Below are positions 1 through 64,000 of a DNA stretch of 64,000 nt, piece after piece. The notes beneath the pieces were generated by a model. That model saw only the letters and a list, made by a program, of their open reading frames with translations, was not told the origin of the DNA and made no database searches. The position numbers and the translations under genes were made by a program. The stretch is from Pseudorhodoferax aquiterrae. Lineage in GTDB: Bacteria; Pseudomonadota; Gammaproteobacteria; Burkholderiales; Burkholderiaceae_C. The stretch's first letter is position 1. Each line of letters starts with the position of its first letter. Location of the stretch: contig NZ_BMYK01000002.1 of NCBI RefSeq assembly GCF_014652235.1, positions 124,001 through 188,000 of the forward strand. Direction: 5' to 3'.

Positions 1-1185
1 ATGGCTCCACCCTCACCCACCGCGCTGGTGCTTACCGGTGGCGGCGCCCGGGCCGCCTACCAGGTCGGCGTGCTGCAGGCCCTGGCGCAGCTGCGGCAGG
101 GCAGCGCACAGGCCGCCGCGGGCAATCCCTTCCCCATCATCGTCGGCACCTCGGCCGGCGCCATCAACGCCGCGGCGCTGGCCTGCGGCACCGACGACTT
201 CGACGCGGCCGTGGCCGCCATCGCCGAGGTCTGGGCGCATTTCAGGACTGAACAGGTCTACCGCGCCGATGCGCTGGATCTGCTGGACACGCCGGGCCGC
301 GCGCGCATGCTCTGGGGCGTGGCCCGGCTGCTGGCGCGCTGGCGCCAGGCCCAACCGCACAGCCTGCTCGACAACCGGCCGCTGGCCGAACTGCTGCAGC
401 GCCTGGTGCCGCTGGACCGGCTGCCCGCGCTGCTGCAGGCCGGCCATCTGCAGGCGCTGGCCGTCACCGCGTCGAGCTACAGCGCCGGCGACCATTGCAC
501 CTTCTACCAATCGGCGGTGCCCATGGAGCCCTGGATGCGCTCGCAGCGCCGCGCCGTGCCCGGGCCGATCGCGCACGCCCACCTGCTGGCCTCCTCGGCC
601 ATCCCCTTCGTGTTCCCGGCGACCGCGATCGGCACCGAAGAGGCGGCGGAGTACTTCGGCGACGGCTCGATGCGCCAGGCCGCGCCGCTTTCGCCCGCGA
701 TCCACCTGGGCGCCGCGCGCATCCTGGCCGTCGGCGCGGGCCGGCTGCAGGAACCGCGCGGCAGCAGCCCCACGCTGCACACCGGCCGGCCCACGGCGGC
801 GCAGATCGCCGGCCACGCGCTGTCGAGCATCTTCCTGGACGCGCTGGGCGTGGACGTGGAACGGCTGCAGCGCATCAACCAGACGCTGGCCCTGGTGCCG
901 CCCGACGCGCGCGAGCGCACGGCGCTGCGGCCCGTGGAACTGCTCTTGATCGCGCCCTCGCAGCGGCTGGACGCCATCGCCGCGCGCCATGCGCAGGCGC
1001 TGCCGGGCGTGGTGCGCCGGCTGTTCGCGGCCGGCGGCCCGCCTGTGCGCGCGGCCACGCAGTCTGCGGCGTTTGCGAGCTACCTGCTGTTCGACGCCGG
1101 CTTCACGGGCGAGCTCATGGCGCTGGGCCGCGCCGACACGCTGGCGCAAGCCGCGCAGGTGCGCGCATTCCTGGGCTGGGACTGA
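1..1185 (+). CDS. Patatin-like phospholipase, cytosolic
   Basis: Encodes 394 residues of a patatin-type serine lipase/acyl hydrolase that would cleave acyl esters of phospholipids with a Ser-Asp dyad. The glycine-rich oxyanion loop GGGARAAY lies at residues 13-20, the nucleophile elbow GTSAG at 49-53 (Ser51), and the partner aspartate in the DG pair at about 221-222. There is no signal peptide or membrane segment, so a cytosolic location is inferred. The ATG is the first base of the window, so the ribosome binding site and any longer N-terminus cannot be seen. The protein is complete for this family. It converges with the gamma-glutamyltransferase gene, with one base between the stops. Confidence 0.85.
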   Translation: MAPPSPTALVLTGGGARAAYQVGVLQALAQLRQGSAQAAAGNPFPIIVGTSAGAINAAALACGTDDFDAAVAAIAEVWAHFRTEQVYRADALDLLDTPGRARMLWGVARLLARWRQAQPHSLLDNRPLAELLQRLVPLDRLPALLQAGHLQALAVTASSYSAGDHCTFYQSAVPMEPWMRSQRRAVPGPIAHAHLLASSAIPFVFPATAIGTEEAAEYFGDGSMRQAAPLSPAIHLGAARILAVGAGRLQEPRGSSPTLHTGRPTAAQIAGHALSSIFLDALGVDVERLQRINQTLALVPPDARERTALRPVELLLIAPSQRLDAIAARHAQALPGVVRRLFAAGGPPVRAATQSAAFASYLLFDAGFTGELMALGRADTLAQAAQVRAFLGWD

Positions 1186-1186
1186 C

Positions 1187-2914
1187 TCAGTAGCCCGCCG
1201 CCAGGCCGGTGTTGCGGCGCGGATCGTTGGCGCCGAAGTAGCGCTTGCCGGGCACGGGCTTGGCGTCCAGCGCGGGCGCGCCGACCAGGATCACGGCCAG
1301 GTGGTTGGCCGGCTGGGGCCCTGCGAACTGGTGGCCCCAGCCTTCCAGGATACGGCGCGTGTCGGGCGAGAGCATGCGCGCTTCCACGTTGGTGGGCGCG
1401 GGCAGCCACTGCTGGTGGAAGCGCGGCGCGTCCACCGCCTCCTGCACCGTCATGCCGTAGTCCAGCACGTTGAGGATGGTGTGCAGCACGGCCGTGATGA
1501 TGCGGCTGCCGCCCGGCGTGCCGACCACCATGAGCGGCTGGCCGTCCTTGCCCGTCACGATGGTCGGGCTCATCGACGACAGCGGCCGCTTGCCGGGCGC
1601 GATCGCATTGGCCTCGCCCTGCACCAGGCCGTACAGGTTGGGCACGCCGACCTTGACCGTGAAGTCGTCCATCTCGTTGTTGAGCAACACGCCGGTGCCG
1701 GCGGCCGTGACCTTGGCGCCGAACCAGTCGTTCAGCGTGTAGGTGACCGAGACCGCGTTGCCCCACTTGTCGGTGATCGAGTAGTGCGTGGTGTTGCTGC
1801 CCTCGTGCGGCGCCACGCCGGGCTTGAGCGCACGGCTGTCGGCCGCCTTGTCGGGCGCGATGCTGGCGCGGATGCGCGCCGCATAGTCCTTGGACAGCAG
1901 CCGCTCGAGCGGGTTCTTGACGAAGTCCGGATCGCCCAGGTAGCTGTTGCGGTCCACGTAGGCATGGCGCATGGCCTCGATCTGGTAGTGCACGCCCTGG
2001 GCCGCGCCCCAGCCCAGGTCCTTGAGCGGGTAGCCTTCCAGGATGTTGAGGATCTCGCAGATCACCACGCCGCCCGAGCTCGGCGGCGGCGCCGAGACGA
2101 TGCCGTAGCCGCGGTAGCTGCACTCCACGGGCTTGAGCTCGCGCGTCCTGTACTGGTCCAGGTCGGCCTGCGTGATGATGCCCTTGCCCGCCTGGCTGGA
2201 AGCCACGATGGCCGCGCCCACCGGGCCCTTGTAGAAGCCGTCCGTGCCGCGCTCGCTGATGGCCTGCAGCGTGGCGGCCAGGTCGCGCTGCACCAGCCGC
2301 TGCCCGGCCTGGAAGGGCTCGCCGCGGTTCAGGAAGATCTCGGCCGTGGGCGCATCGCGCCGGAAGTCCGTGGTGGCCGTGGCCAGCAGGTCGATGTCGC
2401 CCTGCTCCAGCACGAAGCCTTCGCGCGCGAGCTTGATGGACGGTGCGATCAGCGTGGCGCGCTGCTGCGTGCCGTACTTCTCGCGCGCGTACTCCAGGCC
2501 CGAGACCGAGCCGGGCACGCCCACGGCCAGGTGGCCCAGCGTGCTCGCGCCTTTGATCACGTTGCCGTCCTTGTCCAGGTACATGTTGGCCGTGGCGGCC
2601 AGCGGCGCCTTCTCGCGGAAGTCGAGGAAGGTGCTGCGGCCGTCGGCCAGCCGGATGGTCATGAAGCCACCGCCGCCCAGGTTGCCGGCGGCCGGATAGA
2701 CCACGGCCAGCGCATAGCCCACGGCCACGGCGGCATCGATGGCGTTGCCACCGTCCTTGAGCACGTCCACGCCCACGCGCGTGGCCAGGTGCTGGGCCGA
2801 GACGACCATGCCGTTCTCGGCCGCGACCGGCGTGGGCGAGGCGGCCAGCGCGGCACTGGTGCAGACGGCCGCGCAGCCAGCGGCGCAGACGCTAAGGGAA
2901 AGGGTCCAACGCAT
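1187..2914 (-). CDS. ggt: Gamma-glutamyltransferase
   Basis: Encodes 575 residues of a gamma-glutamyltranspeptidase, which hydrolyses or transpeptidates glutathione and other gamma-glutamyl compounds in the periplasm. A Sec signal with an AALAA end covers about residues 1-25. As usual for this N-terminal nucleophile family, the proenzyme should self-cleave before the first Thr of SNTTHYS (about Thr375), giving large and small subunits. The GGGGF loop near 80-84 and the GTPGGSR segment of the small subunit are also present. Length matches family members. It is a single gene, with 99 bases between its start and the end of the next gene upstream. Confidence 0.93.
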   Translation of the reverse strand: MRWTLSLSVCAAGCAAVCTSAALAASPTPVAAENGMVVSAQHLATRVGVDVLKDGGNAIDAAVAVGYALAVVYPAAGNLGGGGFMTIRLADGRSTFLDFREKAPLAATANMYLDKDGNVIKGASTLGHLAVGVPGSVSGLEYAREKYGTQQRATLIAPSIKLAREGFVLEQGDIDLLATATTDFRRDAPTAEIFLNRGEPFQAGQRLVQRDLAATLQAISERGTDGFYKGPVGAAIVASSQAGKGIITQADLDQYRTRELKPVECSYRGYGIVSAPPPSSGGVVICEILNILEGYPLKDLGWGAAQGVHYQIEAMRHAYVDRNSYLGDPDFVKNPLERLLSKDYAARIRASIAPDKAADSRALKPGVAPHEGSNTTHYSITDKWGNAVSVTYTLNDWFGAKVTAAGTGVLLNNEMDDFTVKVGVPNLYGLVQGEANAIAPGKRPLSSMSPTIVTGKDGQPLMVVGTPGGSRIITAVLHTILNVLDYGMTVQEAVDAPRFHQQWLPAPTNVEARMLSPDTRRILEGWGHQFAGPQPANHLAVILVGAPALDAKPVPGKRYFGANDPRRNTGLAAGY

Positions 2915-3013
2915 CGAAAGTCTCCTGTTGTTTGCATACGGTGCGGGACCGTGATTCTGCTGCGCTTTCGCGTGTGCAAGGGCGCGCTCGACAGGAGTTA
3001 CATCTGATGGACC

Positions 3014-3673
3014 TCAGGCCTCGGGCGTGATCCCCAACTCGGTACAGAGCCGCGCCACGGTGGCCTTGAGCGCGGCCACCTCGCCTTCGAGCCGCTGCAC
3101 CTGCGCACGCAGGGCCGGCACCTCGCCGGCCGGATCGGCTGCCGCCGGCGACTCCAAGGCGGCGGCCGCCTCGGGCGCGTCGCCCGACAGCAGATGCATC
3201 CAGCGGTTCTCGCGCGCGCCCGGCAACCGGGCCAGCCGCGCCACGAGGGCACCGGCCGGCCGCTCGGCCAGTTCCTCGAGGAAGGCCTCGACCGAGGAGA
3301 TGTCGGCGAAGTTGTGCATGCGGTCGCTCGCGATGCGCAGTTCGCCGGCCGTCTGCGGCCCGCGCAACAACAGCACCGCGAGCAAGGCCTGGGACTGCGA
3401 GGGGATGCGCAGCACGCCATCGGCGTTGTGGGCGTAGCGCATCGCGCGGCCGCCGCTGGTCTCGTTGACGAGGGCCATGCCGCGCAGCGTGGCCAGCGCG
3501 TCCTGCACCTGGGCCTCGGTCAGCTCCATGACCGGGTGGCGGCTGGTCTTCTGGTTGCAGCCGGCCACCAGGCTGTTCAGCGTGAGCGGGTAGGTGTCGG
3601 GCACGGTGCGCTGCTTTTCGATCAGCACGCCCAGCACGCGCGCCTCGGCCAGCGAGAGGATGGGCACGCTCAT
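3014..3673 (-). CDS. yceH: YceH family protein (DUF480)
   Basis: Encodes 219 residues of the YceH/DUF480 family, made of two winged-helix domains; the molecular role is not established. The family N-terminus is clear (LSLAEARVLGVLIEKQ, then a segment containing CNQKTSRHP). The C-terminal 30 or so residues form a short coiled coil (VQRLEGEVAALKATVARL), as in other members. The start is fixed by an ATGA overlap with the stop of the upstream isocitrate dehydrogenase-like gene, so the two are probably translationally coupled. The open frame continues far upstream, but that part has no family similarity and overlaps the dehydrogenase. Confidence 0.88.
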   Translation of the reverse strand: MSVPILSLAEARVLGVLIEKQRTVPDTYPLTLNSLVAGCNQKTSRHPVMELTEAQVQDALATLRGMALVNETSGGRAMRYAHNADGVLRIPSQSQALLAVLLLRGPQTAGELRIASDRMHNFADISSVEAFLEELAERPAGALVARLARLPGARENRWMHLLSGDAPEAAAALESPAAADPAGEVPALRAQVQRLEGEVAALKATVARLCTELGITPEA

Positions 3674-4704
3674 GCGGAGGCCTTGATCCTGGCGATGAGT
3701 GCCTGCGTGAACTGTGCCGTGCCGGCCTGGCCGCCCAGGTCGCCGGTGCGCACCTGGTCGACGTTGAGGGTCGCGTCGATGGCCTCGCGCAGCCTGCGTG
3801 CCAGGTCGGGCAACTGCACATGCTCCAGCATCAGCGCCGCCGCCAGCATGATGGCCACCGGGTTCGCGATGCCCTTGCCCGCGATGTCGGGCGCCGAGCC
3901 GTGCACGGCCTCGAAGATCGCCGCGTCCTTGCCGATGTTGGCGCCGGGCGCCATGCCCAGGCCGCCGACCAGGCCGGCCACCAGGTCCGACAGGATGTCG
4001 CCGAACAGGTTGGTCGTGACCAGCATGTCGAACTGCCAGGGGTTCAGCACCAGCTTCATCGCGCAGGCGTCGACGATCACGGTTTCCAGCTGGAACTTGC
4101 CCTGGTAGCGCTCTGCATAGAGCCGCTCGCCGGTCTCCAGGAAGATGCCGGTCAGCGCCTTCATGATGTTGGCCTTGTGCACCAGCGTGACCTTCTTGCG
4201 GCCGGTGGCCACCGCTGTGTCGAACGCATATTCGAGGATGCGCCGGCTGCCGGCCCGCGTGTTGATGCCCGTGGCCATGGCCACGGCGTGCGGGTCGTCG
4301 TCGATCTGCACGTAGTGCTCGTGGCCGATGTACAGGCCTTCGAGGTTCTCGCGCACCACCAGCAGGTCGATCTTGTCGAAGCGCCCTCCGGGGATGAGCG
4401 TGCGCGCCGGGCGCAGGTTGGCATAGAGCTGGAACTCCTCGCGCAGCCGCACGTTGGACGAGCGGTAGCCGCCGCCCGAGGGCGTCTCCAGCGGCCCCTT
4501 GAGCGCCAGCCGCGTGCGGCGGATGCTGTCCAGCGTGGCCTGGGGCAGCGGGTCGCCTGCGGCCTGCACACCGCCCAGGCCGGCGATCTGGCGGTCCCAG
4601 GCAAAGGGTGCGCCCAGCGCGTCGAGCGCGGCGACGGTGGCCTCGACGATCTCGGGGCCGATGCCGTCGCCGGGGATCAGGGTGGCGGGGATGGTTGTGC
4701 TCAT
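3670..4704 (-). CDS. Isocitrate/isopropylmalate dehydrogenase family protein, probably NAD-dependent isocitrate dehydrogenase
   Basis: Encodes 344 residues of the beta-decarboxylating dehydrogenase family, which oxidises and decarboxylates a 2-hydroxy acid such as isocitrate with NAD(P). The N-terminus has IPGDGIGPEI. The substrate loop PSGGGYRSSN followed by QLYANLRPAR resembles NAD-dependent isocitrate dehydrogenases more than LeuB. The metal-binding aspartates lie in LFGDILSDL, and the GSAPDIAGK element is near the C-terminus. The ATG has an AGGAG ribosome binding site about nine bases upstream. It overlaps yceH by four bases and is divergent from rhlE. Isopropylmalate or homoisocitrate activity cannot be excluded from sequence alone. 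Confidence 0.85.
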   Translation of the reverse strand: MSTTIPATLIPGDGIGPEIVEATVAALDALGAPFAWDRQIAGLGGVQAAGDPLPQATLDSIRRTRLALKGPLETPSGGGYRSSNVRLREEFQLYANLRPARTLIPGGRFDKIDLLVVRENLEGLYIGHEHYVQIDDDPHAVAMATGINTRAGSRRILEYAFDTAVATGRKKVTLVHKANIMKALTGIFLETGERLYAERYQGKFQLETVIVDACAMKLVLNPWQFDMLVTTNLFGDILSDLVAGLVGGLGMAPGANIGKDAAIFEAVHGSAPDIAGKGIANPVAIMLAAALMLEHVQLPDLARRLREAIDATLNVDQVRTGDLGGQAGTAQFTQALIARIKASA

Positions 4705-4836
4705 GGTGGCGCTCCTGTGGCGTCGTGGAACTTGCGCGGCAGCATACCCGGCGCTGGTGCCGCTGCCGCAAGTCCGCAACCGACGCGGGGCCGTCCACGT
4801 ACACTGCCGCGCCGGCCCCCGCCTCCCCACCCCCGC
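4705..4836. promoter_or_regulatory. Divergent intergenic region between the isocitrate dehydrogenase-like gene and rhlE
   Basis: These 132 bases separate two divergent genes, so they should hold a promoter for each direction. The dehydrogenase ribosome binding site lies at its left end. No clear -35/-10 pair or operator was recognised. Confidence 0.4.
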
Positions 4837-6105
4837 ATGAACGAATCCGATCCGGCCCTGCCGTTTTCCGCCCTGGGCCTCGTGCCCGCGCTGGCGCAGG
4901 CCGCGGCCACCCAGGGCTACGCCCAGCCCACGCCCGTGCAGGCGGCCGCCATTCCGCTGCTGTTGCAGGGCCGTGACCTGCGCGCCAGCGCACCCACCGG
5001 CTCGGGCAAGACCGCCGCCTTCGTGCTGCCGCTGCTGCAGGCCTGGATGCAGACACCGCGCCAGCAGCCGCGCCGCCTGCACACGCTGGTGCTGGTGCCC
5101 ACGCGCGAACTAGCCACCCAGGTGGCCGAACAGGTGCAGGCCCTGGCGGCCGGGCTGCCCGAACCACCGCGCCTGGTGCGCGCCATCGGCGGTGTCTCCA
5201 TCAACCCGCAGATGCTGGCGCTGCGCGGCGGCGCCGACATCGTGGTCGCCACGCCGGGCCGCGCGCTCGACTTGGTCACGCGCCACGCGCTGCGCCCGGA
5301 CGGCCTGCGCGCGCTGGTGCTGGACGAGGCCGACCGGCTGCTCGACCTGGGCTTCGCCGACGAGCTGCAGCTGCTGCTGCGCCGCCTGCCCGCCGCGCGC
5401 CAGACGCTGCTGTTTTCCGCCACCTTCCCGCCGGCCGTGCAAGCGCTGGCCGACGGGCTGCTGCGCGCGCCGGCCCAGGTGGAAGCACCGGCGCAGCTGG
5501 CCGCCCTGCCCGACATCGCCCAGCGTGCCATCGTGGTCGACACCGGCCGGCGCACGCAGCTGCTGCGCCACCTGATCGCTGCGCACGGCTGGCCGCAGGT
5601 GCTGGTCTTCGTCGCCACCAAGCTGGCCTGCGAGACCGTGGCCGCCAAGCTGCGCAAAGCGGGCCTGGCGGCCGAGCCGCTGCACGGCCAGCTGAGCCAG
5701 GGCAAGCGCAGCCAGGTGCTGGCCGACTTCAAGGCCGCGCGCGTGCAGGTGATGGTGGCGACCGACCTGGCCGCGCGCGGCATCGACATCGCGCAGCTGC
5801 CGGCCGTCGTCAACTTCGATTTGGCGCGCTCGCCCACAGAACACGTGCATCGGATCGGCCGCACCGGCCGCGCCGGTGCCAGCGGCGTGGCGCTGAGCTT
5901 CGTGCCGGCCGCGGCCGAGGCGCATTTCCGGCTGATCGAGAAGCGCCAGGGCCTGGCCGTGCCGCGCGAGCAGGTGCCGGGCTTCGAGGCCACGGAAGCG
6001 GCACCGCCCGTGGTCTCCGATCCGCAGGGCGGCATCAAGGGCCGCCGGCCCAGCAAGAAGGACAAGCTGCGCGCGGCCGCTGCTGCCGCCGCGGCCAAGC
6101 CATGA
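4837..6105 (+). CDS. rhlE: DEAD-box ATP-dependent RNA helicase, RhlE-like
   Basis: Encodes 422 residues of a DEAD-box RNA helicase that unwinds short RNA duplexes in rRNA maturation or mRNA turnover. All core motifs are present: Q motif GYAQPTPVQ (27-35), Walker A APTGSGKT (52-59), DEAD (163-166), SAT (194-196), RGIDI and HRIGRTGR. The C-terminal tail is basic, Lys/Ala-rich and short, typical of the RhlE group. The ATG chosen begins the recognisable N-terminus (LPFSALGL); frame upstream of it lies in the intergenic region. The stop overlaps the start of the next small gene (ATGA). Confidence 0.9.
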   Translation: MNESDPALPFSALGLVPALAQAAATQGYAQPTPVQAAAIPLLLQGRDLRASAPTGSGKTAAFVLPLLQAWMQTPRQQPRRLHTLVLVPTRELATQVAEQVQALAAGLPEPPRLVRAIGGVSINPQMLALRGGADIVVATPGRALDLVTRHALRPDGLRALVLDEADRLLDLGFADELQLLLRRLPAARQTLLFSATFPPAVQALADGLLRAPAQVEAPAQLAALPDIAQRAIVVDTGRRTQLLRHLIAAHGWPQVLVFVATKLACETVAAKLRKAGLAAEPLHGQLSQGKRSQVLADFKAARVQVMVATDLAARGIDIAQLPAVVNFDLARSPTEHVHRIGRTGRAGASGVALSFVPAAAEAHFRLIEKRQGLAVPREQVPGFEATEAAPPVVSDPQGGIKGRRPSKKDKLRAAAAAAAAKP

Positions 6106-6416
6106 ACCTGCAGTTCCTGCTGTTCGAGCACAGCGAGGGCGGCGACGGCACCGGCCTGTTCGAAGCCATGGCCGCGGTGCGGCCCGCGCAGGCCGCTGCC
6201 GTGCAAGCCGAGATCGCCGCCGTGCTGGATTGGGCCCAGGCGCAGTTCGGCCCAGCGGCGCCCGTGGAAGACGGCGGCGACTGGCACGCCGAACTGCAAA
6301 GGAGCGAGGAACCCGATGGCAGCGGCGCACCGCGCCAGGTGTTCAGCCTGTCGCTGGCCGGATCGGCGGCGTTCTCCGCCGCCTTCGAGCAACATTTCGC
6401 GGATGCACTGGCCTGA
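6102..6416 (+). CDS. Hypothetical protein coupled to rhlE
   Basis: Encodes a 104-residue acidic protein that I do not recognise. It starts at an ATGA overlap with the helicase stop, which supports both the start and co-translation. The sequence looks like a small alpha/beta cytosolic protein: a first strand (NLQFLLFEH), a helical middle with several DWAQ/EIAAVL-type turns, and a closing strand (QVFSLSLAG). There is no signal peptide, cysteine cluster or membrane segment. A helicase accessory role would be inference from position only. Confidence 0.6.
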   Translation: MNLQFLLFEHSEGGDGTGLFEAMAAVRPAQAAAVQAEIAAVLDWAQAQFGPAAPVEDGGDWHAELQRSEEPDGSGAPRQVFSLSLAGSAAFSAAFEQHFADALA

Positions 6417-6567
6417 AGATCGCCGCCGCACCATGGCATCCGACCACGCCCCTGCCGAACAGCGGCTGACCGAACTGCCCGACTGCTTCTTCGCCAACGA
6501 CCCGCGGGGCCGAACCCCATCCGACAACACGCCGCGGCCTTGCGAGGCCACGGCATCCAGGACACCC

Positions 6568-6822
6568 ATGGCCGAACAGACCATCACCACCGCCACCTAC
6601 AAGCTCTACCCCTCGCCGCGCAACCGCGAGCGCACGCTGTTCGCGCATGAGGTCTTCGTGCCCTATCCCTACGCGCTGGTGGACCCGCCCAGCTACGACC
6701 CGCAGGGCCGCTGGACCCTGTTCGCCGCGCACCGGTTGACCGATGGCAAGAACGGCCAGCTCGTGACCTTCGAGCTGCAGGCCGACGCCGCGCGCTTCGA
6801 GGCGCGCTTCACGCCCGACTGA
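6568..6822 (+). CDS. Hypothetical small protein
   Basis: Encodes an 84-residue cytosolic protein of unknown function, with no signal or membrane segment. It opens TITTATYKLYPSPRNRERTLFAHEVFV and ends in a short helical tail. The ATG at 6568 is preceded by AGGA five bases away. A longer in-frame start at 6433 is possible but would add a low-complexity leader without a good ribosome binding site. The gene converges with the lipoprotein patatin, with three bases between the stops. Confidence 0.5.
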   Translation: MAEQTITTATYKLYPSPRNRERTLFAHEVFVPYPYALVDPPSYDPQGRWTLFAAHRLTDGKNGQLVTFELQADAARFEARFTPD

Positions 6823-6825
6823 TGC

Positions 6826-8298
6826 TCACTGCGCGGCGGCCTGCCCCATGGCGGCCGTGTTGACCTCGCGGATCTGCTGCTGCAGCTTGCGGAAGGCGGC
6901 CGATTCGCGCAGCAGCTTGCCGGCCTGGCTGCGCAGCCTGTCCACCGCCTCGTCGGGCAGCATGAAGCTGGTCGGCAGTTCCATGAAGTAGCGCCGCTCG
7001 GCCGGGTCGGCGATGGCGTCGAAGCTCACGTCGATGGCATCGAAGGTGATGCGCGGCACCTGCGCCTCGGCCTGCGCCTGCGTCATGCCCTCCAGGCGCT
7101 TTTGCGCGATCTGGTAGTCGCGCCGGTTGGCCCAGCGCTGGGCGATGTCCTTGAGCAGCTCCACCGACTCGTAGGAGAAATGGTCGATCGGCACGCTGGA
7201 CGATTGCAGCAGCTGCGCCACGAAGCCGGGCGGCGTGGGGCTGCGGTCCCAGTCGGTGCTGGGCGCCGAGCGCGAGTTCACGGCGATCACCACCACATGG
7301 CGCAACTGGTCAAAGTCCAGCTCCTTCTGGAAGTTCGGGCTGGCTTCCATCTGCTCGAAGGCCTCGATCATGCCGCGCAGGCCCAGGTTGTCGGAGACGC
7401 CGCCGTCCACCGTGTGGATGTAGGGCCGGGCCTGGCTGTCCTGTAGCTCGCGGATGTCGCGGTACCTCAGCAGCGCGCGGCCGGCCGGCCGGGCCGTGTT
7501 GTCGGCCCGCGCCACGTCCTGCACCCAGGCCGGCAACGGCGCATTGCAGTTGCCGCCGTAGTTGCGCCAGGTCACGGGCGAGAGCACCACCGGCACGGCC
7601 GAGGAGGTGGCGGCCGCACGCGCCAGCCGCACCCCGCCCAGGTCCGAGCACATCAGGTCGAAGTTGTCCTGCGAGAACTCGAAGCGCGCGCCCGTCGACA
7701 GGTCCGTGCCCGTGACCAGTGCCACGGGCGTGGCCAGGCGCTGCAGGTCGGCGAAGGTCGCGCCCTGGAACAGGATCTCGTCGTAGTAGTCGGCCGCCAG
7801 CTCCGAACGCCCGTAGGTGGCGCTGCCCAGTGCGCCCCAGTGGCGCGGGCTCAGCGCGCGCGAGATGAGCTCGCCCTGCACATCCCGCTTGAGGAAGCGT
7901 GGCTCGAACTCGGTGAACAGGCGCTCGCCGTACAGCGCATAGGCCAGCGCCGTGAAGCTGCCGCCCGAGACGCCGGCGATCAGGTCCACCTCGTCGAGGA
8001 AGCGGTGGGTCTGCCCCTCGACCACGATGGGCGTGCGGCGCAGTTCCTCCAGCACGCCATAGGAGAACGCCGCAGCCCGCGTGCCACCGCCCGAGAAGGC
8101 GAGCAGCACCAGCGCACGCGGGTTGTTCCCCGGCAATCTCCGCTTGAGCAAGGGCATCACGCTGTAGCCCTGGCTGGCCTGCGGCTGCGTCACGGGCGCG
8201 TTCACGGGCGCCATGGCCGTGCACGCGGCCAGCGCCAAGCTGCCGGCCGCCAGGCCCACCCGGCCCGCGAACCGTCCCAATCTGTCGAATCCCAGCAT
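6826..8298 (-). CDS. Patatin-like phospholipase, predicted lipoprotein
   Basis: Encodes 490 residues. The N-terminus is a lipoprotein signal with lipobox LAAC (Cys26), so the mature protein should be anchored to an envelope membrane. The patatin core follows: oxyanion loop SGGGTRAAAF (about 69-78), nucleophile elbow GVSGGS (Ser111) and a DGG with the partner Asp in HTVDGGVSDN. It is longer than the cytosolic patatin at the left edge and clearly a different subfamily. The ATG follows GGTGGAG directly; an in-frame GTG two codons upstream is an alternative start. It may act on envelope phospholipids, but the substrate is unknown. Confidence 0.85.
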   Translation of the reverse strand: MLGFDRLGRFAGRVGLAAGSLALAACTAMAPVNAPVTQPQASQGYSVMPLLKRRLPGNNPRALVLLAFSGGGTRAAAFSYGVLEELRRTPIVVEGQTHRFLDEVDLIAGVSGGSFTALAYALYGERLFTEFEPRFLKRDVQGELISRALSPRHWGALGSATYGRSELAADYYDEILFQGATFADLQRLATPVALVTGTDLSTGARFEFSQDNFDLMCSDLGGVRLARAAATSSAVPVVLSPVTWRNYGGNCNAPLPAWVQDVARADNTARPAGRALLRYRDIRELQDSQARPYIHTVDGGVSDNLGLRGMIEAFEQMEASPNFQKELDFDQLRHVVVIAVNSRSAPSTDWDRSPTPPGFVAQLLQSSSVPIDHFSYESVELLKDIAQRWANRRDYQIAQKRLEGMTQAQAEAQVPRITFDAIDVSFDAIADPAERRYFMELPTSFMLPDEAVDRLRSQAGKLLRESAAFRKLQQQIREVNTAAMGQAAAQ

Positions 8299-8366
8299 CT
8301 CCACCCCTCTTCTGCATACAAATCTTCCACACGGAAGACATGTCCGCAGAATACAGGACGGCGCGG

Positions 8367-9113
8367 CTACAGGCCGCCGGCCACCTTCAGCACGCTGCCC
8401 GTGACATAGGACGCCTTGTCCGACAGCAGCCAGACGATGGCCTCGGCGATTTCGGGCGCCTCGCCCGGGCGGCGCATGGGGATGCGCGCGGCCACGCGCT
8501 GTGGCCGGCCCGGTTCGCCGGCCGTGGCATGGATCTCGGTCAGCGTGGTGCCGGGCGACACCGCGTTCACGCGGATGCCCTCTTCGGCCAGTTCCTTGGC
8601 CAGGCCCACGGTGAAGGCCTCGACCGCGGCCTTGGACGCGGCATAGTGCACGTACTCGCCCGGCGCGCCCAGCGTGGCGGCGATCGACGAGACATTCACC
8701 ACCACGCCGCCCTGCCCGGCCGCGCACCAGCGCCGCACCGCCTGCTGGGTCAGCAGCATGGTGCCCAGCACGTTCACGTCCAGCACCTGCTGCAGGGTCG
8801 CGCGCGTGGCCTGCGCGAAGCCGCCCAGCGGCCCGGTGATGCCGGCGTTGTTGACCAGCCCGCGCAGCGGCGGCAGGGCCGGCGGCAGCCGGTCCAGCAA
8901 AGACTCGGCCACGTCCGGGTCGCCCACGTCGGCCTGCAGGCAATCGGCCTGCCCACCCGCGGCGCGGATCTGCGCGACCAGCGCCTCCGCCGCCGCCGGC
9001 TGCGTGGCGTAGGTGATGCACACGGCATGTCCGGACGCCGCGGCCAGCCTGGCCGTCGCTGCGCCGATGCCGCGGCTGCCGCCGGTGATGAGCACGGTGC
9101 CGGTCTCGTTCAT
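8367..9113 (-). CDS. Short-chain dehydrogenase/reductase
   Basis: Encodes 248 residues of a classical SDR oxidoreductase that interconverts an alcohol and a ketone with NAD(P). The cofactor loop GGSRGIG (11-17), the NNAG motif (88-91), the catalytic Ser at about 142-143, and Tyr157/Lys161 in YVHYAASK are all present. The C-terminus carries the usual SPG and dimer-forming segments. The basic residue right after the first glycines of the loop suggests NADP preference. AGGAG lies ten bases before the ATG. The substrate cannot be read from the sequence. Confidence 0.88.
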   Translation of the reverse strand: MNETGTVLITGGSRGIGAATARLAAASGHAVCITYATQPAAAEALVAQIRAAGGQADCLQADVGDPDVAESLLDRLPPALPPLRGLVNNAGITGPLGGFAQATRATLQQVLDVNVLGTMLLTQQAVRRWCAAGQGGVVVNVSSIAATLGAPGEYVHYAASKAAVEAFTVGLAKELAEEGIRVNAVSPGTTLTEIHATAGEPGRPQRVAARIPMRRPGEAPEIAEAIVWLLSDKASYVTGSVLKVAGGL

Positions 9114-9287
9114 GGAAATGCTCTCCTCTGCAAGGAATGGGAGGGGCCGCAGCGCCCGCTCCGTGGTGGCGACTCTAACCGCCGCCCCACCGCCCAGGCA
9201 TGCGCAAGCCGCATGGCTGCGGGCCTGCCTTTGCATGCCGCGCGCAGGCGCGGCGCCGCACACTGCAAGCGCACCCGGGAGAACGCC

Positions 9288-9569
9288 ATGCACCAGGAAC
9301 TGACATTGGACCAAGCCTGCCGCCGCCTGCACCTGCCTGCAGGCGCGGTCCTGCACTGCCACGCGGGCCAACTGTGGCTGACGCGCGAAATCCCGGCGGA
9401 CGGTGGCCCCAGCCCCGACATCGTGCTGCAGCCCGGCCAGCACCACCGGGTCGAGCGGGCCGGCCCGCACTTCCTCACGCATCTGCGCGGCAGCGGCCGG
9501 GCCGTGCGCTGCAGCCTGGAGTTGCCCGTGCCCGGCCCCGCAGGCCGCAACGTCTTCAGCTGGGGCTGA
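9288..9569 (+). CDS. DUF2917 domain protein
   Basis: Encodes 93 residues matching the DUF2917 family, small cupin-like proteins of unknown function common in Burkholderiales. The middle has the family pattern LHCHAGQLWLTRE followed by a QPGQHHRV segment. There is no signal peptide. A CGGGAG-type ribosome binding site precedes the ATG. Its last 14 bases overlap, on the opposite strand, the end of the LysR gene. The neighbouring LysR/DUF2917 arrangement suggests a regulatory link, which is inference. Confidence 0.75.
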   Translation: MHQELTLDQACRRLHLPAGAVLHCHAGQLWLTREIPADGGPSPDIVLQPGQHHRVERAGPHFLTHLRGSGRAVRCSLELPVPGPAGRNVFSWG

Positions 9570-10476
9570 GCGCCGCCGTGCCGGCGGCCTCGGCGCGGAC
9601 CCACTCGGCCACGCGCTGCACATCGGCGCGCGGCGCCGGCTCGGCCTGCAGCAGCCAGAACGCGTACGGGCTGGGCCGCGGGGCTTGTCCGGCCAACAGC
9701 GCGAGCTGACCGCCCGCCAGCAGCGGCTGCAGCAGTTCCAGCCGGCCCAGCGCCACGCCCTGCCCGGCCAGCGCGGCATGGATCACCTGGTCGTACTGGT
9801 TCAGCCGCAGCATGGCCGGGCGGGCCCGCCCGCGCGCCGCGCCCCTGGCCAGCGTCCAGCCGCGCCATTGCAGCCAGGGCCGCGGATCGTCCAGCTCCAG
9901 CAAAGCCATGCGCGCCAGCGCGCCAGGGTCGCGCGCCGCCTCTTCCACGAGACGCGGGTGCGCCACGGGGGCCAGCGTCTCGCCGAACAGCCGCACGGCG
10001 TCGGCCGGCGCATCGGCCGCGCTGCAGTAGCGCAGCGCCAAGTCGATGCCGTCGGCACGCAGGTCGCTGAGCTGGTTGCTGGCCGACAGCCGCACGTCCA
10101 GCCGCGGGTGCAGCTGCTGCAGCGCCGCCAGCCGCGGCAGCAGCCACAGGCCGACCACGCCCACGCTGGCCGTGACGGTGACGGGCCGGCGTTCCTCGCT
10201 GCGGCGCAGCTCGCCCATCACGTCCTGCAACTGCTGCAGGGCCCCGTCGGCGCTGCGGAACAGGCGCTCGCCCTCGGGCGTGAAGGCCACGCCGCGGTGC
10301 TGGCGCAGGAACAGCCTGCAGCCCAGCTGTTCCTCGAGCTGGTTGACCTGCCGGCTCACGGCCGACTGCGTGAGACACAGGTCGTCGGCAGCCTGCGTGA
10401 TGCTCAGGCGCCGGCCGACCGCGACGAAGCCCTTGAGCAGATCCAGGGACGACAGGCGCACGAGAGGCATGGACAT
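9556..10476 (-). CDS. LysR family transcriptional regulator
   Basis: Encodes 306 residues. The winged helix-turn-helix is at about residues 5-65 (LKGFVAVGRRLSITQAADDL, then LTQSAVSRQVNQLEEQLG), followed by a periplasmic-binding-like effector domain. The pattern with LCLTQSAVSRQ is typical of the GcvA-like branch. The ATG of MSMPLV was chosen because the helix-turn-helix begins immediately after it; frame upstream runs into the intergenic region. It is divergent from the MFS transporter gene, its most likely target, and converges with the DUF2917 gene with a 14-base overlap. Confidence 0.88.
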   Translation of the reverse strand: MSMPLVRLSSLDLLKGFVAVGRRLSITQAADDLCLTQSAVSRQVNQLEEQLGCRLFLRQHRGVAFTPEGERLFRSADGALQQLQDVMGELRRSEERRPVTVTASVGVVGLWLLPRLAALQQLHPRLDVRLSASNQLSDLRADGIDLALRYCSAADAPADAVRLFGETLAPVAHPRLVEEAARDPGALARMALLELDDPRPWLQWRGWTLARGAARGRARPAMLRLNQYDQVIHAALAGQGVALGRLELLQPLLAGGQLALLAGQAPRPSPYAFWLLQAEPAPRADVQRVAEWVRAEAAGTAALSPS

Positions 10477-10583
10477 GGCCCATTGTGCGGCCGCGCCGTC
10501 CTGCGGTGCCATGCGCATGGTGCATGGCTGGCGCGCCAAATCATCAATTGTGCGGGTGCCGCCCGGCGCGTCCAATCGTTGCC
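10477..10583. promoter_or_regulatory. Divergent LysR/MFS promoter region with a 9-bp direct repeat
   Basis: These 107 bases lie between the divergent LysR and MFS starts and should hold both promoters. The word ATTGTGCGG occurs at 10482-10490 and again at 10547-10555, in the same orientation and 65 bp apart. This could reflect regulator binding sites, but the repeat is short and I see no complete T-N11-A palindrome. Confidence 0.35.
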
Positions 10584-11819
10584 ATGCGATCTTCCTCCCC
10601 TCCTTCCTCCGATCCGCGGCCCTGGTGGACCCAGGCCTGGGTGCTGGTCCTGGCCGGCGGCCTGGTCATGGGCCTGGCCCTGGGCGTGCGCCACGTGCAA
10701 GGCCTGTTCATGCTGCCCATGACGCAGGACCGCGGCTGGACCCGCGAGACCTTCGCGCTGGCCCTGGCCGTGCAGAACCTGGTCTGGGGCCTGGCCCAGC
10801 CCTTCACGGGCATGCTGGCCGACCGCTTCGGCGCCACGCGCGTGGTGGCCGCCGGGCTGGTGCTCTATGCGCTGGGCTTGGCCGGCATGGCCTGGGCGCC
10901 GACCGCCACCGCGCTGGTGCTGACCAGCGGCGTGTGCATCGGCATCGCGCTGTCGGGCACGGCCTTCGGCGTCGTCTACGCGGCGCTGAGCCGGCTCGTG
11001 CCGCCCGCGCGGCGCGGCTGGGCGCTGGGCTTGGCCGGCGCGGTCGGCGGCCTGGGGCAGTTCGCGCTGGTGCCCGGAACCCAGGGCCTGATCGCGGGCT
11101 GGGGCTGGTCGGCCGCGCTGGCCGTGCTGTCGGTCGCCGCCGCGCTGCTGCTGCCGCTGGCCTGGCCGCTCGACGACCGCAGGGCCGCAGCCACCGCCAC
11201 GCAAGGCGAAGCCCTGCCGCTGGGCCGCGCCGTGCGCGAGGCCTTCGCCCAGCCCGGCTTCTGGCTGCTCAACCTGGGTTTTCTCGCCTGCGGCTTCCAG
11301 CTGGCCTTCATCGCCGGCCATCTGCCGGCCTACCTGCTGGACCGCGGCCTGCGCGCCAGCGACGGTGTGGCGGCGCTGGCCATCATCGCGCTGACCAACG
11401 TGGCCGGCACCTATGCCGCCGGGCTGCTCGGTGCGCGCTGGAGCAGGAAACGCCTGCTGGCCGGCGTCTACCTCGCGCGCAGTGCGGCCATGGCGCTGTT
11501 CGTTCAGGCGCCGCTGTCCAGCGCCAGCCTGTACGCCTTCGCCGCCGCCATGGGCCTGCTCTGGCTGGGCACGCTGCCGCTGACCAATGGCATCGTGGCC
11601 CAGGTGTTCGGCGTGCGCTACCTGGGCACCCTCTTCGGCTTCGTGTTCCTGGGCCACCAGATCGGCGGCTTCCTGGGCGTGTGGCTGGGCGGCCTGGTGT
11701 TCGAGGCCACGCGCTCGTACGGGCCGGTCTGGCTCATCGCCATGGGCCTGGGCGTGCTGGCCGCCGCGCTGCACTGGCCCATCGACGAGCGGCCGCTGCT
11801 GCGGCCGGCCGCCGCGTGA
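10584..11819 (+). CDS. MFS transporter
   Basis: Encodes 411 residues with about twelve hydrophobic segments, a major facilitator superfamily permease of the inner membrane. The loop 2-3 motif appears as GMLADRFGATRV. The N-terminal pattern, with GVRHVQGLFMLPM followed by DRGWTRETFALALAVQNLVWG, is typical of the oxalate/formate antiporter-like MFS group. A polar central loop (DDRRAAATATQ) separates the two halves. The ATG at 10584 gives a short cytosolic leader before the first helix. A LysR gene is divergent. The substrate is unknown, possibly a small organic anion. Confidence 0.87.
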   Translation: MRSSSPPSSDPRPWWTQAWVLVLAGGLVMGLALGVRHVQGLFMLPMTQDRGWTRETFALALAVQNLVWGLAQPFTGMLADRFGATRVVAAGLVLYALGLAGMAWAPTATALVLTSGVCIGIALSGTAFGVVYAALSRLVPPARRGWALGLAGAVGGLGQFALVPGTQGLIAGWGWSAALAVLSVAAALLLPLAWPLDDRRAAATATQGEALPLGRAVREAFAQPGFWLLNLGFLACGFQLAFIAGHLPAYLLDRGLRASDGVAALAIIALTNVAGTYAAGLLGARWSRKRLLAGVYLARSAAMALFVQAPLSSASLYAFAAAMGLLWLGTLPLTNGIVAQVFGVRYLGTLFGFVFLGHQIGGFLGVWLGGLVFEATRSYGPVWLIAMGLGVLAAALHWPIDERPLLRPAAA

Positions 11820-11938
11820 AGGGGCCGGTCCTGTGGGCGCTGGCCCTGGCTGGCTGTTGCGCGGCACTGGCACCGGCCTGGCGCGATCCGACGCTGGCCC
11901 AGGCCTGGCTCACGCTCGCCACCTTGTGCGGCGGCTGA
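11816..11938 (+). CDS. Possible small hydrophobic protein coupled to the MFS gene
   Basis: A 40-residue frame begins at GTG overlapping the MFS stop (GTGA) and ends immediately before the IclR stop on the other strand. It would encode one hydrophobic helix (VLWALALAGCCAALAPAW) and a short tail. The GTGA overlap and the exact fit between neighbours argue for a real gene. The small size and lack of recognisable relatives argue against it. Confidence 0.35.
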   Translation: MKGPVLWALALAGCCAALAPAWRDPTLAQAWLTLATLCGG

Positions 11939-12754
11939 TCACAGCTCCGCCGCGGCCCAGGCCGCCTGGATGTCGGCCGCCAGCCGCAGCAGCAGGCCGA
12001 CATGGTTCTCGTCGCCCTCCTGGGCGGACGCGGCCGGCACCGGAAAGCTCACATTGAGCGCGTACAGGTCGCCACCGGGCGTGCGCAGCGGCGCCGCCAC
12101 CGAGACCATGCCGGCCTGCCACTGCGCCCGGCAAAACCCCTGCGCGCGCACGCTGGCCAGCGCCGCGTCCACAGCGCGCTGCTGCGCCGGCCAGCCGGCG
12201 CCATGGGCCAGGCGCAAGCGCGCCAGCAGCGCCCGGCGCTCGGGCGCGGCCATGCCGGCCAGGAAGGCGCAGCCCAGTGCCGTGCTCGAGATCGGGATGC
12301 GCGAACCCGGCACGATGCGCCGGAACATGCCCAGCCGGCTCAGCCGCACCGAATCGAGGTAGACCATCTCCAGCTGGTCGGCCATGGCCAGGCCGACGTT
12401 GACGCGCCGCCCCTCGGCGAGCGAGCGCATCAGCGGCAACGCCAGTTCCAGCGCGCGCTCGGAGGCACGGTAGACCAGGGCCAGCGTGAGGCACACGGCG
12501 CCCAGCCGGTAGCCCTGCTGCTGGTGGTCGTAGGCCAGGAAGCCTGCGTCCACCAGCGAGCGCGTGAGCCGGCTCACGGTCGGGCGCGGCAGGCCGCTGC
12601 GTTCGGCCAGTTCGGCATTGCCGAGCGTGCGCCCGCCGAGCCGGAAGGCGCGCAGCAAAGCCAGCCCACGCTCCAGCGAGTGGCTGCCCGGCGTGCTGCG
12701 CACGAAGCTGCGCGAAGCCCGCGTGCGGCTGCGCGTGGAAGGTTCGGAGCCCAT
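11939..12754 (-). CDS. IclR family transcriptional regulator
   Basis: Encodes 271 residues. An N-terminal winged helix (about 25-85, with LAERSGLPRPTVSRLTRSL) is followed by an IclR effector domain, with its hinge and ligand-binding regions extending to the C-terminus. IclR-type proteins sense small carboxylates or aromatic acids and repress or activate an adjacent catabolic operon. The ATG of MGSEPST was chosen; frame upstream is an unsupported extension. It is divergent from the crotonase/CoA-transferase operon, and a palindrome at 12769-12789 lies between them, which makes this operon its likely target. Confidence 0.88.
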   Translation of the reverse strand: MGSEPSTRSRTRASRSFVRSTPGSHSLERGLALLRAFRLGGRTLGNAELAERSGLPRPTVSRLTRSLVDAGFLAYDHQQQGYRLGAVCLTLALVYRASERALELALPLMRSLAEGRRVNVGLAMADQLEMVYLDSVRLSRLGMFRRIVPGSRIPISSTALGCAFLAGMAAPERRALLARLRLAHGAGWPAQQRAVDAALASVRAQGFCRAQWQAGMVSVAAPLRTPGGDLYALNVSFPVPAASAQEGDENHVGLLLRLAADIQAAWAAAEL

Positions 12755-12768
12755 GGGCACGATTTCTG

Positions 12769-12789
12769 CAATTTCAGACAACGAAATTG
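12769..12789. promoter_or_regulatory. Candidate operator palindrome between iclR-type gene and CoA operon
   Basis: A perfect inverted repeat, CAATTTC-7 bp-GAAATTG, lies 15 bases from the regulator start and 66 bases before the first crotonase start. The AT-rich arms stand out against the GC-rich surroundings. Its size, symmetry and place suggest a binding site for the divergent IclR-type regulator controlling itself and the operon. That role is inference. Confidence 0.55.
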
Positions 12790-12855
12790 TCGCCTTGTTC
12801 GTGGCGGCCCGCGCCCCAATACTGCGCCCGACCCCGACGACCACGGAGACAAGGG

Positions 12856-13632
12856 ATGGATTTCAAGGAACTGCACTACAGCGTTGCCGAACGCGTCGCG
12901 CTGCTGTGCCTGCAGCGGCCCGAGCGCATGAACGCCTGGACGCCGACGCTGGAGACCGAGTTGCGCCAGGCGCTGGCCCTGGCGGAGCAGGACGACGCCG
13001 TGCGCTGCATCGTGCTGACCGGCGCGGGCCGTGCCTTCTGCGCCGGCATGGACATGGAGGTGCTGCGCGCCAGCGGCGACGGCGAGCGCAGCGGCCCGCT
13101 GGCCGAAGGCCGGCGCTACGCCTTCATGGACCGCATCGACAAACCGCTGGTGGCCGCGATCAACGGCGCGGCCGCCGGCGTGGGCCTGTGCCTGGCGCTG
13201 TACTGCGACCTGCGCTTCGTGGCCGCGGGCGCCAAGCTCGCGGCGCCCTATGCGCGGCGCGGCCTGGCGGCCGAACACGGCAGTGCCTGGCTGCTGCCAC
13301 GGCTCATCGGCCCCATGCATGCGGCGGACCTGCTGCTGAGCGGCCGCACGCTGCTGGCCGAGGAGGCCGAGCGCATGGGCCTGGCCCGCATGCTGCCGGC
13401 CGAAGGCTTCCTCGAGGCCGTGCTGGAGCGCGCGCGGGACCTGGCCAACGCCACCTCGCCGCGCTCGGTGCGCACCATGAAGCGCCAGCTGCGCGCGGCC
13501 CGCACACAGACGCTGCTGGAGGCCACCGACCTGGCCGACCGCGAGATCGCCGCCTGCCGCGGCACCGAGGACTTCCGCGAGGGCGTGCAGCACTTCATCG
13601 AGAAGCGCGCGCCCCGCTTCACCGGACGATGA
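12856..13632 (+). CDS. Enoyl-CoA hydratase/isomerase (crotonase) family, first of operon
   Basis: Encodes 258 residues of the crotonase superfamily, acting on an acyl-CoA thioester. The oxyanion-hole segments are GAGRAFCAGMDM (about 56-67) and INGAAAGVG. The region GLAAEHGSAWLLPR is the signature seen in many hydratase/isomerase paralogs of catabolic clusters and supplies the candidate acidic residue. The C-terminus ends EDFREGVQHFIEKR, the usual trimerisation helix. A GGAG lies seven bases before the ATG. It overlaps the following CoA transferase by ATGA. The exact reaction (hydration, isomerisation or hydrolysis) is not resolvable here. Confidence 0.87.
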   Translation: MDFKELHYSVAERVALLCLQRPERMNAWTPTLETELRQALALAEQDDAVRCIVLTGAGRAFCAGMDMEVLRASGDGERSGPLAEGRRYAFMDRIDKPLVAAINGAAAGVGLCLALYCDLRFVAAGAKLAAPYARRGLAAEHGSAWLLPRLIGPMHAADLLLSGRTLLAEEAERMGLARMLPAEGFLEAVLERARDLANATSPRSVRTMKRQLRAARTQTLLEATDLADREIAACRGTEDFREGVQHFIEKRAPRFTGR

Positions 13633-14774
13633 ACATGGCACCCTTCGCTGCAGCACAACCCCTGAAGGGCATCCGCGTGGTCGAGATCGCGCAGAACATC
13701 GCCGGCCCCTACGCCGGCGAGATCCTGTCGGCCCTGGGCGCCGACGTGGTCAAGGTCGAGCGTCCCGGCACGGGCGACGACGCGCGCGGCTGGGGCCCGC
13801 CGTTCTGGCGCGGCACGGCCACCACCTTCCAGGCCATGAACCATGGCAAGAAGAGCATCACGCTGGACCTCAAGGACCCGGCCGACCTGCAATGGCTGCA
13901 CGGCTTCGTCGCCGAGGCCGACGTGTTCGTGCAGAACATGCGGCCCGGTGCACTGGCCGAGCTGCAGCTGGGCCCCGAGCTCCTGTGCGCGGCCAACCCA
14001 CGGCTGGTGTACTGCGCGCTGACGGCCTTCGGCCACAAGGGCCCCAAGCACCTGGCGCCGGGCTACGAGCCCATGGTGCAGGCCTATGCGGGCCTGTTCA
14101 GCGTCAACGGCACCGAGGACGGCCCGCCGGCGCGCGTGGGCATGCAGGTGCTGGACCTGGGCAGCGGGATCTGGGCCGCGCTGGGCTGCATCGCGGCCCT
14201 GCTCCAGCGCACGGCCACGGGCCGGGGCTGCGTGGTCGACACCTCGCTGTTCGAGACCGCGCTGGGCTGGCTGCAGGTGTCCATGGCGGGCTTCCAGGCC
14301 ACCGGCCAGCAACCGGCGCGCCACCGCAGCGGCAATCCCAATGTGGTGGTGTTCCAGGCCCTGCCCACGGCCGACGGCGAGGTGGTGGTCGCGGCTGCCA
14401 ACGACCGGCTGTTCGCCAAGCTCGCGCGCCTGGTCGGCCACGCCGAATGGGCGGCCGACCCGCGCTACGCCAGCAACGCGCTGCGGGTGCAGCACAAGGC
14501 CGAGCTGCTGCCGCAGCTGCAGGCGCTGTTCCGCCAGCGCAGCACCGGCGACTGGATCGCCGCCTTGGAGGATGCCGGCATCCCCTGCGGGCCGATCCAG
14601 GACTTCGCCCAGGTCATGGCCGAGCCGCAGACCGAGGCCATCGGCATCTTCCAGAACATCCCCGACGTCGACCTGCGCGTGGTCGGCCTGCCGTTGTCCT
14701 TCGACGGCCAGCGCCCGCCCGTGCGCGGCCGCGCGCCCGAACTGGGCGAGCACAACCGCGACATCCGGGGCTGA
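13629..14774 (+). CDS. CoA transferase, family III (CaiB/BaiF type)
   Basis: Encodes 381 residues of a family III CoA transferase, which moves CoA between an acyl-CoA donor and a free acid through an aspartyl-CoA intermediate. The N-terminus matches the family (LKGIRVVEIAQNIAGPYAG, then LGADVVKVE). The candidate catalytic Asp lies in QVLDLGSG. The start ATG overlaps the upstream crotonase stop by four bases; a second in-frame ATG follows two codons later. Next downstream, after 26 bases, is a Bug solute-binding protein, so this gene probably activates a carboxylate taken up by that system. Confidence 0.88.
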   Translation: MNMAPFAAAQPLKGIRVVEIAQNIAGPYAGEILSALGADVVKVERPGTGDDARGWGPPFWRGTATTFQAMNHGKKSITLDLKDPADLQWLHGFVAEADVFVQNMRPGALAELQLGPELLCAANPRLVYCALTAFGHKGPKHLAPGYEPMVQAYAGLFSVNGTEDGPPARVGMQVLDLGSGIWAALGCIAALLQRTATGRGCVVDTSLFETALGWLQVSMAGFQATGQQPARHRSGNPNVVVFQALPTADGEVVVAAANDRLFAKLARLVGHAEWAADPRYASNALRVQHKAELLPQLQALFRQRSTGDWIAALEDAGIPCGPIQDFAQVMAEPQTEAIGIFQNIPDVDLRVVGLPLSFDGQRPPVRGRAPELGEHNRDIRG

Positions 14775-14800
14775 ACCCACCCAACGACAAGGAGACAAGC

Positions 14801-15757
14801 ATGGACAGAAGACAGTGGCTCCAGGGCCTGGCGGCGCTGCCGCTGGCCGCGGCCCTTCCCGCACAGGCGCAGGACAAGCCGATCCAGATCATCGTTCCCT
14901 TCGGCCCCGGCGGCTCGGGCGACATCTCCGCGCGCATGCTGTCGGAGTTCCTCACCCGGAAGACCGGCCGCGCCGTGGTCGTGGACAACAAGCCCGGCGG
15001 CAACGGCATCATCGGCGTGGAGGCCGCCCGCACCGCGCCGGCCGACGGCTCGGTGCTGCTGCTGGCCACCACCTCCACGCACCTGGCCAACCCGGCGCTA
15101 TTCCACAAGCTGCCCTACGACCCCGGCAAGGACTTCCGCCTGGTCGGCTCCTTCGGCCCGGGCTCGACCTATCTGCTGGTGCGGCCGGACGCACCCTATA
15201 AGACGCTGCAGGACTTCGTGCGCGCGGCCAAGGCCGCGCCCGGCCAACTCAACTACGGCCACTTCAACGCCACCTCCAAGGTCACGGCCGCGCTGTTCGC
15301 GCACGAGGCCGGCATCGCGCTCACGGCGATCCCCTACAAGCAGGTCGGCCAGGCCATGTCCGAGCTCATGGCGGGCCAGATCCAGGTGGTGTTCACCGAC
15401 ACCGTGCAGGGCGACTCCTTCGTCGCCTCGGGCCAGCTGCGCGCGCTGGCCGTGCACAGCGATGCGCGGCTCAAGCGCTACCCCGAGTTGCCGCGCATCG
15501 CCGAGAGCATCCCCAACTTCACGATCCGCGGCGGTTTCCTGGGCATCGCCGTGCCGGCGGCCACGCCGCTGGCCGTGCAGCAGCAGCTCAACGGCTGGAT
15601 CAACGAGGCCGTGACCACCGACCCGATCAAGTCGCGGCTGGAGGGTTTCGCGTTCACACCGGCCAGCGTGAGCCTGGAGCAGCTCGCGGCCTTCGAGCGC
15701 GAGGAGCGCGCCAAGTGGAAGCAGTACGTGGACATCGCGAAGATCGAAGTGCAATGA
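14801..15757 (+). CDS. Bug family tripartite tricarboxylate transporter substrate-binding protein
   Basis: Encodes 318 residues with a signal peptide (MDRRQWLQGLAALPLA, then an AQAQ cleavage region). It belongs to the Bug/TctC family of periplasmic proteins, which bind carboxylates and related solutes for TctAB-type permeases or for sensing. Typical patterns are IIVPFGPGGSGD, VVDNKPGGNGIIG, and TALFAHEAGI with GFLGIAVPAATP. GGAG lies eight bases before the ATG. No permease gene is adjacent, as is common for Bug proteins. The stop overlaps the next crotonase gene (ATGA). Confidence 0.9.
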   Translation: MDRRQWLQGLAALPLAAALPAQAQDKPIQIIVPFGPGGSGDISARMLSEFLTRKTGRAVVVDNKPGGNGIIGVEAARTAPADGSVLLLATTSTHLANPALFHKLPYDPGKDFRLVGSFGPGSTYLLVRPDAPYKTLQDFVRAAKAAPGQLNYGHFNATSKVTAALFAHEAGIALTAIPYKQVGQAMSELMAGQIQVVFTDTVQGDSFVASGQLRALAVHSDARLKRYPELPRIAESIPNFTIRGGFLGIAVPAATPLAVQQQLNGWINEAVTTDPIKSRLEGFAFTPASVSLEQLAAFEREERAKWKQYVDIAKIEVQ

Positions 15758-16506
15758 CGGACATCGCCCAACTGCCATCCGGCCACGACCATGTGGCCCT
15801 GCTGGAGATCCGCCGCCCGCCGCACAACCACGCCAGCCTGGAGATGCTGCGCGCGCTGGCCGACCGGCTGGAAGCGTTCGACGCGGACCCCGCCGTGCGC
15901 TGCACAGTGTTGGCGGCCGCGGGACGCGTGTTCTGCGCCGGCGCGGACTTCAGCGGCGGCGCGCAGGACCCGGCCGCGTTTTACGTGCAGGCCATGCGCC
16001 TGTTCCGCACCCACAAGCCCATGGTGGCCGCGGTACAGGGAGCGGCCATCGGCGCGGGGCTGGGCCTGGCCGTGGCCGCCGACTTCCGCGTGGGCTGCGC
16101 GCCTGCGCGCTTCTCGGCCAACTTCAACCGGCTCGGCTTCCATCCGGGTTTCGGCCTCAGCGCCACCTTGCCGCGCCTGCTCGGCCCGCAACAGGCCGCC
16201 CTGCTGCTGTACACGGGCCGGCGCATCGGCGGCGAGGAGGCGCTGCGCATCGGCCTCATCGATACGCTCGTCGCCGAAGACCAGGTCCGCGCCGCCGCAC
16301 TCGCGCTGGCGGCGGAGATCGCCGCATCGGCGCCGCTCGCGGTGACCAGCACGCGCGCCACCTTGCGCCGCGGCCTGGCGGCCGCTGTCGAAGAGATCAA
16401 CCGGCACGAACGCGAAATGCAGCAGATCCACTACGCGACGGCCGACTTCCGCGAAGGCGTGCGCGCGATGGCGGAGCGGCGGCTGCCGCGCTTCGAAGGC
16501 CGCTGA
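15754..16506 (+). CDS. Enoyl-CoA hydratase/isomerase (crotonase) family, last of operon
   Basis: Encodes 250 residues of the crotonase superfamily. Oxyanion-hole segments are AAGRVFCAGADF and VQGAAIGAGLGLA, and the active-site stretch is NRLGFHPGFGLSATLPR. It differs clearly from the first crotonase of the operon, so they are not a recent duplication and may catalyse successive steps. The start is set by an ATGA overlap with the Bug gene. The stop lies ten bases before the left boundary of the inserted repeat element at 16517. Confidence 0.86.
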   Translation: MTDIAQLPSGHDHVALLEIRRPPHNHASLEMLRALADRLEAFDADPAVRCTVLAAAGRVFCAGADFSGGAQDPAAFYVQAMRLFRTHKPMVAAVQGAAIGAGLGLAVAADFRVGCAPARFSANFNRLGFHPGFGLSATLPRLLGPQQAALLLYTGRRIGGEEALRIGLIDTLVAEDQVRAAALALAAEIAASAPLAVTSTRATLRRGLAAAVEEINRHEREMQQIHYATADFREGVRAMAERRLPRFEGR

Positions 16507-16511
16507 AAGCG

Positions 16512-16516
16512 CTCAG
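16512..16516 (+). repeat. Left target-site duplication (CTCAG)
   Basis: The 5-bp direct repeat CTCAG directly precedes the mobile element and is repeated exactly at its other end (16780-16784), as expected from staggered target cleavage on insertion. Confidence 0.7.
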
Positions 16517-16779
16517 AGGGTGTTTCCGAAATGAATAGGCCCACGCCGGGGTGCCCTGCGGCCATGGGCAAGGCGCGACACCCAGGCCGTACTGATGCCC
16601 GGCCAAGTGGCGCAACGCAGCCCATGGCCGCAGGGCGCCCCGGCCCGAGGGGTGTGGCCCCAGGGCACCCCCACTCGGCGTTGCAAGGCTTGTGCGGGCA
16701 GACAGCCCGCACGGCGCCTTGCGCCTCGTTGGCCGCGCCCTGGGGCCACACGTGGGCCTATTGATTTCGGAAACACCCT
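16517..16779. mobile_element. Non-autonomous miniature inverted-repeat element (MITE-like), 263 bp
   Basis: A 263-bp non-coding element with 29-bp terminal inverted repeats matching at 28 of 29 positions (16517-16545 against 16751-16779, starting AGGGTGTTTCCGAAAT). It is flanked by the 5-bp direct repeat CTCAG. The interior is highly foldable: a 22-bp stem pairs 16548-16569 with 16620-16641 (one mismatch), a 15-bp perfect stem pairs 16652-16666 with 16737-16751, and an 8-bp hairpin pairs 16692-16699 with 16705-16712. No transposase is encoded, so mobility would need an element elsewhere. It sits between two convergent genes and breaks neither, and may now serve as a two-way transcription barrier. 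Confidence 0.8.
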
Positions 16780-16784
16780 CTCAG
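16780..16784 (+). repeat. Right target-site duplication (CTCAG)
   Basis: This is the second copy of CTCAG. It contains the stop codon of the minus-strand phosphodiesterase gene (16781-16783), so the duplication kept that gene intact. Confidence 0.7.
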
Positions 16785-19700
16785 ACGCCGCGCGCGGCCA
16801 GTGCCAGCAGGTCCTCGGCCGCCAGCGGCTTGGCGAACAGGTAGCCCTGGTACATGCGGCAGCCGGCCGCCAGCAGCACGGCGCGCTGCTCGGCAGTCTC
16901 CACACCTTCGGCCACGACGGCCAGGCCCAGACTGGCCCCCAGCGCGATCACGGTGCGCACGATGGCCGCGTCGTTCGGGTCGGCCAGCAGGTCGCGCACG
17001 AAGGACTGGTCGATCTTGAGCTGGTCCAGCGGCAGCCGCTTGAGGTAGGAGAGCGAGGAGTAGCCGGTGCCGAAATCGTCCAGCGAGAAGCGCACGCCCA
17101 GCGCCTTGAGCGCGCCCATCTTGTTGACGATGGCGTCCAGGTCGCGCGCGACCACGCTCTCGGTCAGCTCCAGCTTGAGCCGGGCCGGATCGGCGTCGCT
17201 GCTGTGCAGCGCATCCAGCACCTGGCCCACGAAGTCCGGATGGTGGAACTGGCGCGCGCTGACGTTCACGGCCATCACCGCCTGGCCCAGCGGCGTGCCG
17301 GGCCGCCAGCTGGCCAGTTCGCGGCAGGCCGTGCGCAGCACCCACTCGCCCAGCGCGTAGATGCTGCCGCTGTCCTCGGCCAGCGCGATGAAGACCGCCG
17401 GCGACACCGGCCCGCGCTCGGGGTGGATCCAGCGGCACAGCGCCTCGGCGCCCACCAGCGCGCCGTCGGCATCGATCTGCGGCTGGTACAGCAGCGTGAG
17501 CTCGTTGCGCGGCACGGCCTGGCGCAACGCGGCCTCCAGCTGGGCGCGCTCGGCCACGCGGCTGCGCAGGCCTTCGTCGAACAGGCGGAAGGTGCTGCGC
17601 CCGTCGTGCTTGGCCAGCTCCATGGCCGAATCGGCCCGCGCCAGCAGTTCCTCCAGCGTCAGCGCCTCGCGGCCGAACACCGCGATGCCCATGCTGGCCG
17701 AGCAGTACAGCTCGCGCCCCCCGATCTGGGACGGCACGGCCAGCATGCGCAGCACGCTGCGGCAGCGGTCCTGCGCCAAGCGCTGGGCTTCTTCCTCGTC
17801 CTGGCCCAGCGCGTCCAGCAGCACGATGAACTCGTCGGCATGCAGGCGTGCCACCAGGTGCTCGGGTGCCACCGCGTCGCGCAGGCGCTGCGCCACCTCG
17901 CGCAGCACGGCATCGCCGCTGCGGTGGCCCCAGTTGTCGTTGATGGCCTTGAAGCGGTCCAGGTCCAGCAGGATGGCTGCGCCCACCATGCCGCGGGCCT
18001 GGGCAGCCCCGAGCAGCTGCGTGGCTTCCTTCACGAACAGGCTGCGGTTCGGCAGGCCGGTCAGCGGGTCGTAGTAAGCCAGGCGATGCAATTGCTCCTG
18101 CGAGGTGCGGCGCGAACTGATGTCCTGCAGCGTGAAGAAGCGCTCGGCCTCGTGCTCGCCCGCGCCGGGCGTGCTCAGCAGCAGCCAGCGCGGCGCGGCA
18201 TCGTCGGGCCCGGCCAGGCGGAACTCGTATTCGAGCGCCTGCGGTGCGGCCTCGCCCAGGCACAGCGCCTCGACGCGCTGGCGCTGGCGCGCGTCGACGC
18301 AGGCGAGGAAGCGGTCGAAGTCCAGCCGCTCGGTCGGCGGCAGGCCCAGCAGCCGCGCGCAGGCCAGCGACAGATGGCAGATGCGGGCCGCGCGCTCGAC
18401 GCGGAAGTGCCCCAGCGCCGCAACGCGCTGCGCCTCCAGCAGCACGCGCTCGCTCTCCTGCAAGGCCTGCAGCGTGCGCATGCGCGCGGTGATGTCGCGC
18501 GAGAGCACGATGAAGCGTGCCTGCGCCGGATCAGGGTGTTCGCTCTTGCAGGCCACCGACAGTTCGAACCAGCGCGCCTCGCCCTTGATCTGCACTTCCA
18601 GCCGCAGGCCGGCGCTGCGCCCATGCATGCGCGCCAGAGCCAGCGCCTGCAGCACGGTGGCGGCCGCAGCGGGCGGCAACACCTCCTGCGCGGTGCGGCC
18701 GATGATCTGCGCGGGCGGCGCGATCAGGCCGTCCAGGCGGCGCGCGCGCAAGGCCAGGTAGCGTCCCTCGCCGTCCATCTCGACCAGCAGGTCGGGGATG
18801 GCGTTGAGCGTGCCGGCGATCTCGGCCGAGAGTGCGCGCGCCTCGCCGCTCATCTGCAGCGCGAGCCGCTGCGCACGGTTGCGCGCATGCAGCAGCAGGA
18901 ACACGATGACCCCGCCCGACAGGCTCAACAGCAGGCCGGTCAGCGCCAGCCCGTGGTGCGCGCCGGCGCGGTGCTGCGCGACGAAGGCCGGCGTCGGCGC
19001 GAGCACATAGGTCCAGTTGCGGCCGCCGAAGCTGGCCACACGGCGCACGGCATCGCCCGTGGACGCGGCGCCGTCGAACAGGGCCGGCTTGCCGTCCAGC
19101 AGTCCGAACAGGTGGCTGGCCTCGCTGGGCTCTTCGCCATCGAACACCTGCAGGCGCAGGCCGGGCATGAGCTCGGCGGCGACCGGCGCCAGCAGTTCGC
19201 GCAGACGGAACGGCCCGTCGGCCCAGCCCACGGGCGCCACGTCCGGCCGACCCTGGCCAGGCGCAGGGACCTGCGGCAGGTAGACCGGCAGGTACATCAC
19301 GAAGCCCGGTTCAGGCGGGCCACCGGCGTCCTGGGCCAACTGCAGCTTGCCCGTCAACGCCAGCGCGCCCGAGGCCATGGACTGCTCGATCGCGGCACGG
19401 GCCGTGGGCACGGTCAGCACGTCCAGGCCCAGCGCGCCCCGGTTGCCGGGCGTGGGCGGCTCCATGAACAGGATGGGCGCATACGCCGGGCGCTGCCCTG
19501 GCGGGCGCAGCACCAGGCCGGAGGCATCGAAGGCGGCTGCCACGGCGTGGCGGGGGCCGCCGGCACCGTCCAGGTGGGCGACGAATCCCACGCCCTGCAG
19601 GCCTGGTGCCGTGCGCTGCAGCGCCAGCGAGGCCGCGAAGGCCTGGAACTCGGCGGCATCGACGCCATCCGAACCCTCGAAGAAACCCTTGACGCCACGC

Positions 19701-19951
19701 AGCACGAGTTCGAACGCGCGCAGCTGGGTCTGTACATTGGCCACGGCGCGGTCGGCCTCGTGGGACACCAACGCATGCAGCGCCAGCTCCGCATCGCTCT
19801 GCCGGTCCTGCAGGTACAGCCAGGGGACGAGCGCCAGCACCGCGCTGGTGAGCCCCGCGGCGAGCGCGGGCCGCAGCCACGAGACAGTGGTGGCCACCGC
19901 GGCTGGCGGCGCGGTCCGGCGTTCGGGCGCGGATGGGCTGGGTGTGGTCAT
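16781..19951 (-). CDS. CHASE/PAS/GGDEF-like/EAL membrane protein, probable c-di-GMP phosphodiesterase
   Basis: Encodes 1056 residues. Order: TM helix near 15-35, periplasmic CHASE domain, second TM near 330-350 (LTGLLLSLSGGVIVFLLLHA), two PAS-like regions, a GGDEF-like domain and an EAL domain. The cyclase signature is HADEF at 704-708 instead of GGDEF, so cyclase activity is doubtful. The EAL domain is intact (GAEAL with Glu836, DDFGTGYSS, EGVET), predicting hydrolysis of c-di-GMP. The ATG of MTTPSPS was chosen; a GTG nine codons upstream is an alternative. The stop codon lies inside the target duplication of the adjoining mobile element. Confidence 0.87.
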   Translation of the reverse strand: MTTPSPSAPERRTAPPAAVATTVSWLRPALAAGLTSAVLALVPWLYLQDRQSDAELALHALVSHEADRAVANVQTQLRAFELVLRGVKGFFEGSDGVDAAEFQAFAASLALQRTAPGLQGVGFVAHLDGAGGPRHAVAAAFDASGLVLRPPGQRPAYAPILFMEPPTPGNRGALGLDVLTVPTARAAIEQSMASGALALTGKLQLAQDAGGPPEPGFVMYLPVYLPQVPAPGQGRPDVAPVGWADGPFRLRELLAPVAAELMPGLRLQVFDGEEPSEASHLFGLLDGKPALFDGAASTGDAVRRVASFGGRNWTYVLAPTPAFVAQHRAGAHHGLALTGLLLSLSGGVIVFLLLHARNRAQRLALQMSGEARALSAEIAGTLNAIPDLLVEMDGEGRYLALRARRLDGLIAPPAQIIGRTAQEVLPPAAAATVLQALALARMHGRSAGLRLEVQIKGEARWFELSVACKSEHPDPAQARFIVLSRDITARMRTLQALQESERVLLEAQRVAALGHFRVERAARICHLSLACARLLGLPPTERLDFDRFLACVDARQRQRVEALCLGEAAPQALEYEFRLAGPDDAAPRWLLLSTPGAGEHEAERFFTLQDISSRRTSQEQLHRLAYYDPLTGLPNRSLFVKEATQLLGAAQARGMVGAAILLDLDRFKAINDNWGHRSGDAVLREVAQRLRDAVAPEHLVARLHADEFIVLLDALGQDEEEAQRLAQDRCRSVLRMLAVPSQIGGRELYCSASMGIAVFGREALTLEELLARADSAMELAKHDGRSTFRLFDEGLRSRVAERAQLEAALRQAVPRNELTLLYQPQIDADGALVGAEALCRWIHPERGPVSPAVFIALAEDSGSIYALGEWVLRTACRELASWRPGTPLGQAVMAVNVSARQFHHPDFVGQVLDALHSSDADPARLKLELTESVVARDLDAIVNKMGALKALGVRFSLDDFGTGYSSLSYLKRLPLDQLKIDQSFVRDLLADPNDAAIVRTVIALGASLGLAVVAEGVETAEQRAVLLAAGCRMYQGYLFAKPLAAEDLLALAARGV

Positions 19952-20252
19952 GCTGCCTGCGCCCGAGCCCCTTTCCACGAAAACGGGTGGCTTCGGCTAC
20001 CGAGCTATCTGCATCATAAGTGATCGAATCGCGGAAAACATACGTGCAAACCACGCGCAGTTTGGTGGCAACAACAGTCCAGTGCCGCTCTCTGAATCGG
20101 CAGTCCCACTTGCGCATGTTCGGCCTGTCGCTGCAAGCCAATCCTGGAGCAGGTCCGGCGGCCGTGGACCATGGCAGAGCCGCTGATGTGCAAATCTGCT
20201 TTCCGATCGAGCTGCCCGGTGCCGGGCCGGACCTGCCGGCCCGCGCGCGCGC
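19952..20252. other. Intergenic region upstream of the CHASE/EAL gene
   Basis: These 301 bases lie between two minus-strand genes. They are less GC-rich than their surroundings, as promoters here tend to be. On the minus strand a TATGAT hexamer at 20013-20018, about 60 bases before the CHASE/EAL start, is a plausible -10 box, but no convincing -35 was found. A plus-strand frame of 82 codons (20020-20268) has no family pattern or ribosome binding site, and I do not call it. No clear terminator was seen for the AMP-binding gene, whose end is at the right edge. Confidence 0.4.
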
Positions 20253-21812
20253 TCAGCGCGCTTCGTAAAGCCGGCGCAGCTCGCGCTTGAGCAGCTTGCC
20301 GCTGGGGTTCTTGGGCAGCGCGTCGACGAAGTGCACGCGCTTGGGCACCTTGAAGTGCGCGAGCCGCTCCGAGGCCGCCGCGACCAGGCCGGCTTCGTCC
20401 AGGGCGCTGCCCGGGCGGCGCACGACCACGGCCGTGACGGCCTCGATCCACTTCGGGTCGGGCAGGCCGATCACGGCGACCTCGGACACGCCTTCGATCG
20501 TGTAGAGCACCTCTTCCACCTCGCGGCTGGCCACGTTCTCGCCACCGGTCTTGATCATGTCCTTCTTGCGGTCCACCACCGTGAGGTAGCCCTCTTCGTC
20601 GAGCAAGCCGAGGTCGCCGCTGTGGAACCAGCCGCCCTCGAAGGCGGCGGCGGTGCGCTCGGGGTCGCGGTAGTAGCCGCTGAGCAGCTGCGGCGAGCGG
20701 TGCACGATCTCGCCGACCTGGCCGACCGCCACGTCCTGCATCGCGTCGTCGACCACACGCGTCTCCACGTTCAGCGTGGCGCGGCCGGCCGAGCCGGCCT
20801 TGCGCAGCTGGTCCTCGGGCGGCAGCACCGTGGCCACGGGCGCGATCTCGGTCTGGCCGTACAGGTTCCACAGCCGCGTGCCGGGCAGGCGGCGCAGGAT
20901 CTCCTTGAGCACCTCCACGGGCATGATGGAGGCGCCGTAGTAGCCCTTGGCCAGCGCCGACAGGTCGGTGGCGTCGAACTGCGGCGCGCGCAGCAGGCCG
21001 ATCCAGACCGTGGGCGGCGCGAAGAACGAGGTGATGCGCTCGCGCGCCATCAGCGCGAGCAGGTTGTCGGGCGTGGGCTTGCCCGTGATCACGTTGGTCG
21101 CGCCCACGTAGATGCAGGGGCCCAGGAACACGTCGAGCTGGGCGCAGTGGTACAGCGGCAGCGCATGCAGCACGCGGTCGCCCTGGGCGATCTCGGCATC
21201 CACCAGGCAGCTCACGTACTCGGCGATCACGGCCGCGTGCGTGAGCATCGCGCCCTTGGGCCGCGACTCGGTGCCGCTGGTGTAGATGATCTGGGCCAGC
21301 GCGTCGGCCTCCAGCGCCGGCTCCACCAGGGCTGCGGCGTCGGCCAGCAGCGCATCGAAGGGCAGCAGGCCCGGGACGGCCTCGGACGCATCCTCGGCCG
21401 GCAGCCAGACCCGGTGGCGCACGGCCGTGCCGTCGGCGGCCTGCAGTGCGACCGCGGCCGAGGCCGTGTCCACGCACAGCACGCTGGCGCCGGCATGCTC
21501 CAGGATGTAGCGCACTTCCTCGGCGTTCAGCATGAAGTTGACGGGCACCAGCACCGCGCCCAGCCGCGCCACCGCATAGCGCAGCGCGGCGAAGGCGTGG
21601 GAGTTGCGCGACACCACGGCGACCCGGTCGCCCGGCGCCACGCCCAGGCCGGCCAGTCCCGCGGCCAGGCGGCTGCAGATGTCGTCGAATTGCGCATAGG
21701 TCCAGCTCACGGCGCCGCAGCGGATGGCGGTGCGCTCGGGGTAACGCCGGCGCGTGCGCCGCAGCAGGTCGGCGATGGTGTGGCGGCGCGGGGACGGGGT
21801 GGACATCGGCAT
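20253..21812 (-). CDS. AMP-binding acyl-CoA synthetase
   Basis: Encodes 519 residues of the ANL adenylating superfamily, which activates a carboxylic acid to an acyl-AMP and then a CoA thioester. The P-loop is IIYTSGTESRPKG (Lys in the final position). Further motifs are LYGQTE, the GWFHSGDLG block, the hinge DRKKDMIKTGG and the C-terminal PKNPSGKLLKRELR with its catalytic Lys. This fits medium/long-chain or aryl acid ligases. The ATG at 21812 has AGGAG four bases upstream; a second ATG at 21806 is less well placed. It is divergent from an aspartoacylase-like gene. The substrate is unknown. Confidence 0.88.
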   Translation of the reverse strand: MPMSTPSPRRHTIADLLRRTRRRYPERTAIRCGAVSWTYAQFDDICSRLAAGLAGLGVAPGDRVAVVSRNSHAFAALRYAVARLGAVLVPVNFMLNAEEVRYILEHAGASVLCVDTASAAVALQAADGTAVRHRVWLPAEDASEAVPGLLPFDALLADAAALVEPALEADALAQIIYTSGTESRPKGAMLTHAAVIAEYVSCLVDAEIAQGDRVLHALPLYHCAQLDVFLGPCIYVGATNVITGKPTPDNLLALMARERITSFFAPPTVWIGLLRAPQFDATDLSALAKGYYGASIMPVEVLKEILRRLPGTRLWNLYGQTEIAPVATVLPPEDQLRKAGSAGRATLNVETRVVDDAMQDVAVGQVGEIVHRSPQLLSGYYRDPERTAAAFEGGWFHSGDLGLLDEEGYLTVVDRKKDMIKTGGENVASREVEEVLYTIEGVSEVAVIGLPDPKWIEAVTAVVVRRPGSALDEAGLVAAASERLAHFKVPKRVHFVDALPKNPSGKLLKRELRRLYEAR

Positions 21813-21918
21813 GGGTCTCCTGGTGGTGTGTGCGGATGCACGGGCGGTGCGTCCGGGGTTGAGGCTGTGCATGCTATGGCGGATTCCGCTGGCGCTGTGT
21901 CACCCGTAAGATGGCCGG

Positions 21919-22851
21919 ATGAGCACCACACCCCTCGAGGTTCTACCGCGCGACCTCTCCGCCTACCGCCAGGGCAACACCGGCGTCGACTACGTGCACC
22001 GCTTCGCATCCGGCAAGCCCGGGCCGCACGTGCTCATCAACGCGCTCACGCACGGCAACGAGATCTGCGGCATGGTCGCGGCCACGCACCTGCTGGACAC
22101 CGGCGTGCGGCCGAAGATCGGCACGCTGACGGTGAGCTTCGCCAACGTGGCGGCCTACGAGAGCTTCGACATCGAGCGCCCCTTCGACAGCCGCCAGCTC
22201 GTGCACAACATGAACCGCATCTGGTCCACCGAGTGGCTGGACGGCGCCGAAGACAGCCCCGAGTTGCAGCGCGCCCGCGCCTTGCGCGGCGTGGTCGAGG
22301 CGGCCGACCACATCCTGGACATCCACTCCACGAGCCAGGCCGTGCCGCCGTTCTGGGTCTATCCGTCCTTCTCGCGCAACGCGGATGTGGCGCTGGCCAT
22401 CGGCCGGCCGGCGCTGCACCTGGTCATGCCGCGGGGCCTGGGCTCGGGCACGCCGCTGATCCAGTACGGCCCGCACGGCAGCGAGGGGCCGGGGCCGGGT
22501 GTGGCGCTGGTGGCCGAGTGCGGCCAGCATTTCCAGCAGGCCGCGTCCGACCTGGCGACGGCCGTGACGCTGGACTTCCTCGCGCACTTCGGCCTCGTCG
22601 ATGCGCCCGCCAAGGCACCGGCCCAGCCGCAGCTGCGCTTCGAGCTGCTGGAAACGCACCTGGTGCGCACCACGGACTTCCATTTCACGCGGCCGCTGAT
22701 CGGGCTGGAGAGCTTCGCGCAGGGCGAACTCATCGCCACCGACGGGCCGCACGCCATCGTCGCGCCCTGCAACGACTGCACGGTCTTCATGCCCACGCGC
22801 GAACCCATCGTGGGGCGCGAGGCCGTGTACCTGACCCGGCCGCTGGACTGA
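21919..22851 (+). CDS. Succinylglutamate desuccinylase/aspartoacylase family zinc hydrolase
   Basis: Encodes 310 residues of the AstE/AspA group of zinc carboxypeptidase-like amidohydrolases, which release a carboxylate from an N-acyl amino acid. The metal ligands are suggested by THGNE (about 43-47) and the DIHST motif, and AECGQH carries the candidate catalytic Glu. There is no signal peptide. The gene is a single unit divergent from the acyl-CoA synthetase and converges with yebC, with four bases between the stops. The acylated substrate cannot be assigned. Confidence 0.85.
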   Translation: MSTTPLEVLPRDLSAYRQGNTGVDYVHRFASGKPGPHVLINALTHGNEICGMVAATHLLDTGVRPKIGTLTVSFANVAAYESFDIERPFDSRQLVHNMNRIWSTEWLDGAEDSPELQRARALRGVVEAADHILDIHSTSQAVPPFWVYPSFSRNADVALAIGRPALHLVMPRGLGSGTPLIQYGPHGSEGPGPGVALVAECGQHFQQAASDLATAVTLDFLAHFGLVDAPAKAPAQPQLRFELLETHLVRTTDFHFTRPLIGLESFAQGELIATDGPHAIVAPCNDCTVFMPTREPIVGREAVYLTRPLD

Positions 22852-22855
22852 GGCG

Positions 22856-23569
22856 CTAGCCGCCCAGGCCGACGAACAGGTTCTGCACGTCGTCGTTGGC
22901 GTCGATGGCGGCCAGGAAGGCCTCGACTTCCTCGAGCTCCGCGACCGACAGGCTGGCCGGGTCGATCGGGTTTTTCGCCTTGTAGCCCAGCTTGGCCGAC
23001 AGCACCGTGAAACCCTGGGCCGGCAGCGCGCGGCTGACCAGGTCCAGGTCGCCCGGGTCGGTCAGGAACAGCGTGCTGCCCTCCTCATGGCCCGGTTCGA
23101 AGTCCTGGGCGCCGGCCTCGATGGCGGCCAGTTCCGGGTCGGCTCCAGGGGTGGCGGGTTCGGCCTCGATCATGCCCACATGGTCGAAGTCCCAGGACAC
23201 CGAGCCCGAGGTGCCGAGCTGGCCCTTGCGGAACAGCACGCGCATCTCGGGTGCCGTGCGGTTCACGTTGTCGGTCAGGCACTCCACCATCACCGGCACG
23301 CGGTGCGGCGCGAAGCCCTCGTAGATCACATGGTCGAAGTGCACGGCCTCGCCGGTCAGGCCCGCGCCCTTCTTGATCGCACGGTCCAGCGTGTCCTTGG
23401 GCATGGAGGCCTTGCGCGCCTGCTCCACCACCAGGCGCAGCCTGGCATTGCTGGCCGGGTCGGCGCCGGCGCGCGCGGCCAGCATGATGTCCTTGGCCAG
23501 CTTGCTGAACAGCCTGCCCTTGGCATTGGCCACGAGCTCCTTGCCCTTCGATTTCCACTGTGCGCCCAT
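22856..23569 (-). CDS. yebC: YebC/PmpR (TACO1) family protein
   Basis: Encodes 237 residues of the YebC family, long annotated as DNA-binding regulators and more recently linked to translation. The N-terminus is diagnostic ([18 protein letters not shown], then FSKLAKDI), with domain 2 motifs ([19 protein letters not shown], then NRTAPEMR) and an acidic C-terminal domain. Length is that of the family. GGAGAGG lies a few bases before the ATG. No partner genes are nearby. Confidence 0.92.
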
Positions 23570-23688
23570 GTCGCCTCTCCTTGAAGAAACCCGGTATTAG
23601 GCCACGGCGGCCGCCGCGGCCGGCTTTCAGCCCCGCTTCAGTTTCGCGCCGCCGGCCTCGGGATAATCCGCGGCCAAAGGACACAACC

Positions 23689-24348
23689 ATGCGACTGCTT
23701 CTGGTCGAAGACGACACCATGATCGGCGAGACCGTGCTCGACCTGCTGCGGGCCGAGCACTTCGCCGTGGACTGGGTGCGCGACGGCGAGATGGCCGACA
23801 CCGCGCTCAAGGCCGAGCGCTACGACCTGGTGCTGCTGGACCTGGGCCTGCCCAAGCGCGACGGTCTGGAGGTGCTGCGCGCGCTGCGCGCGCGCCAGGA
23901 CACGGTGCCCGTGCTGATCCTGACCGCGCGCGACGCCGTGGCCGAGCGCGTGGCCGGCCTGAACGCCGGTGCCGACGACTACGTGCTCAAGCCCTACGAC
24001 CTGGACGAGCTGCTGGCCCGCATCCACGCGCTGATCCGTCGCGCCCATGGCCGGGCCGACCCCGTGGTGCGCTACCAGGACGTGGCGCTGAACCCGGTCA
24101 CACGCGAGGCCAGCAAAGCCGGCGAACCCATCGTGCTGTCGGCCCGCGAATGGGCCGTGCTGGAGACGCTGATGGCCCGGCCCGGCGTGGTGTTCTCGCG
24201 CGCCCAGCTCGAGGAAAAGCTCTACGGTTGGAAGGACGACATCAGTTCCAACGCGGTGGAGGTCTACATCCACGGCCTGCGCAAGAAGCTCGGCCCGGGC
24301 CTGATCCAGAACGTGCGCGGCCTGGGTTACCTGATGCCCAAAGAATGA
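23689..24348 (+). CDS. OmpR-family response regulator (TctD/QseB-like)
   Basis: Encodes 219 residues: a receiver domain (acidic pocket EDD at 7-9, phospho-acceptor Asp51 in LLDLGLPKRDG, Lys in LKPYD) and an OmpR-type winged helix near 130-218 (RAQLEEKLYGW, then VYIHGLRKKLG). It would be phosphorylated by the overlapping histidine kinase and bind DNA as a dimer. The ATG follows AAAGGA in the same intergenic region that carries yebC's leader on the other strand. The stop overlaps the kinase start (ATGA). Confidence 0.9.
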   Translation: MRLLLVEDDTMIGETVLDLLRAEHFAVDWVRDGEMADTALKAERYDLVLLDLGLPKRDGLEVLRALRARQDTVPVLILTARDAVAERVAGLNAGADDYVLKPYDLDELLARIHALIRRAHGRADPVVRYQDVALNPVTREASKAGEPIVLSAREWAVLETLMARPGVVFSRAQLEEKLYGWKDDISSNAVEVYIHGLRKKLGPGLIQNVRGLGYLMPKE

Positions 24349-25679
24349 CGCAGGCGCGCCACTCGCTCCAGCGCCGGCTGCTGGCCACGGTGATGACGGT
24401 CATCGTGCTGGCCGCCGCCGTGCTGGCCGGCACGGCCTGGCGCAGCGCGCTGCGCCAGGCCGACGAGATGTTCGACTACCACCTGCAGCAGATGGCGCAT
24501 GCGCTGCGCGGCGGCCTGCCGCTGGCGCCGCCCACGCTGGAGGCCGATGGCAGCGACGAATACCTGGTGCAGATCTGGGGCCGCGACGGCGTGCAGCTGT
24601 TCCGCTCCGTGCCCACGCCGCTGCCGCCGCGCGCCGTGCTGGGCTTTTCCGACGCGCGGCTGGACGGCGTGCACTACCGCGTCTACAGCGTGCAGACGCC
24701 GTACCAGACCATCCAGATCGCGCAGAACCGGGACGCGCGCCAGGCCCGGGCGCGCGCATTGGCGCTGCGCGCCACGCTGCCCATGGCGCTGATGGCGCCG
24801 CCGCTCATGCTGCTGGCCTGGTGGGGCATCCGCCGCTCGCTGGCGCCGCTGGCACGCACGCGGGCCGAGGTCGCGGTGCGCGCGGCCGACGACCTCTCGC
24901 CGCTGCAGGCCGCCGGCCTGCCCGACGAGGTGCTGCCGCTGGTGGACGAGATCAACGCGCTGTTCGGCCGGCTCGACCAGGCCTTCGCGGCGCAGCGCGC
25001 CTTTGTCGCCAATGCCGCGCACGAACTGCGTTCGCCGCTGGCCGCTCTCAAGCTGCAGGCCCAGGCCGTGGAGCGCGCCGCCGACGACGGCGCCCGCGCC
25101 ACCGCGCTGGCGCGGCTGCAGCAGGGCATCGACCGCGCGATCCGGCTCATGCAGCAGCTGCTGCTGCTGGCCCGCCAGGAGGCGGCCGTGCAGGACAGCG
25201 CGCCGCTGCCGCCGCTAGCGCTGGCGCCGCTGGCACGCCAAGCCGTGGCGGACGCGCTGCCGCAGGCCCAGGCGCGCGGCATCGACCTGGGCCTGGACAT
25301 CGAAGGCCATGGCGAGGGTGACGAGGCCGCCCTGCCCGCCGTGCGCGGCGATGCCGATGCGCTGGCCATCCTGTTGCGCAACCTGCTGGACAACGCCATC
25401 AAGTACAGCCCCGAGGGCGGCCGCGTCGACGTGGTGCTGGGCCCGCTGCGCGTGGCCGTGCACGACAACGGCCCGGGCATCGCGCCGGCCGAGCGCGCCC
25501 GCGTGTTCGAGCGCTTCTACCGCAGCCCCGATGCCGCGGCCGGCGGCAGCGGACTGGGCCTGACCATCGCGCACGCGATCGCCGAACGCCACGGTGCGAC
25601 ACTGGCGCTGGACTCCTCCACGCGCCTGGGCGGCCTGGCCGCCACGCTGCGCTTTCCCCCTGACTCCCCCCCTGCATGA
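24345..25679 (+). CDS. Sensor histidine kinase (TctE/QseC-like)
   Basis: Encodes 444 residues of an inner-membrane kinase. Two TM helices (about 13-30 and 145-163) flank a periplasmic domain of about 110 residues. HAMP-like, HisKA and HATPase domains follow. The phospho-acceptor is His226 in NAAHELRSPL, the N box is LLDNAIKYSPEGG, and the G boxes are HDNGPGIAP and GGSGLGLTIAHAI. The layout with a short periplasmic domain matches TctE/QseC kinases. It overlaps the response regulator and a downstream CoA transferase by four bases each, forming a three-gene operon. Confidence 0.9.
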   Translation: MTQARHSLQRRLLATVMTVIVLAAAVLAGTAWRSALRQADEMFDYHLQQMAHALRGGLPLAPPTLEADGSDEYLVQIWGRDGVQLFRSVPTPLPPRAVLGFSDARLDGVHYRVYSVQTPYQTIQIAQNRDARQARARALALRATLPMALMAPPLMLLAWWGIRRSLAPLARTRAEVAVRAADDLSPLQAAGLPDEVLPLVDEINALFGRLDQAFAAQRAFVANAAHELRSPLAALKLQAQAVERAADDGARATALARLQQGIDRAIRLMQQLLLLARQEAAVQDSAPLPPLALAPLARQAVADALPQAQARGIDLGLDIEGHGEGDEAALPAVRGDADALAILLRNLLDNAIKYSPEGGRVDVVLGPLRVAVHDNGPGIAPAERARVFERFYRSPDAAAGGSGLGLTIAHAIAERHGATLALDSSTRLGGLAATLRFPPDSPPA

Positions 25680-26869
25680 CCGATACCGCTGCCGCGCCCC
25701 TGCCCTACGCCAACATCCGCATCGTCGAGTTCACCCACATGGTGATGGGCCCGACCTGCGGCATGCTGCTGGGCGACCTGGGCGCCGAGGTGATCAAGGT
25801 CGAACCCATCGAGGGCGACAGCACGCGCCGGCTGCTCGGCGCGGGGGCGGGCTTCTTCCCGGCCTTCAACCGCAACAAGAAGAGCATCGCGCTGGACCTG
25901 AAGCAGCCCGAGGGCCGCGAGGCCGCGCTCAAGCTCGTGGCGACGGCCGACATCGTGAGCGAGAACTTCAAGCCCGGCACCATGGCCAAGCTCGGCCTGG
26001 ACTACGCTAGCGTGAAGAAGCTGAACCCCGGCGTGGTCTACGTCAGCCACAAGGGCTTCCTGCCCGGCCCGTACGAGAACCGCACGGCGCTGGACGAAGT
26101 GGTGCAGATGATGGGCGGCCTGGCCTACATGACCGGCCGCGCAGGCGATCCGCTGCGCGCGGGCAGCAGCGTCAACGACATCATGGGCGGCATGTTCGGC
26201 GCGATCGGCGCCATGGCCGCGCTGCGCCAGCGCGAGCAGACCGGCCTGGGCTGCGAGGTGCAGTCCGCGCTGTTCGAGAACAACGTGTTCCTGGTCATGC
26301 AGCACATGATGCAGTTCGCGGCCACTGGCCGCGCGGCCAACCCCATGCCCAGCCGCATCTCGGCCTGGGCCGTCTACGACGTGTTCACCGTGAAGGACGG
26401 CGCGCAGATCTTCCTGGCCGTCGTCAGCGACAAGCAGTGGACGGTGTTCTGCCAGGCCTTCGGCCTGCAGGAGCTCCTGGCCGACCCGCGCCTGGCCAGC
26501 AACAACGACCGCGTGCTCGCGCGCGACTGGCTGATGCCCCTGCTGCGCTCGCACCTGGCCGGGCACAGCGCGGCCGAACTGGCCGCCAGGTTCGAAGCCC
26601 ACGAACTGCCGTTCGCGCCGATCGCCAAGCCGCAGGAGCTGTTCGACGACCCGCACCTGAACGCCAGTGGCGGCTTCGGCCAGCTGCGCATGAACGACGG
26701 CCAGATGGCCAAGGTGCCGCTGCTGCCCTTCACGCTGGACGGGCAGCGGCCCGGCATCCGGCTGCAGCCGCCCGCGGCCGGCGAGCATGGCGAGGCGCTG
26801 CTGCGCGAACTGGGCTACGGCGCGGCCGAGATCGCCGCGCTGCGCGCGCGCGGCATCACCGCAGGCTGA
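25676..26869 (+). CDS. CoA transferase, family III, coupled to a two-component system
   Basis: Encodes 397 residues of a CaiB/BaiF family III CoA transferase. N-terminal family patterns are IRIVEFTHMVMGP and LGAEVIKVEP. The candidate catalytic Asp is in SSVNDIMGG. It starts at an ATGA overlap with the kinase stop, so it is translated with the regulators. It is only distantly similar to the CoA transferase at 13629-14774. Its stop overlaps the convergent SBP1 gene by 14 bases. It may activate the acid that the kinase senses, but that is inference. Confidence 0.87.
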   Translation: MTDTAAAPLPYANIRIVEFTHMVMGPTCGMLLGDLGAEVIKVEPIEGDSTRRLLGAGAGFFPAFNRNKKSIALDLKQPEGREAALKLVATADIVSENFKPGTMAKLGLDYASVKKLNPGVVYVSHKGFLPGPYENRTALDEVVQMMGGLAYMTGRAGDPLRAGSSVNDIMGGMFGAIGAMAALRQREQTGLGCEVQSALFENNVFLVMQHMMQFAATGRAANPMPSRISAWAVYDVFTVKDGAQIFLAVVSDKQWTVFCQAFGLQELLADPRLASNNDRVLARDWLMPLLRSHLAGHSAAELAARFEAHELPFAPIAKPQELFDDPHLNASGGFGQLRMNDGQMAKVPLLPFTLDGQRPGIRLQPPAAGEHGEALLRELGYGAAEIAALRARGITAG

Positions 26870-27989
26870 CGAAGGCGCCGCCCTCCACCACGACGAAGTG
26901 CAGCGGCGGCCGGCTGTCGCCGAAGCGGTCGATCGCGATGGCGCGTTGCAGGCCCTGGTAGGGGCCGTGGCGCAGCACGGCCTCTTTGAGGCTTTCGCCG
27001 CGCTCTGCACGTTCCATGGCCTGCGCCAGCACCATGACGGCATCGTAGGAGCCCAGCGCGCCGAAGCCAGGCTCGCGCTCGTAGCGCGCGCGGTAGCTGC
27101 GCTGGAACGCCTGGTAGCGCGCCGTGCGGTCCGAGGGGTCGTAGGGCAAGGCCGTCAGCAGGCCTTCGACCGCGCGCCCGCCCAGTTCGAGCAGTGCGTC
27201 GGCGGCGGCCCATTCGGCCGCGGCCAGCGGCACAGCGGAACCCTGCTTGCGCACCTGCTGGGCGAGCAGCGCCGCATCGGCACCGCGGCCGATGAACAGC
27301 AGCGCGTCGGACGGGTGCCGCAGCAGCGCGCGCGCCACGGCGCTGGACGACAGCGCGGGCCCGGAGACGTAGGCCACCTCTGCCGCCACCTGTCCACCCA
27401 GGGCCGCCAGGCTGATGCGGAAGGCGCTCAGCCAGGGACCGGAATAGGCCGCGTTGGCCTGGTCGAAGGCCACCGCCACGCGCCGCTGGCCGCGCCCGAC
27501 CAGCAGCTCGGCGTAGGCCCGCGCGGAGTCGGCCAGCGCACCGTTCAGACGGATGAAGTGGTCGTCGCGGCCGCCGAGTTCGGGCGCGTTGGCCGTCGGG
27601 CTCACGAGCAAGGTGCCGGCGGCATCGGCCTGCGGCAGCACGGCCAGCGCCTGGGTGCTCGTGAACGGACCGACCACGGCCCGCACGCGGGCCGACAGCA
27701 GCGCGGCGGCCATGGCCTGGGCGTGGTCCTTGTCGAGGGCGATGTCGCGCACGACCAGTTCCAGCGGGCGCCCGTGCACGCCGCCGGCGCGGTTGAGCTC
27801 CTCCACGGCCAGCATGGCACCGTTGCGCCCGTCCTCGCTCACGCTGAAGCCCTGGGTCGCCGCGCCGCCCAGGAAGCCGATGCGCACCGGCGTGCCGCCG
27901 TTGCAGGCCGCCAGGGCTGCAGCGGCCAGGAACACCATGCGGCACATCCAGGACCGCATGTGGCGCAGGTGTGCGGCGCGGCACGTCAT
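26856..27989 (-). CDS. SBP1: lipoprotein substrate-binding protein of the LivJ type (Peripla_BP_6-like), receptor candidate
   Basis: Encodes 377 residues. The N-terminus is a lipoprotein signal with LAAC (Cys29 from the first Met). The rest is a two-lobe binding protein of the branched-chain amino acid type (PVRIGFLGGA at the mature start, VVGPFTSTQALAV and LLVSPTAN in lobe 1). The tail ends VLRHGPYQGLQRAI then DRFGD, shared with SBP2 and SBP3. No permease or ATPase gene is nearby, and it overlaps the HK1 gene by ATGA, so a sensory role with HK1 is inferred. A second ATG ten codons later is a possible start. The ligand is unknown. Confidence 0.82.
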   Translation of the reverse strand: MTCRAAHLRHMRSWMCRMVFLAAAALAACNGGTPVRIGFLGGAATQGFSVSEDGRNGAMLAVEELNRAGGVHGRPLELVVRDIALDKDHAQAMAAALLSARVRAVVGPFTSTQALAVLPQADAAGTLLVSPTANAPELGGRDDHFIRLNGALADSARAYAELLVGRGQRRVAVAFDQANAAYSGPWLSAFRISLAALGGQVAAEVAYVSGPALSSSAVARALLRHPSDALLFIGRGADAALLAQQVRKQGSAVPLAAAEWAAADALLELGGRAVEGLLTALPYDPSDRTARYQAFQRSYRARYEREPGFGALGSYDAVMVLAQAMERAERGESLKEAVLRHGPYQGLQRAIAIDRFGDSRPPLHFVVVEGGAFVSLR

Positions 27990-30340
27990 GGCGACGTCGT
28001 CCTAGAACCGGCGACGGTGTCGGCGGGCCGGTTGTGCCCGCCCGTGCGCGGGGCATCGGTCGGCAGGCGCAGCACGAAGCTGGCGCCGGCACCGAGGACG
28101 CTGTGCACGGTCAGCGTGCCCCCCAGCACATTGACCACTGCGTTGTAGCTGATGTGCAGACCCAGCCCGGTGCCGCCACGCCCCATGCGCGTGGTCATGA
28201 AGGGCTCGAAGATGCGGTCGATGTGCTCGGGCGCGATGCCCCTGCCGTCGTCCTGCACGTGCAGCCAGACCCAGCCCTCGTCCTCGCGGCCGGCCGAGAT
28301 CCGCACCGTGCCGTGGTCGCGCCCGTCGAAGCCGTGCAGCACCGCGTTCTGGATCAGGTTGCCGATGGTCTGGCCCAGCGCGCCGGGGTAGCTGTCCAGC
28401 ACCAGACCGCTGGCCGGCACGTCCACCTCGATGCGGTAAGGCGTGCGGTGAAAGCTCGGGCGCAGGCTCACCACCATCTCGTGCACCACCTCGCCGACCT
28501 CGAAGCGCCGGCGCTGCGCGCTGGTCTGGTCCACCGCCACCTGCTTGAAGCTGTGGACCAGCTCGGCCGCGCGACGCAGGTTGCGCCCCGCGATGTCCAC
28601 GCCCTGCGCGATGCTCTCCAGCATCTGGTCCAGCGCGCTGCGCCGCACGCCCGAGCGCATCGCCTCTTGGAAACCGCGCAAGGCATCGCCCATCGCGCTG
28701 ACGGCCATCACGCCGTTGCCCAGCGGCGTGTTCAGTTCGTGCGCCACGCCGGCCACCAGGCCGCCCAGCGCCGCCATCTTCTCGGCCTGGACCAGGTCGT
28801 CCTGCGCCGCGCGCAGCTGCTCCACCGTCCGGGACAGCGCGGCGTTGGCGCCGGCCAGGGCCTCGGTGCGTTGCTGCACCCGGCTCTCGAGCTGCTGGTT
28901 CAACTCGCGCAGCTCGCGCTCGACGAGGCGCATCGGGCCCACGTCCATGGTGGCCCAGACCATCAGCCGTGCGCTGGGCAACTGGGCCCGCCGGGCATGC
29001 AGGCTGACCTGCACGGGGCTGCCGTCGCTGCGGCGCAGGCACAGGTCGCCGACCGGTTCGCCGCGCTCGATGGTGCCGCGCAGGCCCGCGCGCAGCTGCG
29101 GGTCGGCCAGCAGGCCGAGCTCCCGCGGAAGCCGCTGCAGCACGTCCTCGCGGCGGTAGCGGAACTCCTTGCACCAGGCCCGGTTGACGTCCAGCAGGCG
29201 GTCGTCGTCGTCGGTGTCGCTCACGGCCATCGGCACCGGCGAGGCGTGGAAGATCGCCTGCGACTTGCGCTCCCGCGCCTGCAGCGCACCGGTCAGGGAT
29301 TCCAGGTCGCAGGCCAGCCGGTTGAATTCCGCCACCGAGCTGCGCGGCCAGGGATCCTCGCCGTCGTTGCCGCTGCCGCTGCGGTCGGCGCGTTCGATGA
29401 TGCGGTCCAGCGGGCGCGCCATGCGCGTGGCCCAGAACGGCGCCACCAGCAGCGCGATCACCAGGCTGCCGAGCAGCACGGCGACCACGGACAGCACCAG
29501 CGTGCGCACCTGGGGATGGGCCCATCCGACCGGCATGCGGCCGACGAAGTACCAGTCGAGCGCGGCCGAATGCGAGACCGTGGCGTGGAACTGCGTGCCC
29601 CCGTGCTCGAAGCGCTCCACGGGTGGCTGCTCGCGCAGCATGCCGCGCATCAGCGGCCAGTTGCGGATGTTGAGCGTGCCGACATCCTGGCCCTGCTGGC
29701 TGTCGGCGATGATCTCGCCGGTGCGGTCGACCACCCATACCGACGCGGCGCGCGTGCCCGCCGCCACCCGCACGGCATCGACGAGCGCGCCCAGCTGCAC
29801 CTCGGCCAGCAGCACGTCGCCGTGCCGGTCGCTCAAGGCCACCCCCACGGTGGACCGGCCGTCCAGCACCGACACATGGGTGCCGCGCCAGACCAGCGTC
29901 GGCCGGCCGGCGACCGCGCGGAACAGCGGGTCGGCCGACAGGTCGCTGCCCAGCACATCCTCACGCTGGTGGCGCAGCGCGGGCGGCAGGCCCGCCGCGA
30001 CCACGCGCCCCTGCGGCGACAGGCGGTAGATGGCGCGCAGCACGCGGCCATCGCCCACGCCCTGGTCCAGCACCGCATCGGCGGTCTGCGGTGGCGCCGC
30101 ATCGATCAGCGCTTCCAGCAGCGCAAGCCGGCGCCGCTGCGCCTGCAGCACCAGTTCCATGCGGGCCCGCATCTCGGCCACCTCGCGCTGCTGCGCGGCG
30201 TGGCTGCGGGCCTCGATGCGCGGAACCTGGTAGGCCAGCAGGCCGCCCAGCACGAGCACGAAGGTCAGCAGCATGGCCACCACCAGCAGCGCGGCCAGGT
30301 GGCTGCGCAGGCGCAGGACGGGCCAGGCCGGGCGCTTCAT
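27986..30340 (-). CDS. HK1: membrane histidine kinase with dCACHE-like sensor and PAS domain
   Basis: Encodes 784 residues. A TM helix (about 14-37) and a second (about 280-303) flank a 240-residue periplasmic domain of dCACHE type (VWVVDRTGEIIADS near its distal part). A HAMP-like stretch, a PAS domain (about 355-470), a coiled coil, HisKA and HATPase follow. The phospho-acceptor is His534 in GVAHELNTPLGN, the N box Asn is about 665, and the G boxes are DDGRG (697-701) and GTGLGLH (723-729). There is no receiver or Hpt domain, so it should phosphorylate a separate regulator, most likely RR1. Both ends overlap neighbours by ATGA. Confidence 0.88.
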   Translation of the reverse strand: MKRPAWPVLRLRSHLAALLVVAMLLTFVLVLGGLLAYQVPRIEARSHAAQQREVAEMRARMELVLQAQRRRLALLEALIDAAPPQTADAVLDQGVGDGRVLRAIYRLSPQGRVVAAGLPPALRHQREDVLGSDLSADPLFRAVAGRPTLVWRGTHVSVLDGRSTVGVALSDRHGDVLLAEVQLGALVDAVRVAAGTRAASVWVVDRTGEIIADSQQGQDVGTLNIRNWPLMRGMLREQPPVERFEHGGTQFHATVSHSAALDWYFVGRMPVGWAHPQVRTLVLSVVAVLLGSLVIALLVAPFWATRMARPLDRIIERADRSGSGNDGEDPWPRSSVAEFNRLACDLESLTGALQARERKSQAIFHASPVPMAVSDTDDDDRLLDVNRAWCKEFRYRREDVLQRLPRELGLLADPQLRAGLRGTIERGEPVGDLCLRRSDGSPVQVSLHARRAQLPSARLMVWATMDVGPMRLVERELRELNQQLESRVQQRTEALAGANAALSRTVEQLRAAQDDLVQAEKMAALGGLVAGVAHELNTPLGNGVMAVSAMGDALRGFQEAMRSGVRRSALDQMLESIAQGVDIAGRNLRRAAELVHSFKQVAVDQTSAQRRRFEVGEVVHEMVVSLRPSFHRTPYRIEVDVPASGLVLDSYPGALGQTIGNLIQNAVLHGFDGRDHGTVRISAGREDEGWVWLHVQDDGRGIAPEHIDRIFEPFMTTRMGRGGTGLGLHISYNAVVNVLGGTLTVHSVLGAGASFVLRLPTDAPRTGGHNRPADTVAGSRTTSP

Positions 30341-31449
30341 GGCAGCGGCTCGAAGCGGCCGCCTTGCACGACCCGGAAATACGCCTGGCGCGCGGCATCA
30401 CCGAAGCGGTCGAAGGCGATGCTCTGCTGCAGGCCTTGGTAGGGGCCCTGGCGCAGCACGGCGTTGCGGGCCGATTCGCCCGGCCGCGCCTGCGCCAGCG
30501 CGCGCGCCACCACGGTCATCGCGTCGTAGGCGGCGATGCTGCGGTAGTTGGGTTCGGTGCCGAAGCGCGCCACATAGGCTTGGTGGAAGCCGCGGTAGGC
30601 GGCGCCCTCGTCGTCCAGCCGCGCGGCGGATGCCAGCACCAGGCCCTCCACGGCGCTGCCGCCCGCCTCCAGCAGCGAGCGGTCCTCGGCCCAGTCCGGG
30701 GCCACCATCGGCAGCTTCGCATGCAGCTTGGCCGCCTGCTGGGCCAGCCGCGCCGCGTCCACGCCATTGGCCACGAACACCAGGCCGTCGGGGCCGGCGG
30801 CCAGCAGCGTGCGCACCGCGGCGTAGGCCGTCGGATCCGCGGCCACGCCGAACTCGGTGTCCGCCACGATGTGCCCGCCCAGGGCCGTGAAGGCCTGCAC
30901 GAAGGCATCGCGCCAGCCGCCGTTGTTGCTGGCATTGCGCATGTCGGTGGCCAGCGCCAGCCGGCGGTGGCCGCGCGCATGCAGCATGCCGGCGTAGTCG
31001 CTGGCGCTCGCGCGCGTGCTGCGGTTCAGCAGCAGCAGCTGGTCGTCGCGTTCCCTGAGCGCCGCGTCGGTGGAGGTGGGGCACAGCAACAGCACGCCGG
31101 CCGCGTCGAACAGCGGCAGCATGCGGGCCGCGACGGGGCTGGAGAACGGGCCGATGACCAGCGCCACGCCGGCATCGCGCAGCGCGCGCACCGCCGCGGC
31201 CTCGGTCGCGGGCGTGGCGCCGCTGTCGCGCACCAGCAGTTCGACCGGCCGCCCGCCGATGCCGCCGCCGGCGTTGAGCCTCTCGGCCGCCAGCAGCGCG
31301 CCGTTGCGCCCGTCCACGTTGAAACGGGCATTGCGGCCGCTGAAATCGGCCAGCAGGCCGATGCGCACCGGCGCCGCGGGCATGCACCCGGCCAGCAGCG
31401 CCAGCGCCAGGCAGGTGGCGACCCGGCACGCGTTCAGGGCAGCAGCCAT
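30337..31449 (-). CDS. SBP2: lipoprotein substrate-binding protein of the LivJ type
   Basis: Encodes 370 residues. The chosen ATG gives a short basic segment, a hydrophobic stretch (TCLALALLAGC) and a lipobox Cys near residue 22. The two-lobe binding fold begins at PVRIGLLADFSG. It is clearly homologous to SBP1 and SBP3 (tail VLRQGPYQGLQQSIAFDRFGD-like), but its ligand-facing segments differ strongly. It overlaps the end of the HK2 gene by 16 bases and the start of HK1 by ATGA. An upstream in-frame ATG would destroy the signal peptide layout. The ligand is unknown. Confidence 0.82.
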   Translation of the reverse strand: MAAALNACRVATCLALALLAGCMPAAPVRIGLLADFSGRNARFNVDGRNGALLAAERLNAGGGIGGRPVELLVRDSGATPATEAAAVRALRDAGVALVIGPFSSPVAARMLPLFDAAGVLLLCPTSTDAALRERDDQLLLLNRSTRASASDYAGMLHARGHRRLALATDMRNASNNGGWRDAFVQAFTALGGHIVADTEFGVAADPTAYAAVRTLLAAGPDGLVFVANGVDAARLAQQAAKLHAKLPMVAPDWAEDRSLLEAGGSAVEGLVLASAARLDDEGAAYRGFHQAYVARFGTEPNYRSIAAYDAMTVVARALAQARPGESARNAVLRQGPYQGLQQSIAFDRFGDAARQAYFRVVQGGRFEPLP

Positions 31450-33785
31450 CCGGAGTCCTTGGGCGCGTCCGGCGCGACGACCGGCAGGCGCATCGCGAAG
31501 CACGCCCCCTGGCCCATCACGCTGTCCACCGTGAGCGTCCCGCCCAGCAGCTTGGTCACCGCGTTGGAGGCGATGTGCAGCCCCAGGCCGCCGCCGCCAT
31601 GTCCCGTCCGGGTCGTGACGAAGGGCTCGAAGAGGCGGTCGAGCTGCCCGGCCGCGATGCCGCGCCCGTCGTCGACCACATGCAGCCAGATGCGCCCGTC
31701 GCCGCCGGGCCGGTCCTCGCGCCCTGCCGTGATGCGCACCGTGCCGCGCGTGCGGCCTTCGAAGCCGTGCACGACCGCGTTCTCGATCAGGTGGCCCAGC
31801 GCCTGGCCCAGCGCGCCGGGATAGCTGTCCATGCGCAAGCCGCTGGCCGGCACGTCCACCTCGATGCGCCAGGGCTGGCTGGCGAAGCTGGGCTTGAGGC
31901 TCACCACCATCTCGTGCACCACCTCGCTGAGCTCGAAGCTGCGCCGCTGTGCGCTGGTCTGGTCCACCGCCACCTGTTTGAAGCTGTGCACCAGCTCGGC
32001 CGCGCGCCGCAGGTTGCGCCCTGCGATGGCCACGCCCTGGCCCAGGCTCTCGACCAGCTGGACCAGGTCGCGCCGCCGCAGGCCCTCCTGCGCGGCCGCC
32101 TGGAAGCTGCGCGTGGCGTCGCCCATCGCGCTGACGGCCATCACGCCGTTGCCCAGCGGGGTATGGAGCTCGTGCGCGACGCCGGCGACCAGCTTGCCCA
32201 GCGCCGCCATCTTCTCGGCGCGCACCAGTTCACGCTGGGCCGCGCGCAGGCGGGCGGCGGTCTGCGACAGCTCGGCATTGGAGCGGCCCAGCGCCTCGGT
32301 GCGCTGCTGCACGGAGGCCTCCAGCTGCCGGTTCAGGCCGCGCAGCTGCTGCTGCATGCGGCGCATGGGGCCGATGTCGATGCTGGCCCAGATCAGCCAG
32401 CGCTCGCCGCCCACGCTGGCGCGCCGGCCATAGATCTGGCACAGCATCGTCTCGCCGTTGGCGCGCCGCAGCCGGCCTTCGCCGACCAGGCCGTCGTCCT
32501 GCAGGCGGGCGACCAGCTCGGCGCTTTCGGCTGCGGTGAACAGGCCGAGTTCCACGCCGGTGCGGCCGATGACATCCTCCCGGCGGTGCTGCAAGGCCTG
32601 GCACCAGGCTTCGTTGGCATCGAGCAGGCGCATGCCGTGGTCGGCATCGGTCACCGCCATCGGCACCGGCGCGGCGTTGAAGATGGCCAGGAAGGTCAGC
32701 TCGCGCTCGCGCAGCGCGACGGCCATGGCCGCCAGGTGGCGCGAGAGCCGGTCGTACTCCGCGACCCGACAGTCCGGACCGGCCGGCCTGTCCGGGCCGG
32801 CCGGGCTGGCGCCGCGCATGGTCTGCGTGGCCCGCGCGACGATGGTCTGCAGCGGCCGCGCCAGATAGCCGGCCCAGAACGGTGCCATCAGCAGTCCGAT
32901 GCCCAGGCTGGCGAAGAAGGCCACGCCGACGCCCAGCACCAGATTGCTCACGTCCGCGTTGGCCAGACCGACCGGCGCATGGCCGATGAAGTACCAGCCC
33001 AGGGCCGGCGAGTGCGCGGTCGCCACCCGGAACGCCCCGGCCGGGAAGGGGAAGATCCGGCTGCCGTCGCTGCCCTCGCGCACCGCCTGCATCAGCGGCC
33101 AGTTGCGGATGTTGACCTTGCCCGCGTCGCGGCCGCCGACGGTGTCGGCGATGATCTCGCCGTCGGGGTCGACCACCCAGACCGAGGACGGGCTTGCGCC
33201 GGCCGCCGTGTCCATGGTGTCCAGCAGCGTGCCGATCGGAACCTCGGCGAGCAGCGTTTCGCCGGCCGGCGAACGGTAGGCCAGCCCGGCGGTCAGGCGG
33301 CCGGTCAGCACCGAGAGGTAGCGGCCGCTCCAGACCACGCCCGGCCCGGGGCCGAGCGCGCGCAGCAGGCTGCTGCCGGACAGGTCGCTGCCCAGCAGGT
33401 CGCCGCGCCGCGCGCGCAGGGACTCGGGCAGGCCGACGGCGGTCACGCGGCCCTGCGGCGAGACGCGGAAGACCGCGCTCAGCATGGCGCCGTCGTCCAC
33501 GCCCTCGTCCAGCACCCTGTCGGCATGTGCCGCAGCCGGGCCTTGCAGCAGCGCGGCCAGCAGCTCCAGCCGGTCCTGCCGCGTGCCCAGCAGCAGCTCC
33601 ATGCGCGCACCGAGTTCCTGCACCTCGTGGAGCAGGGACTGCTGGCTCTCGCGCTCCAGGCCCGGGATCCGGTAGGCCAGTACGGCGCCGCCGGCCAGCA
33701 CCAGCGTCAGCAGCATGCTCGTCAGCAACAGGGCCGACAGGTGGCTGCGCAGCGTCCAGACGCCCCAACGGCCGCGGGCCAGCAT
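31434..33785 (-). CDS. HK2: membrane histidine kinase paralog
   Basis: Encodes 783 residues with the same layout as HK1: TM near 16-38, dCACHE-like periplasmic domain, TM near 281-303, HAMP-like region, PAS, HisKA and HATPase. The phospho-acceptor is His538. The residue three positions after it is His rather than the Asn found in HK1, HK3 and HK4 (HELHTPLGN against HELNTPLGN). The N box reads HLIENAV, keeping the key Asn, and the G boxes are DDGRGI and GGGGLGLHI. The ATG at MLARGRWG starts the aligned N-terminus; the frame extends further upstream without support. It begins seven bases after the RR1 stop. Confidence 0.87.
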   Translation of the reverse strand: MLARGRWGVWTLRSHLSALLLTSMLLTLVLAGGAVLAYRIPGLERESQQSLLHEVQELGARMELLLGTRQDRLELLAALLQGPAAAHADRVLDEGVDDGAMLSAVFRVSPQGRVTAVGLPESLRARRGDLLGSDLSGSSLLRALGPGPGVVWSGRYLSVLTGRLTAGLAYRSPAGETLLAEVPIGTLLDTMDTAAGASPSSVWVVDPDGEIIADTVGGRDAGKVNIRNWPLMQAVREGSDGSRIFPFPAGAFRVATAHSPALGWYFIGHAPVGLANADVSNLVLGVGVAFFASLGIGLLMAPFWAGYLARPLQTIVARATQTMRGASPAGPDRPAGPDCRVAEYDRLSRHLAAMAVALRERELTFLAIFNAAPVPMAVTDADHGMRLLDANEAWCQALQHRREDVIGRTGVELGLFTAAESAELVARLQDDGLVGEGRLRRANGETMLCQIYGRRASVGGERWLIWASIDIGPMRRMQQQLRGLNRQLEASVQQRTEALGRSNAELSQTAARLRAAQRELVRAEKMAALGKLVAGVAHELHTPLGNGVMAVSAMGDATRSFQAAAQEGLRRRDLVQLVESLGQGVAIAGRNLRRAAELVHSFKQVAVDQTSAQRRSFELSEVVHEMVVSLKPSFASQPWRIEVDVPASGLRMDSYPGALGQALGHLIENAVVHGFEGRTRGTVRITAGREDRPGGDGRIWLHVVDDGRGIAAGQLDRLFEPFVTTRTGHGGGGLGLHIASNAVTKLLGGTLTVDSVMGQGACFAMRLPVVAPDAPKDSGWLLP

Positions 33786-33792
33786 CAGGGGC

Positions 33793-36009
33793 TCAATCGC
33801 ATGGATGGGCGGCCAGCCAGCGGCCGAGCGCATCGAAGGCCATGGGCTTGGCGTACAGGTAGCCTTGCACCTCGTCGCAGCCCAGCTGGCGCAGCAGGCC
33901 GGCCTGGTTCGGCGTTTCCACACCTTCGGCCAGCACCTGCATGCCCAGGCGCCGGCCCAGCGGCACGATCATCTCGGCGACGCGGGCGCCGCCACCGCCG
34001 GCCTCGAGCGCCGAGACGAAGGCCCGGTCGATCTTCAAGCGGTCGGCCGGCAGGCGATCCAGGTAGGACAGCGAGGAAAAGCCGGTGCCGAAATCGTCGA
34101 TGGCCACGGCGATGCCGCGCGCCCGGATCTCGTGCAGCAGGCCTGTCACGCGCTCCAGGCCCAGCATCGCCACGGACTCGGTGATCTCCAGTTCCAGCGC
34201 CTGCGGCGGCAGCTGCGCCAGCGCCAGTGCTTCGTCGACCTGGTCCAGGAAGTCGGCTTGCGCGAATTGCAGCGGCGACACGTTGACGGCCATGCGCAGC
34301 CGGCTGTCCGGCGCGCGCAGGCGCGCCAGCGCCTGCAGCGCTGCCCGCAGCACCCAGCGGCCGATCCGCACGATCAGGCCCGACTGCTCGGCCACCGGAA
34401 CGAACTGGGCCGGCGAGACGAAGCGCCCCTCCTCGGTCTGCCAGCGCAGCAAGGCCTCGGCGCCCACCGCACGGCCGCTGGCCAAGGACAGTTGCGGCTG
34501 AAACGCCAGCTGCAGCTGCTCGCGGTCGACCGCCAGGCGCAGGTCGTGCAGCAGCCGCGTGCTTCGGCGCGTGGCCTCGCCGACTTCGGGCGAGTAGTAC
34601 TGCGCGCCGCTCTGGCCGGCGGACTTGGCCTGCTTGAGCGCGATCGCCGCGTTCTTGGCGAGGTCGGCGCCGCCGGGCTGGCCATCGTCCCAGCGCGCCA
34701 GTCCCATGGACACGGAGACCGGGCGGGCCACGCCATCGACCTCGAACGGCGGCGCCAGCAGGATGTTCAGATGCCCGGGCTCGACGGCGACTTCGGGGCC
34801 CCAGACGCCGAAAGTGTCGCCGGTGACGCGCACCAGCAGGCAGCCGGGCGGCAGGCTGCGCGCCAGGCGCTGCGCGATGGCCGCCAGCAGCTGGTCGCCG
34901 TAGGCATGGCCGAACATGTCGTTGGTGGCGGAGAAGTGGTCGACGTCGAGCAAGGCGAGCACATGGCCCCGCGCGGCGCCGGCAGCGCCGGCGGCATCGA
35001 TGTGCTCGACCAGCGCCAAGCGGTTGGGCAGGCCCAGCGAACGGTCGACGAAGGCCTGCTCGCGCAGCCGCGTGAGCAGATCCAGGTTGGCCGCGCTGAG
35101 CGCCAGGTTGGCGCACAGCACGTTCAGCAGGCGCGCGCGCACGCCGTCCGTCGGCCGGTCGGTCTCCAGCAGGATGGCCAGGTCGCGGCCCGCGCGGCCG
35201 GGCAGGAACAGGGCCAGCCGGCGGTCCGCCAGCACGTGGCGCCGCCCGCTCAGTGCGCGTTCCAGGAAGGCGGCGGCCTCGCGGTCCGGCAGTTCCCGCA
35301 GCACGCGGCCCTTCTGCGCGGCATGCACGCCGGCCGCCGCCAGCACCACCGCGTAAGCCATCTCGCTGCGCACGTCCCCCACGCACACCAGGCCTTCGGT
35401 CGGCAGGTCGAGCAGGTTCGCGGCCTCGGCGAGCGCCGCTTCGGCGAAGCCGTGCAGGTCCTCACGGACCATGAGCCGGCCACTGGCCTGAACGATCTGC
35501 TCCAGGCCGCGCCGGCCGGCCTCCACGCGCCGCAGATGCTGGTAAGAACGGATGGCCGTCGTCAGCGCCACGTACAGGCGCTCGCGCGTGAGCTCGCCCT
35601 TGGTCTTGTAATCGTTGATGTCGTAGCGGCGAATGGTCTCGATCTCGGGGGCATGGCCGGGCTGTCCGGTGTGCAGCACGATGCGCACGTGGGCCAGCCC
35701 CAGGTCGCGGCGGATGCGGTCCACGGTGACCAGGCCGGCCTGCTCCGTTTCCATGACCACGTCGAGCAGGACCACGGCGATGTCGCGCTCACGGGCCAGC
35801 AGTTCCAGCGCCGCAGCACCCGAATGGGCATGGAACAACTGCAGCGGCCGCCCTTCGATCTGCAGGCCGCGCAGGCCGTAGCGCATGCTCTCGTGCACGT
35901 CCTGCGCGTCGTCGACGATGAGGATGCGCCAGGGCCGCAGCGTGGTATCCGCCGCCGAAGGCGGCGGTTCGTCGTCGGGGACGAACTCCAGTGGATCTTC
36001 ATCGTTCAT
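33793..36009 (-). CDS. RR1: response regulator REC-DUF3369-GGDEF-like-EAL, c-di-GMP phosphodiesterase candidate
   Basis: Encodes 738 residues. The receiver has its acidic pair at 33-34 and phospho-acceptor Asp83 (LLDVVME). It leads through DYKTKGELT into a DUF3369 domain (about 150-320), a GGDEF-like domain and an EAL domain (about 490-735). The cyclase signature is TGDTF (396-400), so cyclase activity is unlikely. The EAL motif (518-520), [16 protein letters not shown] and EGVET are intact. The [10 protein letters not shown] start matches RR2 (MNDHDILEFV) and was chosen on that basis; further ATGs lie upstream. It heads the RR1-HK2-SBP2-HK1-SBP1 unit. Confidence 0.88.
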
Positions 36010-36189
36010 GGGGATGCCCATTGCGCACAAACGCGGCCATGGGATGGACGAGTTGACAACGATGCCATTGCACCATCAGGGAAATTCGCTGACAACAAGA
36101 CAGGCACCGACACATGCAATGTGTACATCACGAGCGACAGCACCCGGGAAGAGCGGCGTACAAGACACGGTCCAGCCCTTTCCTTGACG
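36010..36189. promoter_or_regulatory. Leader of the RR1 operon, with motifs shared with the RR2 leader
   Basis: These 180 bases separate the HK3 stop from the RR1 start on the minus strand. Read on the plus strand, ATTGCGCAC (36020-36028) and ATTGCACCA (36067-36075) also occur before RR2, at similar distances from its start (11 and 58 bases here, 8 and 59 there). A short inverted repeat, ACACAT-GCA-ATGTGT, lies at 36110-36124. The region is less GC-rich than its surroundings and probably carries the RR1 promoter, although no certain -35/-10 pair was found. Confidence 0.45.
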
Positions 36190-38535
36190 CTATGGCGCCC
36201 GCGGCGGCAGCCGCATCTCGAAGCAGGCCCCTTCGCCAGGCGCACTGCACAGCTTCAGGCTGCCGCCCAGCAGGTTCTCGACGGCAGCCTGGCTGATGTG
36301 CAGTCCCAGTCCGATGCCGCCCTTGCCCAAGCGGGCCGTCATGAACGGCTCGAACAGGCGGTCCTGTTGGGCGGCCGCGATGCCGCAGCCGTCGTCGGCC
36401 ACACGCAGCCAGATGCGGCCGTCCTCGCCCGGCCCATCGCTGCGCCCGCCCGTGATGCGCACCGTGCCGTGCGCGCGTCCTTCGAAGCCGTGCTGCACGG
36501 CGTTCTGGACCAGGTTGCCCAGCGCCTGGCCCAGCGCGCCGGGGTAGCTGTCCAGCAGCAGCCCGCACGCAGGGACCTGCACGTCGATGCGGTAGGGCGT
36601 GCGCGCAAAGCTCGGTGTGAGGCTGGCCACCATTTCGCGCACCACGTCGCCCAGCTCGAAGCTGCGCCGCTGCGCGCTGGTCTGGTCCACCGCCACCTGC
36701 TTGAAGCTGTGCACCAGGTGGGCGGCCCGGCGCAGATTGCGCCCGGCGATGTCGGTGGCCTGCTCCACCTGCTCGAGCGTGCGCAGCAGCACGCTGCGCC
36801 GCAGCCCGCCGGCCTGCGCCGCGCGCAGGGACCGGCCGGCCTCGGCCATGGCGCTCACCGCCATCACGCCATTGCCCAGCGGCGTGTTCAGCTCGTGGGC
36901 GACCCCGGCCACCAGGCCGCCGAGCGCCGCCATCTTCTCGGCGCGCACCAGTTCGTCCTGCGCCGTGCGCAGCTGCTCCACGGTGGCGGACAGCTCGGCG
37001 TTGGCGGCGGCCAGCGCCTCGGTGCGCTGCGCCACGCGCTCGCCCAGTTGCTGGTTCATCTCGCGCAGTTGCTGTTCGATGCGCCGCTGCGGTCCGATGT
37101 CCATGATGGCCCAGATCACGAGATCCTGCGACGCCAGCGCGACGCGCTGCGCGGACACCTGGGCCTGCATGGGTTCGCCATCGCCGCGCAGCAGCACGGT
37201 CTCGGCGCTGGCGCGCTGCCCCTGCATGCGGCCCAGCAGGGCGCTGCGCTGCGCCTCGGTCCACAGGCCGATCTCGGTGGCGGTGCGGCCCAGCACCTGG
37301 TCGCGGCTGCTGCGCAGTTCACGGCACCAGGCCTCGTTGACGTCCAGCAGCCGGTACGCGTTGGCCGCGTCGGTCACGCTCATCGGCACCGGCGAGGCGT
37401 TGAAGATCGCCAGGAACTTGCGTTCGCGCTCCTGCAGCGCCTCGGCCATGCTCTGCAGGTCGCCCGCCAGGCGGTTGAACTCCGCCACATGGCCGCGCGG
37501 CCAGTCGCCGCTGACCGGCTCGCCGCGGGTGGTCCGTTCGGCGCGGCGCACGATGCGCTGCAGCGGCCGCGTCAGCCGCTGCGCCCAGAACGGCGCCATC
37601 AGCAGTCCGACCAACAGGCAGCCGGCGAGCGAGCTCACCATGTAGGACACCAGCTGCCGCACGCGCGGATTGGCCCAGCCGGTCGGTGCCTGGCCCACGA
37701 AGTCCCAGCCGAGCACCGCGGAATGCGCGACGGCGGCATGGTAGGTCCGGCCCTCGTGGCGGAAGATCGGCTCGGCCGCGCGGCCCTGCAGCCGGGCCTG
37801 CATCAGCGGCCAGGCCCGGATGTTCAGAGGCCCTTGTTCGCGGCCGCCGCCGGTGTCGACGATCACGTCGCCGTTGCGGTCGACCACCCACAGGGTCGCG
37901 GCGCGGCGGCCTGCCGCCACCCGCACCGCCTGCAGCAGCACGGCGGGGGACACCTCGGCGACCAGCACCTGGCCAGCGGCATCGCGCACCGCGAGCGCGG
38001 CGACGCGCCCACCGCCCCGCAACGACATGTGGCGGCCGCTCCAGACCACGGCCGGGCCACGGCGCACCGCCTGGAACAGCGCATTGGCGGACAGGTCGCT
38101 GCCGATCAGTTCGTGCCGCCGCCGCAACCATTCGCCTCCCAGCCCGGCCGCCAGCACGCGGCCGTCCGCCGAGAGGCGGTAGACGGCATCCAGGGGCAGG
38201 CCGGCGCGCAGGCCTTCGTCGAGCAGGCGCTCGGCCTGCCCGGCTGGCGCGTCCCTGGCCAGCGTGTCCAGCAGCTCGAGCCGGTTCTGCGCCGTGCCGA
38301 GCAAGAGCTCCAGCCGGCCCGCGAGCTGCTCCACATGCGCCTGCAGTTCCGCCTGCGTGGCGCGCTCGATGGCCGGCAGCCGCGCGAGCAGGATCGCGGC
38401 CCCCGCCACGGCGAAGGTCACCAGCATCGTGACCACCAGCAGCGCGGACAGATGGCTGCGCATGCGCCACACGCGTGGCCGGGGCCGGCCCGCCACCCGG
38501 CCGCGCCGGCCCATCCCCTGCGGCGCGGTCCTCAT
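36190..38535 (-). CDS. HK3: membrane histidine kinase paralog without its own SBP gene
   Basis: Encodes 781 residues laid out like HK1: a longer basic N-terminal leader, TM near 28-51, dCACHE-like sensor, TM near 293-317, PAS, HisKA and HATPase. The phospho-acceptor is His547 in VAHELNTPLGN. The G1 box is DDGCGI with a Cys, and GIGLGLHIS replaces the GTGLGLH of HK1. It overlaps the end of HK4 by ATGA and is last in its operon. Unlike HK1, HK2 and HK4 it has no binding-protein gene directly beside it, so it may share SBP3 or sense a ligand itself. Confidence 0.87.
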   Translation of the reverse strand: MRTAPQGMGRRGRVAGRPRPRVWRMRSHLSALLVVTMLVTFAVAGAAILLARLPAIERATQAELQAHVEQLAGRLELLLGTAQNRLELLDTLARDAPAGQAERLLDEGLRAGLPLDAVYRLSADGRVLAAGLGGEWLRRRHELIGSDLSANALFQAVRRGPAVVWSGRHMSLRGGGRVAALAVRDAAGQVLVAEVSPAVLLQAVRVAAGRRAATLWVVDRNGDVIVDTGGGREQGPLNIRAWPLMQARLQGRAAEPIFRHEGRTYHAAVAHSAVLGWDFVGQAPTGWANPRVRQLVSYMVSSLAGCLLVGLLMAPFWAQRLTRPLQRIVRRAERTTRGEPVSGDWPRGHVAEFNRLAGDLQSMAEALQERERKFLAIFNASPVPMSVTDAANAYRLLDVNEAWCRELRSSRDQVLGRTATEIGLWTEAQRSALLGRMQGQRASAETVLLRGDGEPMQAQVSAQRVALASQDLVIWAIMDIGPQRRIEQQLREMNQQLGERVAQRTEALAAANAELSATVEQLRTAQDELVRAEKMAALGGLVAGVAHELNTPLGNGVMAVSAMAEAGRSLRAAQAGGLRRSVLLRTLEQVEQATDIAGRNLRRAAHLVHSFKQVAVDQTSAQRRSFELGDVVREMVASLTPSFARTPYRIDVQVPACGLLLDSYPGALGQALGNLVQNAVQHGFEGRAHGTVRITGGRSDGPGEDGRIWLRVADDGCGIAAAQQDRLFEPFMTARLGKGGIGLGLHISQAAVENLLGGSLKLCSAPGEGACFEMRLPPRAP

Positions 38536-40862
38536 GCGGCCGCCTCGTCGGCCGTTCGCGCCGGCGGTGCGGCGGTGCGCGGCGCGGTCTGCGGCAGCCG
38601 CAGCTCGAAGCAGGCGCCCTGGCCCGGCACGCTGCTCACCGTCAGCGTCCCGCCCAGCAGGTTCACGACCGCGTTGTAGCTGATGTGCAGGCCCAGTCCG
38701 GTGCCGCCCTGGCCCATCTTGGTGGTCATGAACGGATCGAAGATGCGGCCGATGTGCTCGGGCGCGATGCCGCGGCCGTCGTCGCTCACGCGCAGCCAGA
38801 TCCGGCCCTCTTCCGCGCGGCCGGCCGTGATGCGCACGGTGCCGCGCGCGCGGCCGTCGAACCCGTGCAGCACCGCGTTCTGCAAGAGGTTGCCCAGCAC
38901 CTGGCCCAGCGGCCCCGGATAGCTGTCCAGCCGCAGGCCTTGCGCCGGCACCGCGGTCTCGATGCGGTAGGGTGTGCGCGCGAAGGTCGGCCGCAGGCTC
39001 ACCACCATCTCGTGCACCACCTCGGCCAGTTCGAAGCTGCGGCGCCGGGCGCTGGCCTGGTCCACCGCCACCTGCTTGAAGTTGCGCACCAGGTCGGCGG
39101 CCCGTCCGAGGTTGCGCGCGGCGATGTCGCAGCCCTGCTCGATGCTGTCGAGCCAGTGCTGCAGGTCGGCCCGCCGCAGCCCGGACTGCAGGGCCGCCCG
39201 CAGGCGGCGCGTCGCGTCGTCCATGGCGCTGATGGCCATGACACCATTGCCCAGCGGCGTGTTGAGCTCATGCGCCACACCGGCCACCAGACCGCCCAGC
39301 GCCGCCATCTTCTCCGAGCGCACCAGCTCGGCCTGCGCGGCGCGCAGGCGCACCAGCGTGGCCGACAGCTCCTCGTTGGACGCCGCGAGCGCCTCGGCGC
39401 GCTGCGCCACGCGCGCCTCCAGGTCGTGGTTGGCGCTGCGCAGCTCCTGTTCCACGCGGCGCAGCGGGCCGATGTTGATGCTGCCCCAGACCACCAGGCG
39501 CTGTTCGCGGAAGGTCAGCATCCGGCCGAAGGACTTGAACAGCTTGACCTCGCCGCTCTTGCAGACGATCTCGATCTCGCCACTGAGCGCGCCATCCTGC
39601 GTGCCGGCCAGCAGCGCGTCGCGTCGCATCGGCGATTCCCACAGGCCGAGTTCGAGCGAGTTCAGGCCCACGGCCTCCGCGCGCGTGTAGCCGACCTCCT
39701 CGGTCCAGACGTCGTTCACGTCCAGCAGCGTGTGTCCCTCGTCCGCGTCGACCACGGCCATCGGCACGGGTGCCACGTTGAACAAGGCCTGCAGCTTGTG
39801 CTCGCGTTCCTGCAGGGCGGCGGCCATGGCCTGCAGGTTCGCCGCCAGGCTGTTGAACTCGGCCACGGGACCGCGCGGCCAGTCGCGGCCGAGCGCCTGG
39901 CCGGTCGTGGTCAGGGCGGCGCGCTGCACGATCTCCTGCAGTGCGCGCACCAGCCGGTGGGCCCAGAACGGGGCGGCCAGCAGGCCCACCGCCAGGGCGG
40001 CGGCGAAGCTGAGCAGCGCATAGCGCAGGGCGCGTTGCACGCCGGCGGAGTGCAGCCCGCGCGGGATGGTGCCCACCACATACCAGTCCAGCGTCGGCGC
40101 CGGCGCAAGCGCCGCCTGCAGGCTGCGCCCTTCGAACTCGACGGCCGAGGGCAGCTCCTGCCCGCGCAGGGCGGCCTGCAGCAGCGGCCAGTTCTGCAGG
40201 TTCAGCCGGCCCATCTGGCGACCCTCGGTGTCGGCCACCACTTCGCCGCTGCGGTCGACCACCCACAGGGCGGACGCGCCGGCGCCGGCCAGCGCCTGCA
40301 GGTCGTGCAGCAGCGTGGCGATCGGCACCTCGCCGATCAACACGCGGCCCGCGGCATCGCGGTGCGCCACCCCGACGACCAGCGTGCCGGACAGCGCCGA
40401 CAGCAGGCGCCCGCTCCAGGCGGTTGGTCGCTCGGCGTCGACGGCCTGGAACAGCGCGCTGGCGGACAGGTCGCTGCCCACCAGCTCGGCGCCGTGCGCC
40501 GGCATGTCCGCCGACAGTCCGACCGCTTCGACGCGCCCCGTCGGCGAGACCAGGTACACGGCGCGGAACATGCGGCCGCTGCCGACATCGGCATCGAGCA
40601 GCGCCGTCGCCGCCTCGGCCGGCTTGCCGCGCAGCAGCGTGGCGATCAGCTCCAGCCGCGACTGGCGCGCACCGAGCAGCAGCTCCAGCCGCTCGGAGAC
40701 GTCGGCCACCTCCTGCCGCAGGTCCTGCAGCGCCCCGGCCTCGATGTCGGGCACGCGCCAGACCAGCGCGACGACGCTGACCAGCGCGAAGGTCAGCACC
40801 ATGGTCACCAGCAGCAGCGCCGACAGGTGGTGGCGCAACTGCCAGACCCGCGCGGTCCTCAT
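38532..40862 (-). CDS. HK4: membrane histidine kinase paralog
   Basis: Encodes 776 residues: TM near 14-35, dCACHE-like sensor (LWVVDRSGEVVADTEG), TM near 278-300, PAS (about 350-470), HisKA and HATPase. The phospho-acceptor is His531 in VAHELNTPLGN; LLQNAVLHGF is the N box and DDGRGIAPEH and GTGLGLHIS the G boxes. Its dimerisation region reads LVRNFKQVAVDQASARRR where the other three have LVHSFKQVAVDQTSAQRR, so it is the more diverged copy there. AAGGGG lies eight bases before the ATG. It starts 13 bases after the SBP3 stop and overlaps HK3 by ATGA. Confidence 0.88.
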   Translation of the reverse strand: MRTARVWQLRHHLSALLLVTMVLTFALVSVVALVWRVPDIEAGALQDLRQEVADVSERLELLLGARQSRLELIATLLRGKPAEAATALLDADVGSGRMFRAVYLVSPTGRVEAVGLSADMPAHGAELVGSDLSASALFQAVDAERPTAWSGRLLSALSGTLVVGVAHRDAAGRVLIGEVPIATLLHDLQALAGAGASALWVVDRSGEVVADTEGRQMGRLNLQNWPLLQAALRGQELPSAVEFEGRSLQAALAPAPTLDWYVVGTIPRGLHSAGVQRALRYALLSFAAALAVGLLAAPFWAHRLVRALQEIVQRAALTTTGQALGRDWPRGPVAEFNSLAANLQAMAAALQEREHKLQALFNVAPVPMAVVDADEGHTLLDVNDVWTEEVGYTRAEAVGLNSLELGLWESPMRRDALLAGTQDGALSGEIEIVCKSGEVKLFKSFGRMLTFREQRLVVWGSINIGPLRRVEQELRSANHDLEARVAQRAEALAASNEELSATLVRLRAAQAELVRSEKMAALGGLVAGVAHELNTPLGNGVMAISAMDDATRRLRAALQSGLRRADLQHWLDSIEQGCDIAARNLGRAADLVRNFKQVAVDQASARRRSFELAEVVHEMVVSLRPTFARTPYRIETAVPAQGLRLDSYPGPLGQVLGNLLQNAVLHGFDGRARGTVRITAGRAEEGRIWLRVSDDGRGIAPEHIGRIFDPFMTTKMGQGGTGLGLHISYNAVVNLLGGTLTVSSVPGQGACFELRLPQTAPRTAAPPARTADEAAA

Positions 40863-40875
40863 GGCGCGGCCCCTT

Positions 40876-41985
40876 TCATCGCAGCGGCTGGTAGCGGCCG
40901 TCCTGCACCACGACGAAGCTCGGCGCCCGCGTGGTGTCGCCGAAGCCGTCGAAGCCGATCGGCTGCTGCAGGCCGTCGTAAGGGCCGTGCCGCAGCACCG
41001 CCTGCTTGAGCGATTCGCCGGCGCGGCTGCGCGCAGCGGCCTGCACCAGGACCGTGACGGCATCGTGCGCGATGGCCGCGTGGTAGCCCGGCCCCCGGCC
41101 GAAGCGTGCCTGGTAGGCGGCGACGAAGGCCAGGTAGCGCGCGCTGGTGCTGCTGCGGTCGTGCATCTGGCCGACCAGCACGCCTTCGACCGCGCGGCCG
41201 CCCAGCGCGATCAGGGCCTCGCCGCCGGCGGCGTCGGCCACGGCCATCGGCAGCCCTGGCGCCTGCCTTTGCGCCTGCTGCGCGAGCCGCACGGCATCGA
41301 CGCTGCCGCAGGCGAAGACCAGGCCGTCCGGCCGCTGCTGCAGCATCTCGCGCACGACGTCGCCGTAGGCCGTGGCAGCGTCGGAGGCGAAGTCCACCGT
41401 CGCCGCCACGGCGCCGCCGAGCGCCTGGAAGGCGGCGCAGAACTCGTCGCGCCAGGCCACCGCGTAGACCGCGTTGCGCGGGTCGGTGGCGGTGGCCACG
41501 GCCATGCGCCGGTGGCCGCGCTGCCACAGCAGCTGGGCATAGGCACGGGTGGTGTCGCGCGTGCAGGGGCTCAGCATCAGCAGCATGTCGTCCTTGCCGG
41601 CCAGCACCGAGGCGGTGGCGTTCGGGCTGACCAGCAGCAGGCCCGCCTGCGTGGCCTGCGGCAACACGGCGATGGCGATGGCGCTGGCGAACGGGCCGAC
41701 CACGGCCTGCACCTGCGCTGCCACCAGGTTCTCCATGGCCTTGCGCGCGGTGGCAGGGTCGTCGCCGTTGTCCTGCACCACGAGTTCGAGCGGGCGCCCG
41801 CCGGTGTCGCCCGCCGCGTTGACCTGCTCGACCGCCAGGATGGCGCCGTTGCGCCCGTCCACGCTGGTCGCCGCGCCGCGGCCGGACAGGCCGGCCAGGA
41901 AGCCGATCCTGGACAGTCCCCGCGCCTGGCAGCCTGCCAGGCCGGCAAGACCCGCCAGGCCGGCGACCAGGGCACGCCGCCTCAC
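40876..41985 (-). CDS. SBP3: lipoprotein substrate-binding protein of the LivJ type
   Basis: Encodes 369 residues starting at GTG, which overlaps the RR2 stop (GTGA). A lipoprotein signal ending LAGC (Cys near residue 17) is followed by the two-lobe binding fold (RIGFLAGLSG at the mature start; VVGPFASAIAIAV and LLLVSPNATA in lobe 1). The tail ESLKQAVLRHGPYDGLQQ with GFDGFGD matches SBP1 and SBP2. It sits directly between RR2 and HK4, and no ABC transporter component is encoded nearby. A sensor role with HK4 is inferred. The ligand is unknown. Confidence 0.82.
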   Translation of the reverse strand: MRRRALVAGLAGLAGLAGCQARGLSRIGFLAGLSGRGAATSVDGRNGAILAVEQVNAAGDTGGRPLELVVQDNGDDPATARKAMENLVAAQVQAVVGPFASAIAIAVLPQATQAGLLLVSPNATASVLAGKDDMLLMLSPCTRDTTRAYAQLLWQRGHRRMAVATATDPRNAVYAVAWRDEFCAAFQALGGAVAATVDFASDAATAYGDVVREMLQQRPDGLVFACGSVDAVRLAQQAQRQAPGLPMAVADAAGGEALIALGGRAVEGVLVGQMHDRSSTSARYLAFVAAYQARFGRGPGYHAAIAHDAVTVLVQAAARSRAGESLKQAVLRHGPYDGLQQPIGFDGFGDTTRAPSFVVVQDGRYQPLR

Positions 41986-44210
41986 GCAAGCGTCTCCCGC
42001 TGCGCCAGCCAGTCCGCAAAGCCGTCCAGCGGCATGGGCTTGCCGTACAGATAGCCCTGCACCTCGTCGCAGCCGAGCTGGCGCAGCGCCTGCGCCTGCG
42101 CAGGGGTCTCCACGCCTTCGGCCAGCACCTGCATGCCGAGCCGGTGGCCCAGCGGGACGATCATCTCGGCGATGCGCGCGGTGGTGTCGCCCGAGTCCAG
42201 CGCCGAGACGAAGGCACGGTCGATCTTGAGCCGGTCGGCCGGCAGACGGTCCAGGTAGGACAGCGAGGAGAAGCCGGTGCCGAAGTCGTCGATCGCCACG
42301 GCGATGCCGCGCGCCTTGATCTGGTGCAGCAGCGCGGAGACGCGCTCCATGCCCATCACGGCCACCGATTCCGTGATCTCCAGTTCCAGGCAGCTGGGCG
42401 GCAGCCCGGCATCGTGCAGGGCCTGGTCCACCTGGGCCAGGAACTGCGGCTGCGCGAACTGCAGCGGCGACACGTTGACCGCCATGCGCAGGCCGTCCTG
42501 CTGCGCGCGCAGCCGCGCCAGGGCCTGCAGCGCGGTGCGCAGCACCCAGTGGCCGATCGGCACGATCAGGCCGGATTGCTCGGCCACCGGAATGAACTCG
42601 GCGGGCGAGACGAAGCGCCCGTCGTCCGTGCGCCAGCGCAGCAGCGCCTCGGCGCCGATGACCCGGTCCTGGGCCAGCGCGAGCTGGGGCTGGTAGACGA
42701 GGAACAGGCTCTCGCGGTCGAAGGCCTGCTGCAGCCCGTGCAGCAAACGGGTGCGCTCGCGCGTGACGATCCCGACCTCGGCCGTGTAGTAGTGCGCGCG
42801 CCCCAGGCCGCTCGCCTTGGCCTGCTTCAGCGCGATCAGCGCGTTCTTGAACAGCTCCTGACCGGCGCCGGCCGCGTTCTCGCTGCGCGCCAGCCCGATG
42901 GAGAACGACATCGGTCGCGCGACGCCTTCGACCAGGTAGGGCGCTTCCAGCAAGGCCGCGAGCCGCGCCGGGACCAGCTCGGATGCCGGTCCCCAGACGC
43001 CGAAGGTGTCGCCGGCCACGCGCGCAAGCAGGCAGTGCGGCGGCAGGCCGCCGGCCAGGCGCCGGGCGATGGCCTGCAACAGCAGATCGCCGTAGGCGTA
43101 GCCGAACATGTCGTTGGTCTCGGCGAAGCGGTCGATGTCCAGCAGGGCCAGGACCTGGCCCTCGTCGCGGCCCGCGGCCGCCTCCTGGTCGATGTGCTGC
43201 AGCAGGGCCATGCGGTTGGGCAGGTCCAGCAGGCGGTCGCGGAAGGCGTGCGCACGCAAACGCGCCAGCAGATCGATGTTGGCCGCGCTCAGCGAGATGT
43301 TGGAGCAGAACACGTTGAGCAGCCGCACGTCGACGTCGCGCAAGGGCTTCCCCGCGCGCACGAAGGCGGCGAAGTCGTTGCCATCCTGGCCGGCGAAGAA
43401 CAGCGTCAGGTGCTGGGGCTCCAGCAGGTTGCGGCGCTGGGACAGCGCGCGCGTCAGGCAGTCGGCGACCACGGCGTCGCCGATGTCGGCGATGTCCCGG
43501 TCCATCAGGCCGGCGAAGGCGCCGGCCGCGGCGATCACGGTGCACTGCCTGGCGGCGCCGCGCTCGGTCGTGCGGCGCGAGGCGCAGACCAGCCCCTCGG
43601 GCAGCACGCCGATCAGGCTGGCGATCTGGGTGATCACGCCTTCGGCGAAGGTGCGCAAACCCTGCTCGGCCAGGAACTGGTTGCTGGCCTCGACGATCTT
43701 CTCCAGCCCGCGCCGGCTGGCGTCCAGGCGCTGCAGCTGGTCGTACGAACGGATCGCGGTCGTCAAGGCCGTGTACAGCTTGACCCGCGTGAGCTCGCTC
43801 TTGGTCTTGTAGTCGTTGATGTCGTAGCGCCGGATCGTCTCGATCTCCGGCGCATGGCCCGGCTGGCCGGTGCGCAGCACGATGCGCACATGGGCCAGGC
43901 CCAGCTCGCCGCGGATGCGGTCCACCGTGACCAGGCCGGCCTCCTCGCTTTCCATCACCACGTCCAGCAGGATCACCGCGACGTCGCGTTCGCGGCCGAG
44001 GATCTGCACCGCCTCGGTGCCCGAATAGGCGTGCAGCAGCTGCAGCGGCCGCCCCTCGATCTCCATGCCGCGCAGGCCGAAGGCCGTGCTCTCGTGGACA
44101 TCGGCATCGTCGTCGACCACCAGGATGCGCCAGGGCGCTGATTCTTGTGGCTCCGTCGGCTCCGGCCCCTCGCCGTCGTCGACGAATTCCAGTATGTCGT
44201 GGTCGTTCAT
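41982..44210 (-). CDS. RR2: response regulator REC-DUF3369-GGDEF-like-EAL, c-di-GMP phosphodiesterase candidate
   Basis: Encodes 742 residues, collinear with RR1 throughout. The receiver phospho-acceptor is Asp83 (LLDVVME), followed by DYKTKSELT, a DUF3369 domain, a GGDEF-like domain with AGDTF in place of GGDEF, and an intact EAL domain ([29 protein letters not shown]). The start was placed at MNDHDILEFV by comparison with RR1; an ATG three codons upstream is an alternative. It leads the RR2-SBP3-HK4-HK3 unit and should lower c-di-GMP when phosphorylated or relieved, the direction being unknown. It is divergent from the DegP/DegQ-type protease gene. Confidence 0.88.
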   Translation of the reverse strand: MNDHDILEFVDDGEGPEPTEPQESAPWRILVVDDDADVHESTAFGLRGMEIEGRPLQLLHAYSGTEAVQILGRERDVAVILLDVVMESEEAGLVTVDRIRGELGLAHVRIVLRTGQPGHAPEIETIRRYDINDYKTKSELTRVKLYTALTTAIRSYDQLQRLDASRRGLEKIVEASNQFLAEQGLRTFAEGVITQIASLIGVLPEGLVCASRRTTERGAARQCTVIAAAGAFAGLMDRDIADIGDAVVADCLTRALSQRRNLLEPQHLTLFFAGQDGNDFAAFVRAGKPLRDVDVRLLNVFCSNISLSAANIDLLARLRAHAFRDRLLDLPNRMALLQHIDQEAAAGRDEGQVLALLDIDRFAETNDMFGYAYGDLLLQAIARRLAGGLPPHCLLARVAGDTFGVWGPASELVPARLAALLEAPYLVEGVARPMSFSIGLARSENAAGAGQELFKNALIALKQAKASGLGRAHYYTAEVGIVTRERTRLLHGLQQAFDRESLFLVYQPQLALAQDRVIGAEALLRWRTDDGRFVSPAEFIPVAEQSGLIVPIGHWVLRTALQALARLRAQQDGLRMAVNVSPLQFAQPQFLAQVDQALHDAGLPPSCLELEITESVAVMGMERVSALLHQIKARGIAVAIDDFGTGFSSLSYLDRLPADRLKIDRAFVSALDSGDTTARIAEMIVPLGHRLGMQVLAEGVETPAQAQALRQLGCDEVQGYLYGKPMPLDGFADWLAQRETLA

Positions 44211-44410
44211 TTCCCGCATTGCGCACTTGCGCAGGTTTCTTGGGCGGCTGTCGCCGCAAAGGCCCGCGATTGCACCAGGGCTGGCCCATACGCGTCAGCT
44301 GCTAGTTCTGACAGTAAGCGATTGCAACAGTGCGTCACAGCCTTAAGTCCGGTCTAAGTCTGCCTCCCCATCATTTCGGACATCCGCAAAACACTTGAAG
44401 GATGGATGCC
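44211..44410. promoter_or_regulatory. Divergent leader of the RR2 operon and the protease gene
   Basis: These 200 bases hold promoters for two divergent genes. ATTGCGCAC (44218-44226) and ATTGCACCA (44269-44277) recur in the RR1 leader at almost the same spacing. TGCGCA occurs twice, two bases apart, at 44220-44233. The AAGGA before 44411 is the protease ribosome binding site. No certain promoter hexamers were recognised. Confidence 0.45.
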
Positions 44411-45904
44411 ATGACCGACCGACTCGACCGCTCTTCCGTGAAAAATTCCCGCCTTGTGCTGGCGCTTTTGGCCGCCGGTGCCATCGGCGGCGCGGGTGTC
44501 GGGCTGGCGCGCACCGAACTGGCGCACGCCACTCCGTCACCAACCGTTACAACTTCGGTGCCCGTTGCCGTGAGCCTGCCCGACTTTTCCCAGATCACGC
44601 GCCAGTACGGGCCGGCCGTGGTCAACATCAGCGTGACCGGCACGGGCGATGCGTCGGACGCCGAGCAGGCCGCGCAGCGCGACGACCCGTTCGGCAACGA
44701 CCCCTTCTTCGAGTTCTTCCGCCGCTTCCAGCAGCCGGGCCAGGGCCCCGGGCGCGCGCCGCGCGGCGAAGCGCCGCTGGTGCGCGGCCAGGGCTCGGGC
44801 TTCATCGTCAGCGCCGACGGCACCATCCTGACCAATGCGCACGTGGTCAAGGGCGCCAAGGAGGTCACGGTCAAGCTGACCGACCGGCGCGAGTTCCAGG
44901 CCAAGGTGCTGGGCGCCGATCCGCGCACCGACGTGGCCGTGCTCAAGATCGACGCCAGGAACCTGCCCGTGGTGAAGATCGGTTCGCCGGCCGAACTGCA
45001 GAGCGGCGAATGGGTGCTGGCCATCGGTTCGCCGTTCGGCTTCGAGAACACGGTGACGGCCGGCGTGGTCAGCGCCAAGGGCCGCTCGCTGCCCAGCGAC
45101 AGCGCGGTCTCCTTCATCCAGACCGACGTGGCCGTGAACCCGGGCAACTCGGGCGGCCCGCTGTTCAACACGCGCGGCGAGGTGGTCGGGATCAACTCGC
45201 AGATCTACAGCCGCACGGGCGGCTACCAGGGCGTGTCGTTCGCGATCCCGATCGATCTGGCCCAGCGCATCCAGCAGCAGATCGTGCAGCACGGCAAGGT
45301 CGAGCATGCGCGGCTGGGCGTGGCCATCCAGGAGGTCAACCAGACACTGGCCGACTCCTTCAAGCTGGACAAGCCCGAGGGCGCGCTGGTGGCCAGCGTC
45401 GAAAAAGGCGGCCCGGCCGACAAGGCCGGCCTGCAGCCGGGCGACGTGATCCGCGCCATCGACGGCAAGACCATCGTGGCCTCGGGCGACCTGCCGGCCG
45501 CGATCGGCCTGTCGGCCCCCGGCGACACGGTGAAGCTGGACGTCTGGCGCAAGGGCAGCGCGCAGGAGATCCGCGCCAAGCTGGGCGGCGCCAAGGACCA
45601 GGCCGTGGCCGCCGCCACGCCCGACGCCGCGGCCCAGGGCCGGCTGGGCCTGGCACTGCGCGCCCTGCAACCGCAGGAGCGCCAGGCCGCCGGTGTGGCC
45701 GAGGGTGGGCTGGTGGTCGAGCAGGTCGGCGGCGCCGCGGCCCGGGCCGGCGTCGAGGCCGGCGACGTGCTGCTGGCCATCAACGGCACGCCGGTCAGCA
45801 GCACCGAGCAGGCGCGCGCCGCCGTGGCCAAGGCCGACAAGTCGGTGGCGCTGCTGATCCAGCGCGGCGAGGACAAGATCTTCGTGCCCGTGCGGCTCGG
45901 TTGA
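44411..45904 (+). CDS. DegP/DegQ (Do) family periplasmic serine protease
   Basis: Encodes 497 residues. A signal/anchor helix (LVLALLAAGAIGGAGV) leads into a trypsin-like domain and two PDZ domains. The catalytic triad is visible as TNAHV (His), RTDVAVLKI (Asp) and GNSGGPL (Ser). The first PDZ domain contains LGVAIQEVNQ and the second LGLALRALQ, as in HtrA proteases that degrade or refold damaged envelope proteins. The ATG at 44411 is nine bases from AAGG; an ATG at 44402 is too close to it. It is alone on its strand and divergent from RR2. Confidence 0.9.
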   Translation: MTDRLDRSSVKNSRLVLALLAAGAIGGAGVGLARTELAHATPSPTVTTSVPVAVSLPDFSQITRQYGPAVVNISVTGTGDASDAEQAAQRDDPFGNDPFFEFFRRFQQPGQGPGRAPRGEAPLVRGQGSGFIVSADGTILTNAHVVKGAKEVTVKLTDRREFQAKVLGADPRTDVAVLKIDARNLPVVKIGSPAELQSGEWVLAIGSPFGFENTVTAGVVSAKGRSLPSDSAVSFIQTDVAVNPGNSGGPLFNTRGEVVGINSQIYSRTGGYQGVSFAIPIDLAQRIQQQIVQHGKVEHARLGVAIQEVNQTLADSFKLDKPEGALVASVEKGGPADKAGLQPGDVIRAIDGKTIVASGDLPAAIGLSAPGDTVKLDVWRKGSAQEIRAKLGGAKDQAVAAATPDAAAQGRLGLALRALQPQERQAAGVAEGGLVVEQVGGAAARAGVEAGDVLLAINGTPVSSTEQARAAVAKADKSVALLIQRGEDKIFVPVRLG

Positions 45905-46035
45905 TGCCCGGGCTAGGCCTGTAGGCCGGCGACTACGGCCGCCAGCGCCCCGCCGCCGCGTGCGCGCGGGGCACCGGCCGTCAACCCGGCAGGACGCGGC
46001 GAGCGACCATGGCGTCACAAACCACAAAGGAGATC
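45905..46035. other. Intergenic region with GC-rich hairpin, possible terminator
   Basis: After the protease stop, GCCCCGC (45947-45953) pairs with GCGGGGC (45966-45972) around a 12-base loop. There is no T-tract, so termination is only possible. The AAAGGAG ribosome binding site of the next gene lies at the right end. Confidence 0.25.
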
Positions 46036-46323
46036 ATGACCATGGCTTCCCCCGACACCCCGCAGCGCCCCGCAGAACCCACGCCCGCCCGCCCGGCCCA
46101 CACCGACAGCATGCTCGAGTCCCTGGGCAAGGCCATCACCGATCCGGTGCGCGAATCGGCCGGCGATACCGACGAAGCGACGCGCCAGGCCCGTGCGCGG
46201 GCGCAGGTCCGGGCCGACGCCGAAGCGGCACGCGAGGCCGAGGAAGAGGCCCGCGAACGCGCCGAGGAAGAGCGCGCCCGCGTGCGCCCGCAGTCGCCGC
46301 CTTCGCCGGTGCAGGGCCGCTGA
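46036..46323 (+). CDS. Small hydrophilic coiled-coil protein
   Basis: Encodes 95 residues rich in Glu, Arg and Ala, with no signal peptide or membrane segment. The middle and C-terminal half form one long charged helix (ADAEAAREAEEEARERAEEE-type), likely a coiled coil. A Pro-rich N-terminal stretch precedes it. AAGGAG directly precedes the ATG; an ATG two codons later is an alternative. I do not recognise the protein, and position after the protease is the only context. Confidence 0.5.
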   Translation: MTMASPDTPQRPAEPTPARPAHTDSMLESLGKAITDPVRESAGDTDEATRQARARAQVRADAEAAREAEEEARERAEEERARVRPQSPPSPVQGR

Positions 46324-46346
46324 TGCCACCGGCCTAAGATCGCGCC

Positions 46347-46676
46347 ATGTCCGCACCCTACACCTCCGACGAACCCGGCCGCGCCGAGGTCGATGCCATG
46401 TGCGGCCCCGTGCTGCTCGAATTCGGCGACAACTTCTGCGGCTTCTGCCGCGCCGCCCAGCCCGCCATCGCGCGCGCGCTCGAGGAGCGGCCCGACGTGC
46501 GCCACATCAAGGTCGCCGATGGCCGCGGCCGGCCGCTGGGCCGCTCCTTCGGCGTGAAGCTGTGGCCCACGCTGGTGTTCCTGCAGGACGGCCGCGAGGT
46601 CGAGCGGCTGGTGCGCCCCGTCGATCACCATCCGGTGGCCAAGGCCTTGCGGGCCCTGGGCGACGGCGCGGCTTAA
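46347..46676 (+). CDS. Thioredoxin-family protein
   Basis: Encodes 109 residues of a thioredoxin-fold protein. The redox motif is CGFC (31-34) and the cis-proline is in KLWPTLVFL. There is no signal peptide, so it is probably cytosolic. Its active-site dipeptide Gly-Phe differs from the Gly-Pro of classical thioredoxins, so its redox potential and partners may differ. It lies 23 bases after the small charged protein and 49 before the TerB-like gene. Confidence 0.82.
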   Translation: MSAPYTSDEPGRAEVDAMCGPVLLEFGDNFCGFCRAAQPAIARALEERPDVRHIKVADGRGRPLGRSFGVKLWPTLVFLQDGREVERLVRPVDHHPVAKALRALGDGAA

Positions 46677-46725
46677 GCTTCGCGCCGCCCCGCGGACGGG
46701 GCTCCCTGAAGCTGCCGAGAATCCC

Positions 46726-47658
46726 ATGACCACTGAAGAAACCCGGGCCATCCTGTCGCTGGCCCTCATGGCCGCCTTCGTCGACGGCGACAAGCACGCG
46801 CGCGAGCGCGCCGAAATCCGCCGCATCGCCGACAACCTGGCCCAGGCCGATGGCGTGCACCTGCCCGCGCTGGTGCAGGACGTGCTCATGAAGCGCGTGC
46901 AGCTGGAACACATCGCCGCCGCGCTGCCCGGCGCCGACGCGCGCCAGCTGGCCTACGAGATGGCGGTCTGCGTCTGCGATGCCGATGGCCTGCACTCGCC
47001 GGCCGAGCTGCGCTTCCTCGAACAGGCCAAGGCCGCCCTCGCGTTGGCACCCGCCGCGGCCGACGGCTTCCTGCAGCAGGCCGACGCCGTGGCCGCCGCA
47101 CCGCTGGCCGAGGCGGCGCCTGCGCCCGTCCGCCCCACGGTGGACGAGGCCGCGCTCGACAAGAGCATCCTGAACGCCGCCATCCTCAACGGTGCGCTGG
47201 AGCTGCTGCCCGAGAGTCTGTCCACCATGGCCATCATCCCGCTGCAGATGCGCCTGGTGTTCAACGTGGGCAAGGCGCACGGCTACGAGCTGGACAGCGG
47301 CCACATCAAGGATTTCCTGGCCACCGTCGGCGTGGGCCTGACCTCGCAGTACCTGGAACAGGCCGGCCGCAAGCTGCTGGGCGGCCTGCTCGGCAAGCTG
47401 GGCGGCGGGCTGCTGGGCGGTGTCGGCAAGCAGGCCGTCAGTTCGGGCATGAGCTTCGCCACCACCTACGCGTTGGGCCACGTGGCCAAGCGCTACTACG
47501 CGGGCGGCCGCGTGCTGTCCACGCAATTGCTCAAGGACAGCTACGCCAGCCTGACCCAGCAGGCCCAGGGCCTGCACCAGCAGTACCTGCCGCAGATGCG
47601 CGAGCAGGCGCGCACGCTGGACGCGGCCAAGGTCATGGCCCTGGTCCGCGGACGGTAG
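46726..47658 (+). CDS. TerB-like protein with DUF697-like C-terminus
   Basis: Encodes 310 residues. The N-terminal half resembles the TerB/DjlA N-terminal helical domain (LALMAAFVDGDKHARERAEI, then ADGLHSPAELRFLE). The C-terminal half has a membrane-associating, Gly-rich region (LLGGLLGKLGGGLLGG) followed by TTYALGHVAKRYYAGGR, similar to the C-terminus of YcjF/DUF697 proteins. The combination suggests a stress- or envelope-associated protein, but its function is unknown. It converges with the chemoreceptor gene, with six bases between the stops. Confidence 0.65.
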   Translation: MTTEETRAILSLALMAAFVDGDKHARERAEIRRIADNLAQADGVHLPALVQDVLMKRVQLEHIAAALPGADARQLAYEMAVCVCDADGLHSPAELRFLEQAKAALALAPAAADGFLQQADAVAAAPLAEAAPAPVRPTVDEAALDKSILNAAILNGALELLPESLSTMAIIPLQMRLVFNVGKAHGYELDSGHIKDFLATVGVGLTSQYLEQAGRKLLGGLLGKLGGGLLGGVGKQAVSSGMSFATTYALGHVAKRYYAGGRVLSTQLLKDSYASLTQQAQGLHQQYLPQMREQARTLDAAKVMALVRGR

Positions 47659-47664
47659 GCGCGC

Positions 47665-49269
47665 TCAGGCCGAAAGGCGTGGTGCGCGCGCCGCGTCGGC
47701 CTCGGCGATCCGGAACGCCGCCACCATCTCGATGAGCCGGCCGGCCTGATGGCGCAGGCTTTGCGCGGCGGCCGTGGACTCCTCGACCAGCGCGGCGTTC
47801 TGCTGCGTCATCTGGTCCAGCTCGCCGACGGCGGTGTTGACCTGCGCGATGCCCTGGCTCTGCTCGCGCGCGGCGGCGGAGATCTGCGCCATGGTGTCGG
47901 ACACGCGCTGCACGCCGGCCACGATCTCCTGCATCGAACCACCCGCGGCCTGCACCTGGCGCGTGCCGACGTCGACGCGCTCCACGCTCGCGCCGATCAG
48001 GTCCTTGACCTCGCGCGCCGCGGCCGCGCTGCGCTGCGCGAGGTGGCGCACCTCGCCCGCCACCACCGCGAAGCCACGCCCCTGCTCGCCGGCGCGCGCG
48101 GCCTCCACGGCCGCGTTGAGGGCCAGGATGTTGGTCTGGAACGCGATGCCGTCGATGGTGCCGATGATGTCCACGATGCGGTGGCTGCTGGCATTGATCT
48201 CGCCCATGGTGGCCACGACCTCGGCCACCACCTCGCCGCCGCGCCGCGCGGCGTCGGCCACCGTGGTCGCCAGCTGGTTGGCCTGCACCGCGGCATCGGC
48301 GCTCTGCTGGACGGTGGCGGTCAGCTGGTCCATGGAACTGGCGGTCTGCTGCAGGTTGGACGCAGTCTGCTCGGTGCGGCCGGACAGGTCGGCGTTGCCG
48401 GCCGCTACCTCGCCCGAACTCACGCCGATGGCGTCCGAGGTCTGGCGCACTTCGCCGACGATGGCCGCGAGCGACAGCCGCATCTGCTCCAGCGCGTCCA
48501 GCAGTTCGGCCAGCTCGTCGGTGCCGTCCTGGACGGCGATGCGCTGCGTGAGGTCGCCGGCCGCGATCGCCTGCGCCAGGTCGCGCGCCTGCACGATGGG
48601 GGCGGTGATGGAGTGCGAATTGGCCAACGTGGCCGGCACCACGGCCACCACCACCACGGCCAGCACGGCACCGAAGATCCACTGCACACGCTGGGCCGTG
48701 GCTTCGAAGTCCGCCCGCGTCTGCGCGATGCCGCGTTCGAGCGCCTGCTCCATCGCATCGACCTGCGCCATCGCAGCCTCCATGCGCTGCGTCGCGGGCT
48801 CGAGCAGCCGCTCCGGCGTGGCCAGGCCATCGTGCGTGCCCGCCTGCACCTGGTCCAGCACGGGAACGGCCGCGGCCGCATAGGCATCCAGACCCTCGCG
48901 CGCCGCGCGCGCGGCCTGCTGCACGGTGCCCGCCGCGCTGGCGGCCAACACATCCAGCGCGGCGCGGGCCTGCCGCAGCGCCTCGGTCCACTGGCCACGC
49001 TGCTGCGCTGCGCGCGCGGTGTCGGCGAAGGCGGCCAGCACATCCTTCTCCTGGCGGCGCGCCAGGTGCATGGCGGCGCGCAGGTCGCCCAGCGCGGCGA
49101 GCTCCTGCGCACCCTCGGTCATGAAGCGCAGGCTCTGCGTCTGCAGCTGCCGCTGGCCGACCAGGGCGGCCACGGCGATCAGCGCGAACAGGCCGAGCAC
49201 CACGACGATGGCGGCACGCATGCGCAGGCGGATGGAAAAGCGGCGCATGAGCTGGATGGGCGAAAGCAC
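47665..49269 (-). CDS. Methyl-accepting chemotaxis protein
   Basis: Encodes 534 residues. A TM helix near 18-38 and another near 205-225 flank a periplasmic four-helix-bundle (4HB_MCP-like) sensor, followed by HAMP and a long signalling domain. The conserved tip is present ([20 protein letters not shown]-type, split by [15 protein letters not shown]). No C-terminal NWETF-type pentapeptide is seen, so it relies on other receptors for adaptation. The start is the GTG at 49269, with AAGGAG seven bases upstream; an ATG seven codons downstream has a worse site. A divergent AraC gene follows. Confidence 0.9.
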
Positions 49270-49376
49270 GCACGAACTCCTTTTCGGGACAAATGGACTG
49301 GGGATGGCTGGCCCGCGATGAGGCGCGGCAAGCATAGGTGCGCAACACGCGCAGGCCTGTGCTATACGTGCCATCC

Positions 49377-50123
49377 ATGCCGCCCAAACCACCGTTCACG
49401 CTGAATCTGCGCAGCTACGGCCTGGCCGCGGACGAGCACCGCCACGACCATGCGCAACTCGTGCTGCCGCTGGCCGGCCGCCTGCTGCTGGACATCGGCG
49501 GGCGCGAGCGCCTGCTCGGCCAGGGCCAGGCCGCCTTCGTCGAGACCGGCATGCGGCACACCCAGGTGTCCCACGAGCGTAACCAGGCGCTGATCCTGGA
49601 CCTTGATGCACATCAAGTGCCGCTGCCATTGCTGGAACGGCTGGCGGCGCAGCCCTACCAGCCGATCGCGCCGGCGGCGTGGCGGCTGGTGGACTACATG
49701 GGCCTGGTGCTGCAGGGCGGCCCGGCCACCACGGGCCAGTTGCAGCATTGGGTGCCGTTGCTGCTGGACCAGCTCGGCCAGCAGGCGCCGCGCGCGGTGT
49801 CGCGGCTCGGCGCATTGCTGGCCAGGGTGCAGGCCGAGCCCGGTGCGCCCTGGACGGCCGAGCGCATGGCGCAGGAGGTGCACCTGAGCGTGAGCCGGCT
49901 GCATGCCCTGTTCCGCAGCGAACTCGGCAGCACGCCCGCGGCCTGGCTGCAGCAGCAGCGGCTGGAGCGCGTGCGCGACTGGCTGGTCGGCACCGACCGG
50001 CCCATCGCCGAACTCGCGCTGGCGGCCGGCTACGCCGACCAGAACGCGCTGACGCGCGCGATGCGGCGCGCCACCGGCAGCACGCCGGCCGCGATCCGGC
50101 GCGCGGCGCGAGACGCGGCCTAA
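49377..50123 (+). CDS. AraC family transcriptional regulator
   Basis: Encodes 248 residues. The N-terminal half is a cupin-like sensing domain ([15 protein letters not shown] then [12 protein letters not shown]), as in regulators that sense small effectors. The C-terminal half has two helix-turn-helix units ([21 protein letters not shown] and [20 protein letters not shown]). The ATG at MPPKPPF begins the aligned N-terminus. The gene is divergent from the chemoreceptor and followed, after 54 bases, by an EamA exporter, its probable target. Confidence 0.88.
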
Positions 50124-50177
50124 AAGTCAGCAGCCACGGCCGAGACGGCTGACGGCCAGGCACGCCACAGTGCGGCC

Positions 50178-51137
50178 ATGCCTTCTTCGCGTTCGTCCAC
50201 TGCGGCCCAGGGCACCTGGGCCGGCATCCTGTGCGGCATGGCCGCAGGGGCCCTCTGGGGCCTGGTCTTCCTCGCGCCCGAGCTCGCGCACGGCTTCACG
50301 CCGCTGCAGCTGACGGCCGGCCGCTTCCTGGCCTACGGCCTCTTCGCCTGCGCGCTGCTGCTGCCACGCTGGCGCCGGCTGGCCGCGCAGCTGGGCCGCG
50401 CCGACTGGGCCCTGCTCGCACGCCTGGCACTGCTGGGCAACACGCTGTACTACGTGCTGCTGGCCAGCGCCGTGCAGCAAGGCGGCATCGCCATGACCTC
50501 GCTCGTGATCGGCTTCCTGCCGGTGGCCGTGACCGTGATCGGCAGCCGTGCCGCGGGCGCCGTGCCGCTGCGCCGGCTGGCACCCTCGCTGCTGTGCGGA
50601 CTGGCCGGCATCCTCAGCATCGGCTGGCAATCGCTGGCGGGCGCTGCCGGCGCCTCGCCGCTCGCGCTGCTCTGCGCCATCGGCGCGCTGGCCTGCTGGA
50701 CGGCCTACGCCGTCGGCAACGCGCGCGCGCTCGCGCAGCGCCCCCAGGTCTCGGTGCAGGACTGGAACCTCGCCACCGGCGTGGTCACCGGGGCGCAGGC
50801 CCTGCTGCTGCTGCCGTTCGCGCTGCTGTTGGACACGCGCGTGCACACCGGCGCCGACTGGGCGCGCCTGGCCGGCGTGGTGCTGGGCGTGGCGCTGGCC
50901 GCGTCCATCGTCGGCAACGCGCTGTGGAACCGCATGAGCCGGCTGCTGCCGCTGACCCTGGTCGGCCAGATGATCCTGTTCGAGACGCTGTTCGCGCTGC
51001 TCTACGGCTTTCTGTGGGAATGGCGCACGCCGCGCGCGGCCGAGTGGCTGGCCATGGCCTGCGTGGCCGCCAGCGTGCTGAGCTGCGTGCATGCGCACCG
51101 CCGCCCTGCGCCCAGCGGCTATGCTGCGGCCGCATGA
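50178..51137 (+). CDS. EamA/DMT family transporter
   Basis: Encodes 319 residues with ten hydrophobic helices in two EamA repeats, the drug/metabolite transporter layout (RhtA/YddG-like efflux). The first repeat starts GILCGMAAGALWGL and the second at ALLCAIGALACWTAYAVG. The inner membrane is expected. The stop overlaps the next gene's start (ATGA), and an AraC regulator lies just upstream. The substrate is unknown, and its coupling to a methyltransferase could be incidental. Confidence 0.87.
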   Translation: MPSSRSSTAAQGTWAGILCGMAAGALWGLVFLAPELAHGFTPLQLTAGRFLAYGLFACALLLPRWRRLAAQLGRADWALLARLALLGNTLYYVLLASAVQQGGIAMTSLVIGFLPVAVTVIGSRAAGAVPLRRLAPSLLCGLAGILSIGWQSLAGAAGASPLALLCAIGALACWTAYAVGNARALAQRPQVSVQDWNLATGVVTGAQALLLLPFALLLDTRVHTGADWARLAGVVLGVALAASIVGNALWNRMSRLLPLTLVGQMILFETLFALLYGFLWEWRTPRAAEWLAMACVAASVLSCVHAHRRPAPSGYAAAA

Positions 51138-52363
51138 CAGTGCCCACCGACGACGCCTTCGCACAAGCCAAGACCCTGTTCCTCGATGCCGTGGCCCTGA
51201 CCGAAGCGGGCCGGCATGCCGAGGCTGAAACGCGGCTCGAAGCCGCCGCCGCCCTGGTACCGGACCGCCCCTCCACGCTGCTGAACCTGGGCGTGGTGCG
51301 CCTGCGCCTGGGCCGCCCCGGCGAGGCGCTGCGCGCGCTCGATGCCCTGGCGACGCTGGAGCCCGCCAACCCAGCCGGGCGCTTCCAGCGCGCGCTGGCG
51401 CTCAACCAGCTCGGCCGCCACGCCGAGGCGCTGGCGCTGCTGGACGCGCTGCTCGCCGAACACCCGGCCACCGCCGCCGCCCACCAGCTGCGCGGGCAGA
51501 CGCTGCAGGCGCTCGAGCGCCATGCCGACGCCCTGCCCGCCTACGAGCGCGCCGTGGCGCTCGCCCCGGCCCTGGCCGAAGCCCAGCTGTTGCTGGGGCA
51601 GCTGCTGCGCGACCTGCAGCGCCCCGCCGCCGCGCGCAACGCCTTCGAGCAGGCGCTGGCCGCCGGTGCGGACGCCGCGCTGTGCCGCTACTTCCTGGCC
51701 GGCCTGGGCGCGGGCGAGACGCCCACCAGCGCCCCGCCGGCCTATGTGCGCGGCCTGTTCGACAGCTACGCCGACGACTTCGAGCCGCATCTGCTGGACG
51801 TGCTGCGCTACCGCGGCCACGAGGCCGTGGCGCAGGCCGCCGCGGCGGCGCTGGCCGGCACGCCGGTGGAGGCCGCGCTCGACCTGGGCTGCGGCACCGG
51901 CCTGTGCGGCCCGCTGCTGCGCCCGCTGGCGCGCCGCCTGCACGGCCTGGACCTCTCGCCCACCATGCTGGCCCAGGCGCGCGCCCGCGGCTGCTACGAC
52001 GCGCTGGTGCAGGCCGATCTGGCAGCGCACCTGCAGCAGACGCCCGAGCGCTACGGCCTCGTCGCCGCAGCCGACGTGTTCATCTACGTGGGCGCGCTCG
52101 ATGCGGTGTTCGCCGGCGTGCGGCGCGTGCTGCAGCCGGGCGGCGTGTTCGCCTTCTCGGTGGAACGGTCCGACGGGGCGGACCTGCAGTTGCGCCCCAG
52201 CCTGCGCTACGCGCACGGCGCGGCGCACCTGCGCGCGCTGGCCGCGCGGCACGGCCTGGCCATCGTGCAGGAGCAGGCCCTGGTGCTGCGCGAGGACCAG
52301 CGCCAGCCGATCCAGGGCCTGGTGCTGTGCCTGCGTGCGCCCGCGCCGGCCTCGGCGGCCTGA
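51134..52363 (+). CDS. TPR-repeat class I SAM-dependent methyltransferase
   Basis: Encodes 409 residues. The first 200 are four to five tetratricopeptide repeats (repeated patterns such as GRHAEAL, ALLDALLAEHP and ALERHADALPAYERAVALAP). The second half is a class I methyltransferase with the SAM motif ALDLGCGTGLCGP at about 249-261 and a later HGLDLSPTML. Similar TPR-methyltransferase fusions are common in Burkholderiales. It is coupled to the EamA gene by ATGA. The methylated substrate is unknown. Confidence 0.85.
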   Translation: MTVPTDDAFAQAKTLFLDAVALTEAGRHAEAETRLEAAAALVPDRPSTLLNLGVVRLRLGRPGEALRALDALATLEPANPAGRFQRALALNQLGRHAEALALLDALLAEHPATAAAHQLRGQTLQALERHADALPAYERAVALAPALAEAQLLLGQLLRDLQRPAAARNAFEQALAAGADAALCRYFLAGLGAGETPTSAPPAYVRGLFDSYADDFEPHLLDVLRYRGHEAVAQAAAAALAGTPVEAALDLGCGTGLCGPLLRPLARRLHGLDLSPTMLAQARARGCYDALVQADLAAHLQQTPERYGLVAAADVFIYVGALDAVFAGVRRVLQPGGVFAFSVERSDGADLQLRPSLRYAHGAAHLRALAARHGLAIVQEQALVLREDQRQPIQGLVLCLRAPAPASAA

Positions 52364-52470
52364 ACGCGGAACATTCGGGCGCGGCCGGACTCCATCGCCG
52401 GTCCCGCGCGCCGCGCCGGCTGCGGGCGCCATGCATCCCTTCATCCGACCCTTGTCCCAGGAGAGCCCAG

Positions 52471-53277
52471 ATGAGCCTTGCACGCAGATCCTTCCTCGGT
52501 GCCGCACTCGGTGCCGCCGCCTTCGCCCGCCATGCCTGGGCCCAGTCCGACACCAAGGCCTACCAGCCCCAGGTCGGCCAGGGCGGCAAGGACGTGGTGT
52601 GGGTGCCGACCTCGCAGGCGCTGGTCGACCGCATGCTGGACATGGCCGGCCTCACGCCGCAGGACCGGCTGGTCGACCTGGGCTCGGGCGACGGCCGCCT
52701 CGTGATCACGGCGGCCAAGCGCGGCGCGCGGGCGCGCGGCATCGAATACAACCCCGACATGGTGGCGCTGTCCCGGCGTGCCGCCGAGGCCGAAGGCGTG
52801 GCCGCGCGCGCCACCTTCGAGCAGGCCGACATCTTCGAATCGAACTTCTCCGAGGCCACGGTGGTCACGCTGTTCCTGCTGCCCAACCTGAACATGCGGC
52901 TGCGGCCCACCTTGCTGAACATGGCGCCCGGCACGCGGGTGCTGTCCAACTCCTTCACGATGGAGGACTGGGAGCCCGACGACGCGTTCAACGTGGTCGA
53001 GGGCTGCTCGGGCTACTGCAATGCGCTCAAGTGGGTGGTGCCGGCCAAGGTCGGCGGCACCTGGCAGCTGGGCAGCGAGCGGCTGGTGCTCACGCAGAAC
53101 TTCCAGAAGCTGGAGGGGCGGCTGGGCGCCTCCTCGCCGCTGGCCGCCGCGCGGATGGACGGGGCCAACATCCGCTTCACGGCCGGCGGGCGGACTTATA
53201 CGGGGCAGGTCGCGGGGAACGCGATGCGCGGCACCGTCGACGGTGCCGCGTGGACCGCCACGCGCGTGGCGGGTTAA
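52471..53277 (+). CDS. SAM-dependent methyltransferase with a predicted Tat signal
   Basis: Encodes 268 residues. The N-terminus is a twin-arginine type signal (ARRSFLGAAL, cleavage region near HAWAQ). The rest is a class I methyltransferase: the SAM loop DLGSGDG at 69-75, an acidic end to the second strand (GIEYNPDM), and a C-terminal beta-rich extension. A periplasmic methyltransferase is unusual because SAM is made in the cytosol. CAGGAGAG lies a few bases before the ATG. It is in the same orientation as the preceding TPR-methyltransferase after 107 bases. Confidence 0.75.
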   Translation: MSLARRSFLGAALGAAAFARHAWAQSDTKAYQPQVGQGGKDVVWVPTSQALVDRMLDMAGLTPQDRLVDLGSGDGRLVITAAKRGARARGIEYNPDMVALSRRAAEAEGVAARATFEQADIFESNFSEATVVTLFLLPNLNMRLRPTLLNMAPGTRVLSNSFTMEDWEPDDAFNVVEGCSGYCNALKWVVPAKVGGTWQLGSERLVLTQNFQKLEGRLGASSPLAAARMDGANIRFTAGGRTYTGQVAGNAMRGTVDGAAWTATRVAG

Positions 53278-53281
53278 AGCT

Positions 53282-54436
53282 TCAGGCGGTTGCGGGCTGC
53301 TGCTGCGGCGGGCGCTGCGGCGCCACGGCCTTCTCCGCCACCGCGTTGCGCGCCGACAGGTTGATCGGTGCGGCGGTCGGCAGGCCGTCGAAGTCCGTCC
53401 ACTGGTGGCGCTCGAAGTCGTAGAGCTTGCAGGTGCGCAGCGTGCGCAGCATGGAGAACAGCGACAGCGGCTCCACCACCAGCCGGTTGCCCAGCAGTGC
53501 GTTCATGCGCTTTTGCGCCGGCAGCAGCATGTAGCTCGGAATGCCGTGGTGCGCATGGTGGGCGGCATGGCAATAGACGTTGTTGACCATCTTGCTGAAC
53601 CAGTCGGGCGTGGTCAGCACGGTGGAGCACAGTTCGGGCGCGTAGTCGCCGGAGCGCACGATGTCGCCCTTGAACCAGGGGATGTTGGGGTGCGTGTGCA
53701 TCAGGTACAGCGTGGCGCTGCTGATCCAGAAGTGCAGCATCAGCGGGCCGAACCAGCCCAGCAGCACGGCCGTGCCGGCCTCGATGGGCGCAATGCGCGG
53801 CGCCGCCAGCGCCAGGAAGGCCACCATGCCGCCATGGAACAGCACGAGCGGCACGGCATAGGCCATGGACACGCCGCGTTGCTCCACCGGCGTGCGCGGG
53901 TTGGGCCACACGCGCGTGGGAATCCAGCGCACCAGCCAGTAGACGAACAGGCCGAACACGTTGGGCGCGCGGCACAGGCGCTCGGCCAGTTGCTGCAGCG
54001 GGCTCAGCGCGTCGTACTCGGCCTTGGAGAACGGGCGGTAGAAGTCGAAGTGGTCGCCGTTGGTCCGCGGGTGGTGCACATGGTTGTGGTCGTGCGTCCA
54101 CATGCGGTAGTTCTGCACCGAGGGCACGCCCAGGGCCAGCGCCGCGATCCAGTTCCAGCGGCGGCTGGCGAACAGGGTGCGGTGCGAGGCGTCGTGCGCC
54201 AGCGTGTACATGGAGGTCAACCGGATGCCCAGCAGCACGCTGGCCAGGATCTTCCAGCCGATGGCGGGCGCGAACAGCACGGCCGCCCACAGGCCCCAGT
54301 ACAGCGCACCATCGCGCAGCAGCAGCAGCGCGCCGCTCTTGTTGCGCGGCGTCGCGAAGACGGACAGCTCGCGGATCAGCTGCCCCCGCGAGATCGCGGG
54401 TGGCGTGGCGGACAACGGCGCGGCGGTGGATCGCAT
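53282..54436 (-). CDS. Membrane fatty acid desaturase
   Basis: Encodes 384 residues with four or more membrane segments. Three His clusters expected of a di-iron desaturase are visible: HDASHR, HDHNHVHH and HAAHHAHH. Such enzymes introduce a double bond into a lipid acyl chain or hydroxylate a similar substrate at the inner membrane. The ATG of MRSTAAP was chosen; an AGGGAG site lies upstream. It converges with the Tat-methyltransferase gene with four bases between the stops, and is divergent from the DnaJ-like gene. Confidence 0.88.
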   Translation of the reverse strand: MRSTAAPLSATPPAISRGQLIRELSVFATPRNKSGALLLLRDGALYWGLWAAVLFAPAIGWKILASVLLGIRLTSMYTLAHDASHRTLFASRRWNWIAALALGVPSVQNYRMWTHDHNHVHHPRTNGDHFDFYRPFSKAEYDALSPLQQLAERLCRAPNVFGLFVYWLVRWIPTRVWPNPRTPVEQRGVSMAYAVPLVLFHGGMVAFLALAAPRIAPIEAGTAVLLGWFGPLMLHFWISSATLYLMHTHPNIPWFKGDIVRSGDYAPELCSTVLTTPDWFSKMVNNVYCHAAHHAHHGIPSYMLLPAQKRMNALLGNRLVVEPLSLFSMLRTLRTCKLYDFERHQWTDFDGLPTAAPINLSARNAVAEKAVAPQRPPQQQPATA

Positions 54437-54591
54437 CGGAACTCCCTGTAACTTGTTGTGACACGAAGCCCGAATTTGAGCCTGCCACAGGCCGATTCGA
54501 TGTGCCGATAAACAGGGGAAAACCAGCCCCTTTCCTAAAATGCTGCAGCGCAACAACATCGGCTACCATCGGCACTGGAGAGAACAAGCAC

Positions 54592-55602
54592 GTGGGCAAC
54601 GACCAAGCCTTTGCCGAGCTGGGCCTGCCCAGCGACGCCAGCGAAGCCGAGATCAAGGCCGCCTGGCGCCGCCTGGCGTCGCGCTGGCATCCGGACCGCA
54701 ATGCCAGTGCCCAGGCCGTGGCGCGCATGCAGCGCATCAACCAGGCCTTCGAGGCGATCCAGCGCGCGCGCCAGGGCAGTGAGGGTGCTGCGCAGCCCGC
54801 CGCCGCACCCGAGCCCCCGCCGCCGCCCGCACCGGCCCGGCCGGCCCATCCGCCGATCCACCGCAAGCTCAAGCTGACGCTGGAAGAAGCCGCAGCCGGC
54901 TGCATCAAGGCACTGCGCGGCAGCTTCACGCCCACCTGCCAGCACTGCGAGGGCCTGGGCCACCGCGTGCTGGGCAGCCGCTGCCGGCGCTGCCGCGGCA
55001 GCGGCACCTTCGTGCGGCCCACCGCCTGGTTCGGCTGGCCCGGCCAGCCCGAGGACTGCGAGGACTGCGGCGCCACGGGCATCGCGCGCGAGCTTTGCGC
55101 GCCCTGCGAAGGCAGCGGCACGCTGGCCGAACAGCGCTACGAAGTGCAGGTGCGCATCCCGCCCGGGGTGCGCGACGGCGACCTGCTGCATGTGGCGGCG
55201 CGCCGCGCGCCGGCCGACCTGGAAGTGCAGGTGGGCGTGGCGGCGCACCCGCTCTTCACGCTGCAGGACGACGGCAGCCTGCATTGCAGGCTGCCGGTCG
55301 ATGGCTTCGCCTGGATGGCCAACCGCAGCGTGTCCGTGCCCACGCTGGACGGCGTGCAGCCGCTGGCCTTGCAGCGCGGCCGCCAGCGTTACGAATTGCC
55401 TGGCCAGGGCTTTCCGCAGCGCCACCGCGGGCCGCGCGGCTTGCAGGTGGTGGAGGTCGAGCCGGTGTTCCCAGAGAAGTTCAGCACCGACCAGGACATC
55501 CTGCTCGACCAGCTGATCGCCAGCTGCGCTGCCGCGCAGCCGCGGCTGGCCGAATGGCAGCGTACGCTGCGTACGCGCGAGCGCAAGCGGCCACGCGGCT
55601 GA
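54592..55602 (+). CDS. DnaJ-type co-chaperone without a Gly/Phe region
   Basis: Encodes 336 residues starting at GTG, with TGGAG about 11 bases upstream. A J domain (HPD at 33-35) is followed by a Pro/Ala-rich linker and then a CTD I strand (LKLTLEEAAAGC), into which four CxxCxGxG-type repeats are inserted (CQHCEGLG, CRRCRGSG, CEDCGATG, CAPCEGSG). The C-terminal substrate-binding domain follows. The Gly/Phe-rich region of normal DnaJ is absent. It is probably a specialised Hsp70 partner; the canonical dnaJ is not in the window. Confidence 0.82.
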   Translation: MGNDQAFAELGLPSDASEAEIKAAWRRLASRWHPDRNASAQAVARMQRINQAFEAIQRARQGSEGAAQPAAAPEPPPPPAPARPAHPPIHRKLKLTLEEAAAGCIKALRGSFTPTCQHCEGLGHRVLGSRCRRCRGSGTFVRPTAWFGWPGQPEDCEDCGATGIARELCAPCEGSGTLAEQRYEVQVRIPPGVRDGDLLHVAARRAPADLEVQVGVAAHPLFTLQDDGSLHCRLPVDGFAWMANRSVSVPTLDGVQPLALQRGRQRYELPGQGFPQRHRGPRGLQVVEVEPVFPEKFSTDQDILLDQLIASCAAAQPRLAEWQRTLRTRERKRPRG

Positions 55603-55636
55603 GCTAACCTCGGCGGCCAGAAGAAGGACCGCCAGC

Positions 55637-58600
55637 GTGACGCTCAAACCTCTGTTTCCCGCCCTCCTCGTCGCCGCATTGGCCGCGCCCGCGGCCCAGG
55701 CCCTGCAGATCACCGCGGTCACGCCGCAAGGCGAAGTCGCCCAGGCGCGTCAGGTGGTCGTGCGCTTCGACCAGGATGCCACCCGCTTCGGCGATGCCCG
55801 CGCCGCCGCGCCAGCCACCGTGCGTTGCGCGGACGAGGCCGCCGGCCGCGGCACCGGCCGCTGGAACAACGCGCGCGAATGGGTCTGGCAGTTCGAGAAC
55901 GACCTGCCGCCCGGCCAGCGCTGCGAAGTGGCGGCCAGCACCGGCCTGGAACTCACGGGCCGCACGCGCTTCACGTTCCAGACCATGGGGCCCGTGGTGC
56001 GCAGCACCTGGCCCTACGGCGGCCAGGTCGACGAGCAGCAGTTCTTCGTGCTGCGGCTGAACGGCCCGGCCACGCCGGAGAGCGTACGCGCCCATGTCTG
56101 GTGCGCTGTCGAGGGCATTGGCGAACGCGTGCCCGTGCGCCTGGTCGAGGGCGCCGAGCGCACGGCGCTGCTCAAGGCGCGCCGGCTCGAACAGGAGGCC
56201 GCCAAGTCGCCGCTGGCCGTGCAGACGCTGGCCTGCAACCGGCGCCTGCCGCCCTCGGCCGACCTGCAGATCGTCTACGGGCCGGGTGTGGCCACGCCCA
56301 GCGGCGTCGCCACCCGCTCGGAGAAGCGCTTCGACTTCCGGGTGCGCGCCCCCTTCACGGCCAGCTTCAGCTGCGAGCGCGAGAACGCCCAGGCCGATTG
56401 CCTGCCGATCCGCCCGCTGCGGCTGCAGTTCAATGCCCCCGTGCCGCGCGCGCAGGCCGAGGCCATCCGGCTGCAGGGCGGTGGCCGCAGCATCGCTCCG
56501 CAGATCGACGACAGCACCGATGCGCTCGTCGACGGCCTGCGCTTCGACCCGCCGTTCACCGAAAGCACCGACTGGCAGCTGACCCTGCCCGCCAAGCTGC
56601 GCGATGCCTCCGACCGGCCGCTGGAGAACGCCGACAGCTTCCCGCTCGCGGTGCGCACCGGCGCCATGCCGCCGCTGGCCAAGTTCGCCTCCGCGCCCTT
56701 CGGCATCGTCGAGCGCCTGGCCGAGCCCGACGGCCCTCCCCTGCTGCCCGTCACCGTGCGCCGCATCGAGGCTGCGCCCGGCGTGGGCGCGCTGCGCATC
56801 GCCGACGGCCAGGTGGCCACGCTGCGTCCGCAAAGCGATGCCGAGATCCTGGCCTGGTGGCGCAAGGTGCAGCGCTACGACCGCTTCCAGGTCGAGCGCA
56901 AACAGGCCGCTGCCGACCTGAAACAGCCGCTGCCGCGCGTGGTCGATCCCGACCAGAAGGGCTGGGTGCAGTCGCGCATGCTGTCGCTGCTGGCCGGGCA
57001 GACCGGCGTGCAGCAGCTGAAGCTGCCGGCCGCGGACGGCAAGGACCCGCGGCCCTTCGAAGTCGTCGGCATCCCGATGACGCCGGGCTTCCATGTGGTC
57101 GAGATCGCCTCGCGCCAGCTTGGCGCCGCGCTGCTGGACGAACGCTACGGCCCCGAGCGGACCATGGTCGTGCGCACGGCCGCACTGGTCACCAATTTGG
57201 GCGTGCATTTCAAGCTCGGCCGCGAGAACGCGCTGGCCTGGGTCACGGCGCTGGACAGCGGCAAGCCGGTGGCCGGCGCGCGCGTGGCCGTCAGCGACTG
57301 CCGCGGCCGCGAAGTCGCCAGCGGCCAGACCGATGCCCAGGGCATGGTGCAGCTCCGCGGCCTGTCGCCCGAGCCGCCCTCCTGCGCGCAGGACGAAGGC
57401 GCGGCCGCCTGGTTCGTCACGGCCCGCGCGCGCGGCGCCGACGGCGTGGAGGACCTGGCCTTCACCTTCAGCGACTGGAACCGCGGCATCGAGCCCTGGC
57501 GCTTCGACCTGCCGACCAGCCAGGAGGTGGCGCCCGACCTGCGCGCCCACACCATCCTGGACCGCACGCTGCTGCGCGCCGGCGAGACCGTGGGCATGAA
57601 GCACCTGCTGCGCACCGAGACCAGCGCCGGTCTGGCGCCGGCCGCCTGGCGCCCGACCACCTTGCGCATCACCCACGTGGGCAGCGGCCAGCAATTCGAG
57701 CAGCCACTGGCCTGGCGCGACACGGCCACGGGCGGGCGCAGCGCCGAGAGCAGCTTGCAGCTGCCGCGCGCGGCCAAGCTCGGCGCGTACCAGATCGCAC
57801 TCGTGGGCATCGAGCAGGAGGCCGAGCGCAGCCTGGTGTCGGGCGGCTTCCGCGTGGAGGAGTTCCGCCTGCCCGTCATGGAAGGCCGCGTGACGCCTGC
57901 CACCAGCGGACCCTTGGTGCAGCCCGGCGCGCTGGCGGCCAACGTGCAGGTCAACTACGTGGCCGGTGGCGGCGCGGCCAGGCTGCCCGTGGAAGTCTCT
58001 GCGCTGCTGCGCGAGCGCTGGCTGCAGTTCGACGGCTACGACGCTTTCAGCTTCGCGCCGCCGCGCGACCGGCACCAGGGCAACTCCGACGAAGGCGAAG
58101 AAGAATCCGAGGCCGCCAACGGCCCGCGCGTGATCGCCAACAAACTGCCCGTGACGCTGGATGCCCAGGGCGCGGGCCGTGTCGCGCTGCCCGAGATCCC
58201 GGCCGCGCCGCGCGCGCAGGAGCTGCTGCTGGAAGCCCGCTACGCCGACCCGAACGGCGAGATCCAGACCCTGCGCGGCACGCACACGGTCTGGCCGGCC
58301 GGCGTGGTGGCGGGCCTCAAGACCGAGGGCTGGGTCTCCGCGCGCGGCAAGGTGCAGCTGCAGGCGCTGGCGCTGGACCTGGCCGGCAAGCCCAAAGCCG
58401 GCGTGGCGCTGGAGGTGCGCGCCCAGGCCCATGTGGCCACCACCAGCCGCAAGCGCATGGTGGGCGGCTTCTACACCTACGACACCAAGCGCGAGACCCG
58501 AGACCTGGGCAGCGTCTGCAGCGGCAAGAGCGATGCGCGCGGGCTTCTGCTCTGCGAGGCCCAGCTGGGCCAGGGCGGCGAGGTCGAGCTGGTGGTCACG

Positions 58601-61474
58601 GCCAAGGACGAGGCCGGCCGCAGCGTGCAGGCCGCCAGCTCCGTCTGGGTCACGCGCCAGGGCGAACTCTGGTTCGGTGGCGAGAACCATGACCGCATCG
58701 ACCTCTTGCCCGAGCAGCGCACGCTGAACCCCGGCGACACCGCCGTGCTGCAGGTGCGCATGCCGTTCCGCCAGGCCACGGCCCTGGTCACCGTGGAGCG
58801 CGAAGGCGTGCTCTGGCACGAGGTCGTTGAACTCAGCGGGCAGGACCCGACGCTGCGCCTGAAGGTGCAGGACGGCTGGGGACCCAACGTCTACGTCAGC
58901 GCGCTGGTGCTGCGTGGCCGGCTGCGCGAGGTGCCCTGGTACTCGTTCTTCACCTGGGGCTACAAGGCGCCGCGCAGCTGGTGGAGCGCGTTCTGGAACA
59001 GCCGCGGCGAGGTGGTGGCACCGAGCGCGATGGTGGACCTGTCCAAGCCCGCCTTCCGGCTCGGCGTGGCCGAGCTCCAGGTGGGCACGCGCGCGCACCG
59101 CATCGACGTGCAGGTGCAGCCCGAGCGCGCGAGCTACCAGGTGCGCGAGCGCGTGCAGGTGCGCATCAGTGCCAAGCTGCCGGATGGCAAGCCGGCCGCG
59201 GGCGCCGAGGTGGCGCTGGCCGCCGTCGACCAGGCCTTGCTGGAATTGGCACCCAACGACAGCTGGGACCTGCTGGACGCCATGTTCCAGCGCCGCGCCT
59301 GGGGCGTGCAGACCGCCACGGCGCAAATGGAAATCATCGGCCGGCGCCACTACGGCCGCAAGGCGGTGCCGGCCGGCGGCGGCGGCGGGCGCAACCCCAC
59401 GCGCGAGCTGCTGGACACGCTGCTGCTCTGGAACCCGCGCGTGGTGCTGGACGCGCAAGGCCAGGCCACCGTGGAGGTGCCGCTCAACGACGCCTTGACG
59501 ACCTTCCGCATCGTCGCCGTGGCCGACAGCGGCCAGGCCCTGTTCGGCACCGGCCAGGCCAGCGTGCGCACCACGCAGGATCTGCAGATCATCAGCGGCC
59601 TGCCCCCGCTGGTGCGCGAGGACGACCGCTTCCGCGCCCAGTTCACCTTGCGCAACACCACGGCCAAGGCCATGCGCGTGGAGTTCAAGCCGCGGGCGAC
59701 GCTGCTGGAACTCACACCCCAGACCATCGAGATCCCGCCGAACGAGGCGCGTGAGGCGATCTGGGACGTGGTGGCGCCGACGCAACTGGCGCACACGCGC
59801 GCCGAGGCCATCCTGTGGGAAGTCGAGGCGCGCGACCTTGCGGGCCATGCGCGCGACGCACTCAAGGCCAGCCAGCGCATCGTGCCGGCCGTGCCCATCG
59901 CGGTGCAGCAGGCCACGCTGGTGCAGCTGGACGGGCCGTTCACGCAGCCCGTGCAGCCGCCGGCCCAGGCCCTGCTCACCAACGGCAAACCGCGCGGCGG
60001 CCTCTCGCTCGCGCTGCAGCCACGCTTGGCCGACGGCCTGCCCGGCGTGCGCGACTGGTTCCAGCGCTACCCCTATACGTGCCTGGAGCAGAGCAGCAGC
60101 CGCGCGCTGGGCCTGGAAGACGAAGCGCTATGGAAAGGCGTGGTGGCCCAGCTGCCCACCTACCTGGACAGCGACGGCCTGGCCAACTACTTCCCGCCGC
60201 GCGATGGCGAGGCCGCGCGCGGCAGCGACACGCTGACGGCCTATCTGCTGGCCGTGAGCCACGAGGCGGCCGCGCTGGACCCGCGCTTCGCGCTGCCCGA
60301 GCCCATCCGCCGCCAGATGGAGGACGGCCTGCTGGCCTTCGTCGAAGGCCGCCTGCAGCGCAGCTTTTGGAGCCCGCGCGCCGACCTGGACGTGCGCAAG
60401 CTCGCGGCGCTGGAGGCGCTGTCGCGCAGCGGCCGCGCGCAGGGCCGCATGCTGGCCAGCCTGACCATCGCGCCCGAGCAGTGGCCCACCCATGCGCTGC
60501 TGGACTGGCTGCAAATTCTGCAGCGCGTGGCCGATGTGCCGCAGCGCGCCCAGCGGCTGGAGCAGGCCCAGCAGCTGCTGCGCACGCGGCTCGCGTTCTC
60601 GGGCACGCGCGTGGGTTTCTCCACCGAGCAGAGCGACGCCTGGTGGTGGCTGATGGCCAACACCGACGCCAACGCCGCGCGGCTGCTGCTCGCGGTACAG
60701 AACGAGGCCGGCTGGCAGGCCGACATGGGCCGGCTGGCCAGCGGCATCATCGCGCGCCAGCAGCGCGGCGCCTGGCAGACCACCACGGCCAACCTGTGGG
60801 GCAGCCTGGCACTGCGCAAGTTCTCCGCGAAGTACGAGGCCGATCTGGTCACGGGCAGCACGCGCGCGCAGCTGGGCAGCGAGAGCGTGCGCGCCGACTG
60901 GCCGGGCAAGGGCGCGCCTGCGGCCCAGTTCCTGCCCTGGCCCGGCATGGGCGCCGCCACCCTGCAGGCCACGCACGAAGGCAGCGGCAAGCCCTGGCTC
61001 ACGCTGCAGTCGCTGGCCGCCGTGCAAGTGAAGGCGCCGTTCGACGGCGGCTACCGCATCGCGCGCGAGGTGGTGCCCGTCGAGCAGGCCCGGCCTGGCC
61101 GCTTCACGCGCGGCGACATCCTGCGCATCAACCTCACGGTGACGGCCGCGCAGGACATGAGCTGGGTCGTGCTGTCCGACCCGGTGCCGGGCGGCGCGAC
61201 CATCCTGGGCAGCGGCCTGGGACGGGACTCCGCTATCGCCAGCCAGGGCGAGCGGCGTGGTGGCAACGCCTGGCCGGCCTTCGAGGAACGCGGCTTCGAG
61301 GCCTTCCGCAGCTACTACGGCTTCCTGCCCAAGGGCGAGCTCAAGACCAGCTACACGGTGCGGCTCAACAACGTGGGCGAGTTCGCGCTGCCGCCCACGC
61401 GCGTGGAGGCCATGTATGCGCCCGAGATGTTCGGCGAGCTGCCGAATGCGCGGGTGAAGGTGGAGGCGCCGTGA
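55637..61474 (+). CDS. Alpha-2-macroglobulin family protein
   Basis: Encodes 1945 residues, starting at GTG with AGAAGGA about nine bases upstream. A Sec signal (ALLVAALAAPAAQA) has no lipobox Cys at its end, so a soluble periplasmic protein is more likely than a lipoprotein. It contains the multiple macroglobulin domains, bait region and thioester domain of the family; the thioester motif CLEQ has its Cys at residue 1482. Such proteins trap proteases that reach the periplasm. It overlaps pbpC by GTGA, the usual pairing. Confidence 0.92.
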   Translation: MTLKPLFPALLVAALAAPAAQALQITAVTPQGEVAQARQVVVRFDQDATRFGDARAAAPATVRCADEAAGRGTGRWNNAREWVWQFENDLPPGQRCEVAASTGLELTGRTRFTFQTMGPVVRSTWPYGGQVDEQQFFVLRLNGPATPESVRAHVWCAVEGIGERVPVRLVEGAERTALLKARRLEQEAAKSPLAVQTLACNRRLPPSADLQIVYGPGVATPSGVATRSEKRFDFRVRAPFTASFSCERENAQADCLPIRPLRLQFNAPVPRAQAEAIRLQGGGRSIAPQIDDSTDALVDGLRFDPPFTESTDWQLTLPAKLRDASDRPLENADSFPLAVRTGAMPPLAKFASAPFGIVERLAEPDGPPLLPVTVRRIEAAPGVGALRIADGQVATLRPQSDAEILAWWRKVQRYDRFQVERKQAAADLKQPLPRVVDPDQKGWVQSRMLSLLAGQTGVQQLKLPAADGKDPRPFEVVGIPMTPGFHVVEIASRQLGAALLDERYGPERTMVVRTAALVTNLGVHFKLGRENALAWVTALDSGKPVAGARVAVSDCRGREVASGQTDAQGMVQLRGLSPEPPSCAQDEGAAAWFVTARARGADGVEDLAFTFSDWNRGIEPWRFDLPTSQEVAPDLRAHTILDRTLLRAGETVGMKHLLRTETSAGLAPAAWRPTTLRITHVGSGQQFEQPLAWRDTATGGRSAESSLQLPRAAKLGAYQIALVGIEQEAERSLVSGGFRVEEFRLPVMEGRVTPATSGPLVQPGALAANVQVNYVAGGGAARLPVEVSALLRERWLQFDGYDAFSFAPPRDRHQGNSDEGEEESEAANGPRVIANKLPVTLDAQGAGRVALPEIPAAPRAQELLLEARYADPNGEIQTLRGTHTVWPAGVVAGLKTEGWVSARGKVQLQALALDLAGKPKAGVALEVRAQAHVATTSRKRMVGGFYTYDTKRETRDLGSVCSGKSDARGLLLCEAQLGQGGEVELVVTAKDEAGRSVQAASSVWVTRQGELWFGGENHDRIDLLPEQRTLNPGDTAVLQVRMPFRQATALVTVEREGVLWHEVVELSGQDPTLRLKVQDGWGPNVYVSALVLRGRLREVPWYSFFTWGYKAPRSWWSAFWNSRGEVVAPSAMVDLSKPAFRLGVAELQVGTRAHRIDVQVQPERASYQVRERVQVRISAKLPDGKPAAGAEVALAAVDQALLELAPNDSWDLLDAMFQRRAWGVQTATAQMEIIGRRHYGRKAVPAGGGGGRNPTRELLDTLLLWNPRVVLDAQGQATVEVPLNDALTTFRIVAVADSGQALFGTGQASVRTTQDLQIISGLPPLVREDDRFRAQFTLRNTTAKAMRVEFKPRATLLELTPQTIEIPPNEAREAIWDVVAPTQLAHTRAEAILWEVEARDLAGHARDALKASQRIVPAVPIAVQQATLVQLDGPFTQPVQPPAQALLTNGKPRGGLSLALQPRLADGLPGVRDWFQRYPYTCLEQSSSRALGLEDEALWKGVVAQLPTYLDSDGLANYFPPRDGEAARGSDTLTAYLLAVSHEAAALDPRFALPEPIRRQMEDGLLAFVEGRLQRSFWSPRADLDVRKLAALEALSRSGRAQGRMLASLTIAPEQWPTHALLDWLQILQRVADVPQRAQRLEQAQQLLRTRLAFSGTRVGFSTEQSDAWWWLMANTDANAARLLLAVQNEAGWQADMGRLASGIIARQQRGAWQTTTANLWGSLALRKFSAKYEADLVTGSTRAQLGSESVRADWPGKGAPAAQFLPWPGMGAATLQATHEGSGKPWLTLQSLAAVQVKAPFDGGYRIAREVVPVEQARPGRFTRGDILRINLTVTAAQDMSWVVLSDPVPGGATILGSGLGRDSAIASQGERRGGNAWPAFEERGFEAFRSYYGFLPKGELKTSYTVRLNNVGEFALPPTRVEAMYAPEMFGELPNARVKVEAP

Positions 61475-63609
61475 AGATCTGGCTGGGTCTGGCGCTGGCG
61501 TGCATGGGCACACTGGCGATGGCCCTGCCCTCCTACGACGAGGTCCGCACCGCGCACCGGCCGTCGGAAACCCTGGTGCTCGCGCGCGACGGCCAGCTGC
61601 TGCAGCGCGTGCGCACCGACGCCAGCGTGCGGCGCGGCCCCTGGGTCGCGCTGGCCGAGGTCTCGCCCGCACTGCGCACGGCGCTGGTGTTGAGCGAAGA
61701 CCGGGCGTTCTGGCAGCACAGCGGCGTGGACTGGCGCGCCGTCTCGGCCGCGGCCTGGGCCAACCTCTGGAACCAGCGCACGCGCGGCGCCTCCACGCTG
61801 ACCATGCAGCTGGCCGGCCTGCTGGACGAAGACTGGCGCGCCGGCCCCGGTGGCCGCAGCATCGGCCAGAAGCTGGGCCAGGCCGTCGCCGCACAGCGGC
61901 TGGAGCGCAGCTGGCGCAAGGACCAGATCCTGGAGGCCTACCTGAACCTGGTGCCGCTGCGCGGCGAGATCGTCGGCATCGAAGCGCTCGCACGCAGCCT
62001 GTTCGGCAAGGCGCCGCACGGGCTGGACGCACGCGAGGCGGCCATCACCGCGGCCCTGGTGCGCGGGCCTAACGCGGCGCCCGCCGTGGTCGCGCGGCGC
62101 GCCTGCACCGTGCTCAAGGACAGCACGGGCGCGACCGACTGCGCTGGCCTGGAGCTGCTGACGCTGGGCGCGCTGCAGCGCCGCAGCTGGTTCGCCAGCG
62201 AAGGCATCGCGCCGCACCTCGCGCGCCGCCTGCTGCAGGAGGACGGCAGCGGCGCCACCAGCCTGCGCAGCAGCCTGGACGCCGGCCTGCAGCGCTTTGC
62301 CCAGCAGCAGCTGGCCCAGCACCTGCGCGAACTGCGCGGGCGCAACGTGGAAGACGGCGCCCTCGTGGTGCTGGACAACGCCAGCGGCGAGGTGCTGGCC
62401 TGGGTCGGCTCCTCGGGTGCGTTGAGCCGCGCGGCCGAGGTCGACGGCGTGCTTGCGCTGCGTCAGCCCGGCTCCACGCTCAAGCCCTTCCTGTACGCCC
62501 AGGCCATCGCCGAGGGCCGGCTCACGGCCGCCTCACTGCTGGAGGACGCGCCCACGCACATCGCCACGCCCGCCGGCCTGTACATCCCGCAGAACTACGA
62601 CCGCCGCTTCAAGGGCTGGGTCTCGGTCCGCACGGCGCTGGCCTCCTCGCTCAACGTGCCGGCCGTGCGCACGCTGGTCATGGTCTCGCCCGATGCCTTC
62701 GCAAGGCAGCTGCAGGCCCTGGGCCTGGCGCTCGCGCACGGTGGCGACTACTACGGCACCAGCCTGGCATTGGGCAGCGCCGAGGTCTCCCTGCTGGCGC
62801 TGACCAACGCCTACCGCGCGCTGGCCAACGGCGGCCATGCCGGCCCCGTGCGCCTGCGGCCCGGCCCTCCGCCCGCGCCCGGCCCGGCCGTGCTCGACGC
62901 GCGCGCGGCCTTCGTCGTCGGCGACATCCTGGCCGATCCGCTGGCGCGCGCCATGACCTTCGGCACCGACAGCGTGCTGGCCACGCGCGGCTGGGCGGCC
63001 GTGAAGACCGGCACCAGCAAGGACATGCGCGACAACTGGGCCGTCGGCTGGTCCGAGCGCTACACCGTGGGCGTGTGGGTCGGCAACGCGGGCGGCGCGG
63101 CGATGTGGGACGTCAGCGGCACCAGCGGCGCGGCGCCCATCTGGGCCGCGCTCATGCAGCAGTTGCACCGGCAGGCGCCGAGCCGCGCGCCGCGCGCGCC
63201 GGCGGGTCTGGAGCAGGCGGCCGTGCGTTTCGGCGATGCGCTGGAGGCACCCCGGCGCGAATGGTTCCTGCCCGGCACGGCCCAGCCCCTGTTCGCGTTG
63301 GCCCGGCCGGCCGACGACCGCGCCGCCACGCCGCGCATCCTGGCGCCCGTGGACGGCAGCATCGTCGCGCTGGACCCCGACATCCCGCCCGCCCACCAGC
63401 GCCTGTGGCTGCGCGCCCAAGGCGTGGATGCGCGCTGGCGCATGGACGGCAAGCCGCTGGGCCGCGGCCGCGAACTGGCCTGGCTGCCCTGGCCAGGCCG
63501 GCACCAGTTGCAGCTGGTCGACGGCACGGGCGCCGTGCTGGACGAGGTGCGCATCGAAGTACGCGGCGCGGCCGTCAAGGCGCGTGGAAAGGCCCCGCCA
63601 CAGCCATAA
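61471..63609 (+). CDS. pbpC: Penicillin-binding protein 1C
   Basis: Encodes 712 residues of a bifunctional peptidoglycan synthase. One N-terminal hydrophobic anchor precedes the glycosyltransferase domain (catalytic Glu76 in SEDRAFWQHSG, and STLTMQL). The transpeptidase domain has Ser335 in STLK, the SSLN triad and KTGTSKD. The C-terminal BiPBP-like domain follows. Start is the GTG overlapping the A2M stop (GTGA). It works with the macroglobulin in envelope defence or repair, an association known for this gene pair. Confidence 0.92.
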   Translation: MKIWLGLALACMGTLAMALPSYDEVRTAHRPSETLVLARDGQLLQRVRTDASVRRGPWVALAEVSPALRTALVLSEDRAFWQHSGVDWRAVSAAAWANLWNQRTRGASTLTMQLAGLLDEDWRAGPGGRSIGQKLGQAVAAQRLERSWRKDQILEAYLNLVPLRGEIVGIEALARSLFGKAPHGLDAREAAITAALVRGPNAAPAVVARRACTVLKDSTGATDCAGLELLTLGALQRRSWFASEGIAPHLARRLLQEDGSGATSLRSSLDAGLQRFAQQQLAQHLRELRGRNVEDGALVVLDNASGEVLAWVGSSGALSRAAEVDGVLALRQPGSTLKPFLYAQAIAEGRLTAASLLEDAPTHIATPAGLYIPQNYDRRFKGWVSVRTALASSLNVPAVRTLVMVSPDAFARQLQALGLALAHGGDYYGTSLALGSAEVSLLALTNAYRALANGGHAGPVRLRPGPPPAPGPAVLDARAAFVVGDILADPLARAMTFGTDSVLATRGWAAVKTGTSKDMRDNWAVGWSERYTVGVWVGNAGGAAMWDVSGTSGAAPIWAALMQQLHRQAPSRAPRAPAGLEQAAVRFGDALEAPRREWFLPGTAQPLFALARPADDRAATPRILAPVDGSIVALDPDIPPAHQRLWLRAQGVDARWRMDGKPLGRGRELAWLPWPGRHQLQLVDGTGAVLDEVRIEVRGAAVKARGKAPPQP

Positions 63610-63721
63610 CCGGAACGGCATGTAGCCAGTCTTCTATTTCATTGGCCCCGCATGCTCCTGGCCGCCCACAATGCGCCCGGCCCGTGCCCCACGGCCAAGA
63701 ACAATCGACGGAGACAGACAC

Positions 63722-64000
63722 ATGCAACGCGCCATCTCGACGCGCCGCAGCGCCCTGCTGCTGGCCCTCGCCACCACCTTCGCCGCCGCCTTGCCGGCCC
63801 TGGCCCAGGGCGACTACCCGAACAAGCCCGTCACGCTGGTCGTGCCCTACCCGGCCGGCGGCGCCAACGATGCGGTTGCCCGCCTGGTCGGCCAGAAGAT
63901 GGCCGAGGGGCTCAAGCAGCCCGTCATCATCGACAACAAGCCCGGCGCCGGCACCACCATCGGCACGGCCCTGGTCGCCAAGGCCCCGGCCGACGGCTAC
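63722..64000 (+). CDS. Bug family substrate-binding protein, 3' end cut by the window
   Basis: The first 93 codons of a Bug/TctC-type binding protein lie before the window edge. A signal peptide (SALLLALATTFAAALPALAQ-type) is followed by the family patterns TLVVPYPAGGAND, VIIDNKPGAGTTIG and VAKAPADGY. GGAG precedes the ATG. It resembles the Bug protein at 14801-15757 only at the family level. Gene context beyond the edge cannot be seen. Confidence 0.85.
   Translation, partial: MQRAISTRRSALLLALATTFAAALPALAQGDYPNKPVTLVVPYPAGGANDAVARLVGQKMAEGLKQPVIIDNKPGAGTTIGTALVAKAPADGY

Follow-up and report, generated by a model that had tools for sequence, protein, structure and literature searches.

Many bacterial genomes encode binding proteins (SBPs) that have no transporter and kinases whose signal is not known. 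An array of nine minus-strand genes in Pseudorhodoferax aquiterrae, at 26856-44219 of the 64-kb stretch of DNA analyzed here (the window), brings the two together: it encodes three Peripla_BP_6 lipoproteins, four dCache-PAS kinases (HK1-HK4) and two response regulators (RR1 and RR2), and raises the question of what the SBPs do there. We regard it as reasonably likely that the array is a transporter-free, tandem-amplified form of an RR-SBP-HK sensory unit, in which the SBP acts as a co-receptor and c-di-GMP is the output.

Layout and gene products of the array

In the direction of transcription the genes are ordered RR2-SBP3-HK4-HK3, then RR1-HK2-SBP2-HK1-SBP1 (Table 1). RR2 and SBP3 overlap by 4 nt (GTGA), SBP3 and HK4 are 13 nt apart, HK4 and HK3 overlap by 4 nt, RR1 and HK2 are 7 nt apart, HK2 and SBP2 overlap by 16 nt, and SBP2/HK1 and HK1/SBP1 each overlap by 4 nt. 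The single wider gap, between HK3 and RR1, measures 168 or 180 nt depending on the RR1 start. Gene models and Pfam agree with the original prediction that nine same-strand genes encode only three protein types, and the gene order and tight spacing that it gave hold as well. The array is flanked by a convergent CoA-transferase gene beyond SBP1 (25676-26869) and by a divergent trypsin-PDZ protease gene beyond RR2 (44402-45904). A scan of 35900-44450 found nothing promoter-like and a single terminator-like site, no more than in shuffled sequence. Two candidate features were rejected: the open reading frame 40859-42019 as SBP3, which lies in another frame (SBP3 is in the frame of 40876-42099), and an ARAGORN tRNA call at 36325-36408, which has an undefined anticodon and falls inside HK3.

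Table 1. Genes of the array in transcription order, with positions in the window
Gene	Position	Strand	Product and remarks
RR2	41982-44219	minus	REC-DUF3369-GGDEF(degenerate, AGDTF)-EAL response regulator, 745 aa; DUF3369 predicted GAF-like
SBP3	40876-41985	minus	Peripla_BP_6, lipobox LAGC; GTG start overlapping RR2 stop
HK4	38532-40862	minus	TM-dCache-TM-PAS-DHp-HATPase histidine kinase
HK3	36190-38535	minus	Paralogous histidine kinase; no SBP directly upstream
RR1	33793-36009 or 33793-36021 (ATG start 36009 or 36021)	minus	REC-DUF3369-GGDEF-EAL, TGDTF motif
HK2	31434-33785	minus	Paralogous histidine kinase
SBP2	30337-31449	minus	Peripla_BP_6, lipobox LAGC
HK1	27986-30340	minus	Paralogous histidine kinase; sensor modelled as dCache (pLDDT 84.7)
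SBP1	26856-27989	minus	Peripla_BP_6, lipobox LAAC; last array gene, without kinase downstream

The three SBPs match Peripla_BP_6 at 155-175 bits and are 44-49% identical to one another. The kinases, 53-57% identical among themselves, match HATPase_c and PAS; weaker matches, all under the Pfam cut-off, were to HisKA (HK3, HK4) and dCache_1 (HK1, HK3, HK4). Both sides of a two-component pair are represented, as the kinases have a phospho-His in the H-box GVAHEL together with HATPase_c, and the regulators a REC domain with Asp, Thr and Lys (D86, T117 and K138 in RR2, with equivalents in RR1).

Pfam assigns EAL and DUF3369 to the regulators, GGDEF at 75-77 bits and, with scores close to the cut-off (27-31 bits), Response_reg. 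They had been described as REC-DUF3369-EAL proteins; those domains were correctly named, but the regulators also have a GGDEF domain, placed after DUF3369 and before EAL, that was overlooked and whose GG[D/E]EF motif is intact in neither protein. The EAL residues E524, N582, E614, D644, D645, K665, E701 and Q721, which we take to be the catalytic residue set, are invariant across 24 aligned regulators, and the phosphodiesterase set is thus complete in the predicted active site. RR1 and RR2 are 65% identical, and the tree places RR1 on a long branch as a diverged genus-level paralogue of RR2. In another genome of the genus (G175), the EAL reading frames of both regulators are broken at a common breakpoint near residue 611, which we suspect to be an assembly effect.

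Binding proteins without transporters in a recurring unit

HMMs grown from one Liv-type permease and one Liv-type ATPase, which cover the Liv type only, gave no match anywhere in the window; the array SBPs accordingly lack the nearby permease and ATPase genes of an ABC importer of this type, as had been noted. Regular occurrence of such genes in homologous clusters had been named beforehand as evidence against a sensory module, and this pattern was not observed. A permease was found within 7 kb at none of 24 relative loci, and an ATPase at 4 of the 24, one of which is a Zoogloea locus with permeases at 7.8 and 9.0 kb. Among 49 other such SBPs of the same genome, a set that includes one fragment and several members sharing one transporter or lying near contig ends, 35 have both a permease and an ATPase within 7 kb, and none has a match to the kinase-transmitter profile within 5 kb. 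A lipobox is present in 40 of 43 sensor-type SBPs versus 2 of these 49, counted by nearly the same rule (the allowed letters and the domain profile that sets the start differ slightly).

The neighborhood of the three protein families, which the original prediction proposed to seek in other genomes, does recur. The three-gene unit RR-SBP-HK is found in family relatives, Thauera, Zoogloea, Dechloromonas and two Pseudomonas/Pseudomonadaceae MAGs. It is contiguous at 9 of the best 80 RR loci, and among 299 genomes of the family at least 17 have it in this form; G175 is included among the contiguous units despite its broken EAL frames, and DUF3369 was not detected in one genome (G012). The second kinase of one locus (L042) was rejected as an array-type kinase, as it is a PAS kinase with a LuxR-type regulator after it.

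In a draw of 399 genomes from the order, the sensor profile (E<=1e-25) was found in 5, the SBP profile (E<=1e-70) in 6 and both in 5, with at most five candidates scored per genome; the sensor and SBP draws were taken as one set, and the Fisher p-values ignore shared ancestry. The genome with a sensor-type SBP and no profile-A1 sensor (G934) has, on the opposite strand beside this SBP, genes for a CHASE-PAS-GGDEF-EAL protein and a Cache hybrid kinase. In another genome (G1033) the gene of a lipobox SBP precedes, by 25 nt, that of a dCache-HAMP-PAS-PAS-GGDEF-EAL protein. Coevolution of distance matrices across 21 operons, of which genus arrays contributed three, gave partial correlations of 0.315 for SBP-dCache (0.0005), 0.279 for SBP-GGDEF (0.0045) and 0.282 for SBP-DHpCA (0.0095) with 2000 permutations, the PAS rows being invalid owing to missing values. 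The SBP-dCache correlation is little above that of SBP-GGDEF, so the signal is weak and not specific, and it carries no weight in our argument.

Kinase sensors and known receptor systems

The model of HK1 has a dCache fold flanked by long helices (6-81 and 276-322), which fits a sensor domain predicted to lie in the periplasm with a TM helix on either side. Periplasmic SBPs work with membrane kinases in LuxP-LuxQ of Vibrio and in TorT-TorS, and the array resembles these systems in pairing the two. LuxQ and TorS belong to the hybrid kinases and pass their signal through a relay of REC (and Hpt), whereas HK1-HK4 have no Pfam match to REC or Hpt at E<=0.001. The array differs further in its lipobox Peripla_BP_6 SBPs, its EAL-regulator output and its amplified units. 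LuxQ is absent from the 50 fold matches listed for the HK1 sensor. In NspS-MbaA of Vibrio cholerae, with homologues in Sinorhizobium, an SBP of a different family controls c-di-GMP output without a kinase/regulator step. The SBP and dCache-GGDEF-EAL genes of G1033 resemble this architecture; in the array, by contrast, signalling would pass through a kinase and a regulator.

Dret_0059 of Desulfohalobium retbaense (PDB 5ERE) matches the SBP profile over 18-318. A table in PMC8694187 places a dCache domain at 322-562 of this protein and lists the periplasmic domain of LuxQ as Cache. A Peripla_BP_6-like part and a dCache domain thus share one chain, as a fusion and in another phylum; 5ERE is also a fold match of the HK1 sensor, for which the search output gives no matched part. 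HD-GYP regulators with DUF3369 (e.g. VCA0210) likewise have DUF3369 in a predicted c-di-GMP phosphodiesterase and REC linked with it, but their output is HD-GYP rather than GGDEF-EAL and the passages describing them mention no SBP link.

We found no published description of the array's arrangement, in keeping with the original statement of knowing no described system of this composition, although its parts are of known kinds. SBP-activated receptors, some with c-di-GMP output, are already described in the introduction of PMC11113362. The array would be a variation on a known theme, SBP-assisted sensor kinases with c-di-GMP output.

Inputs, copy number and proposed convergence

Six genomes of the genus, taken as Pseudorhodoferax, each have 4-8 such kinases, 0-4 SBPs and 1-2 regulators. 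Kinases outnumber SBPs in the arrays of P. aquiterrae, G069, G175, G1052 and G1051, and are equal in number only in G253. An SBP gene adjoins the kinase gene with the exceptions of HK3 and G1052. In G1052, with one RR and four kinases, no SBP matched at E<=1e-60 among 101 candidates; full-length kinases likewise occur without such an SBP in G268 (RR-HK; 60 candidates) and in a Curvibacter genome (65 candidates). The sister species (G069) has kept HK1 and HK2, with a remnant of SBP2 and an HK3 that reads in two frames. These observations indicate that the SBP is not an obligatory input of every kinase.

The kinases could instead sense small molecules directly through dCache, with the SBPs serving as scavengers or supplying a distant transporter in trans and with adjacency reflecting shared regulation. 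Many dCache domains bind ligands directly, and the modelled sensor fold, the three genomes with SBP-less kinases and the loss of most of SBP2 in the sister species all fit this explanation. PMC11113362 also reports SBPs and kinases that are encoded side by side yet did not interact. The SBP-less kinases of G268 and Curvibacter lowered our confidence in the co-receptor reading and raised it in direct sensing. The frequency of lipoboxes among sensor-type SBPs, the lack of nearby permeases in relatives, the SBP present in all five sensor genomes of the order draw, the SBP of G1033 beside a different output type, and the two domain types joined in 5ERE speak against direct sensing, which we hold to be doubtful but a serious contender.

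Variable copy number, the remnant and the two-frame HK3 of the sister species, and the long branch of RR1 would also suit redundant or decaying tandem duplicates, amplified and lost within one genus and having no functional role apart from that of the ancestral RR-SBP-HK operon. The eight genes that could be compared with the sister species (HK3 in part; the ninth, SBP2, is a remnant there), however, have dN/dS of 0.15-0.34, indicating purifying selection; the HK1-HK4 lineages each occur in more than one species (UFBoot 99 or more), and at least four kinases are kept in all six genus genomes. We regard redundancy or decay as very unlikely, and the identities among SBPs and between regulators, with purifying selection on the compared genes, argue that the array is not a product of chance.

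Duplicated kinases often become insulated, and four kinases face two regulators here; each kinase might have a private regulator elsewhere in the genome, leaving the EAL regulators to serve only one. The DHp regions, however, are 71-80% identical among the four kinases versus 41-48% for dCache, the stretch from the phospho-His to +16 differs only at +3 (HK2) and +13 (HK4), and relatives have one kinase and one RR in RR-HK or RR-SBP-HK units. We consider insulation very unlikely.

In the co-receptor reading that we prefer, a lipid-anchored Peripla_BP_6 protein would bind a small periplasmic molecule and, from its anchored position, could contact and modulate the dCache sensor of the neighboring histidine kinase. 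The SBP is probably an accessory co-receptor, since such SBPs are nearly always beside a dCache receptor and receptors also occur without them. The kinases, alike in DHp and diverged in their sensors, may phosphorylate the RR2 receiver (and that of RR1), and this would raise or lower EAL phosphodiesterase activity and, through putative hydrolysis, alter c-di-GMP. Signals from several kinases would meet at one or two outputs, and the input range would be widened by copies that differ in sensor and SBP. The computed gene content, the way the unit recurs and is amplified, lipoboxes, lack of a nearby Liv-type transporter, intact predicted active sites including the EAL set, predicted dCache fold and co-occurrence, together with DHp similarity beside sensor divergence, 5ERE and G1033, lend partial support to the multi-input sensory module first proposed, except that strict dependence on SBPs does not stand. 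A bolder and rather unlikely extension is a many-to-one receptor cluster, in which paralogous kinases with interchangeable DHp helices would form mixed dimers or clusters, a varying set of lipid-anchored SBPs would be exchangeable and even dispensable co-receptors, and a genus would acquire further chemical inputs by tandem duplication, all of them feeding one unchanged output, a single c-di-GMP phosphodiesterase.

Loci of this type offer compact natural variation, with 1 to 8 kinases, 0 to 4 SBPs and one or two outputs, and bear on how outside chemicals are coupled to c-di-GMP. Two questions can be put to them: whether lipid-anchored SBPs are dedicated co-receptors, and how kinase duplicates come to share an output instead of becoming insulated. 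What the SBP contributes can be tested directly by comparing relatives that have it with relatives that lack it. If the co-receptor reading is true, a lipobox and a missing transporter would be a practical genome marker of signalling SBPs.

The nine-gene array and its predicted output

Gene models confirmed all nine array genes as real, and their Pfam matches agree with the original prediction that consecutive minus-strand genes encode binding proteins, kinases and EAL regulators. In transcription order these are RR2, SBP3, HK4, HK3, RR1, HK2, SBP2, HK1 and SBP1, the same RR2-SBP3-HK4-HK3 and RR1-HK2-SBP2-HK1-SBP1 blocks as predicted. Most neighbours had been described as overlapping or lying within 13 bases, and seven of the eight junctions fit (five overlaps of 4-16 nt, gaps of 7 and 13 nt); the exception is HK3/RR1, the longest gap at 168 or 180 nt, according to which start is chosen for RR1. 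The array is flanked by a convergent CoA-transferase and a divergent trypsin-PDZ protease. Past its 3' end lie a REC-Trans_reg_C regulator and a 2CSK_N histidine kinase, a two-component system separate from the array.

SBP1-SBP3 are all Peripla_BP_6 proteins, and HK1-HK4 carry HATPase_c and PAS domains, some with weak dCache_1 or HisKA matches below cut-off. The regulators had been read as REC-DUF3369-EAL; Pfam upholds these three domains, while a GGDEF domain with a degenerate motif (AGDTF in RR2, TGDTF in RR1) had been overlooked. The output of the array is predicted from sequence to be a phosphorylation-controlled c-di-GMP phosphodiesterase, because GGDEF is degenerate, none of the EAL residues that we take to be catalytic varies among 24 aligned regulators, and RR1 and RR2 both have the receiver's Asp, Thr and Lys. 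A REC-DUF3369 model (pLDDT 86.2) best matched the dual-sensor kinase structures 6OAQ, 6OAP and 6OB8, presumably REC-GAF structures, and the model predicts a GAF-like DUF3369. The regulator tree places RR1, a genus-level duplicate, on a long branch. A third DUF3369-GGDEF-EAL protein of this genome has a receiver without a phosphorylatable Asp; its neighbours are a GGDEF protein, a SiaC-family protein and a SpoIIE-domain protein, a setting we assume to be Sia-like signalling.

Pairwise identity among the array paralogues is 53-57% for kinases, 44-49% for binding proteins and 65% for regulators. Queried against its own genome, HK1 matched only the other three array kinases at full length; the next best of 59 matches covered the transmitter alone (37% identity). 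Among HK1-HK4 the DHp domains are 71-80% identical, with only two variable positions from the phospho-His to +16, and the dCache domains 41-48%. Such a pattern would be expected if different inputs share one output, although transmitters are in general better conserved than sensors.

Coordinates of the array and related features (L, locus; G, relative genome; C, contig)
Feature	Location	Strand
Nine-gene array	window 26856-44219	-
REC-DUF3369 region modelled	window 43245-44138	-
REC-Trans_reg_C regulator, 2CSK_N kinase, CoA-transferase	window 23560-26869	+
Third DUF3369-GGDEF-EAL protein	L112:8972-11257; own genome C15:104990-107107	- (L112)
SBP2 remnant, G069	L115:8809-8997	
Two regulators, G175	L119:7521-9483; L119:15551-17828	
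Largest array, G1051	G1051:C1:60652-86253 (L233/L234)	
Tandem SBP genes, G876	L237:9547-13986	
SBP and GGDEF-EAL genes, G1033	L240:403-4705	
Apparent lipoprotein with longer linker	own genome C18:91340	

The RR-SBP-HK unit in relatives and its amplification

In 9 of the 80 best regulator loci the regulator is immediately followed by genes for a Peripla_BP_6 protein and a kinase: Pseudorhodoferax sp. Leaf265, Thauera propionica, a Zoogloea MAG, four labelled Dechloromonas, and two MAGs labelled Pseudomonas/Pseudomonadaceae. Some of the remaining 71 have a kinase alone and many have neither. Within the family, the contiguous unit occurs in at least 17 of 299 genomes, a lower bound since scoring covered up to three candidates per genome and inspection covered those loci whose coordinates suggested adjacency; the count takes in G012, with DUF3369 undetected, and G175, with a broken regulator frame. 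Both G175 regulators lose frame near the same EAL residue (~611), possibly through assembly collapse. G111 and G229 have SBP-HK with no regulator within the retrieved stretch, and in G876 two tandem genes for sensor-type SBPs separate the regulator from the kinase.

In a draw of 399 genomes from the order, the profile of the dCache-containing sensor (E<=1e-25) matched five and the SBP profile (E<=1e-70) six, G934 being the single case of an SBP without a sensor match. All five sensor genomes also had the SBP (Fisher 7e-11, ignoring shared ancestry), and the genes were adjacent in all five. In a class-wide draw of 369 genomes the sensor profile matched the P. aquiterrae genome only.

All six genomes taken as Pseudorhodoferax have several kinases of the array family. 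The largest array, ~26 kb in G1051, holds one regulator, four binding proteins and eight kinases. Eighteen kinases from four of these genomes form one clade apart from G039 and G243 (100/100), and the HK1, HK2, HK3 and HK4 lineages are each common to different species (UFBoot >=99), for which reason amplification probably preceded the species of the genus. Between P. aquiterrae and its sister species G069, dN/dS was 0.15-0.34 for every compared copy, indicating purifying selection, with HK3 compared over its N-terminal part only and SBP2 not comparable; in G069 SBP2 is a short remnant between HK1 and HK2. Within HK1, constraint is looser on dCache (0.32) than on DHp-CA (0.11).

Array gene order, in transcription order, in six genomes taken as Pseudorhodoferax
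Genome	Order
P. aquiterrae	RR-SBP-HK-HK-RR-HK-SBP-HK-SBP
G069	RR-SBP-HK-HK-RR-HK-HK-SBP
G253	RR-SBP-HK-HK-SBP-HK-SBP-HK-SBP
G175	RR-HK-SBP-HK-RR-SBP-HK-HK-HK-HK
G1051	RR-SBP-HK-HK-HK-SBP-HK-SBP-HK-SBP-HK-HK-HK
G1052	RR-HK-HK-HK-HK

The role of the binding protein

The array had been described as lacking ABC permease and ATPase genes, and no Liv-type match to either was found anywhere in the 64-kb window. As to whether homologous clusters regularly include transporter genes, a permease lay within 7 kb of the SBP in 0 of 24 relative loci (22 RR-SBP-HK, 2 SBP-HK; several stretches end at contig ends) and an ATPase in four, one of the four, from Zoogloea, having permeases farther off, at 7.8 and 9.0 kb. 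Neither was found in the retrieved stretches of SBP-bearing G069, G175, G1051, G876, G962, G830 and G1033. Among the 49 other Peripla_BP_6 matches of the P. aquiterrae genome, a Liv-type permease and ATPase both lie within 7 kb of 35, an ATPase alone lies within that distance of 3, and the remaining 11 have neither; none of the 49 has a kinase-transmitter match within 5 kb.

A strict lipobox lies within 12 residues of the domain in 40 of 43 sensor-type SBPs; in those of G073 and G117 the Cys is present beside an unusual residue, and one of the four G1051 SBPs lacks the lipobox Cys. A nearly identical rule matched 2 of the 49 other SBPs, both resembling ordinary signal peptides; another of the 49 is an apparent true lipoprotein with a longer linker. 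PMC11113362 describes Gram-negative SBPs as diffusible in the periplasm, which makes a lipid tether an unusual feature, one in keeping with a role as receptor.

Modelled with AlphaFold2 from 17 sequences (mean pLDDT 84.7), the HK1 sensor matched dCache domains of KinD, Mlp24, PctC, DctB and others in the PDB. LuxQ was absent among the best 50 fold matches listed; a table in PMC8694187 gives LuxQ of two Vibrio species as Cache without ligand. The fifth-ranked match was 5ERE of Desulfohalobium retbaense (E 2.2e-8, TM-score 0.48 by query). The SBP profile matches residues 18-318 of this same chain (E 9.7e-17) and the same table places its dCache domain at 322-562; two domain types encoded side by side in the array are thus joined in a single chain there. 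G1033 encodes a lipobox SBP and, 25 nt downstream, a dCache-HAMP-PAS-PAS-GGDEF-EAL protein; the GGDEF motif of the latter is intact, and its sensor is hit by the sensor profile used in the order draw (E 4.4e-49). The pairing of sensor with SBP is thus kept where a c-di-GMP enzyme replaces kinase and regulator, in a gene architecture that is NspS-MbaA-like.

A serious rival is that the dCache domains sense ligands directly. In the introduction of PMC11113362, 10 of the 11 SBP-kinase couples that have been characterised are said to be encoded by neighbouring genes; elsewhere the paper reports adjacent SBP and kinase genes whose products did not interact. Our SBP-sensor distance-correlation test gave a weak and unspecific signal. 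No SBP of array type was found in G1052 (four full-length kinase matches; E<=1e-60, 101 candidates), in G268 (regulator and full-length kinase side by side; 60 candidates) or in Curvibacter sp. HBC61 (L033 and L035, two regulator loci with full-length array-family kinases; 65 candidates); the same kind of search recovered the known SBPs of G039 and G243. None was found in G194, G120, G241, G036 and G160 either, which weigh less because their kinases have other insertions or were matched chiefly over the transmitter. The SBP2 remnant of G069 also counts against a universal SBP. As the sensor thus occurs without the SBP several times, against one converse case, the SBP fits the part of an accessory co-receptor better than that of the obligatory receptor. 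The multi-input module originally proposed, with SBPs reporting through paralogous kinases to c-di-GMP, is partly supported, its binding proteins recast as accessory inputs.

Titles, abstract openings and passages from the open-access literature searched, where subscription journals are thinly represented, yielded no description of the RR-SBP-HK unit, a result that does not by itself prove novelty; within the PBP clan, a passage of PMC8846402 names only SBP_bac_3 as studied in c-di-GMP networks. We infer, with partial support, that the array represents SBP-assisted two-component sensing with c-di-GMP output, known in kind, which a single genus has expanded by amplification.
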